Shown here: positions 1 to 53,769 of the stretch, piece by piece
Position numbering within the stretch: the first letter of the stretch is position 1
Layout: each line of letters begins with the position of its first letter
DNA from: a virus
DNA: 53,769 nt
Strand: one strand, 5' to 3'
Virus record (IMG/VR): IMGVR_UViG_3300021197_002023
Location: 1-53,769 of that record
Translations under genes and position numbers: made by a program
The notes under the pieces: model-generated
The model's database searches: none
Told to the model about the DNA's origin: nothing
Seen by the model: only the letters and a program-made list of their open reading frames with translations

Positions 1-1
1 G

Positions 2-445
2 CTTCACATCGGTCACATTTTACTTTTAAAAGAAGCATCAGAATACGGCGATGTCGTCGTCGCATTAAATAGTGATGAGTGGATTATCAAAAAGAAGGGC
101 TACATATTAGCCCCATTTGAAGTAAGACAAGAACTTGTAAAGTCAGTCCCTTACGTATCGGAAGTCGTAGGATTTGACGACTATGACGGCACAGCTTGCT
201 CTGCTTTGGAAACAGTCAAGCCAGACTTCTTTGGAAACGGAGGAGGGCGGTCTTCGTTTAATACCCCCAAAAAAGAAGCAGAACTCTGCGAAAAACTAAA
301 CATTGTGCCTGTCTGGAATTTAGGCGAGAGTTTAAAAGATAACAAATATTTATTGCTTACCTTGGACAAGGTGTTGGCGAACACACTAGAAGAAGTCGAC
401 AAATTAAGTAAATTAATGGAAAGAATTAAACACCTAGAGGACTAG
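2..445 (+). CDS. Nucleotidyltransferase (cytidylyl/adenylyltransferase family), 5' end cut off
   Basis: The frame is open from the first bases, so the start codon lies outside the window and 147 codons remain. The visible part begins LHIGHILLL, the HxGH nucleotide-binding motif of the RfaE-C/TagD-like nucleotidyltransferase superfamily. It continues with VVVALNSDEW and with GTACSALETVKPDFFGNGG, typical of the second half of this fold. Family members transfer CMP or AMP to a sugar or polyol phosphate, giving an activated precursor. This would fit the glycan genes downstream, but the substrate cannot be told from the sequence. The C-terminal tail is a charged helix. The last 12 bases overlap the convergent DUF3307 gene. 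Fold assignment is good; specificity is unknown. Confidence 0.75.
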   Translation, partial: LHIGHILLLKEASEYGDVVVALNSDEWIIKKKGYILAPFEVRQELVKSVPYVSEVVGFDDYDGTACSALETVKPDFFGNGGGRSSFNTPKKEAELCEKLNIVPVWNLGESLKDNKYLLLTLDKVLANTLEEVDKLSKLMERIKHLED

Positions 446-832
446 ATAAGCCGCTATCAAAAGAAGAGAGTGGTGAAGGAACTGGTCAAACCCAAGAAGG
501 CTAATTGGACCCCAAAGACTAAGCCGTTTGTGTATGGGCTTTGTATCATCGGGATCCAATAGCAACTTAGAAGAGTTGTCTGAAATAACTCTGCTGGTCA
601 AATAATCAACGACATAGTGAAAAATAAAGTTAAGACCAGCAAATTTTAAAGCAGGCTCTATACCAACAACAAGAACTAACCCTATATAAAGAGTGCATGC
701 ATAAATCCATACGTGGGCTAGCATTGTTATTTGATTTTCGGATTTTTCTACGGACATAGAGTAGGGTTGGAATAAATAATCTCCCAAATAATGAAGCGCC
801 AATATATAAATAAACAATCCGGCTGAAATCAT
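434..832 (-). CDS. DUF3307 family membrane protein
   Basis: This 132-residue protein has an N-terminal hydrophobic stretch followed by LHYLGDYLFQPYSMS. That resembles the H-x-x-GD-x-x-x-Q signature of the DUF3307 family, which is common in phages and bacteria. Further hydrophobic segments lie around residues 40-75 and 110-131, so it should be an integral membrane protein with three or four segments. An HYVVD motif in the middle is also typical. It is one of only two minus-strand genes here and meets the + strand nucleotidyltransferase tail to tail. The chosen ATG has an AGG seven bases upstream on the minus strand. The family has no established function. Confidence 0.7.
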   Translation of the reverse strand: MISAGLFIYILALHYLGDYLFQPYSMSVEKSENQITMLAHVWIYACTLYIGLVLVVGIEPALKFAGLNFIFHYVVDYLTSRVISDNSSKLLLDPDDTKPIHKRLSLWGPISLLGFDQFLHHSLLLIAAYLVL

Positions 833-903
833 AATAACCTAACTACATCATAAAAGTTCCTTTCTATTAATAAGTATTAAAACGTAACACTAATGTCTTT
901 ACT

Positions 904-931
904 TTGACAAAAAAATATTATATATTATAAA
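904..931 (+). promoter_or_regulatory. Sigma70-type promoter of the tRNA-Leu gene
   Basis: A perfect TTGACA (904-909) is followed after 16 bases by TATAAA (926-931), so transcription would start near 938, just before the tRNA at 941. The same arrangement precedes the second tRNA. It looks like a host-RNA-polymerase promoter. It is inferred from sequence only. Confidence 0.6.
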
Positions 932-940
932 AATGAATAT

Positions 941-1026
941 GTCGGGGTGGTGGAACTGGTAGACACAGCAGACTTAAAATCTGCCGCACTAAAGCGTGTG
1001 TGGGGGTTCGAATCCCCCTCTCGATA
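941..1026 (+). tRNA. tRNA-Leu (anticodon TAA)
   Basis: A complete cloverleaf with a long variable arm can be drawn. The acceptor stem pairs 941-947 with 1019-1025 and includes three G-T wobbles. The anticodon stem GCAGA/TCTGC encloses the loop CTTAAAA, giving anticodon TAA, which reads UUA. The T arm is GGGGG-TTCGAAT-CCCCC. The class II variable arm fits leucine. No CCA is encoded after discriminator A1026, and the next base is already the end of the minus-strand protease gene. UUA is a favoured codon in AT-rich phage genes, so the tRNA may help translate late genes. Confidence 0.93.
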
Positions 1027-1884
1027 CTAAAAATTTAAGTCAATATCAAAATCGCTCATTTTGGAAGGCTCGGACAATCCCAATGCCTCCCAAACTGAGC
1101 TTTTTTCTTCTTTTGACTTTTCTTTAACTTTACTTAATCTTTTTTCTTCTCCCATACGAATACTGTTTATAACGAACTCACGTAAAAGATCTTTAGGAGG
1201 AGATACAGATACAACTGGGAAATAAACATTAACAGAGTGAATCATTCCTACAATCTCATCGTCCTTGTTGAAAATAGGAGACCCAGAACTACCACCCATC
1301 GCAGGTATAGAATAATAAGCCCTCAAATCTCTATCACCCATAAAGAAGCCTTCCAATAATGGGACAACATCTTTATAGAAGATACCAACTGGGGCAGCAA
1401 CATTATAAACCCTTTCCCCCGGTTCTACCGAAGTCATAGGTCCAGCAAGTTTCGCTACCTTTGTTGTATAGAGATTGTGAGCGAATAAAATACAAGTATC
1501 AATGTTATTATCAACATTAATAATATCAGAGGTGTATTCTCCAAGCTTGAAATTAACTGATTTCATCTCGACATCTATTTTTGCAGCACCAAGTGAAACA
1601 GCCAATCCCATTTCTTGCTCAAAAGAACAAACGTGACCAGCAGTAAGGACATAAGATCCAGCGTTTGTTCTCATAACAACAGCACCAGAACCGCTAGATC
1701 GTGCCTCTTTTGATAGGCACTCAGCAGGATCTGCTGGATTACAAACTGTGATCACAACCTTTTGTTTTATTTTAACAAATGTATCACGAGCGTCTCTCGA
1801 AAAGTCTAGATTCGACGTAGCACAAGAAAGTGCTGAAAGACTAAATAGGAATAGTGTTAGTATTTGTATGACTCTTTTACGCAT
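1027..1884 (-). CDS. Trypsin-like serine protease, predicted lipoprotein
   Basis: This 285-residue protein starts with a basic, hydrophobic signal peptide ending in ALSC, with Cys21 as a possible lipidation site; the box is slightly non-standard. The chymotrypsin-fold triad is visible: His84 in TAGHVC, a likely Asp129 in NIDTCILF, and Ser200 in GGSSGSP. The 40-residue C-terminal tail is rich in Lys, Glu and Ser and probably disordered. It should act in the host periplasm or at a membrane surface, cutting an unknown protein. It is transcribed against its neighbours. A TATAAATA octamer on its own strand about 48 bases before the start could be a T4-like late promoter. The ribosome binding site is weak. 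Protease call is strong; target unknown. Confidence 0.8.
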   Translation of the reverse strand: MRKRVIQILTLFLFSLSALSCATSNLDFSRDARDTFVKIKQKVVITVCNPADPAECLSKEARSSGSGAVVMRTNAGSYVLTAGHVCSFEQEMGLAVSLGAAKIDVEMKSVNFKLGEYTSDIINVDNNIDTCILFAHNLYTTKVAKLAGPMTSVEPGERVYNVAAPVGIFYKDVVPLLEGFFMGDRDLRAYYSIPAMGGSSGSPIFNKDDEIVGMIHSVNVYFPVVSVSPPKDLLREFVINSIRMGEEKRLSKVKEKSKEEKSSVWEALGLSEPSKMSDFDIDLNF

Positions 1885-1902
1885 ACTTTAAGTAGTTTTA
1901 AA

Positions 1903-1916
1903 AAAGTTTAAACTTT
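1903..1916. promoter_or_regulatory. Perfect 14-bp palindrome in a divergent intergenic region
   Basis: AAAGTTTAAACTTT is its own reverse complement and lies between the diverging protease (-) and PhoH (+) genes. It could be an operator for a dimeric regulator. It is AT-rich and may be accidental. Confidence 0.25.
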
Positions 1917-1931
1917 AATATTTTCTGGTAG

Positions 1932-1939
1932 TATTTATA
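1932..1939 (-). promoter_or_regulatory. T4-like late promoter octamer for the protease gene
   Basis: Read on the minus strand this is exactly TATAAATA, the T4 late promoter consensus recognised by gp55-type sigma factors. It points at the protease gene, whose start lies 48 bases further on. A gp55-like sigma factor is encoded at 23064. In an AT-rich genome a chance match is possible, but this one is intergenic and correctly oriented. Confidence 0.4.
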
Positions 1940-1954
1940 ACACGAGGTAATCCT

Positions 1955-3262
1955 GTGAAAAAAACATTCGTATTAGACACCTGCGTCTTCCTATCAGATC
2001 CTAACTGTTTAAAACACTTCGAGGAGAACGATATTGTTGTCCCTCTTAAAGTTTTAGATGAAATAGATAAAAACAAAGCCAGACAAGATGGAGCAGGATT
2101 TAATGCTCGCTATGTCATCCGGATCCTAGATGTTTATAGGACAAAAGGCAGCCTTTTCAAGGGAGTTTCTCTTGGAGAAGGCAAAGGCAAACTGTTCGTT
2201 CAGCACTACGAAACAGAAGGCTTACCACACGATTTTGACTTATCGGTCCCAGATAACCAAATCATAGCCACCGCTCTTACAGAAAAAGCAAAATACAAAA
2301 GAAAAAAAGTCGTTGTTGTTTCGCAAGACATCAACATGCGCGTCAAATGCGATTCTCTTGGATTATTGTGTGAAGATTATGTGGCTCACGATACAGTTGA
2401 AAACAAAGACGAGGTATTCACAGGTCTTACAAAATACCTTGTCGACGAGCAAGTCGTTGATTCATTCTACGCTGGCGAAGACATTTTTGCTGATAAAGAA
2501 GAAATAAAACTCCAACCAAATCAGTATGTAATGCTCGTGTCTAACTCAAACGACAAGAAAACTGCTTTGGCTAGGTTTTATAAATACAACGACCCTCTTG
2601 TAAAAATGTATAAGATGGATGATGTATGGGGTATTGACGCTAGAAACAAAGAGCAATCATTTGCCCTCGAACTCTTGATGGACCCGGATGTTGAAGTTGT
2701 ATCCCTTATTGGTCAGGCTGGTTCTGGCAAAACTCTACTAGCAGTAGCAGCAGGATTAGAGCAGGTATTGGGCGATGATAATGAATATAAAAAACTTATT
2801 GTATCCAGACCAATCCAGCCACTTGGTAAAGATATCGGCTATTTGCCCGGAACACTTGAGGAAAAAATGGATCCTTGGCTGATGCCCATCAAAGATAATC
2901 TAGAGTTTCTACTAGGAAATGATAGAGATACAGTCAAAATGTACTTCGAGAAGGGTGTCATTGAGATAGAAGCCATCACATACATTCGAGGGCGTTCTAT
3001 CACAAATGCCTTTATTATTATTGACGAAGCACAAAACCTCACAAGACACGAACTAAAAACCATCCTTACCCGTGTTGGCGAGGGAACAAAAATAATTCTT
3101 ACTGGTGACATCGAGCAAATCGACAATATCTACATTGACGAGACTTCTAACGGATTAACCTATGCTGTTGAAAAGTTTAAGGAACATGATATTTCAGGTC
3201 ACATTACCCTCCAAAAAGGTGAGCGGTCAAAGGTTGCTACCCTAGCAGCAAAGATTCTATAA
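1955..3262 (+). CDS. phoH: PIN-PhoH fusion, RNase/ATPase
   Basis: This 435-residue protein has two parts. Residues 1-145 form a PIN ribonuclease domain with the expected acidic residues (Asp8, Glu36, Asp100, Asp125). Residues from about 225 onward form a PhoH ATPase with Walker A GQAGSGKT (253-260) and Walker B FIIIDEAQ (353-360). Full-length bacterial PIN-PhoH (PhoH2) proteins are proposed to couple RNA unwinding to RNA cleavage. Many marine phages carry only the short PhoH half, so the intact PIN domain is notable. The start is GTG, with GAGGT seven bases upstream. In the phage it might act in RNA turnover or under phosphate stress; the biological role of phage PhoH is not settled. Confidence 0.92.
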   Translation: MKKTFVLDTCVFLSDPNCLKHFEENDIVVPLKVLDEIDKNKARQDGAGFNARYVIRILDVYRTKGSLFKGVSLGEGKGKLFVQHYETEGLPHDFDLSVPDNQIIATALTEKAKYKRKKVVVVSQDINMRVKCDSLGLLCEDYVAHDTVENKDEVFTGLTKYLVDEQVVDSFYAGEDIFADKEEIKLQPNQYVMLVSNSNDKKTALARFYKYNDPLVKMYKMDDVWGIDARNKEQSFALELLMDPDVEVVSLIGQAGSGKTLLAVAAGLEQVLGDDNEYKKLIVSRPIQPLGKDIGYLPGTLEEKMDPWLMPIKDNLEFLLGNDRDTVKMYFEKGVIEIEAITYIRGRSITNAFIIIDEAQNLTRHELKTILTRVGEGTKIILTGDIEQIDNIYIDETSNGLTYAVEKFKEHDISGHITLQKGERSKVATLAAKIL

Positions 3263-3269
3263 TTTTTTC

Positions 3270-3298
3270 TTGACAAAACTTAAATAATACTTTATATT
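3270..3298 (+). promoter_or_regulatory. Sigma70-type promoter of the CAT-anticodon tRNA
   Basis: TTGACA (3270-3275), exactly 17 bases, then TATATT (3293-3298). The predicted start near 3305 is a few bases before the tRNA at 3309. The box is consensus at -35 and close to consensus at -10, and it lies in the gap after phoH. Confidence 0.65.
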
Positions 3299-3308
3299 AT
3301 TGTATATT

Positions 3309-3385
3309 GGACTTGTAGCTCAGTTGGTTAGAGCACACCGCTCATAACGGTTAGGTCCTCGGTTCGAGTCCGAGCGGGTCCACCA
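3309..3385 (+). tRNA. tRNA with anticodon CAT (Met or Ile2)
   Basis: A full class I cloverleaf is present. The acceptor GGACTTG pairs with CGGGTCC, the D arm is GCTC/GAGC, the anticodon loop is CTCATAA, and the T arm is CTCGG-TTCGAGT-CCGAG. The discriminator is A3382 and CCA is encoded. Anticodon CAT can be elongator methionine or, after lysidine modification, an isoleucine tRNA reading AUA. AUA is frequent in this window, so Ile2 is attractive but the sequence alone does not settle it. The first acceptor pair is G-C, so it is not a typical initiator tRNA. Confidence 0.9.
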
Positions 3386-3401
3386 AATAAACGGAGATAA
3401 A

Positions 3402-3698
3402 ATGGATATTGAGTTTAGAGATATAGTAGAAGACGCCAACGAAGTTCTTGATGAAGTTGTTGAGCCCTCAAATGAACTTAAAACAATGTTGATTAATTAT
3501 GTAGGAGAAAAGCAATCCCCTGATGAGAATAACGTCACGGTAGAAATGATCGTAGATCAACTTGCAAATGAATTCCCAGAGTTTGTTTTGGCAGTAGCAG
3601 AGGAAAACTTTGTTCGTGGATATCAACAAGCACTAAACGATGTTGAAGTTGGTAGAAAAGCTTGGGAAGAAGAGCAGCAAAATAATGAGCAAGAGTGA
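3402..3698 (+). CDS. Small acidic protein of unknown function
   Basis: A 98-residue, strongly acidic, probably all-helical protein with no motif I recognise. GGAG eight bases before the ATG is a good ribosome binding site. It begins 16 bases after the tRNA and its last 14 bases overlap the next gene, so the two are probably translated together. The C terminus is a run of Glu, Gln and Asn. Confidence 0.65.
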   Translation: MDIEFRDIVEDANEVLDEVVEPSNELKTMLINYVGEKQSPDENNVTVEMIVDQLANEFPEFVLAVAEENFVRGYQQALNDVEVGRKAWEEEQQNNEQE

Positions 3699-4380
3699 CT
3701 ACATTAGGGAGAGCCTAAATAAATCTAAGTCTTTGAATCATCATAGTCTTTTTGGTTCTCGGATCCCGATTTATGTCAAAGATGAGCTTGTATTTACAGA
3801 TGACAAGAGCACCCTACAAGACGTAATAGAGATAGTACAAAATTCACTTCCTTCCTTCCTTGTCTCTAATATAGATGTAATCTATGTTGGGGACTTTTCT
3901 TTTTTTCAAGAAAGAAATACAAATGCTGCGTATGAAGAGGGCGCAATCTACATAATTAATGTCCAAGATAATGCCGAAGACATGGCTGATGACATTGTTC
4001 ATGAGATTGCCCACTCTGTCGAAGAGAAATATTATGAGCAAATCTACGGAGATGGTAGGGTGCAGAATGAATTTCTAGGAAAAAGAGAAAAACTTTTTCA
4101 AATCCTCAAAGCGTATGAAGAACCAATGATGGATCTTGTTTATTTTCAAAACCCAGACTACAATGAGGACTTCGACGAGTATCTTTACACGCAGATAGGT
4201 TATCCAGCCCTCAATGCTTACGCTAATGGTCTGTTTTATTCACCCTACGCATCGACCTCTGTTAGGGAATACTTCGCCAGAGGTTTCGAGGCTTATTTCT
4301 TACACAAAGATTTAAAAACACTTGCTAATATTAGCCCCATACTGTATAATAGGATAGAAACTTTAGCAGACATGGAGTAG
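3685..4380 (+). CDS. Zinc metalloprotease-like protein (HEXXH)
   Basis: A 231-residue protein using the ATG at 3685. An in-frame upstream start at 3640 would overlap the previous gene by 59 bases and lacks a better ribosome site. His106-Glu-Ile-Ala-His110 is a zinc-binding HEXXH motif in a helix. REYFARGFEAYF (194-205), with Glu195 and Glu202 as candidates for the third ligand, follows about 85 residues later. HEIAH followed by EYFA-x-x-FEAY resembles the anthrax lethal factor-like catalytic domain found in some bacterial and phage proteins. There is no signal peptide, so it should act in the host cytoplasm or be packaged. The substrate is unknown; the enzyme class is inferred from motifs only. 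Confidence 0.65.
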   Translation: MSKSDYIRESLNKSKSLNHHSLFGSRIPIYVKDELVFTDDKSTLQDVIEIVQNSLPSFLVSNIDVIYVGDFSFFQERNTNAAYEEGAIYIINVQDNAEDMADDIVHEIAHSVEEKYYEQIYGDGRVQNEFLGKREKLFQILKAYEEPMMDLVYFQNPDYNEDFDEYLYTQIGYPALNAYANGLFYSPYASTSVREYFARGFEAYFLHKDLKTLANISPILYNRIETLADME

Positions 4381-4382
4381 AA

Positions 4383-5156
4383 ATGGGTCACATTAGCTTT
4401 TCTGAGGCAAAAAACTGGAACTTTTGCCCTTATTATCACAAATTAATGAACATAGACAAGGTAAAAGGCTTCCAAGGCAACGCTTTTACTGCTTTTGGTA
4501 ACGCTATTCACGACACCTGTGAGAAGATGATGACCGAGGGTTTAGACGATAAAAAGTCGTTTTTTAGCCTAAAATTCAAAGAAACACTCGAAAAACTGCC
4601 TGAAAATGCCCAAAAAGACCCTAAATTAGTCAATTCTATGGAAAATCAAGGTCCTTTGATCCTCGACGAGGTGTTTCCTGCTATGGAGGAACACTTTGGA
4701 GAGTATGAAGTGCTTGAAGCCGAAGAAGATTTGATGGAAATGATCAAAGATTTTAATTGTGATGAAAAAAACAAGTTCAAAGGCTTTATTGACTTGGTTA
4801 TTAAGACATCTGACGGCAAAGTACACATCATTGACTGGAAAACCTGCTCTTGGGGATGGGATGCTCGCAAAAAAGCAGACCCAATGATCACTTACCAGCT
4901 TACCTTCTACAAACACTTCTGGGCAAAGAAGCATAATGTTGACCCAAAGATGATAGAGACGCACTTTGCCCTCCTTAAGAGAACTGCGAAGAATAATAGA
5001 GTAGAAATCTTTCGTGTAACAAGCGGTCCTAGAAAAACTCAAAACGCACTTAAATTTCTAGAAAATGCAATTTATAATATTGAAAAGAAAAACTTCATTA
5101 AGAACAGACTTGCTTGCCGCAAGTGCGAATTTCACAAAACGGAACATTGCCCATGA
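4383..5156 (+). CDS. PD-(D/E)XK nuclease, Cas4/RecB-like, probable Fe-S protein
   Basis: A 257-residue protein with the RecB-type nuclease motifs in order: His43 in AFGNAIHDTCE, Asp137 in GFIDL, Asp151-Trp-Lys153 in the core strand, and Gln172-x3-Tyr176 in YQLTFY. Four cysteines, Cys15 near the N terminus and Cys245, Cys248 and Cys256 at the C terminus, match the split layout that holds a 4Fe-4S cluster in Cas4 and AddB. These enzymes cut DNA ends, often with a 5'-to-3' exonuclease activity. In a phage it could serve replication, recombination or host DNA breakdown. There is no cas gene or repeat array nearby. The stop overlaps the next start as ATGA. Confidence 0.82.
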   Translation: MGHISFSEAKNWNFCPYYHKLMNIDKVKGFQGNAFTAFGNAIHDTCEKMMTEGLDDKKSFFSLKFKETLEKLPENAQKDPKLVNSMENQGPLILDEVFPAMEEHFGEYEVLEAEEDLMEMIKDFNCDEKNKFKGFIDLVIKTSDGKVHIIDWKTCSWGWDARKKADPMITYQLTFYKHFWAKKHNVDPKMIETHFALLKRTAKNNRVEIFRVTSGPRKTQNALKFLENAIYNIEKKNFIKNRLACRKCEFHKTEHCP

Positions 5157-6409
5157 CTGATAAAAAAATAAAATTATTAACGATTAGTGATCACCCTCTT
5201 TCCACATCTGGCGTATCAAACCAGACAAGATATATGATTGAAGCTCTCTTAGAGACAGGAAGGTACCAAGTTATATCTCTCGGCGGAGCAATGAAACACG
5301 TCGACTACACCCCACAGAAAGTAGAAGGACATGGGGATGATTGGATCATTATCCCAATCGATGGATATGGGACCCCGGATCAAATAAGATCTCTATTGAG
5401 GACACACAAGCCAGACATTTTATGGTTCATGACAGATCCAAGATTCTATGAATGGCTTTGGGCTGTAGATAATGAAGTTAGATCTCACATTCCGATGGTC
5501 TATTACCATGTGTGGGATAATGATCCAGCCCCGGTCTTTAACAGGGGCTTTTATGAGTCAAACGATATGGTAGTTTCTATCTCCAAATTAACACATAGAA
5601 TCGTTTCTGAAGTAACTTCGAATGTAGAAAACATCTATTTTCCTCACGCAGTCGACTCTCATTTCTTTAAGCCTCATTCACAAGAAGAAAATGACCAAAT
5701 TCTAAAAGAGCACGACTTGGAAGATAAGTTTGTATTTTTTTGGAACAATAGAAATGCCAAGAGAAAACAAAGTGGTAGTTTAATATATTGGTTCAAGAAG
5801 TTCTGCGACAGAGTAGGGCATGACAAAGCAGTCTTGATTATGCATACGGACCCAAGTGATCCATATGGGCAGCCGCTGGAGCATTTATTATCTCATTTCG
5901 GTCTTCATCAGGGTCAAGTTAGGCTATCAAAAGAAAAAGTTGGATTAGACTATCTGGCTAAAATGTACAATATAGCAGACTGCACAATTAATATCTCAGA
6001 TGCAGAAGGTTTTGGGCTAGCAACGCTTGAATCTTTATCATGTGGAACGCCCATTGTGGCTACTATGACTGGTGGATTGCAGGAGCAAGTTACGGATGGA
6101 GAACAGTCATTCGGAATCGGATTGGAGCCAGCATCCAGAGCCCTTATCGGGTCTCAACAAGTGCCCTACATATTTGAGGATCGTGTATCGGAAGATCAAG
6201 TTGTGTCTGCGATGGAAAAGATGTATAAAATGACAAAAGAAGAGAGAGAAGCTCTTGGTCAGGCTGGAAGGCAGCACGTAGTTGAAAACTATTCTTTTGA
6301 AAAATACCAATCTGGGTGGGTTGATATTCTAGATAAAGTTCATGAAAAGCACGGATCTTGGGAAAATAGAAAAAATTATTCTCCTTGGACTTTTAAAAAG
6401 GTAAATTAA
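5153..6409 (+). CDS. GT4-like glycosyltransferase
   Basis: A 418-residue GT-B fold protein and the first gene of the glycan cluster. The start is the ATG overlapping the previous stop; a longer in-frame form from 5114 would run inside the nuclease gene. The C-terminal nucleotide-binding half holds the Glu-x7-Glu signature of GT4 enzymes (Glu285 and Glu293 in EGFGLATLE) and basic residues around NRNAKRKQ (200-207) that usually contact the donor phosphates. The N-terminal half would bind the acceptor. It probably transfers a hexose from a nucleotide sugar; donor and acceptor are unknown. Four bases separate it from a second GT4 gene. Confidence 0.85.
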   Translation: MTDKKIKLLTISDHPLSTSGVSNQTRYMIEALLETGRYQVISLGGAMKHVDYTPQKVEGHGDDWIIIPIDGYGTPDQIRSLLRTHKPDILWFMTDPRFYEWLWAVDNEVRSHIPMVYYHVWDNDPAPVFNRGFYESNDMVVSISKLTHRIVSEVTSNVENIYFPHAVDSHFFKPHSQEENDQILKEHDLEDKFVFFWNNRNAKRKQSGSLIYWFKKFCDRVGHDKAVLIMHTDPSDPYGQPLEHLLSHFGLHQGQVRLSKEKVGLDYLAKMYNIADCTINISDAEGFGLATLESLSCGTPIVATMTGGLQEQVTDGEQSFGIGLEPASRALIGSQQVPYIFEDRVSEDQVVSAMEKMYKMTKEEREALGQAGRQHVVENYSFEKYQSGWVDILDKVHEKHGSWENRKNYSPWTFKKVN

Positions 6410-6412
6410 ATT

Positions 6413-7681
6413 ATGAGAAAAAAGATAATTGTTAGGGGACCTATTCTTAGCAGGTCTGGCTATGGAGAACAGGCTAGGTTTGCTCTCCGTTCTTTAAGAA
6501 AGCATGAAGATAGATTTGATATATATGTAGCTAACACAAACTGGGGACAAACGGGATGGGTATTGCAAGACGATGAAGAGAGGCAATATATAGACTTTTT
6601 GGTTAAAAAAACTTATCACCATATCCAAGATAAACAAGGATTTGATTTATCCCTTCAAATTACAATTCCAAATGAGTGGGAAAAGATGGCACCTATTAAT
6701 ATTGGGTATACTGCCGGAATTGAAACAACAAAAATTGCCCCCGGATGGATTGAAAAAAGTAATTTAATGGATAAAATTATTGTTATTTCAAATCATTCTA
6801 AGGACACTTTAATAAACACAATATACAGAGCGCACGATAAGGACACAAATCGATATGTTGGAGATGTATCTGTAAAAACTCCCGTTGAAGTTGTCAATTA
6901 TCCTGCAAAATTAAACAAAAAGAAGTCTGTAAAATTAGATTTTGAAACAGATTTTAACTTCCTAATGGTATCCCAGTGGGGTCCCAGAAAAAATACAGCA
7001 AACACTATAAAGTGGTTTGTTGAGCAATTCAAGGATAATCCCGATGTTGGGCTAGTTGTGAAGGGTTTTGTTAGAAATAACTCAACCATGGATAAAAACT
7101 ATAGTGAAAATGCTTTAAAATCTTTAATAGACGATGGAGCAAAGTGTAAAATTTATCTTCTTCATGGAGACATGTCCGATGAGGAAATGATCGGCTTATA
7201 TTCACATCCAAAAATAAAATCTTTAGTTTCTCTTTCACATGGAGAGGGATTTGGACTCCCCCTCTTTGAGGCAGCTTATACGGGACTTCCAATTGTAACG
7301 ACAAACTGGAGCGGTCAGTGTGATTTTTTAAATATGCCGGAAAAACAAAGAAAAAAAGGCTCTAAAAAGAAGACACAAACTATTATGAAGCCCATGTTCG
7401 GAGAGGTAGATTACACTATTGCACCAGTTCAGAAAGAAGCAGTTTGGGATGGGGTACTTCAAGCCGACTCTTCATGGAGTTACCCAGAAGAAGGTAGTTA
7501 TAAAAATGTTCTTGATGACGTCTTAAACAATTATGATAAATATAAAAATATGGCGAGCAAATTAAAGGCTTGGGTGAGAAAAGAATTTGAAAGCGATAAA
7601 CAACATGACGCTTTTGCAAATGCTGTTCTTCCGAAAGCAGAGGATATTCCTCTCGAAAATATGTTGGTGAGTTTCGATTAA
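6413..7681 (+). CDS. GT4-like glycosyltransferase
   Basis: A 422-residue retaining GT-B enzyme. The donor-side signature Glu278-x7-Glu286 lies in HGEGFGLPLFEAA, and SQWGPRKN (187-194) supplies the Arg/Lys expected to bind the donor phosphates. The N terminus, IVRGPILSRSGYGEQ, is a glycine-rich acceptor-domain loop common to GT4 proteins. A lysine-rich insertion (KQRKKGSKKKT) lies just after the donor site. It is the second of three consecutive glycosyltransferase genes; its stop codon shares a base with the next ATG (TAATG). The sugar is unknown. Confidence 0.85.
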   Translation: MRKKIIVRGPILSRSGYGEQARFALRSLRKHEDRFDIYVANTNWGQTGWVLQDDEERQYIDFLVKKTYHHIQDKQGFDLSLQITIPNEWEKMAPINIGYTAGIETTKIAPGWIEKSNLMDKIIVISNHSKDTLINTIYRAHDKDTNRYVGDVSVKTPVEVVNYPAKLNKKKSVKLDFETDFNFLMVSQWGPRKNTANTIKWFVEQFKDNPDVGLVVKGFVRNNSTMDKNYSENALKSLIDDGAKCKIYLLHGDMSDEEMIGLYSHPKIKSLVSLSHGEGFGLPLFEAAYTGLPIVTTNWSGQCDFLNMPEKQRKKGSKKKTQTIMKPMFGEVDYTIAPVQKEAVWDGVLQADSSWSYPEEGSYKNVLDDVLNNYDKYKNMASKLKAWVRKEFESDKQHDAFANAVLPKAEDIPLENMLVSFD

Positions 7682-9306
7682 TGAAAAGTATAATCCACAT
7701 AGCAGATTTTTACTCGACAGAGATTAGGGGAGGCGGCGAACTCGTAGATGAGATTGTCGTCTCTTCTCTCGTTGAAATAGGTTATTCTGTAACTAGAATA
7801 AAATCCAAGCAAGTAACAGAAAAGCTAATCAAAGACAACGCAGACAAGCTTTTTATTGTCTCTAACTTTGTTATGCTGCCCGGTATGTGTATCAACTTGC
7901 TACAAACTTGTGATTATGTGATTTACGAGCACGACCACAAATACATTGTCGGTAGAGATCCTTCCCCATATAAGGATCATAAAGTTCCAGCCAACAGATT
8001 GCTAAATCTGGACTTCTATCAGAATGCCAAAGCAGTGTTTGCTCAATCTAAACTACACGCTGAAGTAATCAGTAAAAACATTAGGGGAGCTAACGTAATC
8101 AATCTTGGCTGTTCTTTGTGGTCAGAGTCCGAACTTGAAACTCTGCAAGATTATGTAGATACGAAGAAGAATGGTAAGATGGCTGTACTTAATAGCACTA
8201 ATCAGATCAAAGGCACATATCAAGCAAAGGACTTCTGCCAGAAAAACAAAATCGATTACAACTTGATCGGCTCTCTCAGCTACGATGAATTCATTGGGCA
8301 ATTAGCCCAACACGATGGTTTGGTTTTTTTCTCGCAAGTTATGGAAACTTTCTGCCGCTTGGCTGTCGAAGCCCGTATCCTAAACTGTAAACTTAAAACG
8401 AATAATAACCTCGGCTGTGTAAGCGAGGAATGGTTCCCCAAATATAAAGGGCAAGAGCTTTTAGACTTCGTAAAGTCCCAAAAAACTGTGGTTATTGACA
8501 AAATTGTAGAGTCTCTGGAAAGCGAGAAAAGAGCCGAGACCACAGAGGCACCTATTACAGTTATTTTAAATGCTTATCGACGCCCATACAATCTCAAAAT
8601 GCAGATTGATGCGATCAGGAAGCAAACAACCAGACCAACACAGATTTGGCTGTGGGTAAACGACCACGAGGATAATCATGGATTTGACTTTAAGGAACTG
8701 GGCTTTGATAGAATTTGCCACAATGATTACAACTGGAAGTTCTATGGAAGGTTTGCCGCTGCTTTGTTGGCTGACACTGAATACGTAGCCATTTTTGACG
8801 ACGATACAATCCCCGGTGAAAAGTGGTTTGAAAACTGCTTGGAAACAATGAAAACTAACGAAGGCATCATGGGAAGCGCTGGATACGTTCAGACCGGCGC
8901 TAGGGCTATGCAATATGAACCTGAAAGATCAGGCTGGCCTCGACAAAACGAAGAAACAATGAGGGTTGACTATGTAGGTCACGCTTGGTTCTTTAAGCGC
9001 GAGTGGCTATCACACTTATGGAGAGAAAAGCCTCCAACTTGGGATAATGGAGAGGATATACATTTCTCCTACACAGCCCAGAAGTACGGGGGAATACAAA
9101 CTTATTGTCCTCCCCACCCACCAGAAGATAAAAGTTTACACGGGTCTTTACTTGGGTACGAACTTGGTGTAGACTCTAAAGCGACATCAAATAATCAAGC
9201 TGTTTCTCATCAACAGTTTTTTAGCGAGAGAGATAATTGCATAAACAACTCTCTTGTTGGCGGTTGGAAAACAGTACACAATATTAAACCAGAGGTACAA
9301 AAATGA
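7681..9306 (+). CDS. Two-domain glycosyltransferase (GT-B half fused to GT-A half)
   Basis: This 541-residue protein appears to be a fusion. Residues 1-280 look like a GT-B enzyme: RGGGELVDEIV near the N terminus, and SQVMETFCRLAVEA around 218-231 where GT4 proteins keep the Glu-rich donor motif. A charged linker follows. Residues 291-541 are a GT-A domain: PITVILNAYRRP at the start, the metal-binding Asp373-Asp-Asp375 in IFDDDTIPG, and a later NGEDIHFSY segment where the catalytic acid is expected. One chain could thus add two sugars in sequence. Boundaries are estimated by eye. It overlaps the next gene by four bases (ATGA). Confidence 0.75.
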   Translation: MKSIIHIADFYSTEIRGGGELVDEIVVSSLVEIGYSVTRIKSKQVTEKLIKDNADKLFIVSNFVMLPGMCINLLQTCDYVIYEHDHKYIVGRDPSPYKDHKVPANRLLNLDFYQNAKAVFAQSKLHAEVISKNIRGANVINLGCSLWSESELETLQDYVDTKKNGKMAVLNSTNQIKGTYQAKDFCQKNKIDYNLIGSLSYDEFIGQLAQHDGLVFFSQVMETFCRLAVEARILNCKLKTNNNLGCVSEEWFPKYKGQELLDFVKSQKTVVIDKIVESLESEKRAETTEAPITVILNAYRRPYNLKMQIDAIRKQTTRPTQIWLWVNDHEDNHGFDFKELGFDRICHNDYNWKFYGRFAAALLADTEYVAIFDDDTIPGEKWFENCLETMKTNEGIMGSAGYVQTGARAMQYEPERSGWPRQNEETMRVDYVGHAWFFKREWLSHLWREKPPTWDNGEDIHFSYTAQKYGGIQTYCPPHPPEDKSLHGSLLGYELGVDSKATSNNQAVSHQQFFSERDNCINNSLVGGWKTVHNIKPEVQK

Positions 9307-9854
9307 TTTGGAATGAAATACTTTGTTTAGGGGACTCTTTAACCTATGGAGCAAGAGATAGATACGGAAGGTCATATCCCGCAGAATTAGGAAAAATTCT
9401 TAGTGAAAAGACTGGTGAATTTTACATCTGCCATAACTACGGAATCAATGGGGAGACAAGTTCCGATTTATTGAGGCGATCATGGGGCATTATGAAATCA
9501 AACAGAAGCTGCAAGATTATGCTTCTTCTTATTGGTACAAATGATACAAAAAAGCCAATGCCAATTGAAGTTTACCGAGATAATCTTAGGCAAATCATCA
9601 TGTCTGCTAAGGCTAATGGAATGACTCCAATCGTCGGGACACTGCCAGAACTAGAATTCTCTCCTTATTATCAATCAAACAGAGAACATACAGACATCTA
9701 CTCAAAAGAGGTTATTAAGCTTTCAAAAGAATTGAAGTTTGAAGTTTGTGATATGTCTAAAATGGATGCGTACCTAATTGACGGCGTACATTTTGATAAC
9801 GAAGGGTATCACGAAATGGCATCTAGATTCGCAGATAAAATCTTGAGTATGTAA
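9303..9854 (+). CDS. SGNH (GDSL) hydrolase
   Basis: A 183-residue protein with the four SGNH blocks: Ser12 in GDSLTYG, Gly50 in GINGE, Asn80 in GTND, and Asp160-x-x-His163 in DGVHF. No signal peptide is visible, so it should act in the cytoplasm. Family members remove or transfer acyl groups. Placed among glycosyltransferases, it most likely edits O-acyl groups on a sugar or glycan, though a thioesterase or lipase role cannot be excluded. The length is normal for the family. Confidence 0.88.
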   Translation: MIWNEILCLGDSLTYGARDRYGRSYPAELGKILSEKTGEFYICHNYGINGETSSDLLRRSWGIMKSNRSCKIMLLLIGTNDTKKPMPIEVYRDNLRQIIMSAKANGMTPIVGTLPELEFSPYYQSNREHTDIYSKEVIKLSKELKFEVCDMSKMDAYLIDGVHFDNEGYHEMASRFADKILSM

Positions 9855-10594
9855 TGAAAATAGCACTAATAGGAAACACAAAGCAAACCAAAATAGGTCT
9901 TGAAAGGCTCGTCAAAGAGGGCTATGAAGTAACTCATGTCTTCGGATTGCCGGAAGACAAATCCGCCAATAAAGTAAATTTTGTTCCTTTGGGTGATTTT
10001 TGTTTAGAGCACAACATAGTGCTAGACACTAGCAACAATTGGGACAATTTGTTAGATATCGATTCAGACTTAGTAATATGTTTGGGTGACTCAAGGATTG
10101 TTCCTGAGCGTGTTTTAGAAGAACACAAGGTTATAGGCAATCATGGAGCAGTTTTGCCCTATGTTCAAGGTGGTGCTTCTTATGTCTGGGGCAGGATGCT
10201 CAACACTGGGACATGGGGAATTTCTATCATGGAATTAGACAAGGTAGTTGACGCTGGCAAGATCTTGGTAACAAAGGAGTTTCAATATCAGCCTGAATGC
10301 TCTATGGAAGAATTCTGCGATAATGCTGACAGTTTAACGATTGACGCTTTATTCGAATATCTCAATGATGATTATAAGCCTAGAGAAAATTCAAAATGGA
10401 ATATAAAGATAGCAAGACATACAGATAGTAAATTTGTTGTTGATACTTTGAGGCAAACATTAGAAAACGGCAAAAATATTTATCTTCCCCCTCGTAGACC
10501 AATTGATTCGGATGTGAAATCTGAGTGGGAAGAAGAGTTTGTTGATGCTTTTAAAAAAGCAAATAATTCCCCATACCCAAGGTGGACGGAGTGA
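9854..10594 (+). CDS. Formyltransferase-like protein
   Basis: A 246-residue protein related to methionyl-tRNA formyltransferase and sugar N-formyltransferases, which use N10-formyl-tetrahydrofolate. His97 lies in NHGAVLP, matching the HxSLLP catalytic loop, and Asp133 in VVDAGKIL matches the catalytic aspartate. The usual Asn two residues before His is Gly here, with Asn96 directly adjacent, so the active site is a variant. The C-terminal tRNA-binding domain of true Fmt is missing. In this cluster a role in formylating an amino-sugar nucleotide is likely. It ends overlapping the epimerase start. Confidence 0.78.
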   Translation: MKIALIGNTKQTKIGLERLVKEGYEVTHVFGLPEDKSANKVNFVPLGDFCLEHNIVLDTSNNWDNLLDIDSDLVICLGDSRIVPERVLEEHKVIGNHGAVLPYVQGGASYVWGRMLNTGTWGISIMELDKVVDAGKILVTKEFQYQPECSMEEFCDNADSLTIDALFEYLNDDYKPRENSKWNIKIARHTDSKFVVDTLRQTLENGKNIYLPPRRPIDSDVKSEWEEEFVDAFKKANNSPYPRWTE

Positions 10595-11595
10595 AATTTC
10601 TAATAGCATTCGGAACAAGACCAGAGTGGATTAAATTAAAACCTGTCATTGATATGTTTGACGATAAGGGTATTGCATATAAAACTCTTTTCTCGGGACA
10701 ACACGTTGATCTACTCCCCAAACAAGTCATTGATTCTGTTGACATGAAGTTAAAAATCAATGATGGTCCCAACAGATTAGACTCTATCGTTGGCTCTGTT
10801 ATGGTTGATTCAGGTATTTGGGACGACGATATAACTCACGTTATGATTCAAGGCGATACTACATCTGCTTTTGCTATTGCGCTAGCAGCATTTCATAGGA
10901 AATTAAAGGTCGTCCATTTAGAAGCGGGACTAAGAACATATAACATTTGGGATCCCTACCCAGAAGAGTTTAATCGTCAAGCAATTTCAAGACTTACCGA
11001 TCTACATCTTTGCCCGACTGAACTTTCCAGTATATACCTGTCTAACGAAAAGGTTGCAGGTAGGATTGAAATGGTTGGCAACACTGTGCTGGATAATCTA
11101 CGAGACGTTAAAACAGAATATACTAATAAAGTTGTTGTAACGATGCATCGTCGTGAAAATCATGAGATAATTGATCGTTGGTTTAAGGAAATTGATAAGA
11201 TTGCAGAAGCAAATAAAGACTTGGAATTTATCATTCCCATGCACCCAAATCCAAACGTGCAAAAACACAAACATCTATTAAAAAACCTTAAAATTGTTGA
11301 GCCAATGGAGTATAATGAATTCATAAAGTTATTGGCTCAAACAAGGCTCGTTATTAGCGATTCTGGCGGCTTACAAGAAGAAACTTCTTTCCTAAAAAAG
11401 AAATGTATTGTCTGCCGAAAAACAACTGAAAGACTTGAGGGTGTCAATACTTTTGCTTTTATGTGTCTAGAGCCGGAAGGGTTAGAAAAAATCTTTAATC
11501 AAGTCAACGCAGATCACATACCTGTCGGAGACTGCCCTTACGGAGACGGATACGCTGCTGAAAAAGTGTATGAGGTCTTAAAGGATGAAGTTTGA
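10591..11595 (+). CDS. wecB: UDP-N-acetylglucosamine 2-epimerase (non-hydrolysing)
   Basis: A 334-residue enzyme when started at the GTG at 10591. That start leaves AAGGTGG five bases upstream and gives the family's N terminus, a short strand followed by GTRPEWIKLKP. An in-frame GTG at 10582 would sit on the ribosome site itself. HLEAGLRT, MHRREN and SDSGGLQEE are the conserved active-site and UDP-binding blocks. The reaction interconverts UDP-GlcNAc and UDP-ManNAc. A UDP-sugar dehydrogenase homologue at 16949 could oxidise the product to UDP-ManNAcA. It is slightly shorter than the usual 370 or so residues. Confidence 0.9.
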   Translation: MKFLIAFGTRPEWIKLKPVIDMFDDKGIAYKTLFSGQHVDLLPKQVIDSVDMKLKINDGPNRLDSIVGSVMVDSGIWDDDITHVMIQGDTTSAFAIALAAFHRKLKVVHLEAGLRTYNIWDPYPEEFNRQAISRLTDLHLCPTELSSIYLSNEKVAGRIEMVGNTVLDNLRDVKTEYTNKVVVTMHRRENHEIIDRWFKEIDKIAEANKDLEFIIPMHPNPNVQKHKHLLKNLKIVEPMEYNEFIKLLAQTRLVISDSGGLQEETSFLKKKCIVCRKTTERLEGVNTFAFMCLEPEGLEKIFNQVNADHIPVGDCPYGDGYAAEKVYEVLKDEV

Positions 11596-12361
11596 AGAAG
11601 ATTTTTTTAATCTACTCGGTAAATTAAAGCGCAACGAGCCATTTGCATACACTCGCTTTTCTGATGGCGAGATCTGCGTCATGCAAGACAAAGAATTAAA
11701 ACTTGCAGATGATCATGTTGTAATGGGAGAAACTCATTATAACTTTGGATATTCATCCGACGACCATAAGCATTACGATCCAAAACAGCACGGCTTTTTA
11801 AAAGATGCTCTAATAGAAGCATATAAATACAAAAAAGAAAACTATTTTGTCGGTGGCATTTGTAAGGGATGTACTTGTGCATCAAAAGAGTTTGCCCCAT
11901 GGATGCATGAACTATATGGTCAGGTCGACGACAACTTAACTTCAACAAATCTGCTTGTTAACTCAAACTATCCTCTGTTTGTTGGTCACTTTATCCCTGA
12001 GTTAAAAAAGAAAAAAGTTGTCTTTATCTGTAGTGAGAACTCTGACCTATCTAACAGTGGGCTTGACGTTATAAAAGATTTTCGTGTAGGAAAAAATTGT
12101 ATTGTCAATGACCACCACTTGATTGGCGAGATTAAAAAGTGGGTAGATGAGAACAAGATAACAGATCATGTATTTTTGTTCTCTGCAAGCAGCTTAAGTG
12201 AGGTTCTTATTTATGAACTTTTCAAGCACAACGATAAAAATACGTATATTGATATCGGTACAACTTTGCATCCTTATATTGGACTAACAATCGAAAGAGA
12301 TTATCTTAGGGCTTACCACAATAACTCATTCCACCCTGATCTTTTTAGCTCGTGTGTATAG
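11585..12361 (+). CDS. GT-D fold glycosyltransferase (DUF1792-like)
   Basis: A 258-residue protein with TRFSDGE (23-29) near the N terminus, matching the R-x-x-D-G-E metal and donor motif of the GT-D glycosyltransferases. A later block, YIDIGTTLHPYIG, matches the D-x-G conserved segment close to the end of the family. The related DUF1792 domain in streptococci transfers glucose onto a glycosylated adhesin. Acceptor here is unknown. It overlaps the epimerase gene by 11 bases and directly abuts the acetyltransferase gene. Confidence 0.72.
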   Translation: MKFEEDFFNLLGKLKRNEPFAYTRFSDGEICVMQDKELKLADDHVVMGETHYNFGYSSDDHKHYDPKQHGFLKDALIEAYKYKKENYFVGGICKGCTCASKEFAPWMHELYGQVDDNLTSTNLLVNSNYPLFVGHFIPELKKKKVVFICSENSDLSNSGLDVIKDFRVGKNCIVNDHHLIGEIKKWVDENKITDHVFLFSASSLSEVLIYELFKHNDKNTYIDIGTTLHPYIGLTIERDYLRAYHNNSFHPDLFSSCV

Positions 12362-12745
12362 ATGGAATTAATAAAAAATAAAAAACAATATTGGGAATTT
12401 ATTAGGAACCTTCGCAACCATGAAGAGGTAAAGACCGGCTTTATTCAGCAAGAAAATATAACTGCACTTCGACATTATATGCACATGATGCTTCGCGAAC
12501 AGTGTTATTATATCTGTTTAGTCGAGGAAAAGCCAGCAGGTTATGTCGGTGTAATTGAAAAAGACATCAGGGTGGCTACACACCCAGATTTTCAAGGGCA
12601 AGGTGTTGGAAAGTTTATGATTAATGAACTCATGAAAATACACCCTAATGCTTTTGCAAAGGTAAAGTTAGAGAATGAAGCAAGTATGAGATTGTTTAAG
12701 GCTTGTGGATTTAAAGAAAAATATTATATTTTGGAGAAGGAATAA
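12362..12745 (+). CDS. GNAT-family N-acetyltransferase
   Basis: A 127-residue GNAT domain. The acetyl-CoA pyrophosphate loop QGQGVGK sits at about residue 80, preceded by VATHPDFQ on beta-4. The closing NEASMRLFKACGF is the typical motif B helix. It probably acetylates an amino-sugar nucleotide, since the next gene is a sugar aminotransferase homologue and the two share a TAATG junction. A protein substrate is possible but less favoured by context. Confidence 0.85.
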   Translation: MELIKNKKQYWEFIRNLRNHEEVKTGFIQQENITALRHYMHMMLREQCYYICLVEEKPAGYVGVIEKDIRVATHPDFQGQGVGKFMINELMKIHPNAFAKVKLENEASMRLFKACGFKEKYYILEKE

Positions 12746-13365
12746 TGCTGCATAATCCATATAAAGTAGTTCAAATGTTTGAAGAAGAGGTTGCACATTA
12801 TACAGGTGCTCCATATGCTGTATCTGTAAATAGTTGCACAAATGCCTTGTTTTTAGCTTGTAAGTGGTATAATATAGTAGACAAAGAAGTGGTAATTCCA
12901 AATAGAACTTACCTTTCACCTCCTCAATCAATTATGCAAGCAGGTGGAAAATTAGTATTCGAGAACGTTAAGTGGCAGGGCATTTATCAATTAAAGCCTT
13001 TTCCAATTTATGATGCAGCAAAGAGGTTAACATCAAATATGTACATCCCCGGAACAATGATGTGTTTGTCATTTCATATTAAAAAACATCTTAAAATTGG
13101 AAAAGGTGGCATGATTTTGCTTGATGATATTGAGGCAGTAAAATGGTTAAAGGCACGACGTTATGAAGGTAGAACTGACGGTATGAGATATCACGAGGAT
13201 ATGATTGATGAAGAGGGCTGGAATATGTATATGACTCCAGAACAAGCAGCGAGAGGTCTAACTCTTATGCAAAATTATCCCGAGCATATGCCCGACATCC
13301 CAGAAGATCCTCCATATAAAGATTTAACAGAATTTGATTTATTTAAAGATGTAGAGGTAAGATAA
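12745..13365 (+). CDS. Short DegT/DnrJ-type aminotransferase
   Basis: At 206 residues this is little more than half of a normal DegT enzyme (about 370). The large PLP domain is recognisable: SVNSCTNALFLAC for the phosphate-binding loop, Asp90 in YDAAKR, which would contact the PLP nitrogen, and Lys114 in SFHIKKHLKIGKGG as the Schiff-base lysine. WNMYMTPEQAARGL matches the conserved segment that normally precedes the C-terminal small domain, and that domain is missing. The reading frame is clean and sits in an operon with TAATG overlap, so this looks like a stable short form rather than decay. It may make an amino-deoxysugar for the GNAT. Confidence 0.75.
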   Translation: MLHNPYKVVQMFEEEVAHYTGAPYAVSVNSCTNALFLACKWYNIVDKEVVIPNRTYLSPPQSIMQAGGKLVFENVKWQGIYQLKPFPIYDAAKRLTSNMYIPGTMMCLSFHIKKHLKIGKGGMILLDDIEAVKWLKARRYEGRTDGMRYHEDMIDEEGWNMYMTPEQAARGLTLMQNYPEHMPDIPEDPPYKDLTEFDLFKDVEVR

Positions 13366-14250
13366 GTGATCACATTTGTTGAGCTTGGTAAATATGGTCG
13401 CTTAGGAAATCAATTATTTCAGTATGCTATGCTGCGCTCTGTATCTATAGAGACAGGGTTCGAGATGAAAATACCAGACCCATCAGAAATATATTGGGCA
13501 GGCTTGAAAAGCCAACCTTGCCTTCTAACAAAATACAATATTCAATGCGATTATTTACAAGATGATGATTTGGAAAAAATAAAACACACGTTTCATGAGC
13601 CAAATCATACACTTTATTACCCACAAGTGTTCGACATACCGGATAATGTTAATTTTCACGGGTATTTTCAAAACAGCCAATATTTTATCAAACATCAAGC
13701 TGTAATCAGAAAAGATCTGGGATTGATTGGTGATTTAGAAGAATCTGCAAAAGAATATATTAATAATTTTAGAACTAGTAATGAGAAAATTGTTAGTGTC
13801 CACTTTAGAAGGGGAGATAACACAGACGGGTCTGGGGGGATAGTTAAGGATTATTATGGCAAAAGTGACACCTTAACAAAAGAAAGTATATTTGGTAGTT
13901 ATTTCTTTAGAGCACTAGAGCATTTTGATAATCATAATGTTAAGTTTTTAGTTTTTTCGGGCGGATCTCAAAAAGGTATGAATCACAACCAGAGTGATAT
14001 TGATTGGTGTAGAGAGAACATAAAAGATGATAGATTCGTTTATTGTGAGGGCAGATCCGACATAGAAGATTTTGCAGCAATGAAAAACTGTGATCACCAT
14101 ATTGCCTCTCACCAAACTTCATTTGGCTATTGGGCTGCTTTTTTGAACGATAAAGAAGATAAAATTGTAATTGCGCCAAAAAATTATACAATACCAGATG
14201 ATGGAAGAGTAGAAAGAGGCTTCTATCCTAGCACTTGGAGAGTTATATAA
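13366..14250 (+). CDS. Alpha-1,2-fucosyltransferase-like (GT11)
   Basis: A 294-residue GT11 enzyme with a GTG start directly after the previous stop. GRLGNQLFQYAM (11-22) is the N-terminal family motif and HFRRGD (146-151) the GDP-fucose binding motif. ASHQTSFGYWAA near the end matches the third conserved block. GT11 enzymes transfer L-fucose from GDP-fucose, and homologues in colitose-containing O-antigen clusters are proposed to use GDP-colitose. Here the donor could be the product of the Fcl-like and ColD-like genes at 18043 and 18962. Confidence 0.88.
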   Translation: MITFVELGKYGRLGNQLFQYAMLRSVSIETGFEMKIPDPSEIYWAGLKSQPCLLTKYNIQCDYLQDDDLEKIKHTFHEPNHTLYYPQVFDIPDNVNFHGYFQNSQYFIKHQAVIRKDLGLIGDLEESAKEYINNFRTSNEKIVSVHFRRGDNTDGSGGIVKDYYGKSDTLTKESIFGSYFFRALEHFDNHNVKFLVFSGGSQKGMNHNQSDIDWCRENIKDDRFVYCEGRSDIEDFAAMKNCDHHIASHQTSFGYWAAFLNDKEDKIVIAPKNYTIPDDGRVERGFYPSTWRVI

Positions 14251-14251
14251 G

Positions 14252-16180
14252 ATGAGAAATGTTTATCTTTTTGAATTATCTGACATATTTGCAAATCAAG
14301 TATATTTGCCCTATAGCTCTGGAGTCGTATGGTCCTACTGTAAGGCAAAGCCAGAAATAAGTGACAATTACCAACTTAAAGAGTGGTTTTATTATAGAGA
14401 AGAGTTAGATGATATACTTTCTAAAATAGAGAATCCTGATGTTTTGGGTTTTTCCTGCTTTATGTGGAATTGGAACTTAAATTGCGACATAGCCAAGAGC
14501 GTAAAGGAGAAATACCCAGACTGCCTAATTGTTTTTGGAGGTCAGCATCAGCCAATGCAGGATAGGAGTGATAGTTTTTTTGAAGATCATCCATATGTTG
14601 ATCTCTTAGTTCATCACGAGGGAGAGCAATCTTTCCACGAAATCCTTAAAGAAAACCTAAGCAAATTCCCAGACTACACGAGTATTCTTGGATGCACTGT
14701 TAATATTGGTGGCAAGGAAGTCACTGCCCCTCCAAGACCTAGGATGGATGATATTCAAAACGTTCCGAGTCCATTTTTGGATGGGTCTTTTGATAGGATA
14801 TTATCCAGTAACGACAGGGGTTTGGCTTATAATGTTAGCGTAGAATCCAATAGAGGTTGCCCATTTAGTTGTGCATTTTGTGAGATTGGAGAGCAATACT
14901 ACGCGAAAGTTAAAACAAGTTATGAAAAAACTAGAAAAGAAATTGAATGGATAGCAGAGAATAAAATTGAATATGTAACAGACGCTAGTTCAAATTTCGG
15001 ACTGAAATATCAAGACGATTATGATTTGGCTATGTTTGTCAAAGGGGTGAAAGAGAAAACAGGTTATCCACACGCTTACAGGGTAACTTGGCTTAAGGGA
15101 AAGGCAGATAAGGTTCTTAACATAGCAAAGGTATTTGAAGAAGCAAAAGCTCAAAAAGGTATGACTATTGCTCTACAGTCTATGAACCCTGATGTATTGA
15201 AGGCGATTAAAAGAAAGAATATTGATGATGGTAAATTAAAAGACTTCATTGAATTATATGAGGGAGAGGGTATAGGCAGCTATGTTGAATTGATCTGGGG
15301 TCTCCCAGAGGAAACTGTTGAAACTTTTAAAGATGGCATAGCACAAATCATGGAGTATGGATATCACAATTATTTGGATATTCACCTGATGATGTTGCTG
15401 CCCAATGCTCCAATCGCTTCTCAACAATATGTTGAAAAGTATGGTATTACAACCTCAACCACTCAGCCAAGATTTTCTCATAGGCACATTACTGAAAAAC
15501 TTAGTAACGACACAGTGGAATTTATTACAAAGACAGACAAACTCACTGAGGAAGACTGGATAGAAGGTCACCAGTTTAGATGGGCAATTATTTTTGGTCA
15601 TTATCTTGGACCAATGCAGTTTATATCTAGGGCAATGAATAAGATATATAATGTTCCATTGAAAGAATTTTATAGTAATTTTATTGACTTTGCTAAAAAA
15701 AATAAAAATACTTTTATTGGTAAAGAATATCACACTATCAAGGGTGATCTAAGAAATATTATAGACAATAAAAGACATTGGGGCTATGTTATAGACGGCG
15801 CTGGAGATATTAACTGGGCTGTTGATGAATCAACTTGTATTAGAATAGCAAAGGGCAATAACAAAGACAAGTTTTATAAAGAAATGAAACTCTTTTTGGA
15901 TAATTATTATCCAGATATTGACGAGGATATTGTTAAAGAAGTTTTCAAATACCAATACAATAGATTAAGTGATCCAAATAGGTCGTACCCTTTTGAAGAA
16001 AACTTCTCCTACAATATTCATGATGTAATTGAGAAGGGAGAAAAACTTCAAAAGAAAGTAAATAAAATAAAATTTAATTCTAAAAATTACAATTCCGATC
16101 TCTTTAACTGGGCTAAAGAAGTTCTTTGGTACGGTCGCAGGGTGGGAAGATATAAGGCAACAGCGGAGTTAGTAGCATGA
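14252..16180 (+). CDS. Radical SAM enzyme with B12-binding-like N domain
   Basis: This 642-residue protein has the architecture of B12-binding-type radical SAM enzymes. Residues 1-150 form a Rossmann-like domain (VLGFSCFMWNWN, VFGGQHQPM), but the cobalt-binding DxHxxG motif is not present, so cobalamin may be absent or bound base-off without it. SNRGCPFSCAFC carries the Fe-S ligands Cys203, Cys207 and Cys210. EIGEQYYAK and SMNPDVLKAIKR continue the radical SAM barrel. A C-terminal region of about 200 residues is not recognisable. Such enzymes methylate, cyclise or rearrange unactivated carbons. Placement suggests sugar or lipid tailoring. Chemistry is unknown. Confidence 0.82.
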   Translation: MRNVYLFELSDIFANQVYLPYSSGVVWSYCKAKPEISDNYQLKEWFYYREELDDILSKIENPDVLGFSCFMWNWNLNCDIAKSVKEKYPDCLIVFGGQHQPMQDRSDSFFEDHPYVDLLVHHEGEQSFHEILKENLSKFPDYTSILGCTVNIGGKEVTAPPRPRMDDIQNVPSPFLDGSFDRILSSNDRGLAYNVSVESNRGCPFSCAFCEIGEQYYAKVKTSYEKTRKEIEWIAENKIEYVTDASSNFGLKYQDDYDLAMFVKGVKEKTGYPHAYRVTWLKGKADKVLNIAKVFEEAKAQKGMTIALQSMNPDVLKAIKRKNIDDGKLKDFIELYEGEGIGSYVELIWGLPEETVETFKDGIAQIMEYGYHNYLDIHLMMLLPNAPIASQQYVEKYGITTSTTQPRFSHRHITEKLSNDTVEFITKTDKLTEEDWIEGHQFRWAIIFGHYLGPMQFISRAMNKIYNVPLKEFYSNFIDFAKKNKNTFIGKEYHTIKGDLRNIIDNKRHWGYVIDGAGDINWAVDESTCIRIAKGNNKDKFYKEMKLFLDNYYPDIDEDIVKEVFKYQYNRLSDPNRSYPFEENFSYNIHDVIEKGEKLQKKVNKIKFNSKNYNSDLFNWAKEVLWYGRRVGRYKATAELVA

Positions 16181-16947
16181 CAAATAGAAATATAGCAAAT
16201 GAAATATCCGATTGGCTAAATGACTACCTCGATAAAAGCAAAATGCAATGCTTTGTTATTGGAGTATCGGGAGGAGTAGATTCTGCTCTTTCCTCCACTT
16301 TGTGTGCAATGACTGGCAAAAAAACATATATTGTAAATATACCAATCAACTCAAAAAAAGAAAACACTCACCTTTCACAGGTACATTGCGACTGGTTGTG
16401 TGAAAAATATGATAATGTCGAAGAAATTTATATAGATGCTAGCGATGCCTATAATTCTTTTGAAAAGATTTTTAAGGAAACTAGCGCACACAATTTACTA
16501 TCAAATGCTAATTCTAAATCTAGAATGAGAATGATGGTGCTGTATTATTTAGCCACATCTAAATCCGGTATTGTTGTTGGAACAGGAAATAAAGTTGAGG
16601 ATTTTGGTGTTGGATTTTTTACAAAACATGGCGATGGCGGTGTAGATATCAGCCCAATAGCGGATTTAACAAAAAGCGAAGTTAGGATGATGTCAAAATC
16701 TCTAGAAATTAGTGAGCAGATTTTGAATGCCCCACCTACTGATGGTCTATGGGATGATTCTAGAACGGATGAATCTCAAATAGGAGCATCATACGAGGAA
16801 CTAGAATGGGCTATGAAATACATTGAGATTGGAGAAAGTCAATTACTAAGCCCAAGGCAAGAAGAGGTTCTAAGCATTTACAATTTTTTTCATAACAAAA
16901 ATAAACACAAAATGGTAGACGTACCGATATACAAGGTTGGAGAATAA
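16177..16947 (+). CDS. nadE: NAD synthase, ammonia-dependent type
   Basis: A 256-residue PP-loop protein. SGGVDS (31-36) binds ATP pyrophosphate. GTGNKVEDFGVGFFTKHGDG and DISPIADLTKSEVR are the characteristic NAD synthase blocks, and PPTDGLWDDSRTDE matches the deamido-NAD binding loop. No glutaminase domain is attached, so ammonia would be the nitrogen donor. The reaction makes NAD+ from nicotinic acid adenine dinucleotide. Its place inside a nucleotide-sugar operon, where several enzymes use NAD(P), is unusual; a role in refilling NAD during infection is also possible. The start overlaps the previous stop (ATGA). Confidence 0.88.
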   Translation: MTNRNIANEISDWLNDYLDKSKMQCFVIGVSGGVDSALSSTLCAMTGKKTYIVNIPINSKKENTHLSQVHCDWLCEKYDNVEEIYIDASDAYNSFEKIFKETSAHNLLSNANSKSRMRMMVLYYLATSKSGIVVGTGNKVEDFGVGFFTKHGDGGVDISPIADLTKSEVRMMSKSLEISEQILNAPPTDGLWDDSRTDESQIGASYEELEWAMKYIEIGESQLLSPRQEEVLSIYNFFHNKNKHKMVDVPIYKVGE

Positions 16948-16948
16948 G

Positions 16949-18046
16949 ATGAAAAAAGTATCTGTTATTGGAATCGGAAGATTGGGAATATGTTTTTCTT
17001 TGACCTTGGAAAAGTGCGGCTATGATGTATTGGGAGTAGATATTAACGAAGAATATGTTAAATCTATCAATAGTAAGACATTGGAAAGTGATGAACAAGG
17101 AGTTGTTGAGCACCTAAACAAATCAAAAAACTTTAGAGCCACAACAGACATCAAAGAGGCGTTAGATTATTCCGATGTCCTATATGTTGTTGTTGCGACC
17201 CCTTCACTACCAGACGGAAAATATGACCATTCACAAGTTGATGGTGTTGTAGAAAAGTTGCTTACTTATGGAAATCAATTAAAAAAACACTTCATTATAT
17301 GCTGCACCACGATGCCCGGATACTCCGACACTGTTGCTGAAAAGATGAGCAATTTTGGCTATACTGTGTCATATAATCCTGAATTCATTGCACAAGGCAC
17401 AGTGCTGAGAGATCAAGCGTCACCTGATATGGTTCTGATTGGCGAAGGATCAAAAGAAGCTGGCGACATAATGCAGGAAATGTATGAGAAAATGACTATT
17501 AACTCTCCAAGAATACATAGGATGAGTAGGACTGAAGCGGAGATAACCAAAATCGGATTAAATTGTTTTTTGACAACAAAAATATCTTATGCTAATATGG
17601 TAGGCGATATTGTTTTGCGAGCAGGGGGAGATCCATCTGTGGTGCTTTCAGCCATCGGCGCTGACAGCAGAATTGGCAATAAGTATTTGGGGTATGGATA
17701 TGGCTACGGTGGTCCATGTTTCCCCAGAGATAATAGGGCTCTGGCTATTTTCGCGAAAGACTTAGAGATTGATGCACTTATAAGCCTAGCATCTGATAAT
17801 AGCAACGAAAAGCACCTAGAGTACCAACTGGACTATTACGAGCAAAATAACGACAAAAGTAAGCAAATTTGTTTTAGCACAGTGACCTATAAGCCAGAAT
17901 CAACAATGATTGTGGAATCGCAACAACTAGCGTATGCTGTTGGGTTGGCTAAAAGAGGCTTTGATGTTCTGGTAAAAGAAAGACAAGTTGTGATTGATCA
18001 AGTTAAAAGCATTTACGGCGATTTATTAAAATATGAGGTAGTATGA
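16949..18046 (+). CDS. UDP-glucose/UDP-ManNAc 6-dehydrogenase family
   Basis: A 365-residue protein started at 16949, two bases after the previous stop and with GGAG upstream; an in-frame ATG at 16937 overlaps the previous gene. GIGRLG (8-13) is the NAD Rossmann loop. Lys211 in TTKISYAN and the catalytic Cys257 in YGGPCFPRDNRA match the two-step oxidising active site of UDP-sugar 6-dehydrogenases. The product would be a UDP-uronic acid; given the 2-epimerase at 10591, UDP-ManNAcA is one possibility and UDP-glucuronate the other. The UDP-binding C domain looks shortened, since the family is usually 390-430 residues. Confidence 0.85.
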   Translation: MKKVSVIGIGRLGICFSLTLEKCGYDVLGVDINEEYVKSINSKTLESDEQGVVEHLNKSKNFRATTDIKEALDYSDVLYVVVATPSLPDGKYDHSQVDGVVEKLLTYGNQLKKHFIICCTTMPGYSDTVAEKMSNFGYTVSYNPEFIAQGTVLRDQASPDMVLIGEGSKEAGDIMQEMYEKMTINSPRIHRMSRTEAEITKIGLNCFLTTKISYANMVGDIVLRAGGDPSVVLSAIGADSRIGNKYLGYGYGYGGPCFPRDNRALAIFAKDLEIDALISLASDNSNEKHLEYQLDYYEQNNDKSKQICFSTVTYKPESTMIVESQQLAYAVGLAKRGFDVLVKERQVVIDQVKSIYGDLLKYEVV

Positions 18047-18960
18047 AATATATTGTAACAGGCGGATCTGGAATGGTTGGCAGACACCTTAAGGAAGTGA
18101 TGCCAAATTTAATTTATATGTCTAGCAAAGACTGCGACTTAACAGATCTTAAGTCTGTTGAGGCATATTTTAAGAGAGAAAAGCCACACGGAGTTATTCA
18201 TCTGGCTGCTAAAGTGGGGGGCATTCTACAGAATATGAGTTCTCCCGCTGTTTTCTATGATAAAAACATACAGATCAATTCAAATACCTTAATCGCTGCC
18301 AGAAATATCGGTGTACAGAGATTTCTTGCTGTATTAAGCACTTGTATGTATCCTGATGTCGCTGATCAATATCCAATGACAGAAGAAGATGTACACAAGG
18401 GTCCACCCGCGCAAGCGAATTTTAGTTATGCATACACTAAGCGATGCATGGCAGTGCAAATTGATGCCTATAATAAACAATATGGTTTAAAATACAACTA
18501 TGTGATCCCATGCAATTTGTATGGGGAGAATGATAATTTTGAAGATTCAAATAAGAGCCATTTTATAACTGCATTAATTAAAAAGATAATTGAATCTGAA
18601 CAAAGGGGAGAAAATAAAATTTCTTTGTTTGGAAGTGGAAAGCCAATGAGACAATTCATGCACTCTTCAGATCTAGCGAATGTAATTAAAAAGATGATTG
18701 AAGAAGATATTACAGATAGTTTTAATATTGCGCCACCAAACCAGAATTATTCTATTCACGAAATGGCTACTATGACTCTAGAAGCTCTTGGAAAAGATGA
18801 TTGGGCTATCGAATATGATAGTGAAAAGCCAGATGGTCAGTTCAGAAAAGATGTAAGTTCTGAAAAAATGATGCATTGCTTAGGTGAATATGACTTCATA
18901 GAGTTTAAAAGCGGCGTTGAAAGGGTGTATAATGCTATTAAAGAAGCACATGGAGTCTAA
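18043..18960 (+). CDS. fcl: GDP-L-fucose synthase / GDP-colitose synthase-like SDR
   Basis: A 305-residue extended SDR. GGSGMVG (7-13) binds the cofactor. LSTCMYP gives Ser99 and Cys101, and YAYTK gives Tyr129 and Lys133; these correspond to the catalytic Ser, Cys, Tyr and Lys of GDP-fucose synthase. AAKVGGI and KPDGQFRKDVS are diagnostic for this subfamily. These enzymes epimerise C3 and C5 (ColC only C5) and reduce C4 of a GDP-4-keto-6-deoxyhexose. The next gene is a ColD-like 3-dehydratase, which makes a GDP-colitose route as likely as GDP-fucose. Overlaps the dehydrogenase gene by ATGA. Confidence 0.88.
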   Translation: MKYIVTGGSGMVGRHLKEVMPNLIYMSSKDCDLTDLKSVEAYFKREKPHGVIHLAAKVGGILQNMSSPAVFYDKNIQINSNTLIAARNIGVQRFLAVLSTCMYPDVADQYPMTEEDVHKGPPAQANFSYAYTKRCMAVQIDAYNKQYGLKYNYVIPCNLYGENDNFEDSNKSHFITALIKKIIESEQRGENKISLFGSGKPMRQFMHSSDLANVIKKMIEEDITDSFNIAPPNQNYSIHEMATMTLEALGKDDWAIEYDSEKPDGQFRKDVSSEKMMHCLGEYDFIEFKSGVERVYNAIKEAHGV

Positions 18961-18961
18961 A

Positions 18962-20113
18962 ATGTTCTGGCCTTTAATGAAAAATTGTATTACCGAGGAA
19001 GATAAAAAGTCAATGATAGACTTTATTTCAAGTACAGATAGGTTTACAAATGGTCCTAAAGTTAGAGAGTTTGAAGCGTCTTGGTCTGAATGGTTGGGAT
19101 GTAAGTATTCTCTCTTTGTTTCTTCTGGAAGCACAGCGAATCTTCTTTTGGTTGCTGCGATAAAAGAAAAATACAATTTAAAAAGTGGAGACAAAGTTCT
19201 CTTACCGGCGATGACTTGGGTTACAAATGTTTCTCCAATTATACAACTTGGATTAGAGCCTGTATTTTGCGATGTCGACTCCGACAATTTTGGGTTTGAT
19301 ATTAAGCATTTACAATATCTCAAGGATAAAAATCCAGACATTAAATTAGCGTTTGTTACGCACCTATTTGGAATTGCCGCAGACATCGATGAATATAAAA
19401 AGATAATGCCTGATACAATATTTATTGAAGATGTATGTGAGTCTCATGGTGCGACATATAAGGGCAAGAAGGCTGGCACGTTAAGTGAGGGGTCTACATT
19501 TAGTTTCTACTTTGGTCACCATATGACTACTATTGAGGGCGGGTTTGTCTGCACAGACGATGAGGAACTCTACAGCCTGATGAAGATGAAAAGAAGTCAC
19601 GGCATGGCTAGAGAGGCATCACCACAAAAGTTTGAACAGTATAAGAAGGATTACCCAGATGTACATCCGCAGTTTCTTTTTGTGACGGACGGATACAATC
19701 TGAGAAGCATGGAGCTAAACGCTGTCCTAGGAATGTCTCAATTAAAAGGCTTGGATAGTGCTATAGAAAGAAGAAGGGAGATATACAAGAAGTTCTTGTC
19801 AATGTTGAGGGAAAGTGGTAATTTCCACGAACCCAATACCGAGGGTAACAGTAGTTTTTGTCTTCCATTTATATGCGAAACAGAAGAAGTTAAGCAAAAG
19901 TTAGAGAGTTACTTGCAAAGTAATGGTGTCGAGACGCGCCCACTTTGTAGCGGCAATTTATTGAGGCAACCATTCTTAAAAAATTATAATATGGATATAG
20001 AATGGAGCCCAAATGTTGAGTATTTGCATAAAAACGGGTTTTTTATTGGCAACAATCATATGATAACAGATGAGGAAATTTTAAAACTAGAGGAACTTCT
20101 CCATGACTTTTAA
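18962..20113 (+). CDS. colD: ColD-like PLP enzyme (GDP-4-keto-6-deoxymannose 3-dehydratase type)
   Basis: A 383-residue DegT-fold protein started at the ATG one base after the previous stop, with GGAG seven bases upstream. SSGSTANL (54-61) and Asp157 in EDVCESHGA bind PLP. The position normally held by the PLP lysine reads YFGHHMTTIEGG, with His186-His187 and no lysine. ColD of colitose pathways has the same HH-x4-EGG pattern and uses histidine to eliminate the C3 hydroxyl, with PMP and glutamate. YNLRSMELNAVLGMSQLK and ETRPLCSGN also match ColD. So it is probably a deoxygenase rather than an aminotransferase. It overlaps the next gene by 11 bases. Confidence 0.8.
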   Translation: MFWPLMKNCITEEDKKSMIDFISSTDRFTNGPKVREFEASWSEWLGCKYSLFVSSGSTANLLLVAAIKEKYNLKSGDKVLLPAMTWVTNVSPIIQLGLEPVFCDVDSDNFGFDIKHLQYLKDKNPDIKLAFVTHLFGIAADIDEYKKIMPDTIFIEDVCESHGATYKGKKAGTLSEGSTFSFYFGHHMTTIEGGFVCTDDEELYSLMKMKRSHGMAREASPQKFEQYKKDYPDVHPQFLFVTDGYNLRSMELNAVLGMSQLKGLDSAIERRREIYKKFLSMLRESGNFHEPNTEGNSSFCLPFICETEEVKQKLESYLQSNGVETRPLCSGNLLRQPFLKNYNMDIEWSPNVEYLHKNGFFIGNNHMITDEEILKLEELLHDF

Positions 20114-20387
20114 AGAATACTATAAATATTATTTAACGTTACACCAAAATAAATGGAATAGAAGGCTTCACGCTCTGGGGCAAATAACAACACTTCTGTT
20201 CATTGCCGTTGCCATTCAGGAGCAGCAGTGGTTTTTATTATTGTGGTCACCGTTCATCATCTACCCATTTGCTTGGTCAGGGCATTTCTTTTTTGAAAAG
20301 AATAAGCCAGCAGCTTGGTCAAAACCATTATGGGCGAAGGCATGTGATTGGTTAATGTTGAGAGATATTATTTTAAGGAAATTATAA
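20103..20387 (+). CDS. Mpo1-like (DUF962) membrane protein
   Basis: A 94-residue protein with the DUF962/Mpo1 signature: YLTLHQNKWNRRLHALGQ (His14, His23), two adjacent membrane spans at about 28-58, then GHFFFEKNKPAAW (His61, Glu65) and DWLMLRD. In yeast Mpo1 is an iron-dependent dioxygenase that alpha-oxidises 2-hydroxy fatty acids; the conserved histidines would bind the iron. Bacterial short versions are uncharacterised. It sits between two sugar-nucleotide genes and is translationally coupled to both, suggesting a lipid-linked step in the same process. Function here is inference. Confidence 0.75.
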   Translation: MTFKEYYKYYLTLHQNKWNRRLHALGQITTLLFIAVAIQEQQWFLLLWSPFIIYPFAWSGHFFFEKNKPAAWSKPLWAKACDWLMLRDIILRKL

Positions 20388-20388
20388 A

Positions 20389-21333
20389 ATGAGTAAAAAA
20401 ATATTTATTACAGGCGGCGGCGGCTATATTGGCTCTGCCTTAATACCAAAGTTGTTAGATAAGGGATACGAGGTCACTATATATGACTGCCTTTTCCACG
20501 GTGGCAATCACTTGCTACCATTCTTCAGAAATAAGAATTTTAATTTTATTCGAGGAGATATTAGAGATTATAAAAAGCTTAAAGATTCTGTCAAAGGTCA
20601 GGACATTGTTGTTCATCTGGCTGCACTTGTTGGCTTCCCTGCTTGCAGAATGAATCCAAAAGTAGCAAAAGATATTAATGTTCAGGGCACAAAGAATTTA
20701 ATAAAAGCTTGTGCAAATGAGTTTCAACCTATCTTTTATGGATCCACCGGGAGTAACTATGGAGTAGTAACTGATATTTGCACAGAAGAGACACCCCTCA
20801 AGCCCTTAAGTTTATACGGCGAGACAAAGACAGAGGCAGAGAGACTTCTCTTGGAGAGGGGAAACACTGTAGCCTACCGATTTGCCACAGCTTTTGGAAT
20901 TTCTCCAAGAATTAGATTTGATTTGTTGATTAATGATTTCGCAAATAAGTGTAAAAAAGATGGATATCTGGTTGTATATGAAAAGCATTTTATGAGAACT
21001 TTTATTCACGTTACCGACATTGCTAACTCTTTTGTTTTTGGAATAGAAAATATTGATAGAATGATTGATAATGTATATAACGTTGGAAGCGACTCAATGA
21101 ATTATAGCAAAGAGGCTGTCTGCAATAAGATAGCTGAAAAAACTGGTGCTTTCGTTCATTTTGAAGAAATCGGAGAAGATGCTGACAAGAGAAATTACGT
21201 TGTTAGTTATGATAAAATTAATAAACTGGGCTTTTCAACTACTGTCTCAATGGATGAGGGAATTGACGAGATTTGTTCTGTTTTGGATGTTATTGATACA
21301 CAAGAAAATTACACTAACGCAAAGTATTATTAA
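20389..21333 (+). CDS. NAD-dependent nucleotide-sugar epimerase/dehydratase (SDR)
   Basis: A 314-residue extended SDR. GGGGYIG (8-14) is the NAD loop, VVHLAALVGFPAC the next conserved strand, and LYGETK holds the Tyr-x3-Lys catalytic pair. MRTFIHVTDIANSF is the substrate-domain segment shared by UDP-glucose 4-epimerase-like proteins. A usual Ser/Thr next to the active site is present in YGSTGSNYG. Substrate is not decidable; C4 epimerase or 4-keto reductase are the best options. One base separates it from the preceding gene and 22 from the next. Confidence 0.82.
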   Translation: MSKKIFITGGGGYIGSALIPKLLDKGYEVTIYDCLFHGGNHLLPFFRNKNFNFIRGDIRDYKKLKDSVKGQDIVVHLAALVGFPACRMNPKVAKDINVQGTKNLIKACANEFQPIFYGSTGSNYGVVTDICTEETPLKPLSLYGETKTEAERLLLERGNTVAYRFATAFGISPRIRFDLLINDFANKCKKDGYLVVYEKHFMRTFIHVTDIANSFVFGIENIDRMIDNVYNVGSDSMNYSKEAVCNKIAEKTGAFVHFEEIGEDADKRNYVVSYDKINKLGFSTTVSMDEGIDEICSVLDVIDTQENYTNAKYY

Positions 21334-21355
21334 AAGCGCAGGAGTCTTAAAATAA

Positions 21356-22312
21356 ATGAAATTAGTTGTAATTACAGGCTGTTTGGGGTTTATTGGCTCT
21401 CATGTCGTCAATAAGTGCCTAGGTATGGGCTGGAGAGTGTACGGCATTGATAGCGAAACATACGCAGCAAATCCTCAACTCATTAAGACGTTCAAGGCAC
21501 ACTACAAAAAGCATTTTACCTTCGTTAATTCGGATATTGCAGACCTTAAATCACTTCCAGATTGCGATTATGTCATTAATATTGCCGCCGAAACACACGT
21601 AGGCAACAGCATTATCGACAGCAAAGAGTTTCTTAGGTCAAATATCGATGGTGTGTACAATTTATTAGAATTAATTAGACAAAAGCCAGATAATGTCGAC
21701 CGCAGACCAATATTCTTCCATTTCAGCACTGATGAAGTCTATGGAGACATCGAAGATGGCGAGCACACAGAGGATGATTTAGTAAATCCAAGCAATCCTT
21801 ACTCTGCTTCTAAGGCAGCGGCTGATATGTTGGTAAAAGCTTGGTCTAGAACGTATGGATTGGAGTATATTATCTTGCGACCAACCAATAACTACGGATC
21901 TTATCAATATCCAGAGAAACTTATCCCACTTTCAGTCAAACTTTTACAGCGAGGTAAAAAGATTAGACTTCACGACGAAGGCTTGCCTACACGTAACTGG
22001 TTACACGCCGAAGACACGGCAAATGCGGTCACAAGTATCATAAATAGTGGAAAAACCAACGAAACTTACAACGTTGCCGGTGGCTTTGAACAACAGAACA
22101 GAGAGACAGTCAAGAAAGTCATTGAGGTCTTTCATGGACCAGAGGCAAATTGGGAAGATTATGTAGATCTTGGCTTTAAGAGAGAGGGTCAAGACGTAAG
22201 ATATGCCTTAAACGACGATAAACTACGTGCGTTAGGGTGGAAACCACAAAAAGTATTTAACGAAGAGATACAAAAAGTGGTACAATTCTATATAGATAAT
22301 TTTAAATGGTAG
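21356..22312 (+). CDS. rmlB: dTDP-glucose 4,6-dehydratase-like SDR
   Basis: A 318-residue extended SDR with GCLGFIG (8-14) for NAD, the dehydratase triad Thr125-Asp126-Glu127 in STDEVYGD, and Tyr149-x3-Lys153 in NPYSASK. RPTNNYGSYQYPEKLIPL is the RmlB-type nucleotide-sugar loop. It should form an NDP-4-keto-6-deoxyhexose, the branch point for amino- and deoxysugars such as those the short DegT, GNAT and formyltransferase genes could complete. Conventional RmlB is about 350 residues. It is the last gene of the glycan cluster. Confidence 0.85.
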   Translation: MKLVVITGCLGFIGSHVVNKCLGMGWRVYGIDSETYAANPQLIKTFKAHYKKHFTFVNSDIADLKSLPDCDYVINIAAETHVGNSIIDSKEFLRSNIDGVYNLLELIRQKPDNVDRRPIFFHFSTDEVYGDIEDGEHTEDDLVNPSNPYSASKAAADMLVKAWSRTYGLEYIILRPTNNYGSYQYPEKLIPLSVKLLQRGKKIRLHDEGLPTRNWLHAEDTANAVTSIINSGKTNETYNVAGGFEQQNRETVKKVIEVFHGPEANWEDYVDLGFKREGQDVRYALNDDKLRALGWKPQKVFNEEIQKVVQFYIDNFKW

Positions 22313-22319
22313 GAGAACT

Positions 22320-22523
22320 ATGAAACTTTCAAAACAAGCAATGGGGTCACTTATGATGGCTCTTCAAAAGAGCCTTTTAGAACAAAGCGACATTACGGAA
22401 ACACTCGAAAAGATGGATTTTGTTCCGGCATCAGATGAGGACGGCACAGAAGCAGAGCTTTATGTAAAAAATCCACCTTTGGTCAAGTTTGGCAACGAAG
22501 ATACCGTTGAAGAAGGCGAATAA
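22320..22523 (+). CDS. Small acidic protein of unknown function
   Basis: A 67-residue protein with a helical N-terminal half (MGSLMMALQKSLLEQ) and an acidic C-terminal half. AGGAG six bases before the ATG is a strong ribosome site. No family recognised. It shares a TAATG junction with the zinc-ribbon gene and so belongs to the four-gene run that ends in the late sigma factor. Confidence 0.65.
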   Translation: MKLSKQAMGSLMMALQKSLLEQSDITETLEKMDFVPASDEDGTEAELYVKNPPLVKFGNEDTVEEGE

Positions 22524-22765
22524 TGCCAAGCTATGTGTACGAATGTTCTGATTGCAGGGATGTCACCGAAGTTTTTCACTCAATGAGCGAAGAAAGAACC
22601 GATTGCGAAACTTGCGGAGCAGAAAATACACTTAATAAAATACCAGAAGTACCGATTTATTTAAAAAAGAACGATGCTGGTAATATCGTTAAGCAACACA
22701 TTGAAGAAGCCAAGCAACAAGTCCGCGAGGACAAAGAAAGAATGACCAAGGATTACACAGATTGA
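22523..22765 (+). CDS. FmdB-like zinc-ribbon protein
   Basis: An 80-residue protein whose first 40 residues are an FmdB-type zinc ribbon: PSYVYECSDC, then DCETCGAE, with Cys8, Cys11, Cys28 and Cys31 as ligands. The rest is a charged helix. FmdB-like ribbons are often encoded near transcription or translation factors; the late sigma factor is two genes on. Its direct role is unknown. Confidence 0.75.
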   Translation: MPSYVYECSDCRDVTEVFHSMSEERTDCETCGAENTLNKIPEVPIYLKKNDAGNIVKQHIEEAKQQVREDKERMTKDYTD

Positions 22766-23064
22766 GTTTACTTATCTTTTCTTTAATAGCATCAGTATGT
22801 ATCAACCTGCTGTTGATCTGGTATATTAGAAAAATGTTACAAAAATTACTTTATGTCTCAGATAGTATAGGATCTTTGCTGGTTTCAGCCAAGGGCTTCT
22901 CTGACCACTTGGACGGACTACACGCTATGGAAATGTACTATGGAGATGAAACCCTTGGTGCTTTGATTAAACACGCGAAACAAGTCATAGAAGATATAAA
23001 AGATTTTGAGGATATCTACACTTTAACTAATGAAGGGTTAGAAGAAGATGAAGAGCAGGAATAA
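22762..23064 (+). CDS. Small membrane-anchored protein
   Basis: A 100-residue protein with one N-terminal membrane span (about 3-25) followed by a charged cytoplasmic-type helix and a very acidic C terminus (GLEEDEEQE). It starts with TTG overlapping the previous stop (TTGA), and its stop overlaps the next ATG. There is no lipobox. No family recognised. Confidence 0.65.
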   Translation: MSLLIFSLIASVCINLLLIWYIRKMLQKLLYVSDSIGSLLVSAKGFSDHLDGLHAMEMYYGDETLGALIKHAKQVIEDIKDFEDIYTLTNEGLEEDEEQE

Positions 23065-23747
23065 TGCCAAAAGCAAAAAAGAAAAACCTATACTTTACCA
23101 AAGACCACGAGAACGCAATAGTAGCCTATGCTAGAACCGATGATATTAAAGTTCGAACCGAGCTTTATGTCGACTGGATAGAGCCAGCATTTAACGAGAT
23201 GGTCGACAAGATTATCTACACTTACAAATTTACATCCCTCCCAAATATTGATGTTCTCAAGGATGAGTGCAAGATCTGGCTCACCACGATTTTGGATAAG
23301 TATGACCCTAACAAGGGTTCAAAAGCATTTTCATACTTTTCAGTTATTACAAAAAACTGGTTTATTCATAAGGTTAAAAAAACAACTCTAGAAAATAAAA
23401 GAGAAGTAAAATTCGATCAGATACCTAAAAATGTAGAAATTAGACAATTCACTGTTGTCAATGAGTACGAATCAAAGAGAATAGAGAAAGAATTCTGGAT
23501 GAACTTTTGGGAAGAAGTCAATTCTTGGGAAACTGGAAACATGAAGCCAAACGAGGAGAAGGTTTATGAGGCGATTAGGCTTATCTTCTCTAATCCAGAC
23601 CGCATAGATATTTTCAACAAAAAAGCAATCTACTTTTACATCCGAGAGATCACAGGTCTCAATACTAAGCAGGTTGTAAATAACTTAAATAAAATGCGTG
23701 TGAAGTATAGAGTATTTAAAAAGAAGTGGGACAAAGGCGATTTGTAA
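23064..23747 (+). CDS. gp55: gp55-like late-transcription sigma factor
   Basis: A 227-residue protein with a sigma region 2-like helix, DPNKGSKAFSYFSVITKNW (81-99), corresponding to the core-binding and -10 reading part of sigma70 proteins. The basic N terminus (MPKAKKKNLYFTKDHENAI) and overall layout match the gp55 family of T4-like phages, which lack region 4 and direct RNA polymerase to TATAAATA late promoters. T4 gp55 is 185 residues, so this one is longer at the C terminus. It lies immediately before the virion genes. Assignment is from pattern similarity, not alignment. Confidence 0.75.
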   Translation: MPKAKKKNLYFTKDHENAIVAYARTDDIKVRTELYVDWIEPAFNEMVDKIIYTYKFTSLPNIDVLKDECKIWLTTILDKYDPNKGSKAFSYFSVITKNWFIHKVKKTTLENKREVKFDQIPKNVEIRQFTVVNEYESKRIEKEFWMNFWEEVNSWETGNMKPNEEKVYEAIRLIFSNPDRIDIFNKKAIYFYIREITGLNTKQVVNNLNKMRVKYRVFKKKWDKGDL

Positions 23748-23765
23748 TACTTTTTTGCTCTTCAA

Positions 23766-23783
23766 CTATTTATTTGTGTTATG
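23766..23783 (+). promoter_or_regulatory. Conserved start-site element (copy 1)
   Basis: CTATTTATTTGTGTTATG ends on the start codon of the first virion gene. Sixteen of its 18 bases recur at 49598-49615, again ending on a start codon. It may be a promoter giving a leaderless message or a translation element. Confidence 0.4.
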
Positions 23784-24071
23784 AAAGACTTAGAAGCATA
23801 TATCGACGAAGCAATCAAAAACATAAGAAGTGATCGTGCCATCACGACAACCCTTCTGATGGAGCTAATGGAGTACATCAAGAAGGAAGACGGAAGGAAA
23901 GAAACTGTCGGCACAATTGCTGCTAAATATGTTGAAACACTCCAAAGATCAAATGAGCAATTAGTGAAGATTTCTACTCTTTTGCAAAAGAAAGCAGGGA
24001 CAGACCAAGGCTTAACTGACGAGGACAAAAGCGAACTGTTTGATCTTATAAAGGACTCAAGCAATGGTTAG
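23781..24071 (+). CDS. Small helical protein, first gene of the virion block
   Basis: A 96-residue, all-helical, charged protein with no recognised motif. It has no good Shine-Dalgarno; the element just upstream is repeated at another gene start. It overlaps the spike gene by eight bases. A chaperone or small baseplate/assembly protein is plausible from position only. Confidence 0.65.
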   Translation: MKDLEAYIDEAIKNIRSDRAITTTLLMELMEYIKKEDGRKETVGTIAAKYVETLQRSNEQLVKISTLLQKKAGTDQGLTDEDKSELFDLIKDSSNG

Positions 24072-25494
24072 TAGAATTAGAATTCTTGATATTGGTTATG
24101 GTGTTTTAAACCCGTCATTCAATAGCTATGCTAAAAATAATTATGATACTGAAGAAGCTGGTTTTTTTGATCTTGTTAAAAGAACTGTCGACAACTCAAT
24201 GGGATTCAATGAATTTGAAGGTCAGGGTCCACTAATTGGCATATGCTTAAGGGACGAGGGTGAAACAAATACAAATGGTATGATTGGTCCAACAGAGTGG
24301 TTCTCTTTGACAAGAACCGCTGCACAACAGGCTGGGGTAGATACCCCAGCCCTTGTTCAAATAAAAGTAAGAGTTCCTGAATTGCATGCTGCCATCCCGG
24401 TACCAGCAGATTTGCCAAATAGGCTTCAGGCAAGCGCTGATCATGCTATAATTAACATGTATCCAACTTTTACGGCTCAAACAGCAGGTATGGATATACC
24501 CGAACCGGGAACTTTAGTTTGGATAGATTTCCAAAATAGAGAAACACTTGAGGGTGGCATTTTCATTAAGCCGGTCGACCGGAATGCTGCTGCGCCTAGT
24601 ACCCTTCCAACACCCAGTGCCGCAGCATCCCATAGGGCTGGATCAAGGAGGGCTGTTGAAATTGAAGCTGGAACTACACCCGTCCCCATTCCGATACCCC
24701 TACCCCCACCATCAGGATCGGGTGACTGGACTAGTTTGGATTTAAGCAGCCAATCAGGTCCGGGGTATTATGTTAAATATACAACGTGGACCAGAATATC
24801 GGGCAAATCCCCAAGGCTAGCAGCAGCAGGCACTCGTGAATACACAAGTCCACTTTGGGGGCAGACTGATGTAATAGCTACAATACTGGAAATATGTGCC
24901 CGGTTTGCTTCTGTGTCCTCCCCCGGATTAGGTCCAGCAGGCAGACTTGTTCTAGGGGATATTTCTGGAAGATATGGTGGGTCCATGAGTCCCCACCATG
25001 GCTCACACCAAACAGGGGAAGATGTCGATATAGGAATGCCAGTTAACACTGTGTATGGAGTCGGTGCGCTAGCTACAAACTGGGCTAATGCCAGCAATTC
25101 CTCTACTGGGGCAACTGGAGGAGGGGGACAACGAATCGCAAGAAATAACGTGGCTGTTAGAGAAGCAGAGATTATGTTTGATGTCTTAAGACCGCTTTGT
25201 GACCCCGCAACAACTCCGCCCGGACTAGTGCCAATTGATTTTATACTTATATCTTCCGGAGTCGCAAGCAAACTATTTGTTACTGCGGGAGGAGAGGCGG
25301 GTCATCTTGATCCAATCTTATATCCTGCCCGTGCGGGTGGGTTAAGACGCGGAGACAGTAGATTTAATGGCAAAATTCTCATTGGACCTAATCATGATGA
25401 CCATATACATGTTAGATTTCAAACACCGTGGGGCATAACAACAGCCCCCGGTGGAGCAGCCATACCACCAAAGTCTGATGCATTCTGGGGTTAA
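24064..25494 (+). CDS. gp5-like baseplate spike with M74 murein endopeptidase
   Basis: A 476-residue protein in two parts. Residues 55-170 look like the OB-fold of gp5-type spikes (VQIKVRVPELH, IPEPGTLVWIDFQN). A Pro/Ala/Ser linker (174-220) follows. Residues 225-476 are a MepA-type (M74) endopeptidase: His315 and Asp322 in SHQTGEDVDI, and His447/His449 in DDHIHVRF, with the same spacing as the zinc ligands of MepA. MepA cuts the D-Ala-DAP cross-links of peptidoglycan. T4 gp5 uses a lysozyme for the same task, so the enzyme has been replaced here. It should open the cell wall during tail contraction. Ends 19 bases before the next gene. Confidence 0.85.
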   Translation: MVSRIRILDIGYGVLNPSFNSYAKNNYDTEEAGFFDLVKRTVDNSMGFNEFEGQGPLIGICLRDEGETNTNGMIGPTEWFSLTRTAAQQAGVDTPALVQIKVRVPELHAAIPVPADLPNRLQASADHAIINMYPTFTAQTAGMDIPEPGTLVWIDFQNRETLEGGIFIKPVDRNAAAPSTLPTPSAAASHRAGSRRAVEIEAGTTPVPIPIPLPPPSGSGDWTSLDLSSQSGPGYYVKYTTWTRISGKSPRLAAAGTREYTSPLWGQTDVIATILEICARFASVSSPGLGPAGRLVLGDISGRYGGSMSPHHGSHQTGEDVDIGMPVNTVYGVGALATNWANASNSSTGATGGGGQRIARNNVAVREAEIMFDVLRPLCDPATTPPGLVPIDFILISSGVASKLFVTAGGEAGHLDPILYPARAGGLRRGDSRFNGKILIGPNHDDHIHVRFQTPWGITTAPGGAAIPPKSDAFWG

Positions 25495-25513
25495 TAAAGG
25501 AATTTTTTAAAAA

Positions 25514-26509
25514 ATGAGCGAAACTTTAAAAGGGCAATTAGCTAGACCAAAGCCAAAAAAAGAATTTCAACGTTTAGGTGATAGTGCCGAGACAATTGAG
25601 AAAATGTCGAAAAGACTACAGAGTAAAATAAAAAATCTTCCATCTGATGCTAAATATAACTATTCTGGTATTGGACATAGACCCTCCTTAACAGTTAGAC
25701 CAAATTATTCCTATAGTAGAGACGAAACGAAGGTGGCAGAGGGACAGGGTAATTCTTTTATAGTTATGGGGAGAGATAAGCCGGGAGGTGCTGGTACTGG
25801 ATATGGCGCTCTACCACAAGGACAGTGCGCCAGTATTGATTTAGTGGTAGGTAGATACGGAAGGTATGCAAAAACTTCTAGTGAAGAATCCTTGAATGAT
25901 GAGCCGATAATTGTAGAAAATGATTTTGTATCAGATGCGGCTAGGATTTATATATGCGAAAAAACCGATATTGATGAAAATTTTGGTATAGTTCCCGGAA
26001 AAGTAGGCAATCCGAGAGGAAGATCTGCAATTGGAATTAAGGCTGATAATGTCAGAATTATAGCAAGAGAGGGAATAAAATTAGTGACTAGAACAGATGA
26101 AAGAAACTCCAAAGATGGTAAAGTTGATATTGTTGTTGGCGTGGATATTATCGCAGGAGATGATGATTCTGATTTGCAGCCAATGGTTAAGGGTCAAAAC
26201 CTAGTGACATTGTTGAGGTATATGGTCGATGATTCTATGAGATTAGCACAGATGATTCATTCCTTATCTCTAAGCCAAGCCGCACTAGAGTCAATGCTAG
26301 CAGCCCATGTGCATGTCGACCCGCTTTCAGGAGTTACGCTTCCATCCGTTGAGATGGGAGTATATTGCGTGGGATCACAGATTAAAAGAATGGTACAAGA
26401 TATACCTTCTCAAATAACTCACACATTCAACAATATTGCAGAAGAAATAGAATTTCTCAGTCCTGTTGGAACAAAATATATAAACAGTAAAGCAAATAAT
26501 GTAAACTAA
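25514..26509 (+). CDS. Central-spike-like baseplate protein
   Basis: A 331-residue protein. Residues 172-212 (AIGIKADNVRIIAREGIKL, then DIVVGV) resemble the beta-strand repeats at the C terminus of gp5/VgrG-type spikes. AAHVHVDPLSGVTLPS with His265 and His267 resembles the metal-binding tip segment of needle proteins such as Mu gp45. The N-terminal 50 residues are basic. It directly follows the endopeptidase spike, so it probably forms part of the same puncturing device or its tip. Identification is by pattern only. Confidence 0.6.
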   Translation: MSETLKGQLARPKPKKEFQRLGDSAETIEKMSKRLQSKIKNLPSDAKYNYSGIGHRPSLTVRPNYSYSRDETKVAEGQGNSFIVMGRDKPGGAGTGYGALPQGQCASIDLVVGRYGRYAKTSSEESLNDEPIIVENDFVSDAARIYICEKTDIDENFGIVPGKVGNPRGRSAIGIKADNVRIIAREGIKLVTRTDERNSKDGKVDIVVGVDIIAGDDDSDLQPMVKGQNLVTLLRYMVDDSMRLAQMIHSLSLSQAALESMLAAHVHVDPLSGVTLPSVEMGVYCVGSQIKRMVQDIPSQITHTFNNIAEEIEFLSPVGTKYINSKANNVN

Positions 26510-26511
26510 TA

Positions 26512-26519
26512 TATAAATG
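26512..26519 (+). promoter_or_regulatory. Late-promoter-like octamer before the 2966-residue gene
   Basis: TATAAATG, one mismatch from the T4 late consensus, lies in the 27-base gap and ends 17 bases before the ATG, a normal distance. Weak evidence alone. Confidence 0.3.
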
Positions 26520-26536
26520 GCTAAAAAGAGAACAAT

Positions 26537-29500
26537 ATGACAAAGATAGATCCAAATTTATTAGCGCCGAAAAAGGTTGAAATAAAAAAACCACTAGGAG
26601 GTGATGGAAAGTTGGCGGAAAACCTTATGGATGATCCTCCACTTGATACAACAGATTTACCTTTTTATTTCAAATTAAAGCCAGTCGACGCCCCAATTAA
26701 AGTAAAATCCTCAGTTGTTTTGCCATTGCCCATTTACAGTTCTGATGCTTTGCACAAAATAAAATTGTCCCCTGCTGGAGGATATTCTCAGCATGACGAC
26801 AAACCTCTATCATTCGAATACATATATAATAATTTTGACCCAGAAGATTTCGCACAACTTCTTGTTACCAGCGGAGTTTTAAGTAAAGCAATTAGATATG
26901 CTCTGCTGTATAATTATTTTGGGTACCCCATTGCAAATTACTCTGATGGAGAGGGAAATTATGAAATGGACAATACAGGCTTTGCTAAATACAATAATTT
27001 AGCAAAGCGTTGCCTCGGTACAGATCAGGCACTGCTAGCACAACTACACGCCCCCGAAGGCATCATATGGTCCCAAGAGAACTATGAGACATCTCTTACA
27101 CAATATTTAACTGATTACGTCCAAGGGTTTTATCAATTTGGAGAAATTGGATCATTACCCAGTTTTAATAGTAGCGCTTGGAATCAGGGCACTGATGAAA
27201 CCTCTAGCATAGAGTATTTCTCCCCAATAAAATTTTCAGAAGCTAAAGAAATTATAGGTGAATTTCCGGGATATTCCCTTGATTCAGAACTATCCTACGA
27301 ACAGCCCCCTTCTTTCTCGGGATTATACAATAGTCTTCATGGTATGGCATTCCCAAACGAGCCGTCATACGTTGAGCCAATTGGAATTGATGCACAATAT
27401 GCTGGAATTAGTGCTTATTTGGGCACAGCCCTAGGAGACCAGCCCGGAAATGATTATGTTGATTTACGCGGATCAGCGTTAAATTCATTAGCGTTCAATC
27501 CTTCGTGGGGAGCACATACAAATAACGTCCACAAGACTTACGCAAGAGCTTGGATGCCGTCAGATGTTCTAAGGGGTCTGGGATATTTTGCATCGACTTT
27601 AGATGCGTTTTCAAATCCAGACGTAGATGGCATTCCTGATCCCCACATAACCCTGTATGGCGCAGGAAATTCCGAATTGACTGTCGATAATAGTTTATGG
27701 GGTCAGCTAACTTATTCTAATTTTACAAAAAGTGGAGTTGGACCGTTTCCTTTTGAAAAAAAAGCAGAGCACTCTATAGAATTTAATTCTCTAGCTTACG
27801 TAACAGGTCACCCACAGTCTCTACCTTCCATGCCATTAACCGAAGGTCCGCAACTCGGCGGAACAATATACCACAGCTTTTGGAATATTCAGGCTGACCA
27901 ATTTAAAGGGTGGTACCATAATCTGGAAAGCTATATTAAAGAGCCTGAAGATGGATTTTCTCCTTTTTGGAAAAACAATTGGCAATCTTCTAACATTGTA
28001 TCAATGTATAAGTTAGTTCCAGCAGGGCTAAATACAAATGCTGAATTAAATAAATATAGAAACGATCCTGCAAAAACATTAAATGTTATATGGCCAAAGA
28101 TTTGGGATTACATTGAAAGAGTTGCGCCGAGAAAAATGTACCAATCTGAGCATATAACTTACGGAGAAAATATTCCCGGATCAGATCAGGGTTCAAAATT
28201 TAATAAATCTGATATTATCACAAGCCCATATGGATCAGGACCCAGTAGTGACTATGTTGCTTATGATTGGACACCAAAATTTAGAATTGGTCATCAAATG
28301 ACTCCCACGAAAGCCGGAGTAGGTCAGAGCCCCTTTGGGAACCCATCGGTTTATGATGGACCAGTGCCATCGTCGGAACAAGGTGGGGAGTTGGGATTTA
28401 CTCATGTCATAGGTGACTCTGGTGACCGTGGATATCACTTAATATATGCCCAAGATACCATTCAAGATGGTCTCTCGCAACAGTATAACCAAACAGGAAC
28501 TCAACAACGTTTCAGAAATAAGCTTAGTTTAAATTTTAAAACAGATTTTCACAGAGGATTCTTTTGGGATTCTAAATATGATAAATCCTTTGGATCAACA
28601 AAGGGCAAGTTTATAGATATTAGTTATGATCAACCAATCATTCAACAGGGCTTGTTCGCAGAGCCCCCGATTCCTGTTATTTCATATAAATTTTCAGTAG
28701 ACTATAGTCACGCCGCCGCCCTTGATGTGGGATTTACGCCGGACAACGGATCGGTATCAACCCCAAACCCTTGGGAGGATGAATTAGACTATTCATATTA
28801 TTTGTCGACAAAGATGTTGACATATTTGTATCTTAAAGCGCCCGCCGGATTTGATTCTGAGCTACCAAGCGTTGTTCCCGGAACAGGTTTTGGGAAATCG
28901 GCAGGGCATGCAACATCTATGTTGGAAAATGTTATTAAATCTTCTTACAAAGGAAGTGTTATGCTTCCAACATCCTATGGTGAAGAGCAATTTGGACAAT
29001 ACTTAGAATCTTCTGATTTTCAAGAATATTTGATTCCAAATTATATTTTTGAAACTTATAACGAAGATGATTTAGGAGATTTAAATGATTATGTCGATAG
29101 CTCGCATCCTGCCTTCACTGTTACCAATAAGTCCAATTTTGCATTACCAGTTTGGTATTATCAAGAAAACACATCATGGGACCCAAGAGACATAGAATGG
29201 TCAAAGATATCAGACTCTCAAAAGAAGATTGAACAATTAGAAGAGGCTGGAACTCTCGAAAAATACTCTGGTATTGAAAATTTAACAAATTACGGTTTGC
29301 CATCTTGGGTTAGATCTATAAGAATTTACCCATGCCCAGATAAACAAATTACGGCAACAAATCCTAATGCTTATGGTGTTTCTGGCATTGGGTGGGATGT
29401 GAATGTTGTCCCGCCTCAATTGCCAACAGACAAGGACTCCGAAGGTCAAACAGTAAGCGGTGATGGCTATGGATATTACCAATATAACGACATCAAAGAT

Positions 29501-32500
29501 GTTGCATCTGCTGCATTGAAAATTAATTTAGAGCCAATATCAAATAAGTGCTTGGATGATCAAGCCACAGAAATGAATCTCAATGCTTCTCTGGTGATGT
29601 ATAAACATGTAGATGTTAGATATGTTGTAGAATTAGATATCGACGAAAGGGAATTAATATTAACTATGGCAGGTCAGGGAGTATTTCAACTTGACGGGAC
29701 CATAGATCAGTACGAAGACATTGGCATATCTCTAAAAGACATCATAGACAAGACTTTTGGAAACGTTTCGTCGGAAGATATCAAGGAAGAATTGGATAGT
29801 GGAAATTATGACTTTGATTTATCAGGAAATGGGGAAATTGATTTTCAAAATCTCCCCGGTGCTGGAATATTCCCCCCATCCGAAGTAGACGAGATATGTG
29901 CATTGTTCGCAGAACCAGAATTATTGCAAAAAACTTTCGATATTATGGAGCAAAATCCAGCTAATATTGCGGATAATGATCCATGGAAATGCACAAGTTA
30001 TCTTTGTCTAAAAGAAATTGGTCAGCCAACTTATCGATTAAAGAAAGAGCCCGGAAAAGATGCTCAAAATATTGGATATCTAGATGACGGAACTATAGTG
30101 AAGGTTACAAAAGAGTGGGCGATTGGGAAGGGAGAATATCACAAGGTTTTAATTGTGGATAATAGCTCTCCATATTTTATGGAGGAAGGCTATATACCTC
30201 CCGAGTTGCTTAAGCCGCTGTTCCCAAATACACAACAAAACTCAAAAATCTTCTTCAATCAGATATTTGATAATTTAAGTTTGGCAGAATCTCCAAAATT
30301 AGAAATGTCTGAAATGGCTAAAGCTCTTATTCCAAATTGGTGGAAAATGGAGGAGCCCTATTATCACAGAGAAGATATGGAGTATTGGGCAAATGTTGAA
30401 TTACCATATGACTGTGTTGTCGATGATCAAGATTTAGAAGCCAAGAAGCAAGAAGCAGTTATTTTAGGAATTGAGCAGTTGTTTAATTACTATAATGTTC
30501 TCTATACAGATGATGATATAAAAACCTTGGCTAATACTTATTTAGCAGCGAGGGCAGAGGAATGTTATATAGATTCTAGACCCGGTGCTCCAATTAAAGT
30601 TCTAGTGAAAGTGGGAGCAATTTATCTAAATGCTTTTCCAAATCAAGTGAAGAAGTTGCAAGATTTGAAATCTAGTTCTGCTAAAATCTTGTCACTGGAC
30701 TCAAGACATTATCAAACACATCTACAACACGCTATATTTTCTTTAAACAAAATATATTTAGACATTTTCTCTTCAAAATTCTCAGTCCCCGGATTAGATT
30801 TGGAAGCAGAGGCGCAAAGACTCTCTTATATCCCTGTTGGACTAAAAAAGATGCTCGCAGTTAATGGATATAACACAGGTGATGGTGATAGGCAAGACAT
30901 TATAAATTTAGGTTTTGATGAAAATTATGCTCTAACATTCGTTTCAATAATTGAGGACGCAGGACCATCCAGCAGTCCCGATTCTACAGAAGAAAAACTG
31001 GTCACGATTGGTTTTGATTTGTACAAAAATAGTGAGCCTTTCAATTTCCCAAATACAATGTCTCTGTTTTTTCATCATAGGGAATTGAAGAACCCTGTTT
31101 TAAAATGGCAAGATGTTGTGGAAAAGTGGATGATAAGCCCTACATATGAAATTGTTTCAAAAGATGAAGCAGGACCGCTGAATCTGCCATCCAACAGTTG
31201 TGGCTTAAAATACTTTGATTTACCACCTCTTACTGAGATAATGATGGGCATTGGTGAAAAAATAGATCTTGGATTAGACCTTCATCCAAGATATGATCTT
31301 GGTGCTTTTCAATTTAATTTGTTGCAATTTTTTCCACCTTGTCCAAAGCCTGCACCCGGAAAAGGGTCTCCATTTTATAAAATGCTTTCTGAGATTGATG
31401 GGCAGACCGTTGATTTTAGTCAAATGGACTTTATGGAAGCTTTGGAAGAAGAATCTTCAAGGGTACAGCAGTATGTAGGCGATTGGTTGGCATCGGGTGC
31501 TGCACTCAGAGATATAAGAGGTAAAATCTTTGATTTGGACGATTTGTATCTGTATGTTTTAAATTATATTACCCCAGAAGCTCTGTATAGTAAGATATGC
31601 AAATGCTTTATAGATCTAATGGGAATAGAGGGAATCCCAATCCCAAATCTTGAAATTAGCGCATCAGGCGGATCTGGAGGGTTGAATTTAGATCCGAATA
31701 CGCTAAAGAACAACCCAAAAAATATTTATAGTGGTGAGGGGGCAAAATTTAACACTAATTTTGTCGACAAAGATGGCAAGTTAAAAAACAAAGACTCTTT
31801 CATGGAAACATTAGCCGCAGAGGACTTGTTCTGCTCTTTTTGCTTTAACATACCATCGATTTTCTTTAGATTGCCGACAACTAATTTGTTAGATTTTTTA
31901 ATCTCTGCCCTGAAGGCGATTTTAGAATTCGCTTTAGCCCAAATTCTGCTCGAATTAATTATGGCATTGTTGGATGCATTGTTGACATGTCCAGAAATTA
32001 ATTGCCCCTCTAGTCAGGGAGGTATTAAAGACTATGGCGCACAAAGCCTTGCAGAATTAGCGCCCAATGGAGTGGAAACCTATAGAGAGTGTGGCATACC
32101 AATTGACGGAGTTAATGTCACAAATGAGTCGGTATCATCGATGCTAGAAGAATGTTCTAATTCTTTAACAACATCGGAGGTGCTTGGCTTACTTGATGGA
32201 AGCGCAACAAAAGAAACTTTAAAAGTCATAGAGAGAGTCATTACAAAATATCCGAATATATCAAGCCAGATCAATACTACCGCACAGCTAACAACAATTT
32301 TTTCTTGTGTTGGAAATAAAGTTGGACCTGATACACTGGGCGATTTAGGGTTTGAAGTAACTACTTTAGTAAATGACAAAAATTTGTGCCAAGAGTTGAT
32401 ACAAACTAACGAGCAAGCGATTTTGGATAAGTGTGGTAATATACCAGATGCGCTGTCTATGGCTTCCAAAGTTTTAAATCCGGATTTTAGTAAGTACGCA

Positions 32501-35437
32501 GACATAGCAAGAATTATTAGAGAAAATGACGATCTATCGACACAGATTCCGCCTTTGTTTTCTGATGGAAAAGGAATGCAGGCGCTACTATCGGGCTTGA
32601 AGTCTGATACTGCTGACTTCGCACTGCAAGAGGCGCTTGAGACACAGGCAGTAACAGCCGAATCTTCCCTCATGCAAGAAGTGAAACAACTTTTCAAGGC
32701 TCCAACTTTGATGGAACAAGTTGCAGGAGTGGGTAATGTATACGTAAAGGCAAATGAAAAATTTGCATATTATAAATTTAATGGAGCTTTCAATACGTGG
32801 ATGACGGCAGTATTTGATGAAGGCGGATCTCATGAAAATCAGTTGCCTAAATTAAATGTTCTTGATGGGGACCCAATACCCATGTCACATATTATAAGGA
32901 ATATATCAAACTCAATAAAGGCACCAATTAATCCGTTTGTTGCTGAGTTAAAAGCTGAATTGACGGAAGATGATTATGTTCATTTGACTTTTGGTCAACC
33001 ATACGATAGCGACGGTGATGGGTCTTTGGACTATAACGATTCATATTCGTTTGTTTTAAACAGCCAAAATGGAATCAATTTATCAATCTCTGGAAACCCA
33101 TCATTATTACCGCCGGATATGCTTGAGTATTTAAATAAAAACGATTTAGAGTCTAGTGGAAATTGTGAACAATCTCAGTTTTTGTCATACTTGATCCTAT
33201 CCAATCTTAATATGGATAATATAGATCAACCACTGGGATCCTCTGCTGACAAGCTAAAAGAGATGTTGGAGAGTCAAGTGTATGTAAGCGCCCTATCCTC
33301 TGGTCTCACTAATATGGGGAATATTGTTTCCAAGTCAAAGTTGTTAGAATCATATGACATCGAATTTTGGAACGCGGTTAGTGCAACATTGGCGGGACCG
33401 GCTTCTCTTGCAACTCTTACTTTTCTCCCGCCAATCGCTGCTGTTCTGGCAGCCCCCGGCGTTGCTTACAGCGCATATGAGGTATTGCAACTTCTCCTAC
33501 CAGAGTTAAAAAGGCAGCAACTAGAAAAAGTTAATTTAATATCATCTAATGCTCCTGACAGCAGTGGAAACATAAGAAGGACATTTATTGATTTTGATTT
33601 TGGAATAGAATTGGCAAAAGTTGAATATGATTTTTCTAAATACTATGACCCAAATTCTCCATTCATTGGAATGCCTCATTACGCAATGCTTGAAAGCGTT
33701 GTATCCAATATGATGCAATTATTTGTTGGCGAGGCTCTTGTGCGAGGAGTTTTCATATTGCCGTTTTTCCCGAAAGAGGTGTTTTTAAATGACGATATTG
33801 CAAACTTTGTTTTAGCGATATTTGACTCTTATCTGAACACAAAAGCTGGAGGTGCGGGTCCTAAAATCAGAACAACACTGATGAGAATGGTTTATGAAAA
33901 AACAGAATTTACACCCAATGAAAATTCATCTAAACCTTTAATGCCCGGAGAAACACAAGATATTGATGCGCTTGTTGCTGGCACCTTACAGCCTTTTGGT
34001 GGTAAAATATATGACGCTAGTTACGGAAGAGAATATGAAATCAATAGTTGGAAAGACTGTGCCCTGTACTTTATTAGGAAGAATATGGAGCGCCCCCTAT
34101 CCTATATAAAAGATAAGTTAACCAACACGACTCTTGGAGGGGAAAACCAGATGGATCAAGAAGTTAATCCATTCTTCCTGATGGTACAGAAAGGCATGAA
34201 AGAGGTGCATTCGTATTACGATATGACTTGGATGAACACGAAGCCGAACAATATTTCCAGTACCCTAGTCCAAAATGATATGATAGGTGTTACAAAGAAT
34301 GGAGCATTTGTCGTTCAATATTATTTCAGAATTGAAGATTTGTCACTCGGAGATGATCTTTATTACGAATACCTAGTTCAAAGAAAAAAAGTTATGATAT
34401 CTAATGTTGCCACTGGTTTAATCGATGGAGATGATTGGAGCCCACCCGGAAGCGAAGAGTATCTTGAAGACATATTCGATGATTTCAGTCCCGTCAGCGA
34501 AGGTGAAGACGGTGAGAATAATTTTGAGCCTTATCCATGGCCCGGTCAAAAACCAAATGATTTTGTCGGTGACCCCGGAGCCGAAGAGTTTTTGCTGATT
34601 TCAAACCCAGACCTTTCTCTAAAGAGTATATTAAATAGAGATTCCTTATATAGGCTTTGGCAGGCAATGAGTGTTTTAGATAACAATACTGCAAAGGGAA
34701 ACTATGCCATATCAAAAGATGACCAAGCAAAGACCTTTGCATCATTTTTTAAATCTATTAAGCTGGGGGTTAGACTTTGTTATGTAGTGGGCGACTCAAC
34801 TGAGGTTAATGTAGAGACTGGCGTACCAATAATAGATGAGGGGGATGTTGTCAAAAGGCAAGACGTAAAAGATTTTACACAAAATATAATTGATTTATTA
34901 CAGGAAGACAAACAAGGAAGCGGAAACCTTAGTACATATCAGCAATATGAAAAAATGTTGCTAATTGAGGAAAAACATATCGCTGGAACCGACACTAGCG
35001 TTATCCTTCCCTTAATTGAAAAAGAAGTTGACATAACTAATCATGATATTTTTCAAAATCCTGTTAGTAGTTTTAGTCCCGGAGAAACAGGCGATGAGCT
35101 TAGTGCGGTCATCACAGATCCAGAAATTGCTAGTAAGCTTAATAGTCTTGTGGTAGATATGTTTTCTGGAATAGAGGGTAGAACTCTTTTTAAATATTGT
35201 CTCCCTATCCCAAAGTTGGCTACAATGTTGTTTATGTATAATGCTATTGGATTATCAACTGACGACAATATCAATAATGCATTCGATAGCACTAAAGAAA
35301 TTATAAAACAAAACTTCGAATCTATTTATGATATTAAGGGACCAGAAGCATATAAGTACCAGCCTCAATACATCAAAGACCGGGGCGGTCCTCGCGGAAT
35401 CGCTGCATCTGCCTCAGAACAAACAGATGAAGAATAA
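26537..35437 (+). CDS. Giant virion/baseplate protein, 2966 residues
   Basis: An uninterrupted frame between the spike genes and gp25, so almost certainly a baseplate or tail component; I recognise no whole-length family. Visible pieces: an SH3-like segment at about 1164-1226 (YRLKKEPGKDAQNIGYLDDG); two EF-hand-like loops, D1094-N1105 (DLSGNGEIDFQN) and D2157-D2168 (DSDGDGSLDYND), the latter with all canonical calcium positions; and two long hydrophobic helices at 1784-1817 and 2283-2318, rich in Leu and Ala, that could be membrane-active or buried. The first 1000 residues are rich in Tyr, Ser, Pro and Gly, like beta-structured fibre proteins. Its size is far beyond the hub proteins of T4. 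A role as hub scaffold or tape-like element is inference. Confidence 0.8.
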   Translation: MTKIDPNLLAPKKVEIKKPLGGDGKLAENLMDDPPLDTTDLPFYFKLKPVDAPIKVKSSVVLPLPIYSSDALHKIKLSPAGGYSQHDDKPLSFEYIYNNFDPEDFAQLLVTSGVLSKAIRYALLYNYFGYPIANYSDGEGNYEMDNTGFAKYNNLAKRCLGTDQALLAQLHAPEGIIWSQENYETSLTQYLTDYVQGFYQFGEIGSLPSFNSSAWNQGTDETSSIEYFSPIKFSEAKEIIGEFPGYSLDSELSYEQPPSFSGLYNSLHGMAFPNEPSYVEPIGIDAQYAGISAYLGTALGDQPGNDYVDLRGSALNSLAFNPSWGAHTNNVHKTYARAWMPSDVLRGLGYFASTLDAFSNPDVDGIPDPHITLYGAGNSELTVDNSLWGQLTYSNFTKSGVGPFPFEKKAEHSIEFNSLAYVTGHPQSLPSMPLTEGPQLGGTIYHSFWNIQADQFKGWYHNLESYIKEPEDGFSPFWKNNWQSSNIVSMYKLVPAGLNTNAELNKYRNDPAKTLNVIWPKIWDYIERVAPRKMYQSEHITYGENIPGSDQGSKFNKSDIITSPYGSGPSSDYVAYDWTPKFRIGHQMTPTKAGVGQSPFGNPSVYDGPVPSSEQGGELGFTHVIGDSGDRGYHLIYAQDTIQDGLSQQYNQTGTQQRFRNKLSLNFKTDFHRGFFWDSKYDKSFGSTKGKFIDISYDQPIIQQGLFAEPPIPVISYKFSVDYSHAAALDVGFTPDNGSVSTPNPWEDELDYSYYLSTKMLTYLYLKAPAGFDSELPSVVPGTGFGKSAGHATSMLENVIKSSYKGSVMLPTSYGEEQFGQYLESSDFQEYLIPNYIFETYNEDDLGDLNDYVDSSHPAFTVTNKSNFALPVWYYQENTSWDPRDIEWSKISDSQKKIEQLEEAGTLEKYSGIENLTNYGLPSWVRSIRIYPCPDKQITATNPNAYGVSGIGWDVNVVPPQLPTDKDSEGQTVSGDGYGYYQYNDIKDVASAALKINLEPISNKCLDDQATEMNLNASLVMYKHVDVRYVVELDIDERELILTMAGQGVFQLDGTIDQYEDIGISLKDIIDKTFGNVSSEDIKEELDSGNYDFDLSGNGEIDFQNLPGAGIFPPSEVDEICALFAEPELLQKTFDIMEQNPANIADNDPWKCTSYLCLKEIGQPTYRLKKEPGKDAQNIGYLDDGTIVKVTKEWAIGKGEYHKVLIVDNSSPYFMEEGYIPPELLKPLFPNTQQNSKIFFNQIFDNLSLAESPKLEMSEMAKALIPNWWKMEEPYYHREDMEYWANVELPYDCVVDDQDLEAKKQEAVILGIEQLFNYYNVLYTDDDIKTLANTYLAARAEECYIDSRPGAPIKVLVKVGAIYLNAFPNQVKKLQDLKSSSAKILSLDSRHYQTHLQHAIFSLNKIYLDIFSSKFSVPGLDLEAEAQRLSYIPVGLKKMLAVNGYNTGDGDRQDIINLGFDENYALTFVSIIEDAGPSSSPDSTEEKLVTIGFDLYKNSEPFNFPNTMSLFFHHRELKNPVLKWQDVVEKWMISPTYEIVSKDEAGPLNLPSNSCGLKYFDLPPLTEIMMGIGEKIDLGLDLHPRYDLGAFQFNLLQFFPPCPKPAPGKGSPFYKMLSEIDGQTVDFSQMDFMEALEEESSRVQQYVGDWLASGAALRDIRGKIFDLDDLYLYVLNYITPEALYSKICKCFIDLMGIEGIPIPNLEISASGGSGGLNLDPNTLKNNPKNIYSGEGAKFNTNFVDKDGKLKNKDSFMETLAAEDLFCSFCFNIPSIFFRLPTTNLLDFLISALKAILEFALAQILLELIMALLDALLTCPEINCPSSQGGIKDYGAQSLAELAPNGVETYRECGIPIDGVNVTNESVSSMLEECSNSLTTSEVLGLLDGSATKETLKVIERVITKYPNISSQINTTAQLTTIFSCVGNKVGPDTLGDLGFEVTTLVNDKNLCQELIQTNEQAILDKCGNIPDALSMASKVLNPDFSKYADIARIIRENDDLSTQIPPLFSDGKGMQALLSGLKSDTADFALQEALETQAVTAESSLMQEVKQLFKAPTLMEQVAGVGNVYVKANEKFAYYKFNGAFNTWMTAVFDEGGSHENQLPKLNVLDGDPIPMSHIIRNISNSIKAPINPFVAELKAELTEDDYVHLTFGQPYDSDGDGSLDYNDSYSFVLNSQNGINLSISGNPSLLPPDMLEYLNKNDLESSGNCEQSQFLSYLILSNLNMDNIDQPLGSSADKLKEMLESQVYVSALSSGLTNMGNIVSKSKLLESYDIEFWNAVSATLAGPASLATLTFLPPIAAVLAAPGVAYSAYEVLQLLLPELKRQQLEKVNLISSNAPDSSGNIRRTFIDFDFGIELAKVEYDFSKYYDPNSPFIGMPHYAMLESVVSNMMQLFVGEALVRGVFILPFFPKEVFLNDDIANFVLAIFDSYLNTKAGGAGPKIRTTLMRMVYEKTEFTPNENSSKPLMPGETQDIDALVAGTLQPFGGKIYDASYGREYEINSWKDCALYFIRKNMERPLSYIKDKLTNTTLGGENQMDQEVNPFFLMVQKGMKEVHSYYDMTWMNTKPNNISSTLVQNDMIGVTKNGAFVVQYYFRIEDLSLGDDLYYEYLVQRKKVMISNVATGLIDGDDWSPPGSEEYLEDIFDDFSPVSEGEDGENNFEPYPWPGQKPNDFVGDPGAEEFLLISNPDLSLKSILNRDSLYRLWQAMSVLDNNTAKGNYAISKDDQAKTFASFFKSIKLGVRLCYVVGDSTEVNVETGVPIIDEGDVVKRQDVKDFTQNIIDLLQEDKQGSGNLSTYQQYEKMLLIEEKHIAGTDTSVILPLIEKEVDITNHDIFQNPVSSFSPGETGDELSAVITDPEIASKLNSLVVDMFSGIEGRTLFKYCLPIPKLATMLFMYNAIGLSTDDNINNAFDSTKEIIKQNFESIYDIKGPEAYKYQPQYIKDRGGPRGIAASASEQTDEE

Positions 35438-35440
35438 ATA
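35433..35440 (+). promoter_or_regulatory. Late-promoter-like octamer before gp25
   Basis: AATAAATA, one base from the T4 late consensus, overlaps the stop codon of the giant gene and ends 18 bases before the gp25 ATG. Same spacing as the octamer at 26512. Confidence 0.3.
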
Positions 35441-35458
35441 TAAAAGGGCGAATTTAAG

Positions 35459-35854
35459 ATGACAAAGTATTCTCCAAAATTACCATTAGCTCCAGCAGAA
35501 GATGACACGCATCTAATGCTAAAAACAATCAAAGAAGTTGTAAAACAAAATATGAAAATGGTCATCCTGACTAATCCCGGTGAAAGAATTATGATGCCAA
35601 ATTTTGGTGTGGGAATACAGCAATATCTTTTTGAGAATGTAAACCCGGTTATGTTAGAATCAGCAAAGCAACGCATTGAAGCGCAGGTGGAAAGATTTCT
35701 ACCATATGTTATTTTGCAGAGTGTTGTATTGAACACTAATAATGACAACCCACAACTTTCAAGCAACACTGTTTATGTGAGCATTACATACTCCATACCT
35801 TCATTAAATACGTCGGACATACTAGTTTTGAATTTAGATCAGTCAGAATTTTAG
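35459..35854 (+). CDS. gp25: gp25-like baseplate wedge protein
   Basis: A 131-residue protein of the T4 gp25/GPW family, the conserved baseplate protein that nucleates sheath assembly. The core NPGERIMMPNFGVGIQQYLFE (written here in two parts: NPGERIMMPNFG and VGIQQYLFE) is the family hallmark, followed by a helix and strands ending in a beta hairpin. Length is standard. It precedes gp6, as in many contractile-tail systems. A 61-base gap separates it from gp6. Confidence 0.92.
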   Translation: MTKYSPKLPLAPAEDDTHLMLKTIKEVVKQNMKMVILTNPGERIMMPNFGVGIQQYLFENVNPVMLESAKQRIEAQVERFLPYVILQSVVLNTNNDNPQLSSNTVYVSITYSIPSLNTSDILVLNLDQSEF

Positions 35855-35915
35855 CATTTTGCAAAAGATAATACTGACTTAAAACTATTTAATAAAAACA
35901 GGGGAGATTTAAGCT

Positions 35916-37751
35916 GTGCCTAATAATAAAAAAAGAAAAATACCAATCAATTATACAAGCAGAGAATTCAACTCCATCAAAACTGATCTGGTAAATTATG
36001 CAAAAAGATATTACCCAGATACTTTTCAAGACTATAATGAGGCTTCTTTCGGATCTTTAATGTTAGATTCAGTAGCCTATGTGGGAGATATTTTATCGTT
36101 TTACTTAGACTATCAAGTAAATGAGTCCTTTTTGGACACTGCCAACAATTATGAGAATGTTTTAAAGTTGGCAAAACAATTAGGGTATAAAAAAACAGGC
36201 ATCCCAGTTTCAACAGGTCCAGTTGCCCTTTACGTAATCATACCTGCCGCAACAGTTGGGGATGACATATCATTTCAGCCAGATTACTCATATGCCCCAG
36301 TCTTAAGAAGGGGTGCGATTTTCTCAACCATTTCGGGTGTTCCATTTACTTTGGTAGAAGATGTTAATTTTAATAGCACTTCTTCGGAAGCTGTTGTTGC
36401 AGAAGTAGATCCAACCACTTCAAACCCATTGAGTTATGCCATAAAAGCCTACGGGCAGGTAATTTCTGGAGAGGTCTTTAAACAAAATTTCACCATCGGA
36501 GAGTACGAAAGATTCCCCAGAATTTCCCTAGCAGGAAACAGTGTAGTAGGAGTGACATCTGTTGTCGACTCAGACGGGAATAAATTTTATGAAGTGGATC
36601 ACCTCTCACAAGACACAGTTTATATTCCAGTTAGGAATAACAATATAGATTTATCAAGCCAAGTTCAAGATACGGAACCTGTTTTTATAATGAAACAGCT
36701 TTCTGTTCCAAGAAGATTCATAACTGTACATGAGGGTGGGAAAACATTTCTACAATTTGGGTTTGGATCTGAGGATAATTTGAATTCTGAAGTTGTTACT
36801 GATCCATCTCGGGTAGGCATAAACATGCATGGCAGAGACTATATACAAGATGTCTCTTTTGATCCGACTAATCTTATAACAACGGACAAATTAGGTCTTG
36901 CGCCATCTAATACGACTTTGACTGTCACTTACAGGCAAAATAGCGCACAGAATGTCAATATTTCAGCAAAAACTCTTACAAATATAACAAACCAATCATT
37001 TGATTTCTCTAATATTGGATCTTTAAACAGCGCAAAAGTTAAATCTGTCATTGCATCTTTGGAGTTTGAAAACGAAGATCCAATTGTTGGAAGTACGCGA
37101 GAGGATTCATCTGAAGAAATAAAATATAAAGCATATGGAATGTTTTCATCTCAAAACAGGGCAGTAACTCAACAGGACTATATGTCATTAATATACAATA
37201 TGCCTGCAAAATTTGGATCAGTTAAGAGAGCGGCTATTTTACAAGACAAAAATTCATTCAAAAGAAACTTAAATGTGTATGTTGTTTGTGAGGATGAATT
37301 CGGAAAATTAACGGCATCTAACTCAGCTATAAAAAATAATATTAAAACTTGGCTATCAACAAACAAGATGATCAATGATACAATAGATATTCTGGATGCG
37401 AAGATAGTTAATTTAGGATTGCAATTTAGTATAATTACAGACACAAACGTAGATGCTTATGAGATACTAAACGAGGCTACAAAAAGCTTGCAACAATATT
37501 TTAGAGATTCATCCTTAAACATCGGCGAGTCAATTAGGTATGGAGATATTTTGAGAGTGTTGAAGAACATAGATGGGCTTTTAGATGTTGTTCAGTTGAG
37601 AGTTGTTAGAAAAACGGGAGCTTCATATTCAACAGCGATATTTAATATAGATCAAATGACAACGGCAGACGGAAGAATAGTAGTAGCGCCATCGGATGTA
37701 ATATTCGAAGTAAAATTTCCAGAAGTAGACATAACAGGGACAATTGCATAA
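35916..37751 (+). CDS. gp6: gp6-like baseplate wedge protein
   Basis: A 611-residue protein matching the gp6/J-type wedge family that forms the iris-like inner ring of contractile baseplates. The N terminus has the characteristic NYTSREFNSIK and FGSLMLDSVAYVGDILSFY blocks known from T4-like marine phages, and QNRAVTQQDYMSLIYNMP marks the central conserved segment of the family. GTG start with GGGGAGA nine bases upstream. T4 gp6 is 660 residues. The stop shares a base with the next ATG (TAATG). Confidence 0.92.
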   Translation: MPNNKKRKIPINYTSREFNSIKTDLVNYAKRYYPDTFQDYNEASFGSLMLDSVAYVGDILSFYLDYQVNESFLDTANNYENVLKLAKQLGYKKTGIPVSTGPVALYVIIPAATVGDDISFQPDYSYAPVLRRGAIFSTISGVPFTLVEDVNFNSTSSEAVVAEVDPTTSNPLSYAIKAYGQVISGEVFKQNFTIGEYERFPRISLAGNSVVGVTSVVDSDGNKFYEVDHLSQDTVYIPVRNNNIDLSSQVQDTEPVFIMKQLSVPRRFITVHEGGKTFLQFGFGSEDNLNSEVVTDPSRVGINMHGRDYIQDVSFDPTNLITTDKLGLAPSNTTLTVTYRQNSAQNVNISAKTLTNITNQSFDFSNIGSLNSAKVKSVIASLEFENEDPIVGSTREDSSEEIKYKAYGMFSSQNRAVTQQDYMSLIYNMPAKFGSVKRAAILQDKNSFKRNLNVYVVCEDEFGKLTASNSAIKNNIKTWLSTNKMINDTIDILDAKIVNLGLQFSIITDTNVDAYEILNEATKSLQQYFRDSSLNIGESIRYGDILRVLKNIDGLLDVVQLRVVRKTGASYSTAIFNIDQMTTADGRIVVAPSDVIFEVKFPEVDITGTIA

Positions 37752-39673
37752 TGGCTATTAAAAGATACATTGCAACATCAGACAACACGATCACGAATGC
37801 ATTTCAAATGGATCTTTCTACGAGAGGCACAGGATCTAATATGGGCGCAGCAGACACACTAGAAGCATTTTATATTTATGGTCAAGTAAGCTCTTCTGCT
37901 GGAACAACTGCTGAAAAATCAAGGATTCTTGTTCAATTTGATATCGACAAAATGAATCAAGATAGAACTAACGGATTGATTCCTGCTAGTGGTAATGTCG
38001 CTTGGTATTTAAACCTTTACAATGCCCCCCACTCATTTACTCTTCCCAAAGATTTTAAGATGGTTATTAAAGTTTCTTCTGGTTCTTGGCAAGAAGGGCA
38101 TGGCTTGGATATGGATAACTATACAAACCAAACCTACGAAGGGACAGGATCTAACTGGGTAAGAAAAGGCGCATCCGGAGATGGTAATTCAACTTGGCTA
38201 ACTGAAGGTGGTGATTTCGCAGAAAGCCTACTATCTCCAGTCTATACTGCTTCATTTACTGACGGAACAGAAGATTTGTCTGTTGACATTAGCGACATTG
38301 TTGAAGATTGGATGACTGGTGGAGTGACAGCTTCTACTCATGGTCTAGTTGATAACGCTGCCTCCCCTACAAATACAGATGATATTACTTTTACTCTCAT
38401 AGACTCCCAAGGAACAACTGTTGTATTTAGGCTGGATAAGGATGTCACAACCGCAGGAGAAGTCATAGGCACCTCTGGATTGGCGAACGCCGCCGCGATC
38501 ACAACTAAGATCATAGAATCAATAAATAATGTAACTCAGTTGAGAATAACGGCCGCTTCTTCTGACGCTGGAACAAATATATTTACTATAACTATGGATG
38601 ACATAGGGTTGGCGGGAAATAAAATTGGTGGTCCCGGAGATTTTGAAGATTCGGGCTCTAACAAAACTGGAACACAGTGGATCACAACTGAAAATGACAA
38701 TTTTGTAAATGGGACAGGTATACCAAACTACGGACTAGGGGTGTTCTTATCTTCTAGTTATGAGACTGGATCTCACTCATACTATACCAAAAAGTTCTTT
38801 GCTAGATCAAGTGAATACTTCTTCCTTAAGCCAAACCTAGAAGCTCGATGGGACTCTTCTGAAAAAGACAACGCTGTTAATTTTGCAATGAGTAGTTCTT
38901 TAGCAACCGGAGAGGACAATTTAAACACCCTCTATTTGTACAATTATGTTCGAGGGAAATTGCAAAACATCCCGAATAACGCATCTCACGCGAACACAGG
39001 CGTTAAAATGATGGTAAGCCTATACTCTAACTCGGCAGGTAATTTATACGATAAGTTGCCTCTCCCAAAGGGTGGAGGTGTTGTTACAACGGGTCACTTA
39101 AATGTGACAGGCGGCATTATCTCAACAGGAGTTTACACCGCTTCATTAGCGATGAGCCACTCTTTAGACTCAGTATACGCTGCATGGCATTATGACGATG
39201 TTGTCACTTATCATACTGGCTCTGAAATTGCTGTCAACACTTTGAATGCATCCAATTTCAACCCCGATCCAGATTATGTAACAACCATTGATAATTTAAA
39301 ATCTGTTTATTCTAGAGAGGAGGATGCTAGATTTAGATTGTTTATTAGGTCTAAAAATTGGAATCCAAATAATTACACTACAATGCAATCAACTATTCCT
39401 AGCGAGGCTGTGGAAGACGCATATTTCAGTTTATATAGAATTGTGGATGATTATGAAATAATTTCTTATGGCACTGGTTCTGCGACGTCTCCCCAAGGTG
39501 ATGGCACAGCAGGCTCATATACGAGATTATCTTACGATATTTCTGGGAATTATTTTGATTTAGATATGAGTTTGTTACAGGCTGGCTATGAATATGGATT
39601 AAAGTTTGCTTACTATTCAAATGGATCTTACAGAGAGCAGAAAGAAGTGTTTAAATTTAAAGTAGAGGAATAG
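37751..39673 (+). CDS. Virion protein with DNRLRE-like domain and an inserted module
   Basis: A 640-residue protein coupled to gp6 by TAATG. Residues 30-190 and 322-360 together resemble a DNRLRE-type jelly roll (ADTLEAFYIYG, SRILVQFDI, DISDIVEDWMTGG, GIPNYGLGVFL). Between them, residues 192-321 form a separate beta module (DITFTLIDSQGTTVVFRLD to NDNFVNGT) also seen in the next gene. The rest is Ser/Thr/Gly-rich beta structure. Position after gp6 suggests a wedge or peripheral baseplate protein, perhaps the place of gp8. No enzyme motif seen. Confidence 0.75.
   Translation: MAIKRYIATSDNTITNAFQMDLSTRGTGSNMGAADTLEAFYIYGQVSSSAGTTAEKSRILVQFDIDKMNQDRTNGLIPASGNVAWYLNLYNAPHSFTLPKDFKMVIKVSSGSWQEGHGLDMDNYTNQTYEGTGSNWVRKGASGDGNSTWLTEGGDFAESLLSPVYTASFTDGTEDLSVDISDIVEDWMTGGVTASTHGLVDNAASPTNTDDITFTLIDSQGTTVVFRLDKDVTTAGEVIGTSGLANAAAITTKIIESINNVTQLRITAASSDAGTNIFTITMDDIGLAGNKIGGPGDFEDSGSNKTGTQWITTENDNFVNGTGIPNYGLGVFLSSSYETGSHSYYTKKFFARSSEYFFLKPNLEARWDSSEKDNAVNFAMSSSLATGEDNLNTLYLYNYVRGKLQNIPNNASHANTGVKMMVSLYSNSAGNLYDKLPLPKGGGVVTTGHLNVTGGIISTGVYTASLAMSHSLDSVYAAWHYDDVVTYHTGSEIAVNTLNASNFNPDPDYVTTIDNLKSVYSREEDARFRLFIRSKNWNPNNYTTMQSTIPSEAVEDAYFSLYRIVDDYEIISYGTGSATSPQGDGTAGSYTRLSYDISGNYFDLDMSLLQAGYEYGLKFAYYSNGSYREQKEVFKFKVEE
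38324..38713 (+). repeat. Inserted beta module, copy A
   Basis: Codes for residues 192-321 of the 640-residue protein: D-x-I-T-F-T-L strands, GTTVVFRLD, AITTKIIESIN helix, LRITAASSD, TITMDDIGLAGNKIGG and a closing FVNGT. This pattern recurs as copy B at 44832-45302. Boundaries are estimated from where the flanking domain resumes. Confidence 0.5.
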
Positions 39674-39680
39674 TGCCAGT

Positions 39681-42600
39681 ATGAACATATACGACTTATA
39701 TGGTGGAACATTTTCTGGCGGACCCGGAAAGATTGAGGTAATTGCTAAGAATCCCGGAGCAAGCATTGTTAAGCCCGGATCTATGAAGGAATACCGTGTT
39801 GGCACCAGTATTGATCAAATTTCTAGAAAAATAGAATCACCCGATTATATCTCTGAATTCTCTTTCGATAGAAGTCGCTACATACCTCAGATAGATTTTT
39901 CTGATCCCTCAAAATTCGCTTATTTTGGATCTGCACAACAATATTACATAAAGGCAATAGAGAATATATATCGATTCTATCCTTATGATGGATCTTTAAA
40001 AGAAAAATTAGAATGGCATAATGAATCATCCTACTTTGACAATTATGTTTTCGAAAAAGAATACCCTAGAACTAATGGGTATGTAGAAATAGGCGAAACT
40101 TGGGGATCTGCTGCAACGTCGACATTGACCGTAGCTCCAGACCAGTACAAATTATCCAATGCCCCACAATATATATCAGTTAAGGGAGGACCCCATGCGG
40201 CTTCCGTGCCAACCTATACTTCTGGCACATATAGTAAAAATTTAAGTTTTAAAGAAGCGGAACAGAAAGCGAATATATATGATGCAGAATCTCGCCAAAT
40301 GCAAAATTTTACTATTGATGGAACAAAGGGAAATACAGTAGAGTTTTGGCTAAAGCTACCTCTTGAGCCATCAAAGAGTCAGACCTCCCCATCTCATGCA
40401 TACTTTGATCTTTGGAATGGCGAAACCATAGGGCAAAATCCATATGGAAGGTTTCTTGTCGAAACAAGATATAACAACTCGACAGGACCAGCAGGGGATT
40501 ATGTAGGAGATAGTTTTTTCCATATTACCTATATGAGCGGTACCGCAGGAGTCCTTAGAGCAAAAGTAGGAGCAAAGGAGCTAACTGGAGCGCTCGGCAT
40601 AAATCTAGCAGATTGGAACCACTGGGCCTTTACTGTAGAAAATGCTACAACCGATGACTTAGAGATTAAGCTCTACGCCAATGGGGAATTAATTGAAACA
40701 ACTTTAACGGGATCAGCAATTCAACCAGTCCGAACAGGGTCATTCAATGCCCTCATAGGTGCTTACAAACATGCCCCGGACTCCGATGCAGCTTCTGCTG
40801 GATTTCTTGGAGAAGGAAATGGAACCCTAAGCGGATCTTACTTTGATGAATTTAGATTTTGGACAATACATAGAGATTCTGATGATATCAAGTTTAATTG
40901 GTTTAAGCAAGTGGCAGGCGGTACCAACACGGATTATGGCACCGCAAGGTCTAAATTTTACCGAGATACAAACCCGGTTAATTTGGGCGTATATTTTAAA
41001 TTTAATGAAGGAATTACAACCTCTGCGGAGCATGATAGGGTTACGCTAGATTATTCTGGTCGTGTGTCTAATGGCTATATTTCTAATTACACTTCCGCCA
41101 TGAGATCAACCGGATCAGCAATTGTGGAGAAAAAAGCTGCCACAAGAGAATTTAAAGATCCTATCATATATAAGTTCCATCCAGATGTGGTCGCGTATGA
41201 GCACTCTTCTAGCATAAAAGGAAGAGAATACGACGGAAGAAACTCAATGTTCCTGCAAAACATGCTCCCAAGTTGGATAATTGAGGAAGATGAATTTAAG
41301 GGAAAAAACCAAGCGCTATACTTAAACCAGATTTTGGCAAGCTATTTAGATAATTTGTATCTTCAAATTGAAAAAATGCCTAGCTTGAAGAATATTGACT
41401 ATGTTAGTGGATCTTCAAGTGGTAGCATTAATAAGCCAATTCCTTTTGCTGACAGATTATTGGCAAACGCTGGTCTTGTTGTCCCCGAAATATTTTCAAA
41501 TGCCAATGTTTTTGAGTCTTTAGCAGATAGAGATGACGAGAGAGAATTTGAAAGAAAGCTGAATGATATTAAGAATCAAATATATTCAAATATATACAAT
41601 AACTTAATTTATATCAACAAATCAAAGGGTACCATTAAGTCAATTACAAACATGATGAGGTGCTTTGGGGTTGATGATGATTTGTATAGCATTAATTTTT
41701 ATGCCAACAATGCTCAATTGGATTTAAAAGGCAATTTTGTACCCAAGACAATTAGAAAAAGTTATGCCGATTTCTCAACAGCAGATAAGTTTGGAGCCAG
41801 CGTGTTTCAAATGACACAATCTAGCAATACTAATTCTGTGTCTTTCATTACTGGTAGTTACAAAGGGGCAACTGAGGCATCCCCATCGGCAGATGGTTGG
41901 GACACAGAGAACTCATTCACACTAGAGACGGAAGTTCTTTTTCCAAACTATCCCAACCCAATTCAGCCGGGAGGCAGAGAGAGGGATTTTAATAATGTTT
42001 CCGCGTCATTGTTTGGCATTCACTCGGCAGTTGTCGAGGCAGCATCTGACCCCGGAGATACAACTTGGGCAGGCAGAGATTATGCAAACTTTCAAGTTTA
42101 TGCGGTTAGAGAAAAAGCAAATAATGCAGAAAACGAAAGCAGAAATGTAAGATTTATTTTAACATCGTCAAACCCACTATCTACAGATAATGGCTTGATT
42201 TCTGAGATGACTTCTCAAACATTTAAACAAGTTTATGATGGTGACCGATGGAATTTTTCTGTTAGAGCATACCCATCTAAGTACCCGAATGTTGGCTATG
42301 TATCGGGGTCTGAAGATACCGAATATACAGTGCAATTTACAGGGTTTAACATGGTGGGAGACGTTGTTAAAGATAGTTTTGACCTAACGTCCTCTATATC
42401 AAGAACAAACGGTATTTTGTTCAATAACAGCAATAAAAGAATATATGTTGGTGCTCACAGAACCAACTTTACCGGGGACCTTCTGTGCCCCACTAATGTT
42501 AAAGTTTCATCTTGTAGATATTGGGCGATAAAGCTGGAAGATCATGAACTTTACTCACATGCTCTTGATCCAAAAAATTATGGTGTCTATAATCCAATGC

Positions 42601-45600
42601 AAACCTCCCATCTTTTACAAGACAGGGGTGGGCAATATCCGGTTGATATACCAAAAATAAAATCATTGTGGATGAACTGGGATTTTGACACGCTCACCGG
42701 ATCAGACACTGGGGAATACAATGGAGAATTTTCTGTAGCTGATTTCTCTTCTGGTTCCGGCGAAAATATATACAAAAGTTATATATCCGCTGGTGCAGAG
42801 AAGCAACATACGGGAAGAGGTGTGTATTTCCCTGCTGGAAACAACCAAACAGGGTCAATTTCTAGGGAATATGTTTATGCATATAGGCAACAAGTACCAG
42901 AAAATTTAAACAACCTAAACGCAATTAAAGTTTTAAACAGAGACGATGAGTTTTTTACCAAGAGAACAAGACCAGTTAGCTTTTCCATGTCAGTCGAGAA
43001 GAGCATGTACCAGAACATTTCAGAGGAAATGATCAACTTTATCGCAGCTTCTCAGGAAGCTAGTGCTATGGAAGACCTTATTGGTCGACCAGTTAATAAA
43101 TATCGAGACAGATACAAAGATTTAGAAAAAGTAAGAAATATATTTTTCACTAGAATAGGCAATGTCCCCGATGTTGATAAGTATATAGAGTATTTTAAGT
43201 GGTTAGACACCAGCATCAGTCAGATGATACAGCAAATCGTCCCCGTATCTTCTAATTTTAGTTCAGTGAGGAATATGATTGAAAGTCATATTTTTGAAAG
43301 GTCTGGAAAGTACAAGCATAAATTTCCAACGATAGAGCGGGTTTATCCAAAAGATAAGTCTGTTGATGAGTATCTAAACCAAATACAATATAATTCAATA
43401 CAAACCTCTGAAGGCGGATACAATGCAATTGCGACAAGCCGCCTTTCACCAGAAACCTTAAGTATACGAGGCTCAAATGTTAGCGTCCCTTCGCACATGG
43501 CAAGGCAACTAACTAGCTGGTCTAATAATCACGCCAGCATAGAAAATGCTGGAGACACACCTGATCAGGCTGAGTCTTTGTGGTGGTGGAGAAATAGAGT
43601 AGAATTTAGCGCTGATACGTCAAAAAATTCAGGCAATACAGCTTTAAATACATCTGCCACTAAAACTTTTGAAGCAGCCACGTCTCGCACACAGCAAGCT
43701 GGTTATAATATTATATTAAGCTCCGAAGAGACGCCGATATCCTCACCAAACCCGGACAGTATTTTATCTTTTGCAGTTGATTCTGGAGGAGATGCCATTT
43801 CCTTTAATGACCAAAACAGATCTAGACCGAAAAAAGACAGGAACTTTAGAGATGTTGTGTTTAGGGAGGCACCTGCTGGTTCTGGAACTAGACTATCTTT
43901 CAACACCTCTACTTTTGCAAGACAACCTAACACAAACACTCTGGATAAAATTGATCCAAACAGAAAGTTCAAGCCAGAATTTAATGTCGAGTTACCCTCA
44001 GTCTCCACTGAGACCGGCGTTGATGGTAGAAAATACGCCCCGATATCTTTCCAGAGTTCATCAACGAGCAATCCATTTGTAACAGGAAGCACCCCGTGGC
44101 ACATAGGCTATGAACTTTCAACTCAGCATCTGCAAGATTATTATTTAGATAATAAAGATATTCCTATACAAGGTCCATTTACACAACAAAATGTGGGTGG
44201 TTACGCTTATAGACACGCTGGCTTAAATCTTGGTGTCGCGTCCACAACAAGACAAGAGGCTTGGTATGCATACAGAACAATTACAGCCAATCCCAATGGT
44301 GTTAGGTTTGACTTTTACAATATTTATGATCTGCCCGGAGGTGTAAATGCTCCGAGAGCTACAATGCTAAGAGAAGAGGTTGCCAAGAGACCTTTAAATA
44401 TTAAAAATATAAAAAGCACCACTTCTAGCGCTAATACGCAAAATCCGTATTTACCACCAGTTAATGAACTCGGCTCAACCAAAGTATATAACGGTAATTA
44501 CGAAAAAGATTATCAGATAATTCAAATAGCAGACAGAGACACAAACAATAGGTATTTTGTCGACAATGGTGGTATTTCTACGGCATCTGCCGCATCTACC
44601 GGAACGCCATCTGTTTCTGGCTCATACGACTGGACGGTGCCAGATAGGGGCAAAAACGAACATATATTTGTTAGTAGATTCTCTGCCCCCGGAGGTCCTG
44701 AAGTTAATGGTCAGGCGTTTTTAAATTATGAGTCTGAGGTATATTCTCCTTATAATGCAATGACATACAGAAACTTATCAGTTAGGCAACCATTACAGAC
44801 GCTGCTAACAAGGCATACTGCTTTTGGTGGTTTAGAAAATGACCCCGGAGATGCCGCCTCCTTAACTAAAGCAATAAAAATTACTGGAGTTGCTAATAAT
44901 GATAGGTTTACAGTAATCGTACCATCCGCGATTAGCGGATCAAATACCACTATAACCATTAGAGTCCTTTCAACAGCCTTGGGCACCCCCCCATCAAATG
45001 AGGCACAAGTTCGAGAAGGAAGTTCTGCCGAGGCTACGAGAAACAGAATGGTGGGTCTAATCAACGGAAATAATGGTGTTGCCACGACTGTATACAAGTA
45101 TGGTGCAGGATCTGGCGATTACACAAGTGGTATCGCAGGAATTACAGCCACAGCAGTTGATGACGGCGGTCAGTTTTTCATAACAATAACTGCGAACAAG
45201 GATGGAGCCGCAGGAAATGGCACTATATTCACAGATGTTGCGGGAACTATGATTGCTGGCGGCGGCGCTGGATCATCCCCAGCAAGACTCTTTGGGGGAA
45301 GAGGGGTATCTTTTCGGGCGTCATTTCACAAAACACAAAGAAACGCTATAAGGCGTATAAAATATACAGATATATTTGGAACAGCAGCAACAAGTAGTAT
45401 TTATGACAACTATTATGTGCAGCATCAAATTCCTCAAAGCGATAGGCAATACGCTTGGATTAGCGCTTCTGCTGTAACGACTCCTTTAGGGTTTTCTCAA
45501 AAAGATTATGCTAACAGAAGTTTTGCGTCAACCGATATAGCATTTGTTACTGCAAGTGATTTTGGCGCATTCATCAACACTTCGTTGTTGGGAAATGGAA

Positions 45601-48600
45601 AGTACATTTTTGGTCGCCCCGCCGCCTCCGCAGGGGCACTTTTCTTGCCACAAGATTTTATAGGTTTAAACAATTTTACATATCTAAGCGCCAACGAGAT
45701 GGACAACAATACACTGTCGTTTAATTTAAATACTGATTTTGTTGGGGCAACCATTGTTGGCGGTGCTTTGGGCAGCGCTGCACCCGTAGAGGGACTAAAC
45801 ATAAATCTTTTAAAAGGCAATGGTCCATACGGCTACCCTTCTTGGAAGCAGATACAAAATTCATATAATCCAATTGTAAGATACATGAAGCGTATTAATA
45901 GGTTTTCTATTTTAACAGAGAACATAACGATTTCTCCCGGCGATCTTAAGCAGCAGTATTTAAAAACTCAGACCTTGCAGAACTTTACTGAGCCGATGGT
46001 TTCTTTCAAATATAAGCCAATTGAACATGATTTGATTGCGATTACAGAGAAAGATGAGCAAACTAAAATAGAAATAGATAGTTCTTATTCAAATTGCCTA
46101 TCTGGTTTTGCTAATAATAAAATAGATCTGCTTTTGAATTACAAAAAGAATATAAATGATATAAAATTGGTATATAACTCTCTAAAAAATATGTACTTGG
46201 GAAACAACATTCCAAGTGGATCTAACCCAGTTAAGGGCTTGGAAAAGCTCTCCTACAGAGAGGTGGTTTATCCACGCGAAAGAAACACAGGTTTAGCAAA
46301 AACAAGGAGCAGGGAAAACTATACGGTTTCAAGTGGATCTTCTGATTTTAATCTTCGCTTGGGTGATTCTTTGGCTTTTTGGAAAGACAATATCAATGAT
46401 AGATTAAGAAGTGATGCAGAAGCGAGAAATGCACAGGGGTTGATTATCGCCAGTGGCTCGTCCTACTTTGGATTAACTGACATGAGTATTTGGCCACTAG
46501 ACGCCGAGGAGCCATTTTTAGATTTATATCAAATATCTTCTTCTGCTGGACAAGACGGAAAGCACGATCCATATTATTGGGCACCCTTATCCCCTTCATC
46601 AGCCGCCGGAACACCTCTTGGGGGATTAAATCCAGCTAGAACTTCAAGAATCGGGAACTTAAATAAAAATGGAGAATTATCATACGCTGGTTACATCTAT
46701 GGCTTATTTGGAATTAACATTCAGGGCAAGGTGCGCCAAGAGGGAGCACTAACTGGCTCAGGGCCCCTTCCAAACTTTTTGGGCAATGGCACTTCAGATG
46801 ATGGCTTGAACTACAGCCCTTCGGCGTCGTTTCAATATGAATACCCAAGCATGATGATGTCTGGTGCTATTGCAGGCTCGCGTTTCAACTCTCCCTCCGC
46901 CTCTTTACACCTCATGGCTCCATATCGAGCCGATATTTTGAGCGGGAAAACCCCATGGTTCAATTCTTATGAAGATTACGCAGAGGATATTAGAAGAATA
47001 GCAAAAGATTACACAGTAATTCCTGAGTTTAGAATCTCAGATCACATAGATTATTATTTAAAAGAGGGATTCTTTGCTGATAATAACAAATTTTTGGACA
47101 TAATAGGGGCTTCGCTGGCTAACACGTCTAGTGCCACAGCAGAAACTGGCTCTTTTCAGCCAGACTTCTTTAAAGTGTATTCTCATAGTGATTTTATGAA
47201 ACATTTTTCCATCATTCAGGAAGATCACAAGAAAAACAGCACTGCTTTTGCATCTACATTGAGATTAGAGGCTAGCGCCATAAAAAAATTGTTACCATAT
47301 CAAGGATTTTATCCTGTTTTGAGGTCTATGCAATTAGGACAACTATTTTCTTCTTCTTATGCGCCTTTTATAACTGGCTCCAATGCGCGTGACGGAGCAC
47401 AAGAGCGACTCGCTGCACTTTACCAGCCATTTTTTGCTCCGGGTATTTTCTTTAATACAATTAAGTCAGGCATTGCCGTTTCATACCCAGTACATACAGC
47501 ATCTGCTCCGATTTTAGATAAAGCTAATGGTCTAACTGTTTCTGTCCCGACTTCGGCATCTTTATTCGTGTCAAATGTGTATACGACAACTCCGAATTAC
47601 AACTTCCCATTCGAAGCTATTCTAGACCCAGATCAGTATTTGCCATTGTCTTCGTCTCTAACCAGTTCGACAATAAACACTTTATCTTCGAGCGTGTACT
47701 TTGTATATCCAAACTTTACGGGATCTGTTGCTGGCAATGCTTTTTTTGATAGTTATTATACTGCACAGACAGTCGACAACCCGTATACTCCGTATGGTGG
47801 GGTGGTGAGAGATCAGCCTCAATTCTTTTTCGAGTGGCAGGGACAAAGTGACCCCAAGTATTCTATTGCTGCGAGTAATTTCTTTGCAGAGACAGTTGAT
47901 TTTTTCTTAGATCGAGGCACTTTAACTAGTTTTATTTCGAAACCCGAGAAAGATTTTAAGTCTATGGTGTCTGGATCAACGTACTACATGGACGTATTAC
48001 TGTATAAAACAGATGACTATGTGTCCTACGAAGGACCACCATCAGGGACGTTCAATTATGATGGAGGGGCAAAATATGCTGATGGTGGTTTCTTATCAGA
48101 CGCTCTAAAGAATGCAAACGGAGATGGATTCTTAAATAAAGGAATTTCAGCTAGAGGAATGCATTATGGTCCGTCCTACAAATCTAGTGGTATTGCGTGG
48201 GGGTCCACCGGTACCGGAAGCGTACCATATGCTGCATTTAGGGCGCAGGACCCAACTTACGCTCCACATACACCCCCATATTTCTATGGAACCTCTAGAG
48301 CGAGAATTGGCTTTAAGCCTGACAAAGTAAGAGACATGACATCTGGTGAATCATCCAAATTTACTTTAGAGGAAGTTTTATCAAATGCAAAAGTAGAAAC
48401 AATCTACCAGAATGAAAACGAAAGAGCCAAAACCTTGCAAGAGGACAGCTATAGAAATAATTTTGCTGCTGGCATCTCCCAGATGCAGTTGAGTTCTTCT
48501 GTTAATCTTTTTGGACAGATCACCCTTAAAGAAATCCAGTATGGCACAGAAAGAAACCGCGATGGAACCTTTAAGGCAAGAAGCGCAACAACTCCAGTTG

Positions 48601-49580
48601 TTCAAGGTACTAACGACGCTTGGATTATCGAAACAAAATTTGAGTGCCCCTCTGTCAATATGGCGCACATGGACACTGCCTCCCTCGGTGCGGGAATAGG
48701 GGATGGAAAAGAAAAATATCACACAAGAGGCATTTGGAAGGGGTATGGAGTAGTACCATCTGGATCAGAGGGTCTTTTCTTGCAATTGAAAGAAAGCTAT
48801 CCACAAGTAACAAATGATATTGGTGGAACTGTGTCTGGTGAGCTAACTGGCTCTCTTATTGATGTATGTGGGTTTAAAGCATCCAAAGAAAGAATCGGAG
48901 AGATGAGAAGTAAAAAAACAATTTCAGAGGCTATTGTTGCAGTTCCAATTGATGAAAAAGGAAATTTCTACACCATAGATCCTGCTATGTTTGAAAAACA
49001 AAGATTGAATTATGAGACAAGCAATAAAGCTCTAATGGCAGGCGACTTTGGCATCGAAAACGATATTGGAGAAACTTCAATTACACAGATGATTGAAAAA
49101 ATGAAAAAGTTCTCCCTTCCCCCTCAAATGGATTTTCTAAACAACCCCAATGTTGATCCTTTTGTTATGTATATATTTGACTTTACTCACACCCTTGATA
49201 AGCAGGATTTGGCAGATATTTGGCAGAACTTAATGCCGAAAATCTCCACGACAGCGGAGAGGGGCACCTCTGCCATTGAGCACGAGATAGGGGTTAATTA
49301 TGAGTTCTTTGGTCGGTATAAAAAAGGGCAATTGCCTGATAATATTAGGTGGATGGTTTTTAAGGTAAAGCAGAAGGCAAGAAATAATTACTTCAATGTC
49401 ACACAACAGTCTGAGGTTGCAAAAGGATTCACCTTTACTGCCCTCAAGGAACTGCAAGGCATCGGATCAAATCCAGAAGCGGAATTAACATACAGTTACA
49501 ACTGGCCGTATGATTTCTTTTCTCTTGTTGAGTTGGCGCAAATTGAATCAGAGGTTGTTTTTGAGCCTCCAAAAGAATAG
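39681..49580 (+). CDS. Giant modular baseplate protein, 3299 residues, with gpI/gp7-like core
   Basis: One uninterrupted frame after gp6 and the 640-residue protein. Regions in order: residues 205-410 a LamG/ConA-like lectin domain (NTVEFWLKLPL, WNHWAFTVENA, FDEFRFWTIHRD); 525-670 resembling P2 gpI and T4 gp7 (MLPSWIIEEDEFKGKN, INKSKGTIKSITNMM, CFGVDDDLYS); 740-970 a second lectin-like sandwich (DRWNFSVRAYP, KRIYVGAHRTNF); 1718-1874 a beta module shared with the previous gene; then long Ser/Gly/Tyr-rich stretches to a C terminus ending in a compact domain. T4 gp7, the wedge periphery protein after gp6, has 1032 residues; this may be its enlarged counterpart with receptor-binding additions. 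Function is inferred from order and motifs. Confidence 0.82.
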   Translation: MNIYDLYGGTFSGGPGKIEVIAKNPGASIVKPGSMKEYRVGTSIDQISRKIESPDYISEFSFDRSRYIPQIDFSDPSKFAYFGSAQQYYIKAIENIYRFYPYDGSLKEKLEWHNESSYFDNYVFEKEYPRTNGYVEIGETWGSAATSTLTVAPDQYKLSNAPQYISVKGGPHAASVPTYTSGTYSKNLSFKEAEQKANIYDAESRQMQNFTIDGTKGNTVEFWLKLPLEPSKSQTSPSHAYFDLWNGETIGQNPYGRFLVETRYNNSTGPAGDYVGDSFFHITYMSGTAGVLRAKVGAKELTGALGINLADWNHWAFTVENATTDDLEIKLYANGELIETTLTGSAIQPVRTGSFNALIGAYKHAPDSDAASAGFLGEGNGTLSGSYFDEFRFWTIHRDSDDIKFNWFKQVAGGTNTDYGTARSKFYRDTNPVNLGVYFKFNEGITTSAEHDRVTLDYSGRVSNGYISNYTSAMRSTGSAIVEKKAATREFKDPIIYKFHPDVVAYEHSSSIKGREYDGRNSMFLQNMLPSWIIEEDEFKGKNQALYLNQILASYLDNLYLQIEKMPSLKNIDYVSGSSSGSINKPIPFADRLLANAGLVVPEIFSNANVFESLADRDDEREFERKLNDIKNQIYSNIYNNLIYINKSKGTIKSITNMMRCFGVDDDLYSINFYANNAQLDLKGNFVPKTIRKSYADFSTADKFGASVFQMTQSSNTNSVSFITGSYKGATEASPSADGWDTENSFTLETEVLFPNYPNPIQPGGRERDFNNVSASLFGIHSAVVEAASDPGDTTWAGRDYANFQVYAVREKANNAENESRNVRFILTSSNPLSTDNGLISEMTSQTFKQVYDGDRWNFSVRAYPSKYPNVGYVSGSEDTEYTVQFTGFNMVGDVVKDSFDLTSSISRTNGILFNNSNKRIYVGAHRTNFTGDLLCPTNVKVSSCRYWAIKLEDHELYSHALDPKNYGVYNPMQTSHLLQDRGGQYPVDIPKIKSLWMNWDFDTLTGSDTGEYNGEFSVADFSSGSGENIYKSYISAGAEKQHTGRGVYFPAGNNQTGSISREYVYAYRQQVPENLNNLNAIKVLNRDDEFFTKRTRPVSFSMSVEKSMYQNISEEMINFIAASQEASAMEDLIGRPVNKYRDRYKDLEKVRNIFFTRIGNVPDVDKYIEYFKWLDTSISQMIQQIVPVSSNFSSVRNMIESHIFERSGKYKHKFPTIERVYPKDKSVDEYLNQIQYNSIQTSEGGYNAIATSRLSPETLSIRGSNVSVPSHMARQLTSWSNNHASIENAGDTPDQAESLWWWRNRVEFSADTSKNSGNTALNTSATKTFEAATSRTQQAGYNIILSSEETPISSPNPDSILSFAVDSGGDAISFNDQNRSRPKKDRNFRDVVFREAPAGSGTRLSFNTSTFARQPNTNTLDKIDPNRKFKPEFNVELPSVSTETGVDGRKYAPISFQSSSTSNPFVTGSTPWHIGYELSTQHLQDYYLDNKDIPIQGPFTQQNVGGYAYRHAGLNLGVASTTRQEAWYAYRTITANPNGVRFDFYNIYDLPGGVNAPRATMLREEVAKRPLNIKNIKSTTSSANTQNPYLPPVNELGSTKVYNGNYEKDYQIIQIADRDTNNRYFVDNGGISTASAASTGTPSVSGSYDWTVPDRGKNEHIFVSRFSAPGGPEVNGQAFLNYESEVYSPYNAMTYRNLSVRQPLQTLLTRHTAFGGLENDPGDAASLTKAIKITGVANNDRFTVIVPSAISGSNTTITIRVLSTALGTPPSNEAQVREGSSAEATRNRMVGLINGNNGVATTVYKYGAGSGDYTSGIAGITATAVDDGGQFFITITANKDGAAGNGTIFTDVAGTMIAGGGAGSSPARLFGGRGVSFRASFHKTQRNAIRRIKYTDIFGTAATSSIYDNYYVQHQIPQSDRQYAWISASAVTTPLGFSQKDYANRSFASTDIAFVTASDFGAFINTSLLGNGKYIFGRPAASAGALFLPQDFIGLNNFTYLSANEMDNNTLSFNLNTDFVGATIVGGALGSAAPVEGLNINLLKGNGPYGYPSWKQIQNSYNPIVRYMKRINRFSILTENITISPGDLKQQYLKTQTLQNFTEPMVSFKYKPIEHDLIAITEKDEQTKIEIDSSYSNCLSGFANNKIDLLLNYKKNINDIKLVYNSLKNMYLGNNIPSGSNPVKGLEKLSYREVVYPRERNTGLAKTRSRENYTVSSGSSDFNLRLGDSLAFWKDNINDRLRSDAEARNAQGLIIASGSSYFGLTDMSIWPLDAEEPFLDLYQISSSAGQDGKHDPYYWAPLSPSSAAGTPLGGLNPARTSRIGNLNKNGELSYAGYIYGLFGINIQGKVRQEGALTGSGPLPNFLGNGTSDDGLNYSPSASFQYEYPSMMMSGAIAGSRFNSPSASLHLMAPYRADILSGKTPWFNSYEDYAEDIRRIAKDYTVIPEFRISDHIDYYLKEGFFADNNKFLDIIGASLANTSSATAETGSFQPDFFKVYSHSDFMKHFSIIQEDHKKNSTAFASTLRLEASAIKKLLPYQGFYPVLRSMQLGQLFSSSYAPFITGSNARDGAQERLAALYQPFFAPGIFFNTIKSGIAVSYPVHTASAPILDKANGLTVSVPTSASLFVSNVYTTTPNYNFPFEAILDPDQYLPLSSSLTSSTINTLSSSVYFVYPNFTGSVAGNAFFDSYYTAQTVDNPYTPYGGVVRDQPQFFFEWQGQSDPKYSIAASNFFAETVDFFLDRGTLTSFISKPEKDFKSMVSGSTYYMDVLLYKTDDYVSYEGPPSGTFNYDGGAKYADGGFLSDALKNANGDGFLNKGISARGMHYGPSYKSSGIAWGSTGTGSVPYAAFRAQDPTYAPHTPPYFYGTSRARIGFKPDKVRDMTSGESSKFTLEEVLSNAKVETIYQNENERAKTLQEDSYRNNFAAGISQMQLSSSVNLFGQITLKEIQYGTERNRDGTFKARSATTPVVQGTNDAWIIETKFECPSVNMAHMDTASLGAGIGDGKEKYHTRGIWKGYGVVPSGSEGLFLQLKESYPQVTNDIGGTVSGELTGSLIDVCGFKASKERIGEMRSKKTISEAIVAVPIDEKGNFYTIDPAMFEKQRLNYETSNKALMAGDFGIENDIGETSITQMIEKMKKFSLPPQMDFLNNPNVDPFVMYIFDFTHTLDKQDLADIWQNLMPKISTTAERGTSAIEHEIGVNYEFFGRYKKGQLPDNIRWMVFKVKQKARNNYFNVTQQSEVAKGFTFTALKELQGIGSNPEAELTYSYNWPYDFFSLVELAQIESEVVFEPPKE
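44832..45302 (+). repeat. Inserted beta module, copy B
   Basis: Codes for residues 1718-1874 of the 3299-residue protein: KITGVANNDRFTVIVPS, TTITIRVLSTALG, EATRNRMVGLIN, ITATAVDDGGQFFITITANK and DGAAGNGTIF, closing at LFGGR. Same order of strands and helix as copy A, though diverged in sequence. Confidence 0.5.
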
Positions 49581-49597
49581 AAATTTAACAATTAAGG

Positions 49598-49615
49598 CTA
49601 TTTATAGGTGTTATG
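49598..49615 (+). promoter_or_regulatory. Conserved start-site element (copy 2)
   Basis: CTATTTATAGGTGTTATG ends on the start codon of the 367-residue protein. It differs from the copy at 23766 at two adjacent bases, which here create GGTG, a possible ribosome site. Confidence 0.4.
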
Positions 49616-50716
49616 GAATTTTTTGATAGAAAAGAAGAAGTATTAGATGTACAATTAACTCAGTATGGCAAGTATCTTTTGTCAATTGGAAAATTGAATC
49701 CATCCTATTATGCTTTTTTTGATAGCGATATAGATTATGACAGCCAATATCGGGGAGATCCACCCGCTCCGGGGAATACTCCCGGTCCATCAGAAAACCA
49801 AAAAGATACAGAAGATAGACTAAAGGAAACGCCAAGAATAAAAGCTATCCATAGTCTTGATACGGTAGATAAAAGCTCAATCCAAATGGAAGTCCCTGTG
49901 CAAATAGAGATAAACATACCCAACTCTATATTGGATCAAGAGGCTGGAGCCCCCCCAATAAAGGAAACTATTGTTGAGACTGTCTTTGAAACACAAGATG
50001 TTAATGTCAACTTATTAACACCGGAGTCTTCCAACGAGTTTTTGAGTCAAACTTATGGAGATATACCATACAAATATGTGCCCCCTGAAAAACAAAATGT
50101 ATTGGGGCTAGAATTGCCATTGGGAACTTCGGATTATAATTCACAATATTATCCTGCTTTTGAATTAGTTTTTGGAAAGAGCAAAATTAAAGATTCTATA
50201 TATTACGATGATCATAAATTTGGAGTATTTAGAATTCCCCAAATAGAAGTAGAGGTAACATTCGAGACTACAGTTGGGACGGCAACTGACAAGGCAGATT
50301 TTAGTATTAAAGAGGTTGTTTCCATCAAGGATTCTAATGAACCGGCAAATTATAATTATACAAAAGTATCAGAAGACGGAACTTACATAAAGGTAGAAGA
50401 AGACTACATCTATATAAATTTAAAAGAATTAAATTCTTTAGAAGACAAGGAAAATTTTGTAATAGAGGTATACGAGGTAGAAAACCCAGACACATCAGAC
50501 GAGGTATTGCATCCACTAAGATTCTCTGGAGAATATATGAACGATCTTTATTCAGATTATCTATACGACAAAACAAACAACTCTTTAGAGGCAGGAAACA
50601 AGTTTGTTGAGTATTTCTTTAAATTAACAGTTGATGACGAGATAAAGTCTGCACCAGAAGCAGGTAAAATTTCCGTTCCGTTGCCAACTAATGATTTTGA
50701 TGTTTGCGAGGATTAA
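49613..50716 (+). CDS. Virion structural protein, 367 residues
   Basis: The N terminus (MEFFDRKEEVLDVQLTQY, then GKYLLSIGKLNPSYYAFFD) resembles a conserved beginning I associate with structural proteins of marine phages. A Pro/Gly linker follows at about 50-60, then an acidic, beta-rich body. No enzyme motif. It lies 32 bases after the 3299-residue gene and six before the next, both structural, and is preceded by the start-site element. Probably a tail or baseplate attachment protein. Confidence 0.65.
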   Translation: MEFFDRKEEVLDVQLTQYGKYLLSIGKLNPSYYAFFDSDIDYDSQYRGDPPAPGNTPGPSENQKDTEDRLKETPRIKAIHSLDTVDKSSIQMEVPVQIEINIPNSILDQEAGAPPIKETIVETVFETQDVNVNLLTPESSNEFLSQTYGDIPYKYVPPEKQNVLGLELPLGTSDYNSQYYPAFELVFGKSKIKDSIYYDDHKFGVFRIPQIEVEVTFETTVGTATDKADFSIKEVVSIKDSNEPANYNYTKVSEDGTYIKVEEDYIYINLKELNSLEDKENFVIEVYEVENPDTSDEVLHPLRFSGEYMNDLYSDYLYDKTNNSLEAGNKFVEYFFKLTVDDEIKSAPEAGKISVPLPTNDFDVCED

Positions 50717-50722
50717 TAAGGT

Positions 50723-53700
50723 ATGGCTTACAATGTATCAGAACGAGATTTGAGTGGCGGTGTATTGCCAAATATTTATATCACCAATATTGATTTGTCG
50801 GCAGGAGCCATGTCATCTCGCTCAAAAAATGAAAATCCGCACACTTCCGCAGGATCAAATTCAACAAGGGGGTCTGCAAGTCCCACCAATCAATCTGCAA
50901 GTGGCAAGCCTGTTAAATCTGGGTCCCTAAAGGTAAATTTAAGCATGCATTTCAAAGCTAAAGGTTTGAATGCAGCATTAAATACGGGACTAACAAAGCA
51001 TTTAAAAGTTTTGTTAATACAGTGTACTAGCGAGACGTTGCATGACAGGTTGACTTCTGATATTTCGAATTTTATGTCCTCCTACATTGATACAGGCTCC
51101 ATGAGAGATGTTGAAGGTAAGCATTTTTCATATAGAATAATTTCTGCTTCAAACATAAAAAGTAATCTTTCCAAAAAAAGCACCACCAGTGGAAAAAGTG
51201 GATCTTCTCTTAGTAATATTTCACTCGATCAGAGTTTCACCTTAAATACACACCAAGACACCCCGGATGTCACATTCCTATCCTACTTTGCAATACCTTT
51301 CTTGGATAGAAATGAAATGCAATATGACTATGACGGGTCGTCTGAGTTTGGTAGAAATGATAGAAGAATCTTGTCTATGTCTTCCTTTGGAAACGTTTCA
51401 TCGGAAATTGTATTAAAGGGCGGCAGAACGAATAAAAAATCGTTTGCTTTTAAAAGCACAAGCATGAATGAATTTTGGATCGGTCCCAAGCACCAGATGG
51501 ATGATGGCTCATATATGAAGTATTCTTCTCACGGTGGAAATCCTAAAAATAACTTATTGATGATTGAGGTTGATAATATTAAAGTAAAAGACCACAGAGT
51601 ATATGATAAAATTTGTGGTTTAGATATTAACTTATTTGATGAGGAAAGCAGCATCATAGAAGATGAAAAAATAATCTCTGAGGCTAGAAAAGACCGTAGC
51701 TTATCTATGATAAATAAGAAAAATCATGATTTTATTTCTGAATTTATGATTACTAGAGACACGTTCAATAATGCTAGATTCATGTTCTCTATAGACGTTG
51801 AAGGTATGATTAGGAGTGCAACAGATTTTCCCATGTTTCTTTCGAATGTTAAATCATCAGATCATAATTTGTACAATACTTTAATAAAAAACACAAAAAT
51901 AAGAAATCTGAAGATTAGCAGAAGAACAATTAAGACCAATCAGGACACTAGCCTTCTTTTCAAAAAAGCCCCCTTTGTTGAGGGAGAAGAGAGCATAGTA
52001 ATATTAGAAACAGCCGATTCTAATAAAAGTTCTGGCTATTTAAAGCCAATCATTTATACTACGAATACAATTCAAGACCAAAGCGGAGAGTTATTGGGGG
52101 TTCAACCTCGCCCATTGGGATCTTTGGAGGAACTATCAATTGTGGTTACGTCTGGGAACGCTCCTGTAAGACATTTCAGCGGATCAGATTTTGATGTTTC
52201 AAAGAAAAAATCAGGGACGTATGAATATGTGCTGGAATTGGAGTTTGAAGATCCTGTGCTCCCAATGATGAAAACAATGCTTAACAAGTTAAAGCAGCTA
52301 ATATATGGCACAAGTCCATACGGAACATCTGGTCTCGAACAATACCACAGGGACAGCATTTCTCAGCCCGATGCATATGATAGTATTACAAATCAATTTA
52401 ATATGAGTTTTATAAATTTTTATAATAAAAAATATGGCGGCACTGACCAAAATATTAATGAAAATTTCATTTTCTACGCTGTAAATACGTTCATCAACAT
52501 GCTTTATTCTCTTTCTGGCACCGCAGGTTTTGGTCAGCAGTATATGTCCCAAGAGGATGCCCTGATGTATCTAACAAATATGTCTAGCCCAAATTCAGGA
52601 TCCCCAGAAGGAATTAGCAAATTTTTACAATTAGCTTATATTTTTCAAGAAAAAATCGAAGGAGTGATTCTAAAAAATTCAAGATATAAGAAATATAGAG
52701 GAGGAGGATTTGAAGAAGTCTTGGCTAACAACAAAGGCATACAATCGTCTAATGAGAGGAAGAATCAAAAAATTTCTCACACTTTTAAAGAAACCTATAA
52801 TTCAAATACAAATTCCCAAATTGGTTATGAATACCTGTTTAGCTCATCTTCCGATAAAGAAAACAACCTTAATGGTTTGACATTGTTTTCTGATTCTATA
52901 ATTAAAGAAAGGTTTAAACTAGAAACACAAAAATACTTTAAAGCACTTAACGCAGATGTGTCAATAGTTGATAAAGACAACAATGAATATAACCCCGGCG
53001 AAAATATAGAAAATACTAAATATTCTTTTTTGAGCACCTCAAACATATATTTATTAGAGAGTGACAAGAATATTATTTTTTCGAATGTTAATAAAAGAAT
53101 TAAAACACCAGAATTTAAAAAAATGAACGAGGTGTTGTCTCGTGTTTTGACATATAACTACGCAAAAGATACGCTTATTAACATGAGCGCTAGGCAAGAT
53201 GTAGATAATTCTGGATATAAATTGATACAAACATTAAATCAAGCATCTGTTGGAAATTCTAGAGACCTAAGAAGAGGAAAAGATCGTGCAAATTCCCATA
53301 GCGTATTCAAGGAAGGGGCAAAGAAAGAGTTAATTGATGATGGAGAGTTGCTATTCGTTGAACGAGAAGGTGATAGTGTGATATCATCTAACATGGTCGA
53401 CGATTACAAGAGGGTATTGATGTTGAGTAATTTTATATCAAATTCTGATTTTTTGAATGAAAATAATTCATCAAAATATTATTTCTTGAATGACGAAAAC
53501 GGAGCTAATAAAATTAAGGACAGAGCAAACTATAATCCCACAGGCTTAATTGGGGCACCCAACCAAATAAAATCTTTATTTCTATCTTTTCTGGGGTCTG
53601 ATAAGGTATATAACAATAGCGCATTTGAAGGCATGGGGAATTTATACGATATAAGCTCTGATGTTTTTAGAAACCCAGAATATGCAGGATTTATATTCTT

Positions 53701-53769
53701 TAATTACAAAAATTTAAGAAGAATAGAGGTATTCAAGGGATATGGAATGACAAAAGGCAAGCTTGATAT
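50723..53769 (+). CDS. Very large virion protein, 3' end outside the window
   Basis: The frame starts at ATG 50723 (AATAAGGT just before it, six bases after the previous stop) and is open for 1015 codons to the last base, so this is a third oversized gene. The N-terminal 80 residues are Ser/Asn/Gly-rich (MAYNVSERDLSGGVLPNIYI), then a mix of charged and beta-type segments (VKSGSLKVNLSMHF). About 580-650 is a helix-rich stretch. No family recognised. Position makes a baseplate or tail component likely. Confidence 0.75.
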   Translation, partial: MAYNVSERDLSGGVLPNIYITNIDLSAGAMSSRSKNENPHTSAGSNSTRGSASPTNQSASGKPVKSGSLKVNLSMHFKAKGLNAALNTGLTKHLKVLLIQCTSETLHDRLTSDISNFMSSYIDTGSMRDVEGKHFSYRIISASNIKSNLSKKSTTSGKSGSSLSNISLDQSFTLNTHQDTPDVTFLSYFAIPFLDRNEMQYDYDGSSEFGRNDRRILSMSSFGNVSSEIVLKGGRTNKKSFAFKSTSMNEFWIGPKHQMDDGSYMKYSSHGGNPKNNLLMIEVDNIKVKDHRVYDKICGLDINLFDEESSIIEDEKIISEARKDRSLSMINKKNHDFISEFMITRDTFNNARFMFSIDVEGMIRSATDFPMFLSNVKSSDHNLYNTLIKNTKIRNLKISRRTIKTNQDTSLLFKKAPFVEGEESIVILETADSNKSSGYLKPIIYTTNTIQDQSGELLGVQPRPLGSLEELSIVVTSGNAPVRHFSGSDFDVSKKKSGTYEYVLELEFEDPVLPMMKTMLNKLKQLIYGTSPYGTSGLEQYHRDSISQPDAYDSITNQFNMSFINFYNKKYGGTDQNINENFIFYAVNTFINMLYSLSGTAGFGQQYMSQEDALMYLTNMSSPNSGSPEGISKFLQLAYIFQEKIEGVILKNSRYKKYRGGGFEEVLANNKGIQSSNERKNQKISHTFKETYNSNTNSQIGYEYLFSSSSDKENNLNGLTLFSDSIIKERFKLETQKYFKALNADVSIVDKDNNEYNPGENIENTKYSFLSTSNIYLLESDKNIIFSNVNKRIKTPEFKKMNEVLSRVLTYNYAKDTLINMSARQDVDNSGYKLIQTLNQASVGNSRDLRRGKDRANSHSVFKEGAKKELIDDGELLFVEREGDSVISSNMVDDYKRVLMLSNFISNSDFLNENNSSKYYFLNDENGANKIKDRANYNPTGLIGAPNQIKSLFLSFLGSDKVYNNSAFEGMGNLYDISSDVFRNPEYAGFIFFNYKNLRRIEVFKGYGMTKGKLD

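What the first reader, a model, noticed from the sequence alone, without database searches (positions are those of the whole stretch)
26537..53769. Three giant genes in one baseplate block
Genes of 2966, 3299 and at least 1015 codons (truncated) alternate with normal-sized gp25, gp6 and small proteins. In T4-like phages the largest wedge and fibre proteins of this area are about 1000-1300 residues. The frames are intact over about 9-10 kb each. This suggests a baseplate with an extra outer structure, built by enlarging single chains rather than adding genes.
Basis: partly seen in the sequence, partly recalled or inferred. Interest (0 to 1): 0.75.

Follow-up and report, generated by a model that had tools for sequence, protein, structure and literature searches.

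The report
Giant modular baseplate-wedge genes in marine phages
A widespread group of uncultured marine T4-like phages carries two real giant tail-base genes; the larger looks like an ordinary baseplate wedge protein with a sugar-binding domain that became about three times longer by carrying extra modules, which some relatives still encode as separate genes.

Summary
The long frames are real. G1 (2966 aa) and G2 (3299 aa) are intact, under purifying selection along their length, and kept in the same gene order in dozens of marine viral contigs. The third gene (at least 1015 aa) is not a giant: complete relatives are 926-1243 aa.

G2's first ~1220 residues are the conserved core. They carry a laminin-G/concanavalin-A-like lectin domain and, at residues ~495-680, a weak but reproducible match to P2 gpI (Tail_P2_I), the wedge protein that corresponds to T4 gp7. 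Phages Mel-JY01, immuto and LR756508 have essentially only this core (1265-1400 aa). The remaining ~2000 residues form further modules. In ten distinct relatives the G2 homologue is two genes, cut at one of three recurrent borders, so giant and split forms interchange.

G1 has a core with a bacterial SH3-like domain plus a ~1110-residue N-terminal extension confined to the window's subclade. It is not the tape measure protein.

The block also gained separate genes (orf367, G3 and the next gene), so "enlarging chains rather than adding genes" is only half right. Most likely this is an enlarged, glycan-contacting outer baseplate on a standard gp25-gp6-gp7-type wedge. Virion location and function are inferred. 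I found no published description.

The parts
24064..25494 (+). M74-type murein endopeptidase domain protein (476 aa), probable tail lysin/hub-associated
   Evidence: Pfam PF03411 8.9e-10; same place in relatives G001 and G010
25514..26509 (+). orf331, conserved protein of unknown role; spike/hub component guessed from position
   Evidence: homologues upstream of G1 in ten loci; no PHROG hit
26537..29866 (+). G1 N-terminal extension (residues 1-1110), specific to the window's subclade
   Evidence: absent from distant G1s, which begin near window residue 1150; found in G001 and weakly in G012-G015
29867..35437 (+). G1 core (residues ~1111-2966), shared across the clade
29984..30226 (+). bacterial SH3-like domain at the start of the G1 core (approximate limits)
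   Evidence: Pfam SH3_3 in 5 of 24 members, best 1e-5; AF2 model and Foldseek consistent but no hit at E<=0.001
35459..35854 (+). gp25-type baseplate wedge protein
   Evidence: PF04965 3e-15; phrog_261 4.6e-22
35916..37751 (+). gp6-type baseplate wedge protein
   Evidence: phrog_219 1.4e-27; tblastn to Mel-JY01 and immuto over 98-99% of length
37751..39673 (+). orf640; carbohydrate-binding-like (CBM96-type) protein between gp6 and G2
   Evidence: CBM96 best 5.5e-5 in 2 of 15 members; counterparts of 369-420 aa in Mel-JY01, immuto and LR756508
38333..38725 (+). inserted segment of orf640 (residues ~195-325), in the window's subclade
39681..43340 (+). G2 module A (residues 1-1220), conserved core
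   Evidence: AF2 pLDDT 78.4
40299..40913 (+). laminin-G/concanavalin-A-like lectin domain of G2 (residues 207-411)
   Evidence: PF13385 in 10 of 12 members, best 4.9e-25; Foldseek pentraxin/alginate lyase
41163..41720 (+). gpI/gp7-like segment of G2 (residues ~495-680) with invariant KGT at 649-651
43998..45485 (+). G2 module B (residues ~1440-1935)
   Evidence: borders from split relatives
44898..45350 (+). inserted segment in G2 (residues ~1740-1890), rare in relatives
45528..46430 (+). G2 module C (residues ~1950-2250)
   Evidence: borders from split relatives
46923..49580 (+). G2 module D (residues ~2415-3299)
   Evidence: borders from split relatives; conserved C-terminus, pN/pS down to 0.07
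49613..50716 (+). orf367, added tail gene
   Evidence: conserved after G2; no convincing counterpart in Mel-JY01/immuto/LR756508
50723..53769 (+). G3, added tail gene, cut by the contig end; expected full size ~1000-1250 aa
   Evidence: complete homologues 926-1243 aa

Best explanation
This is the baseplate operon of a far-T4-like marine contractile phage. G2 is the gpI/gp7-type wedge protein (partner of gp6) carrying a lectin-like domain, joined in one chain to ~2000 further residues that probably belong to the outer baseplate. G1 is a second enlarged tail protein with an SH3-like domain and a subclade-specific ~1.1-kaa N-terminal extension. Proposed working: the gpI-like part docks on gp6 in each of six wedges; the lectin-like domain and the joined modules form a peripheral skirt that contacts glycans on the host surface and relays contact to wedge rearrangement and sheath contraction. 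A single chain would fix a 1:1 ratio of outer modules to wedges. Shown: reality and conservation of the frames, homology of the core, lectin domain, modularity, gene splitting/joining, extra genes. Inferred: gp7-type role, six copies, peripheral location, glycan contact, triggering.
For: gp25 and gp6 next to G2. G2 core homologous to the 1265-1400 aa protein in the same slot of Mel-JY01, immuto and LR756508. Lectin domain by profile and by fold. gpI-like segment: PF09684 is the family hit by most members (5 of 46), the only matching place in three of ten genome scans, and gpI profile scores above all column-shuffled decoys: 22.8 against 18.5, and 26.5 against 18.2. KGT motif also in the three outgroup phages. 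G2 split at three recurrent borders in relatives, at least 8-9 state changes on a gp6 tree. G1 extension in one subclade only. Tape measure lies elsewhere. CBM96-like domain in orf640.
Against: PF09684 never reaches its cut-off; hhalign probabilities are low in absolute terms. hhalign to T4 gp7 is negative, and no gp7/TssG structure is among the top 50 Foldseek hits. orf640 lies between gp6 and G2, whereas gpI/gp7 follows directly in P2/T4. Modules B-D have no assigned function apart from extra lectin copies in 4 of 17 relatives. No proteomic or structural data on virions.
Confidence: 0.55

Rival explanations
1. G2 is a fibre or receptor-binding adhesin that happens to follow gp6, not the wedge partner of gp6; the gpI-like motif is chance or a docking remnant, and orf640 or an unseen gene plays the gp7/gpI part.
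For: Lectin and CBM96-like domains, large length variation (2783-4986 aa), sub-threshold PF09684 scores, orf640 directly after gp6.
Against: The N-terminal core with the motif is the best conserved part, unlike receptor-binding tips; the motif is invariant in 76 sequences and present in distant phages; scores exceed all decoys.
Confidence: 0.25
2. The giant chains are made as polyproteins and cut by a protease after synthesis, so the virion holds normal-sized parts.
For: Recurrent gene splits at three borders show that the parts can exist separately.
Against: No protease gene or cleavage motif was sought or seen in the block; the borders are not a single conserved sequence. Not tested further.
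Confidence: 0.12
3. G1 is the tape measure protein, its length setting an extremely long tail.
For: Very long, strongly length-variable, upstream of gp25.
Against: In G006 a 912-aa coiled-coil-like ORF with seven hydrophobic segments lies beside the sheath, in the slot of immuto's annotated tape measure; G1 has few helix formers and is rich in aromatics.
Confidence: 0.03
4. The long frames are assembly artefacts or non-coding open frames.
For: The window is a single metagenomic contig.
Against: Codon-position constraint in all tiles; unsplit frames in dozens of contigs from many metagenomes.
Confidence: 0.01

Closest known systems
G2-slot proteins of Microcystis phage Mel-JY01 (1336 aa), Flavobacterium phage immuto (1265 aa) and metagenomic phage LR756508 (1400 aa)
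   Same: Same gene slot after gp25-gp6-orf640 counterpart; G2-core profile hits at E 1e-14 to 1e-16; shared KGT motif
   Different: About the size of G2 module A only; modules B-D, orf367 and G3 have no clear counterpart
gpI of phage P2 / gp7 of T4 / TssG of T6SS (wedge partner of gp6/J/TssF)
   Same: Motif and profile similarity at G2 residues ~495-680 to gpI relatives; position downstream of gp25 and gp6. The correspondence gpI = gp7 = TssG is from PMC6300606
   Different: gpI is 176 aa and T4 gp7 is 119 kDa in six copies (PMC3004832) against ~363 kDa for G2; no direct match to T4 gp7; orf640 intervenes
Unnamed proteins of uncultured marine viruses in UniProt/BFVD (A0A516MAV8, A0A1B1IUQ9, A0A0F7L9Z0)
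   Same: Near full-length fold match to G2 residues 1-1200, 33-37% identity, TM up to 0.84
   Different: No function assigned; they are listed as pieces, and their full lengths were not checked
Anabaena myophage A-1(L) baseplate
   Same: A wedge protein (gp31, two copies with one gp32) carries an insertion domain that holds the long tail fibre, a precedent for enlarging a wedge chain (PMC10966104)
   Different: The insert there is ~100 residues, not ~2000; no homology tested

Membership tests
gpI/gp7 wedge protein (Tail_P2_I, PF09684) | Score above the Pfam gathering cut-off | tested here: not met
   best 0.012 in 5 of 46 members; 0 of 10 genome records over the cut-off
gpI/gp7 wedge protein (Tail_P2_I, PF09684) | Profile similarity to gpI relatives above matched decoys | tested here: met
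   22.8 against 60 decoys (max 18.5) and 26.5 against 100 decoys (max 18.2)
gpI/gp7 wedge protein (Tail_P2_I, PF09684) | Gene directly after gp6/J | tested here: inconclusive
   second gene after gp6; orf640 lies between
gpI/gp7 wedge protein (Tail_P2_I, PF09684) | Fold match to a solved gp7/TssG | tested here: inconclusive
   not among the 50 listed Foldseek hits of the whole 1200-residue model, which are dominated by lectin folds; the segment was not searched alone
gpI/gp7 wedge protein (Tail_P2_I, PF09684) | (gp6)2-(gp7)1 heterotrimer | not testable with these tools
   needs complex prediction or biochemistry
Laminin_G_3 / concanavalin-A-like lectin domain (part of G2) | Pfam profile match and jellyroll fold | tested here: met
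   10 of 12 members, best 4.9e-25; the window copy itself is just below cut-off, 26.7 against 27.6 bits; pentraxin/alginate-lyase fold matches
Laminin_G_3 / concanavalin-A-like lectin domain (part of G2) | Carbohydrate binding | not testable with these tools
   needs a binding assay
Tape measure protein (considered for G1) | Helical, hydrophobic-segment-rich, encoded beside sheath and tube | tested here: not met
   the candidate in that slot is a different 912-aa ORF
Far-T4-like phages | T4-type virion genes most related to distant Flavobacterium/Microcystis T4-like phages | tested here: met
   gp25 and gp6, gp55-like, relative G006: TerL 46% to immuto, MCP 50% over its C-terminal part
Far-T4-like phages | Placement in a gp23 tree with published Far-T4 sequences | not tested
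   the window lacks gp23; no such tree was built

The most novel reading that the evidence does not exclude
A clade of abundant marine phages has rebuilt the outer baseplate as a few covalent 300-550 kDa chains: a gp7-type wedge protein joined to its peripheral partners and lectins, plus a giant SH3-bearing partner, with the same parts repeatedly split and joined during evolution. That would be a natural experiment on whether outer baseplate parts need a covalent link to the wedge.
Probability: 0.4. Interest if true: 0.75.

Novelty: new variant of a known kind. Interest (0 to 1): 0.55.

Why it matters
If G2 is the gp7-type wedge protein, it is about three times the mass of T4 gp7 (up to about 4.6 times in one relative), and natural split/joined pairs show which parts can be separate. 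The lectin-like and CBM96-like domains make the baseplate itself a candidate reader of host glycans.

Tried and rejected
Single-sequence Pfam/PHROGs on G1/G2/G3: nothing significant. tblastn of the giants in phage records: none. Profile searches of PDB sequences for the G2 core, G1, orf640, orf331, the gpI-like segment and G2 modules B-D: no credible hit. G1 as tape measure: rejected. hhalign of G2 to T4 gp7: negative. A 75-row fast MAFFT alignment of G1 was too poor to use. Pattern scan of IMG/VR with G1 residues 1-1150 confirmed no relative, although direct searches of five related contigs found them. Tandem repeats: none. Scan of bacterial genome contigs: one short MAG contig binned as Maricaulis, not a host assignment. 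L056/L075 are identical over 15,234 bp and count once. L113's apparent three-way split has overlapping and gapped frames and may be a sequencing error. Paper searches for giant phage baseplate genes or lectin-bearing wedge proteins found nothing that describes this; only open-licence papers could be searched.

Full report
Observation. The three frames exist exactly as described: G1 26537-35437 (2966 aa), G2 39681-49580 (3299 aa), G3 50723 to the contig end (1015 aa, open). Between them lie gp25 (PF04965 3e-15), gp6 (phrog_219 1.4e-27), a 640-aa ORF and a 367-aa ORF. The window is an IMG/VR virus record of 53,769 bases. Random frames of these lengths have log10 probabilities near -95 and -106. 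Against the closest contig G001 (aligned residues 71% identical in G2 and 43% in G1), changes are concentrated at third codon positions in every 400-codon tile of both genes.

Relatives. G1, G2 (first 3000 residues) and G3 have no tblastn match in 50,697 phage records. gp6 does, best in Microcystis phage Mel-JY01, Flavobacterium phage immuto and metagenomic phage LR756508. The order orf331 - G1 - gp25 - gp6 - orf640 - G2 - orf367 - G3 recurs, with gp55 upstream where the contig reaches it. gp6 (595-614 aa) and gp25 (120-153 aa) keep their size. Unsplit complete G2 runs from 2783 to 4325 aa in the survey and is 4986 aa in G003. Complete G1 is mostly about 1500-2824 aa, with open frames of up to 3310 aa in close relatives. 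Some loci are near-duplicates, so these are counts of contigs, not of species. TerL of the relative G006 is closest to immuto, 46%. Published work describes Far-T4 phages as common in aquatic habitats and predicts marine Bacteroidetes as hosts (PMC7198788; PMC4360716). The word 'baseplate' occurs in neither paper's main text.

G3 is not a giant. Complete homologues are 926-1243 aa, and the 1243-aa copy of G001 aligns to window residues 3-1010. One relative (G009) appears to split it into 299 and 700 aa.

G2 core. In the 11-sequence alignment residues 50-1220 are the conserved core (about 25-57% mean identity to the more distant members per 50-residue block) and the rest is patchier. A family profile hits the 1336, 1265 and 1400 aa proteins in the same slot of Mel-JY01, immuto and LR756508 at E 1e-14 to 1e-16, with core columns. 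The core contains a Laminin_G_3 domain (10 of 12 members, best 4.9e-25). The AlphaFold2 model (pLDDT 78.4) has pentraxin and alginate-lyase jellyrolls as best solved matches. A few relatives have additional lectin copies further on, which explains only part of the length variation.

gpI-like segment. Residues ~495-680 carry an invariant KGT motif resembling P2 gpI. PF09684 is the family hit by most members of this segment, but below its cut-off (5 of 46, best 0.012). A genome scan with PF09684 matched 3 of 10 records, each at one place only, in the G2 gene. Profile-profile comparison with nine gpI relatives gave 22.8 against a maximum of 18.5 in 60 column-shuffled decoys, and 26.5 against 18.2 in 100 decoys for a set that includes Mel-JY01, immuto and LR756508. 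Other alignments of the same operon scored 14-17. The motif is present in all three outgroup phages. Comparison with T4 gp7 itself was negative, and no gp7/TssG structure is among the listed Foldseek hits. I therefore hold that G2 probably works like, and is probably related to, a gpI/gp7-type wedge protein, but I do not file it as a PF09684 member. The gpI/gp7/TssG correspondence comes from PMC6300606, T4 gp7 mass and copy number from PMC3004832, and the P2 order V-W-J-I from the P2 record.

Splitting and joining. Thirteen loci, ten of them distinct and reliable, encode the G2 homologue as two genes, cut at one of three borders of window G2: ~1220|1441, ~1702-1935|1903-1998 and ~2073-2246|2355-2424. 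Several downstream genes have a clear Shine-Dalgarno-like sequence, strongest in L019, L099/L100 and L108; others do not, and isolated sequencing errors cannot be excluded for each single case. L099 and L100 are 98% identical and share the split; L056 and L075 are the same sequence. On a gp6 tree the whole/split state needs at least 8-9 changes. The tree does not say which state is ancestral.

G1. Distant G1s align from about window residue 1146-1168 onward, and their own start codons lie a few tens of residues before that. Residues 1-1110 are shared only with G001 and, weakly, with G012-G015. The core begins with a bacterial SH3-like domain (SH3_3 in 5 of 24 members, best 1e-5; the model and Foldseek agree, but without a hit at E<=0.001). 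Most of the rest was not modelled with confidence (mean pLDDT 58). G1 is not the tape measure: G006 has a coiled-coil-like 912-aa ORF with seven hydrophobic segments beside the sheath, where immuto's annotated tape measure lies, whereas G1 has few helix formers. Its place between orf331 and gp25 suggests a protein between hub and wedge; a gp53/LysM-like role would be a guess.

Added genes. From gp25 to the next shared tail gene the block spans 8.7-8.9 kb in immuto and Mel-JY01 and 21.7-25.5 kb in six contigs of this clade. Besides the extra modules of G2 this comes from orf367, G3 and a following 639-1356 aa gene, which have no clear counterpart in the outgroup phages. So both routes were taken: longer chains and more genes.

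Mechanism (inferred). orf640 and G2 carry carbohydrate-binding-like domains. Together with a gpI-like docking segment, the simplest reading is six copies of G2 around the baseplate, its extra modules forming a peripheral skirt that contacts host glycans. Nothing here shows virion location, copy number or sugar binding.

Noticed in passing
window 3640-22312: About 20 genes upstream of the baseplate block look like a surface-glycan pathway: a family-2 glycosyltransferase (7681-9306) and two nucleotide-sugar epimerases (20389-22312) are supported by Pfam, and many neighbours have homologues in the same place in G001, G006 and G011.
   Followed up: partly
window 38333-38725 (orf640 residues ~195-325) and 44898-45350 (G2 residues ~1740-1890): Two inserted segments limited to few relatives; by eye they look alike, but a phmmer search with each did not find the other.
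   Followed up: partly
window 49613-49750; G006 contig position 100315 (335-aa ORF): orf367 and a downstream tail gene start with similar motifs (FxDRKEEVLDVQLTQYGKYLLSxGKL... and FLDNSGDIILDAVLTDAGRARLAxGDG...), suggesting paralogues (weak profile hit to Mel-JY01).
   Followed up: no
window 941-1027 and 3309-3385: tRNA-Leu(taa) and tRNA-Met(cat) genes at the left end of the window.
   Followed up: no
L003 (immuto) 16021-17136; L002 (Mel-JY01) 22274-26284: Public annotation of this region is unreliable: a gene in the immuto baseplate block is called 'DNA repair ATPase RecN', and the Mel-JY01 G2 counterpart is a 'hypothetical protein'.
   Followed up: no
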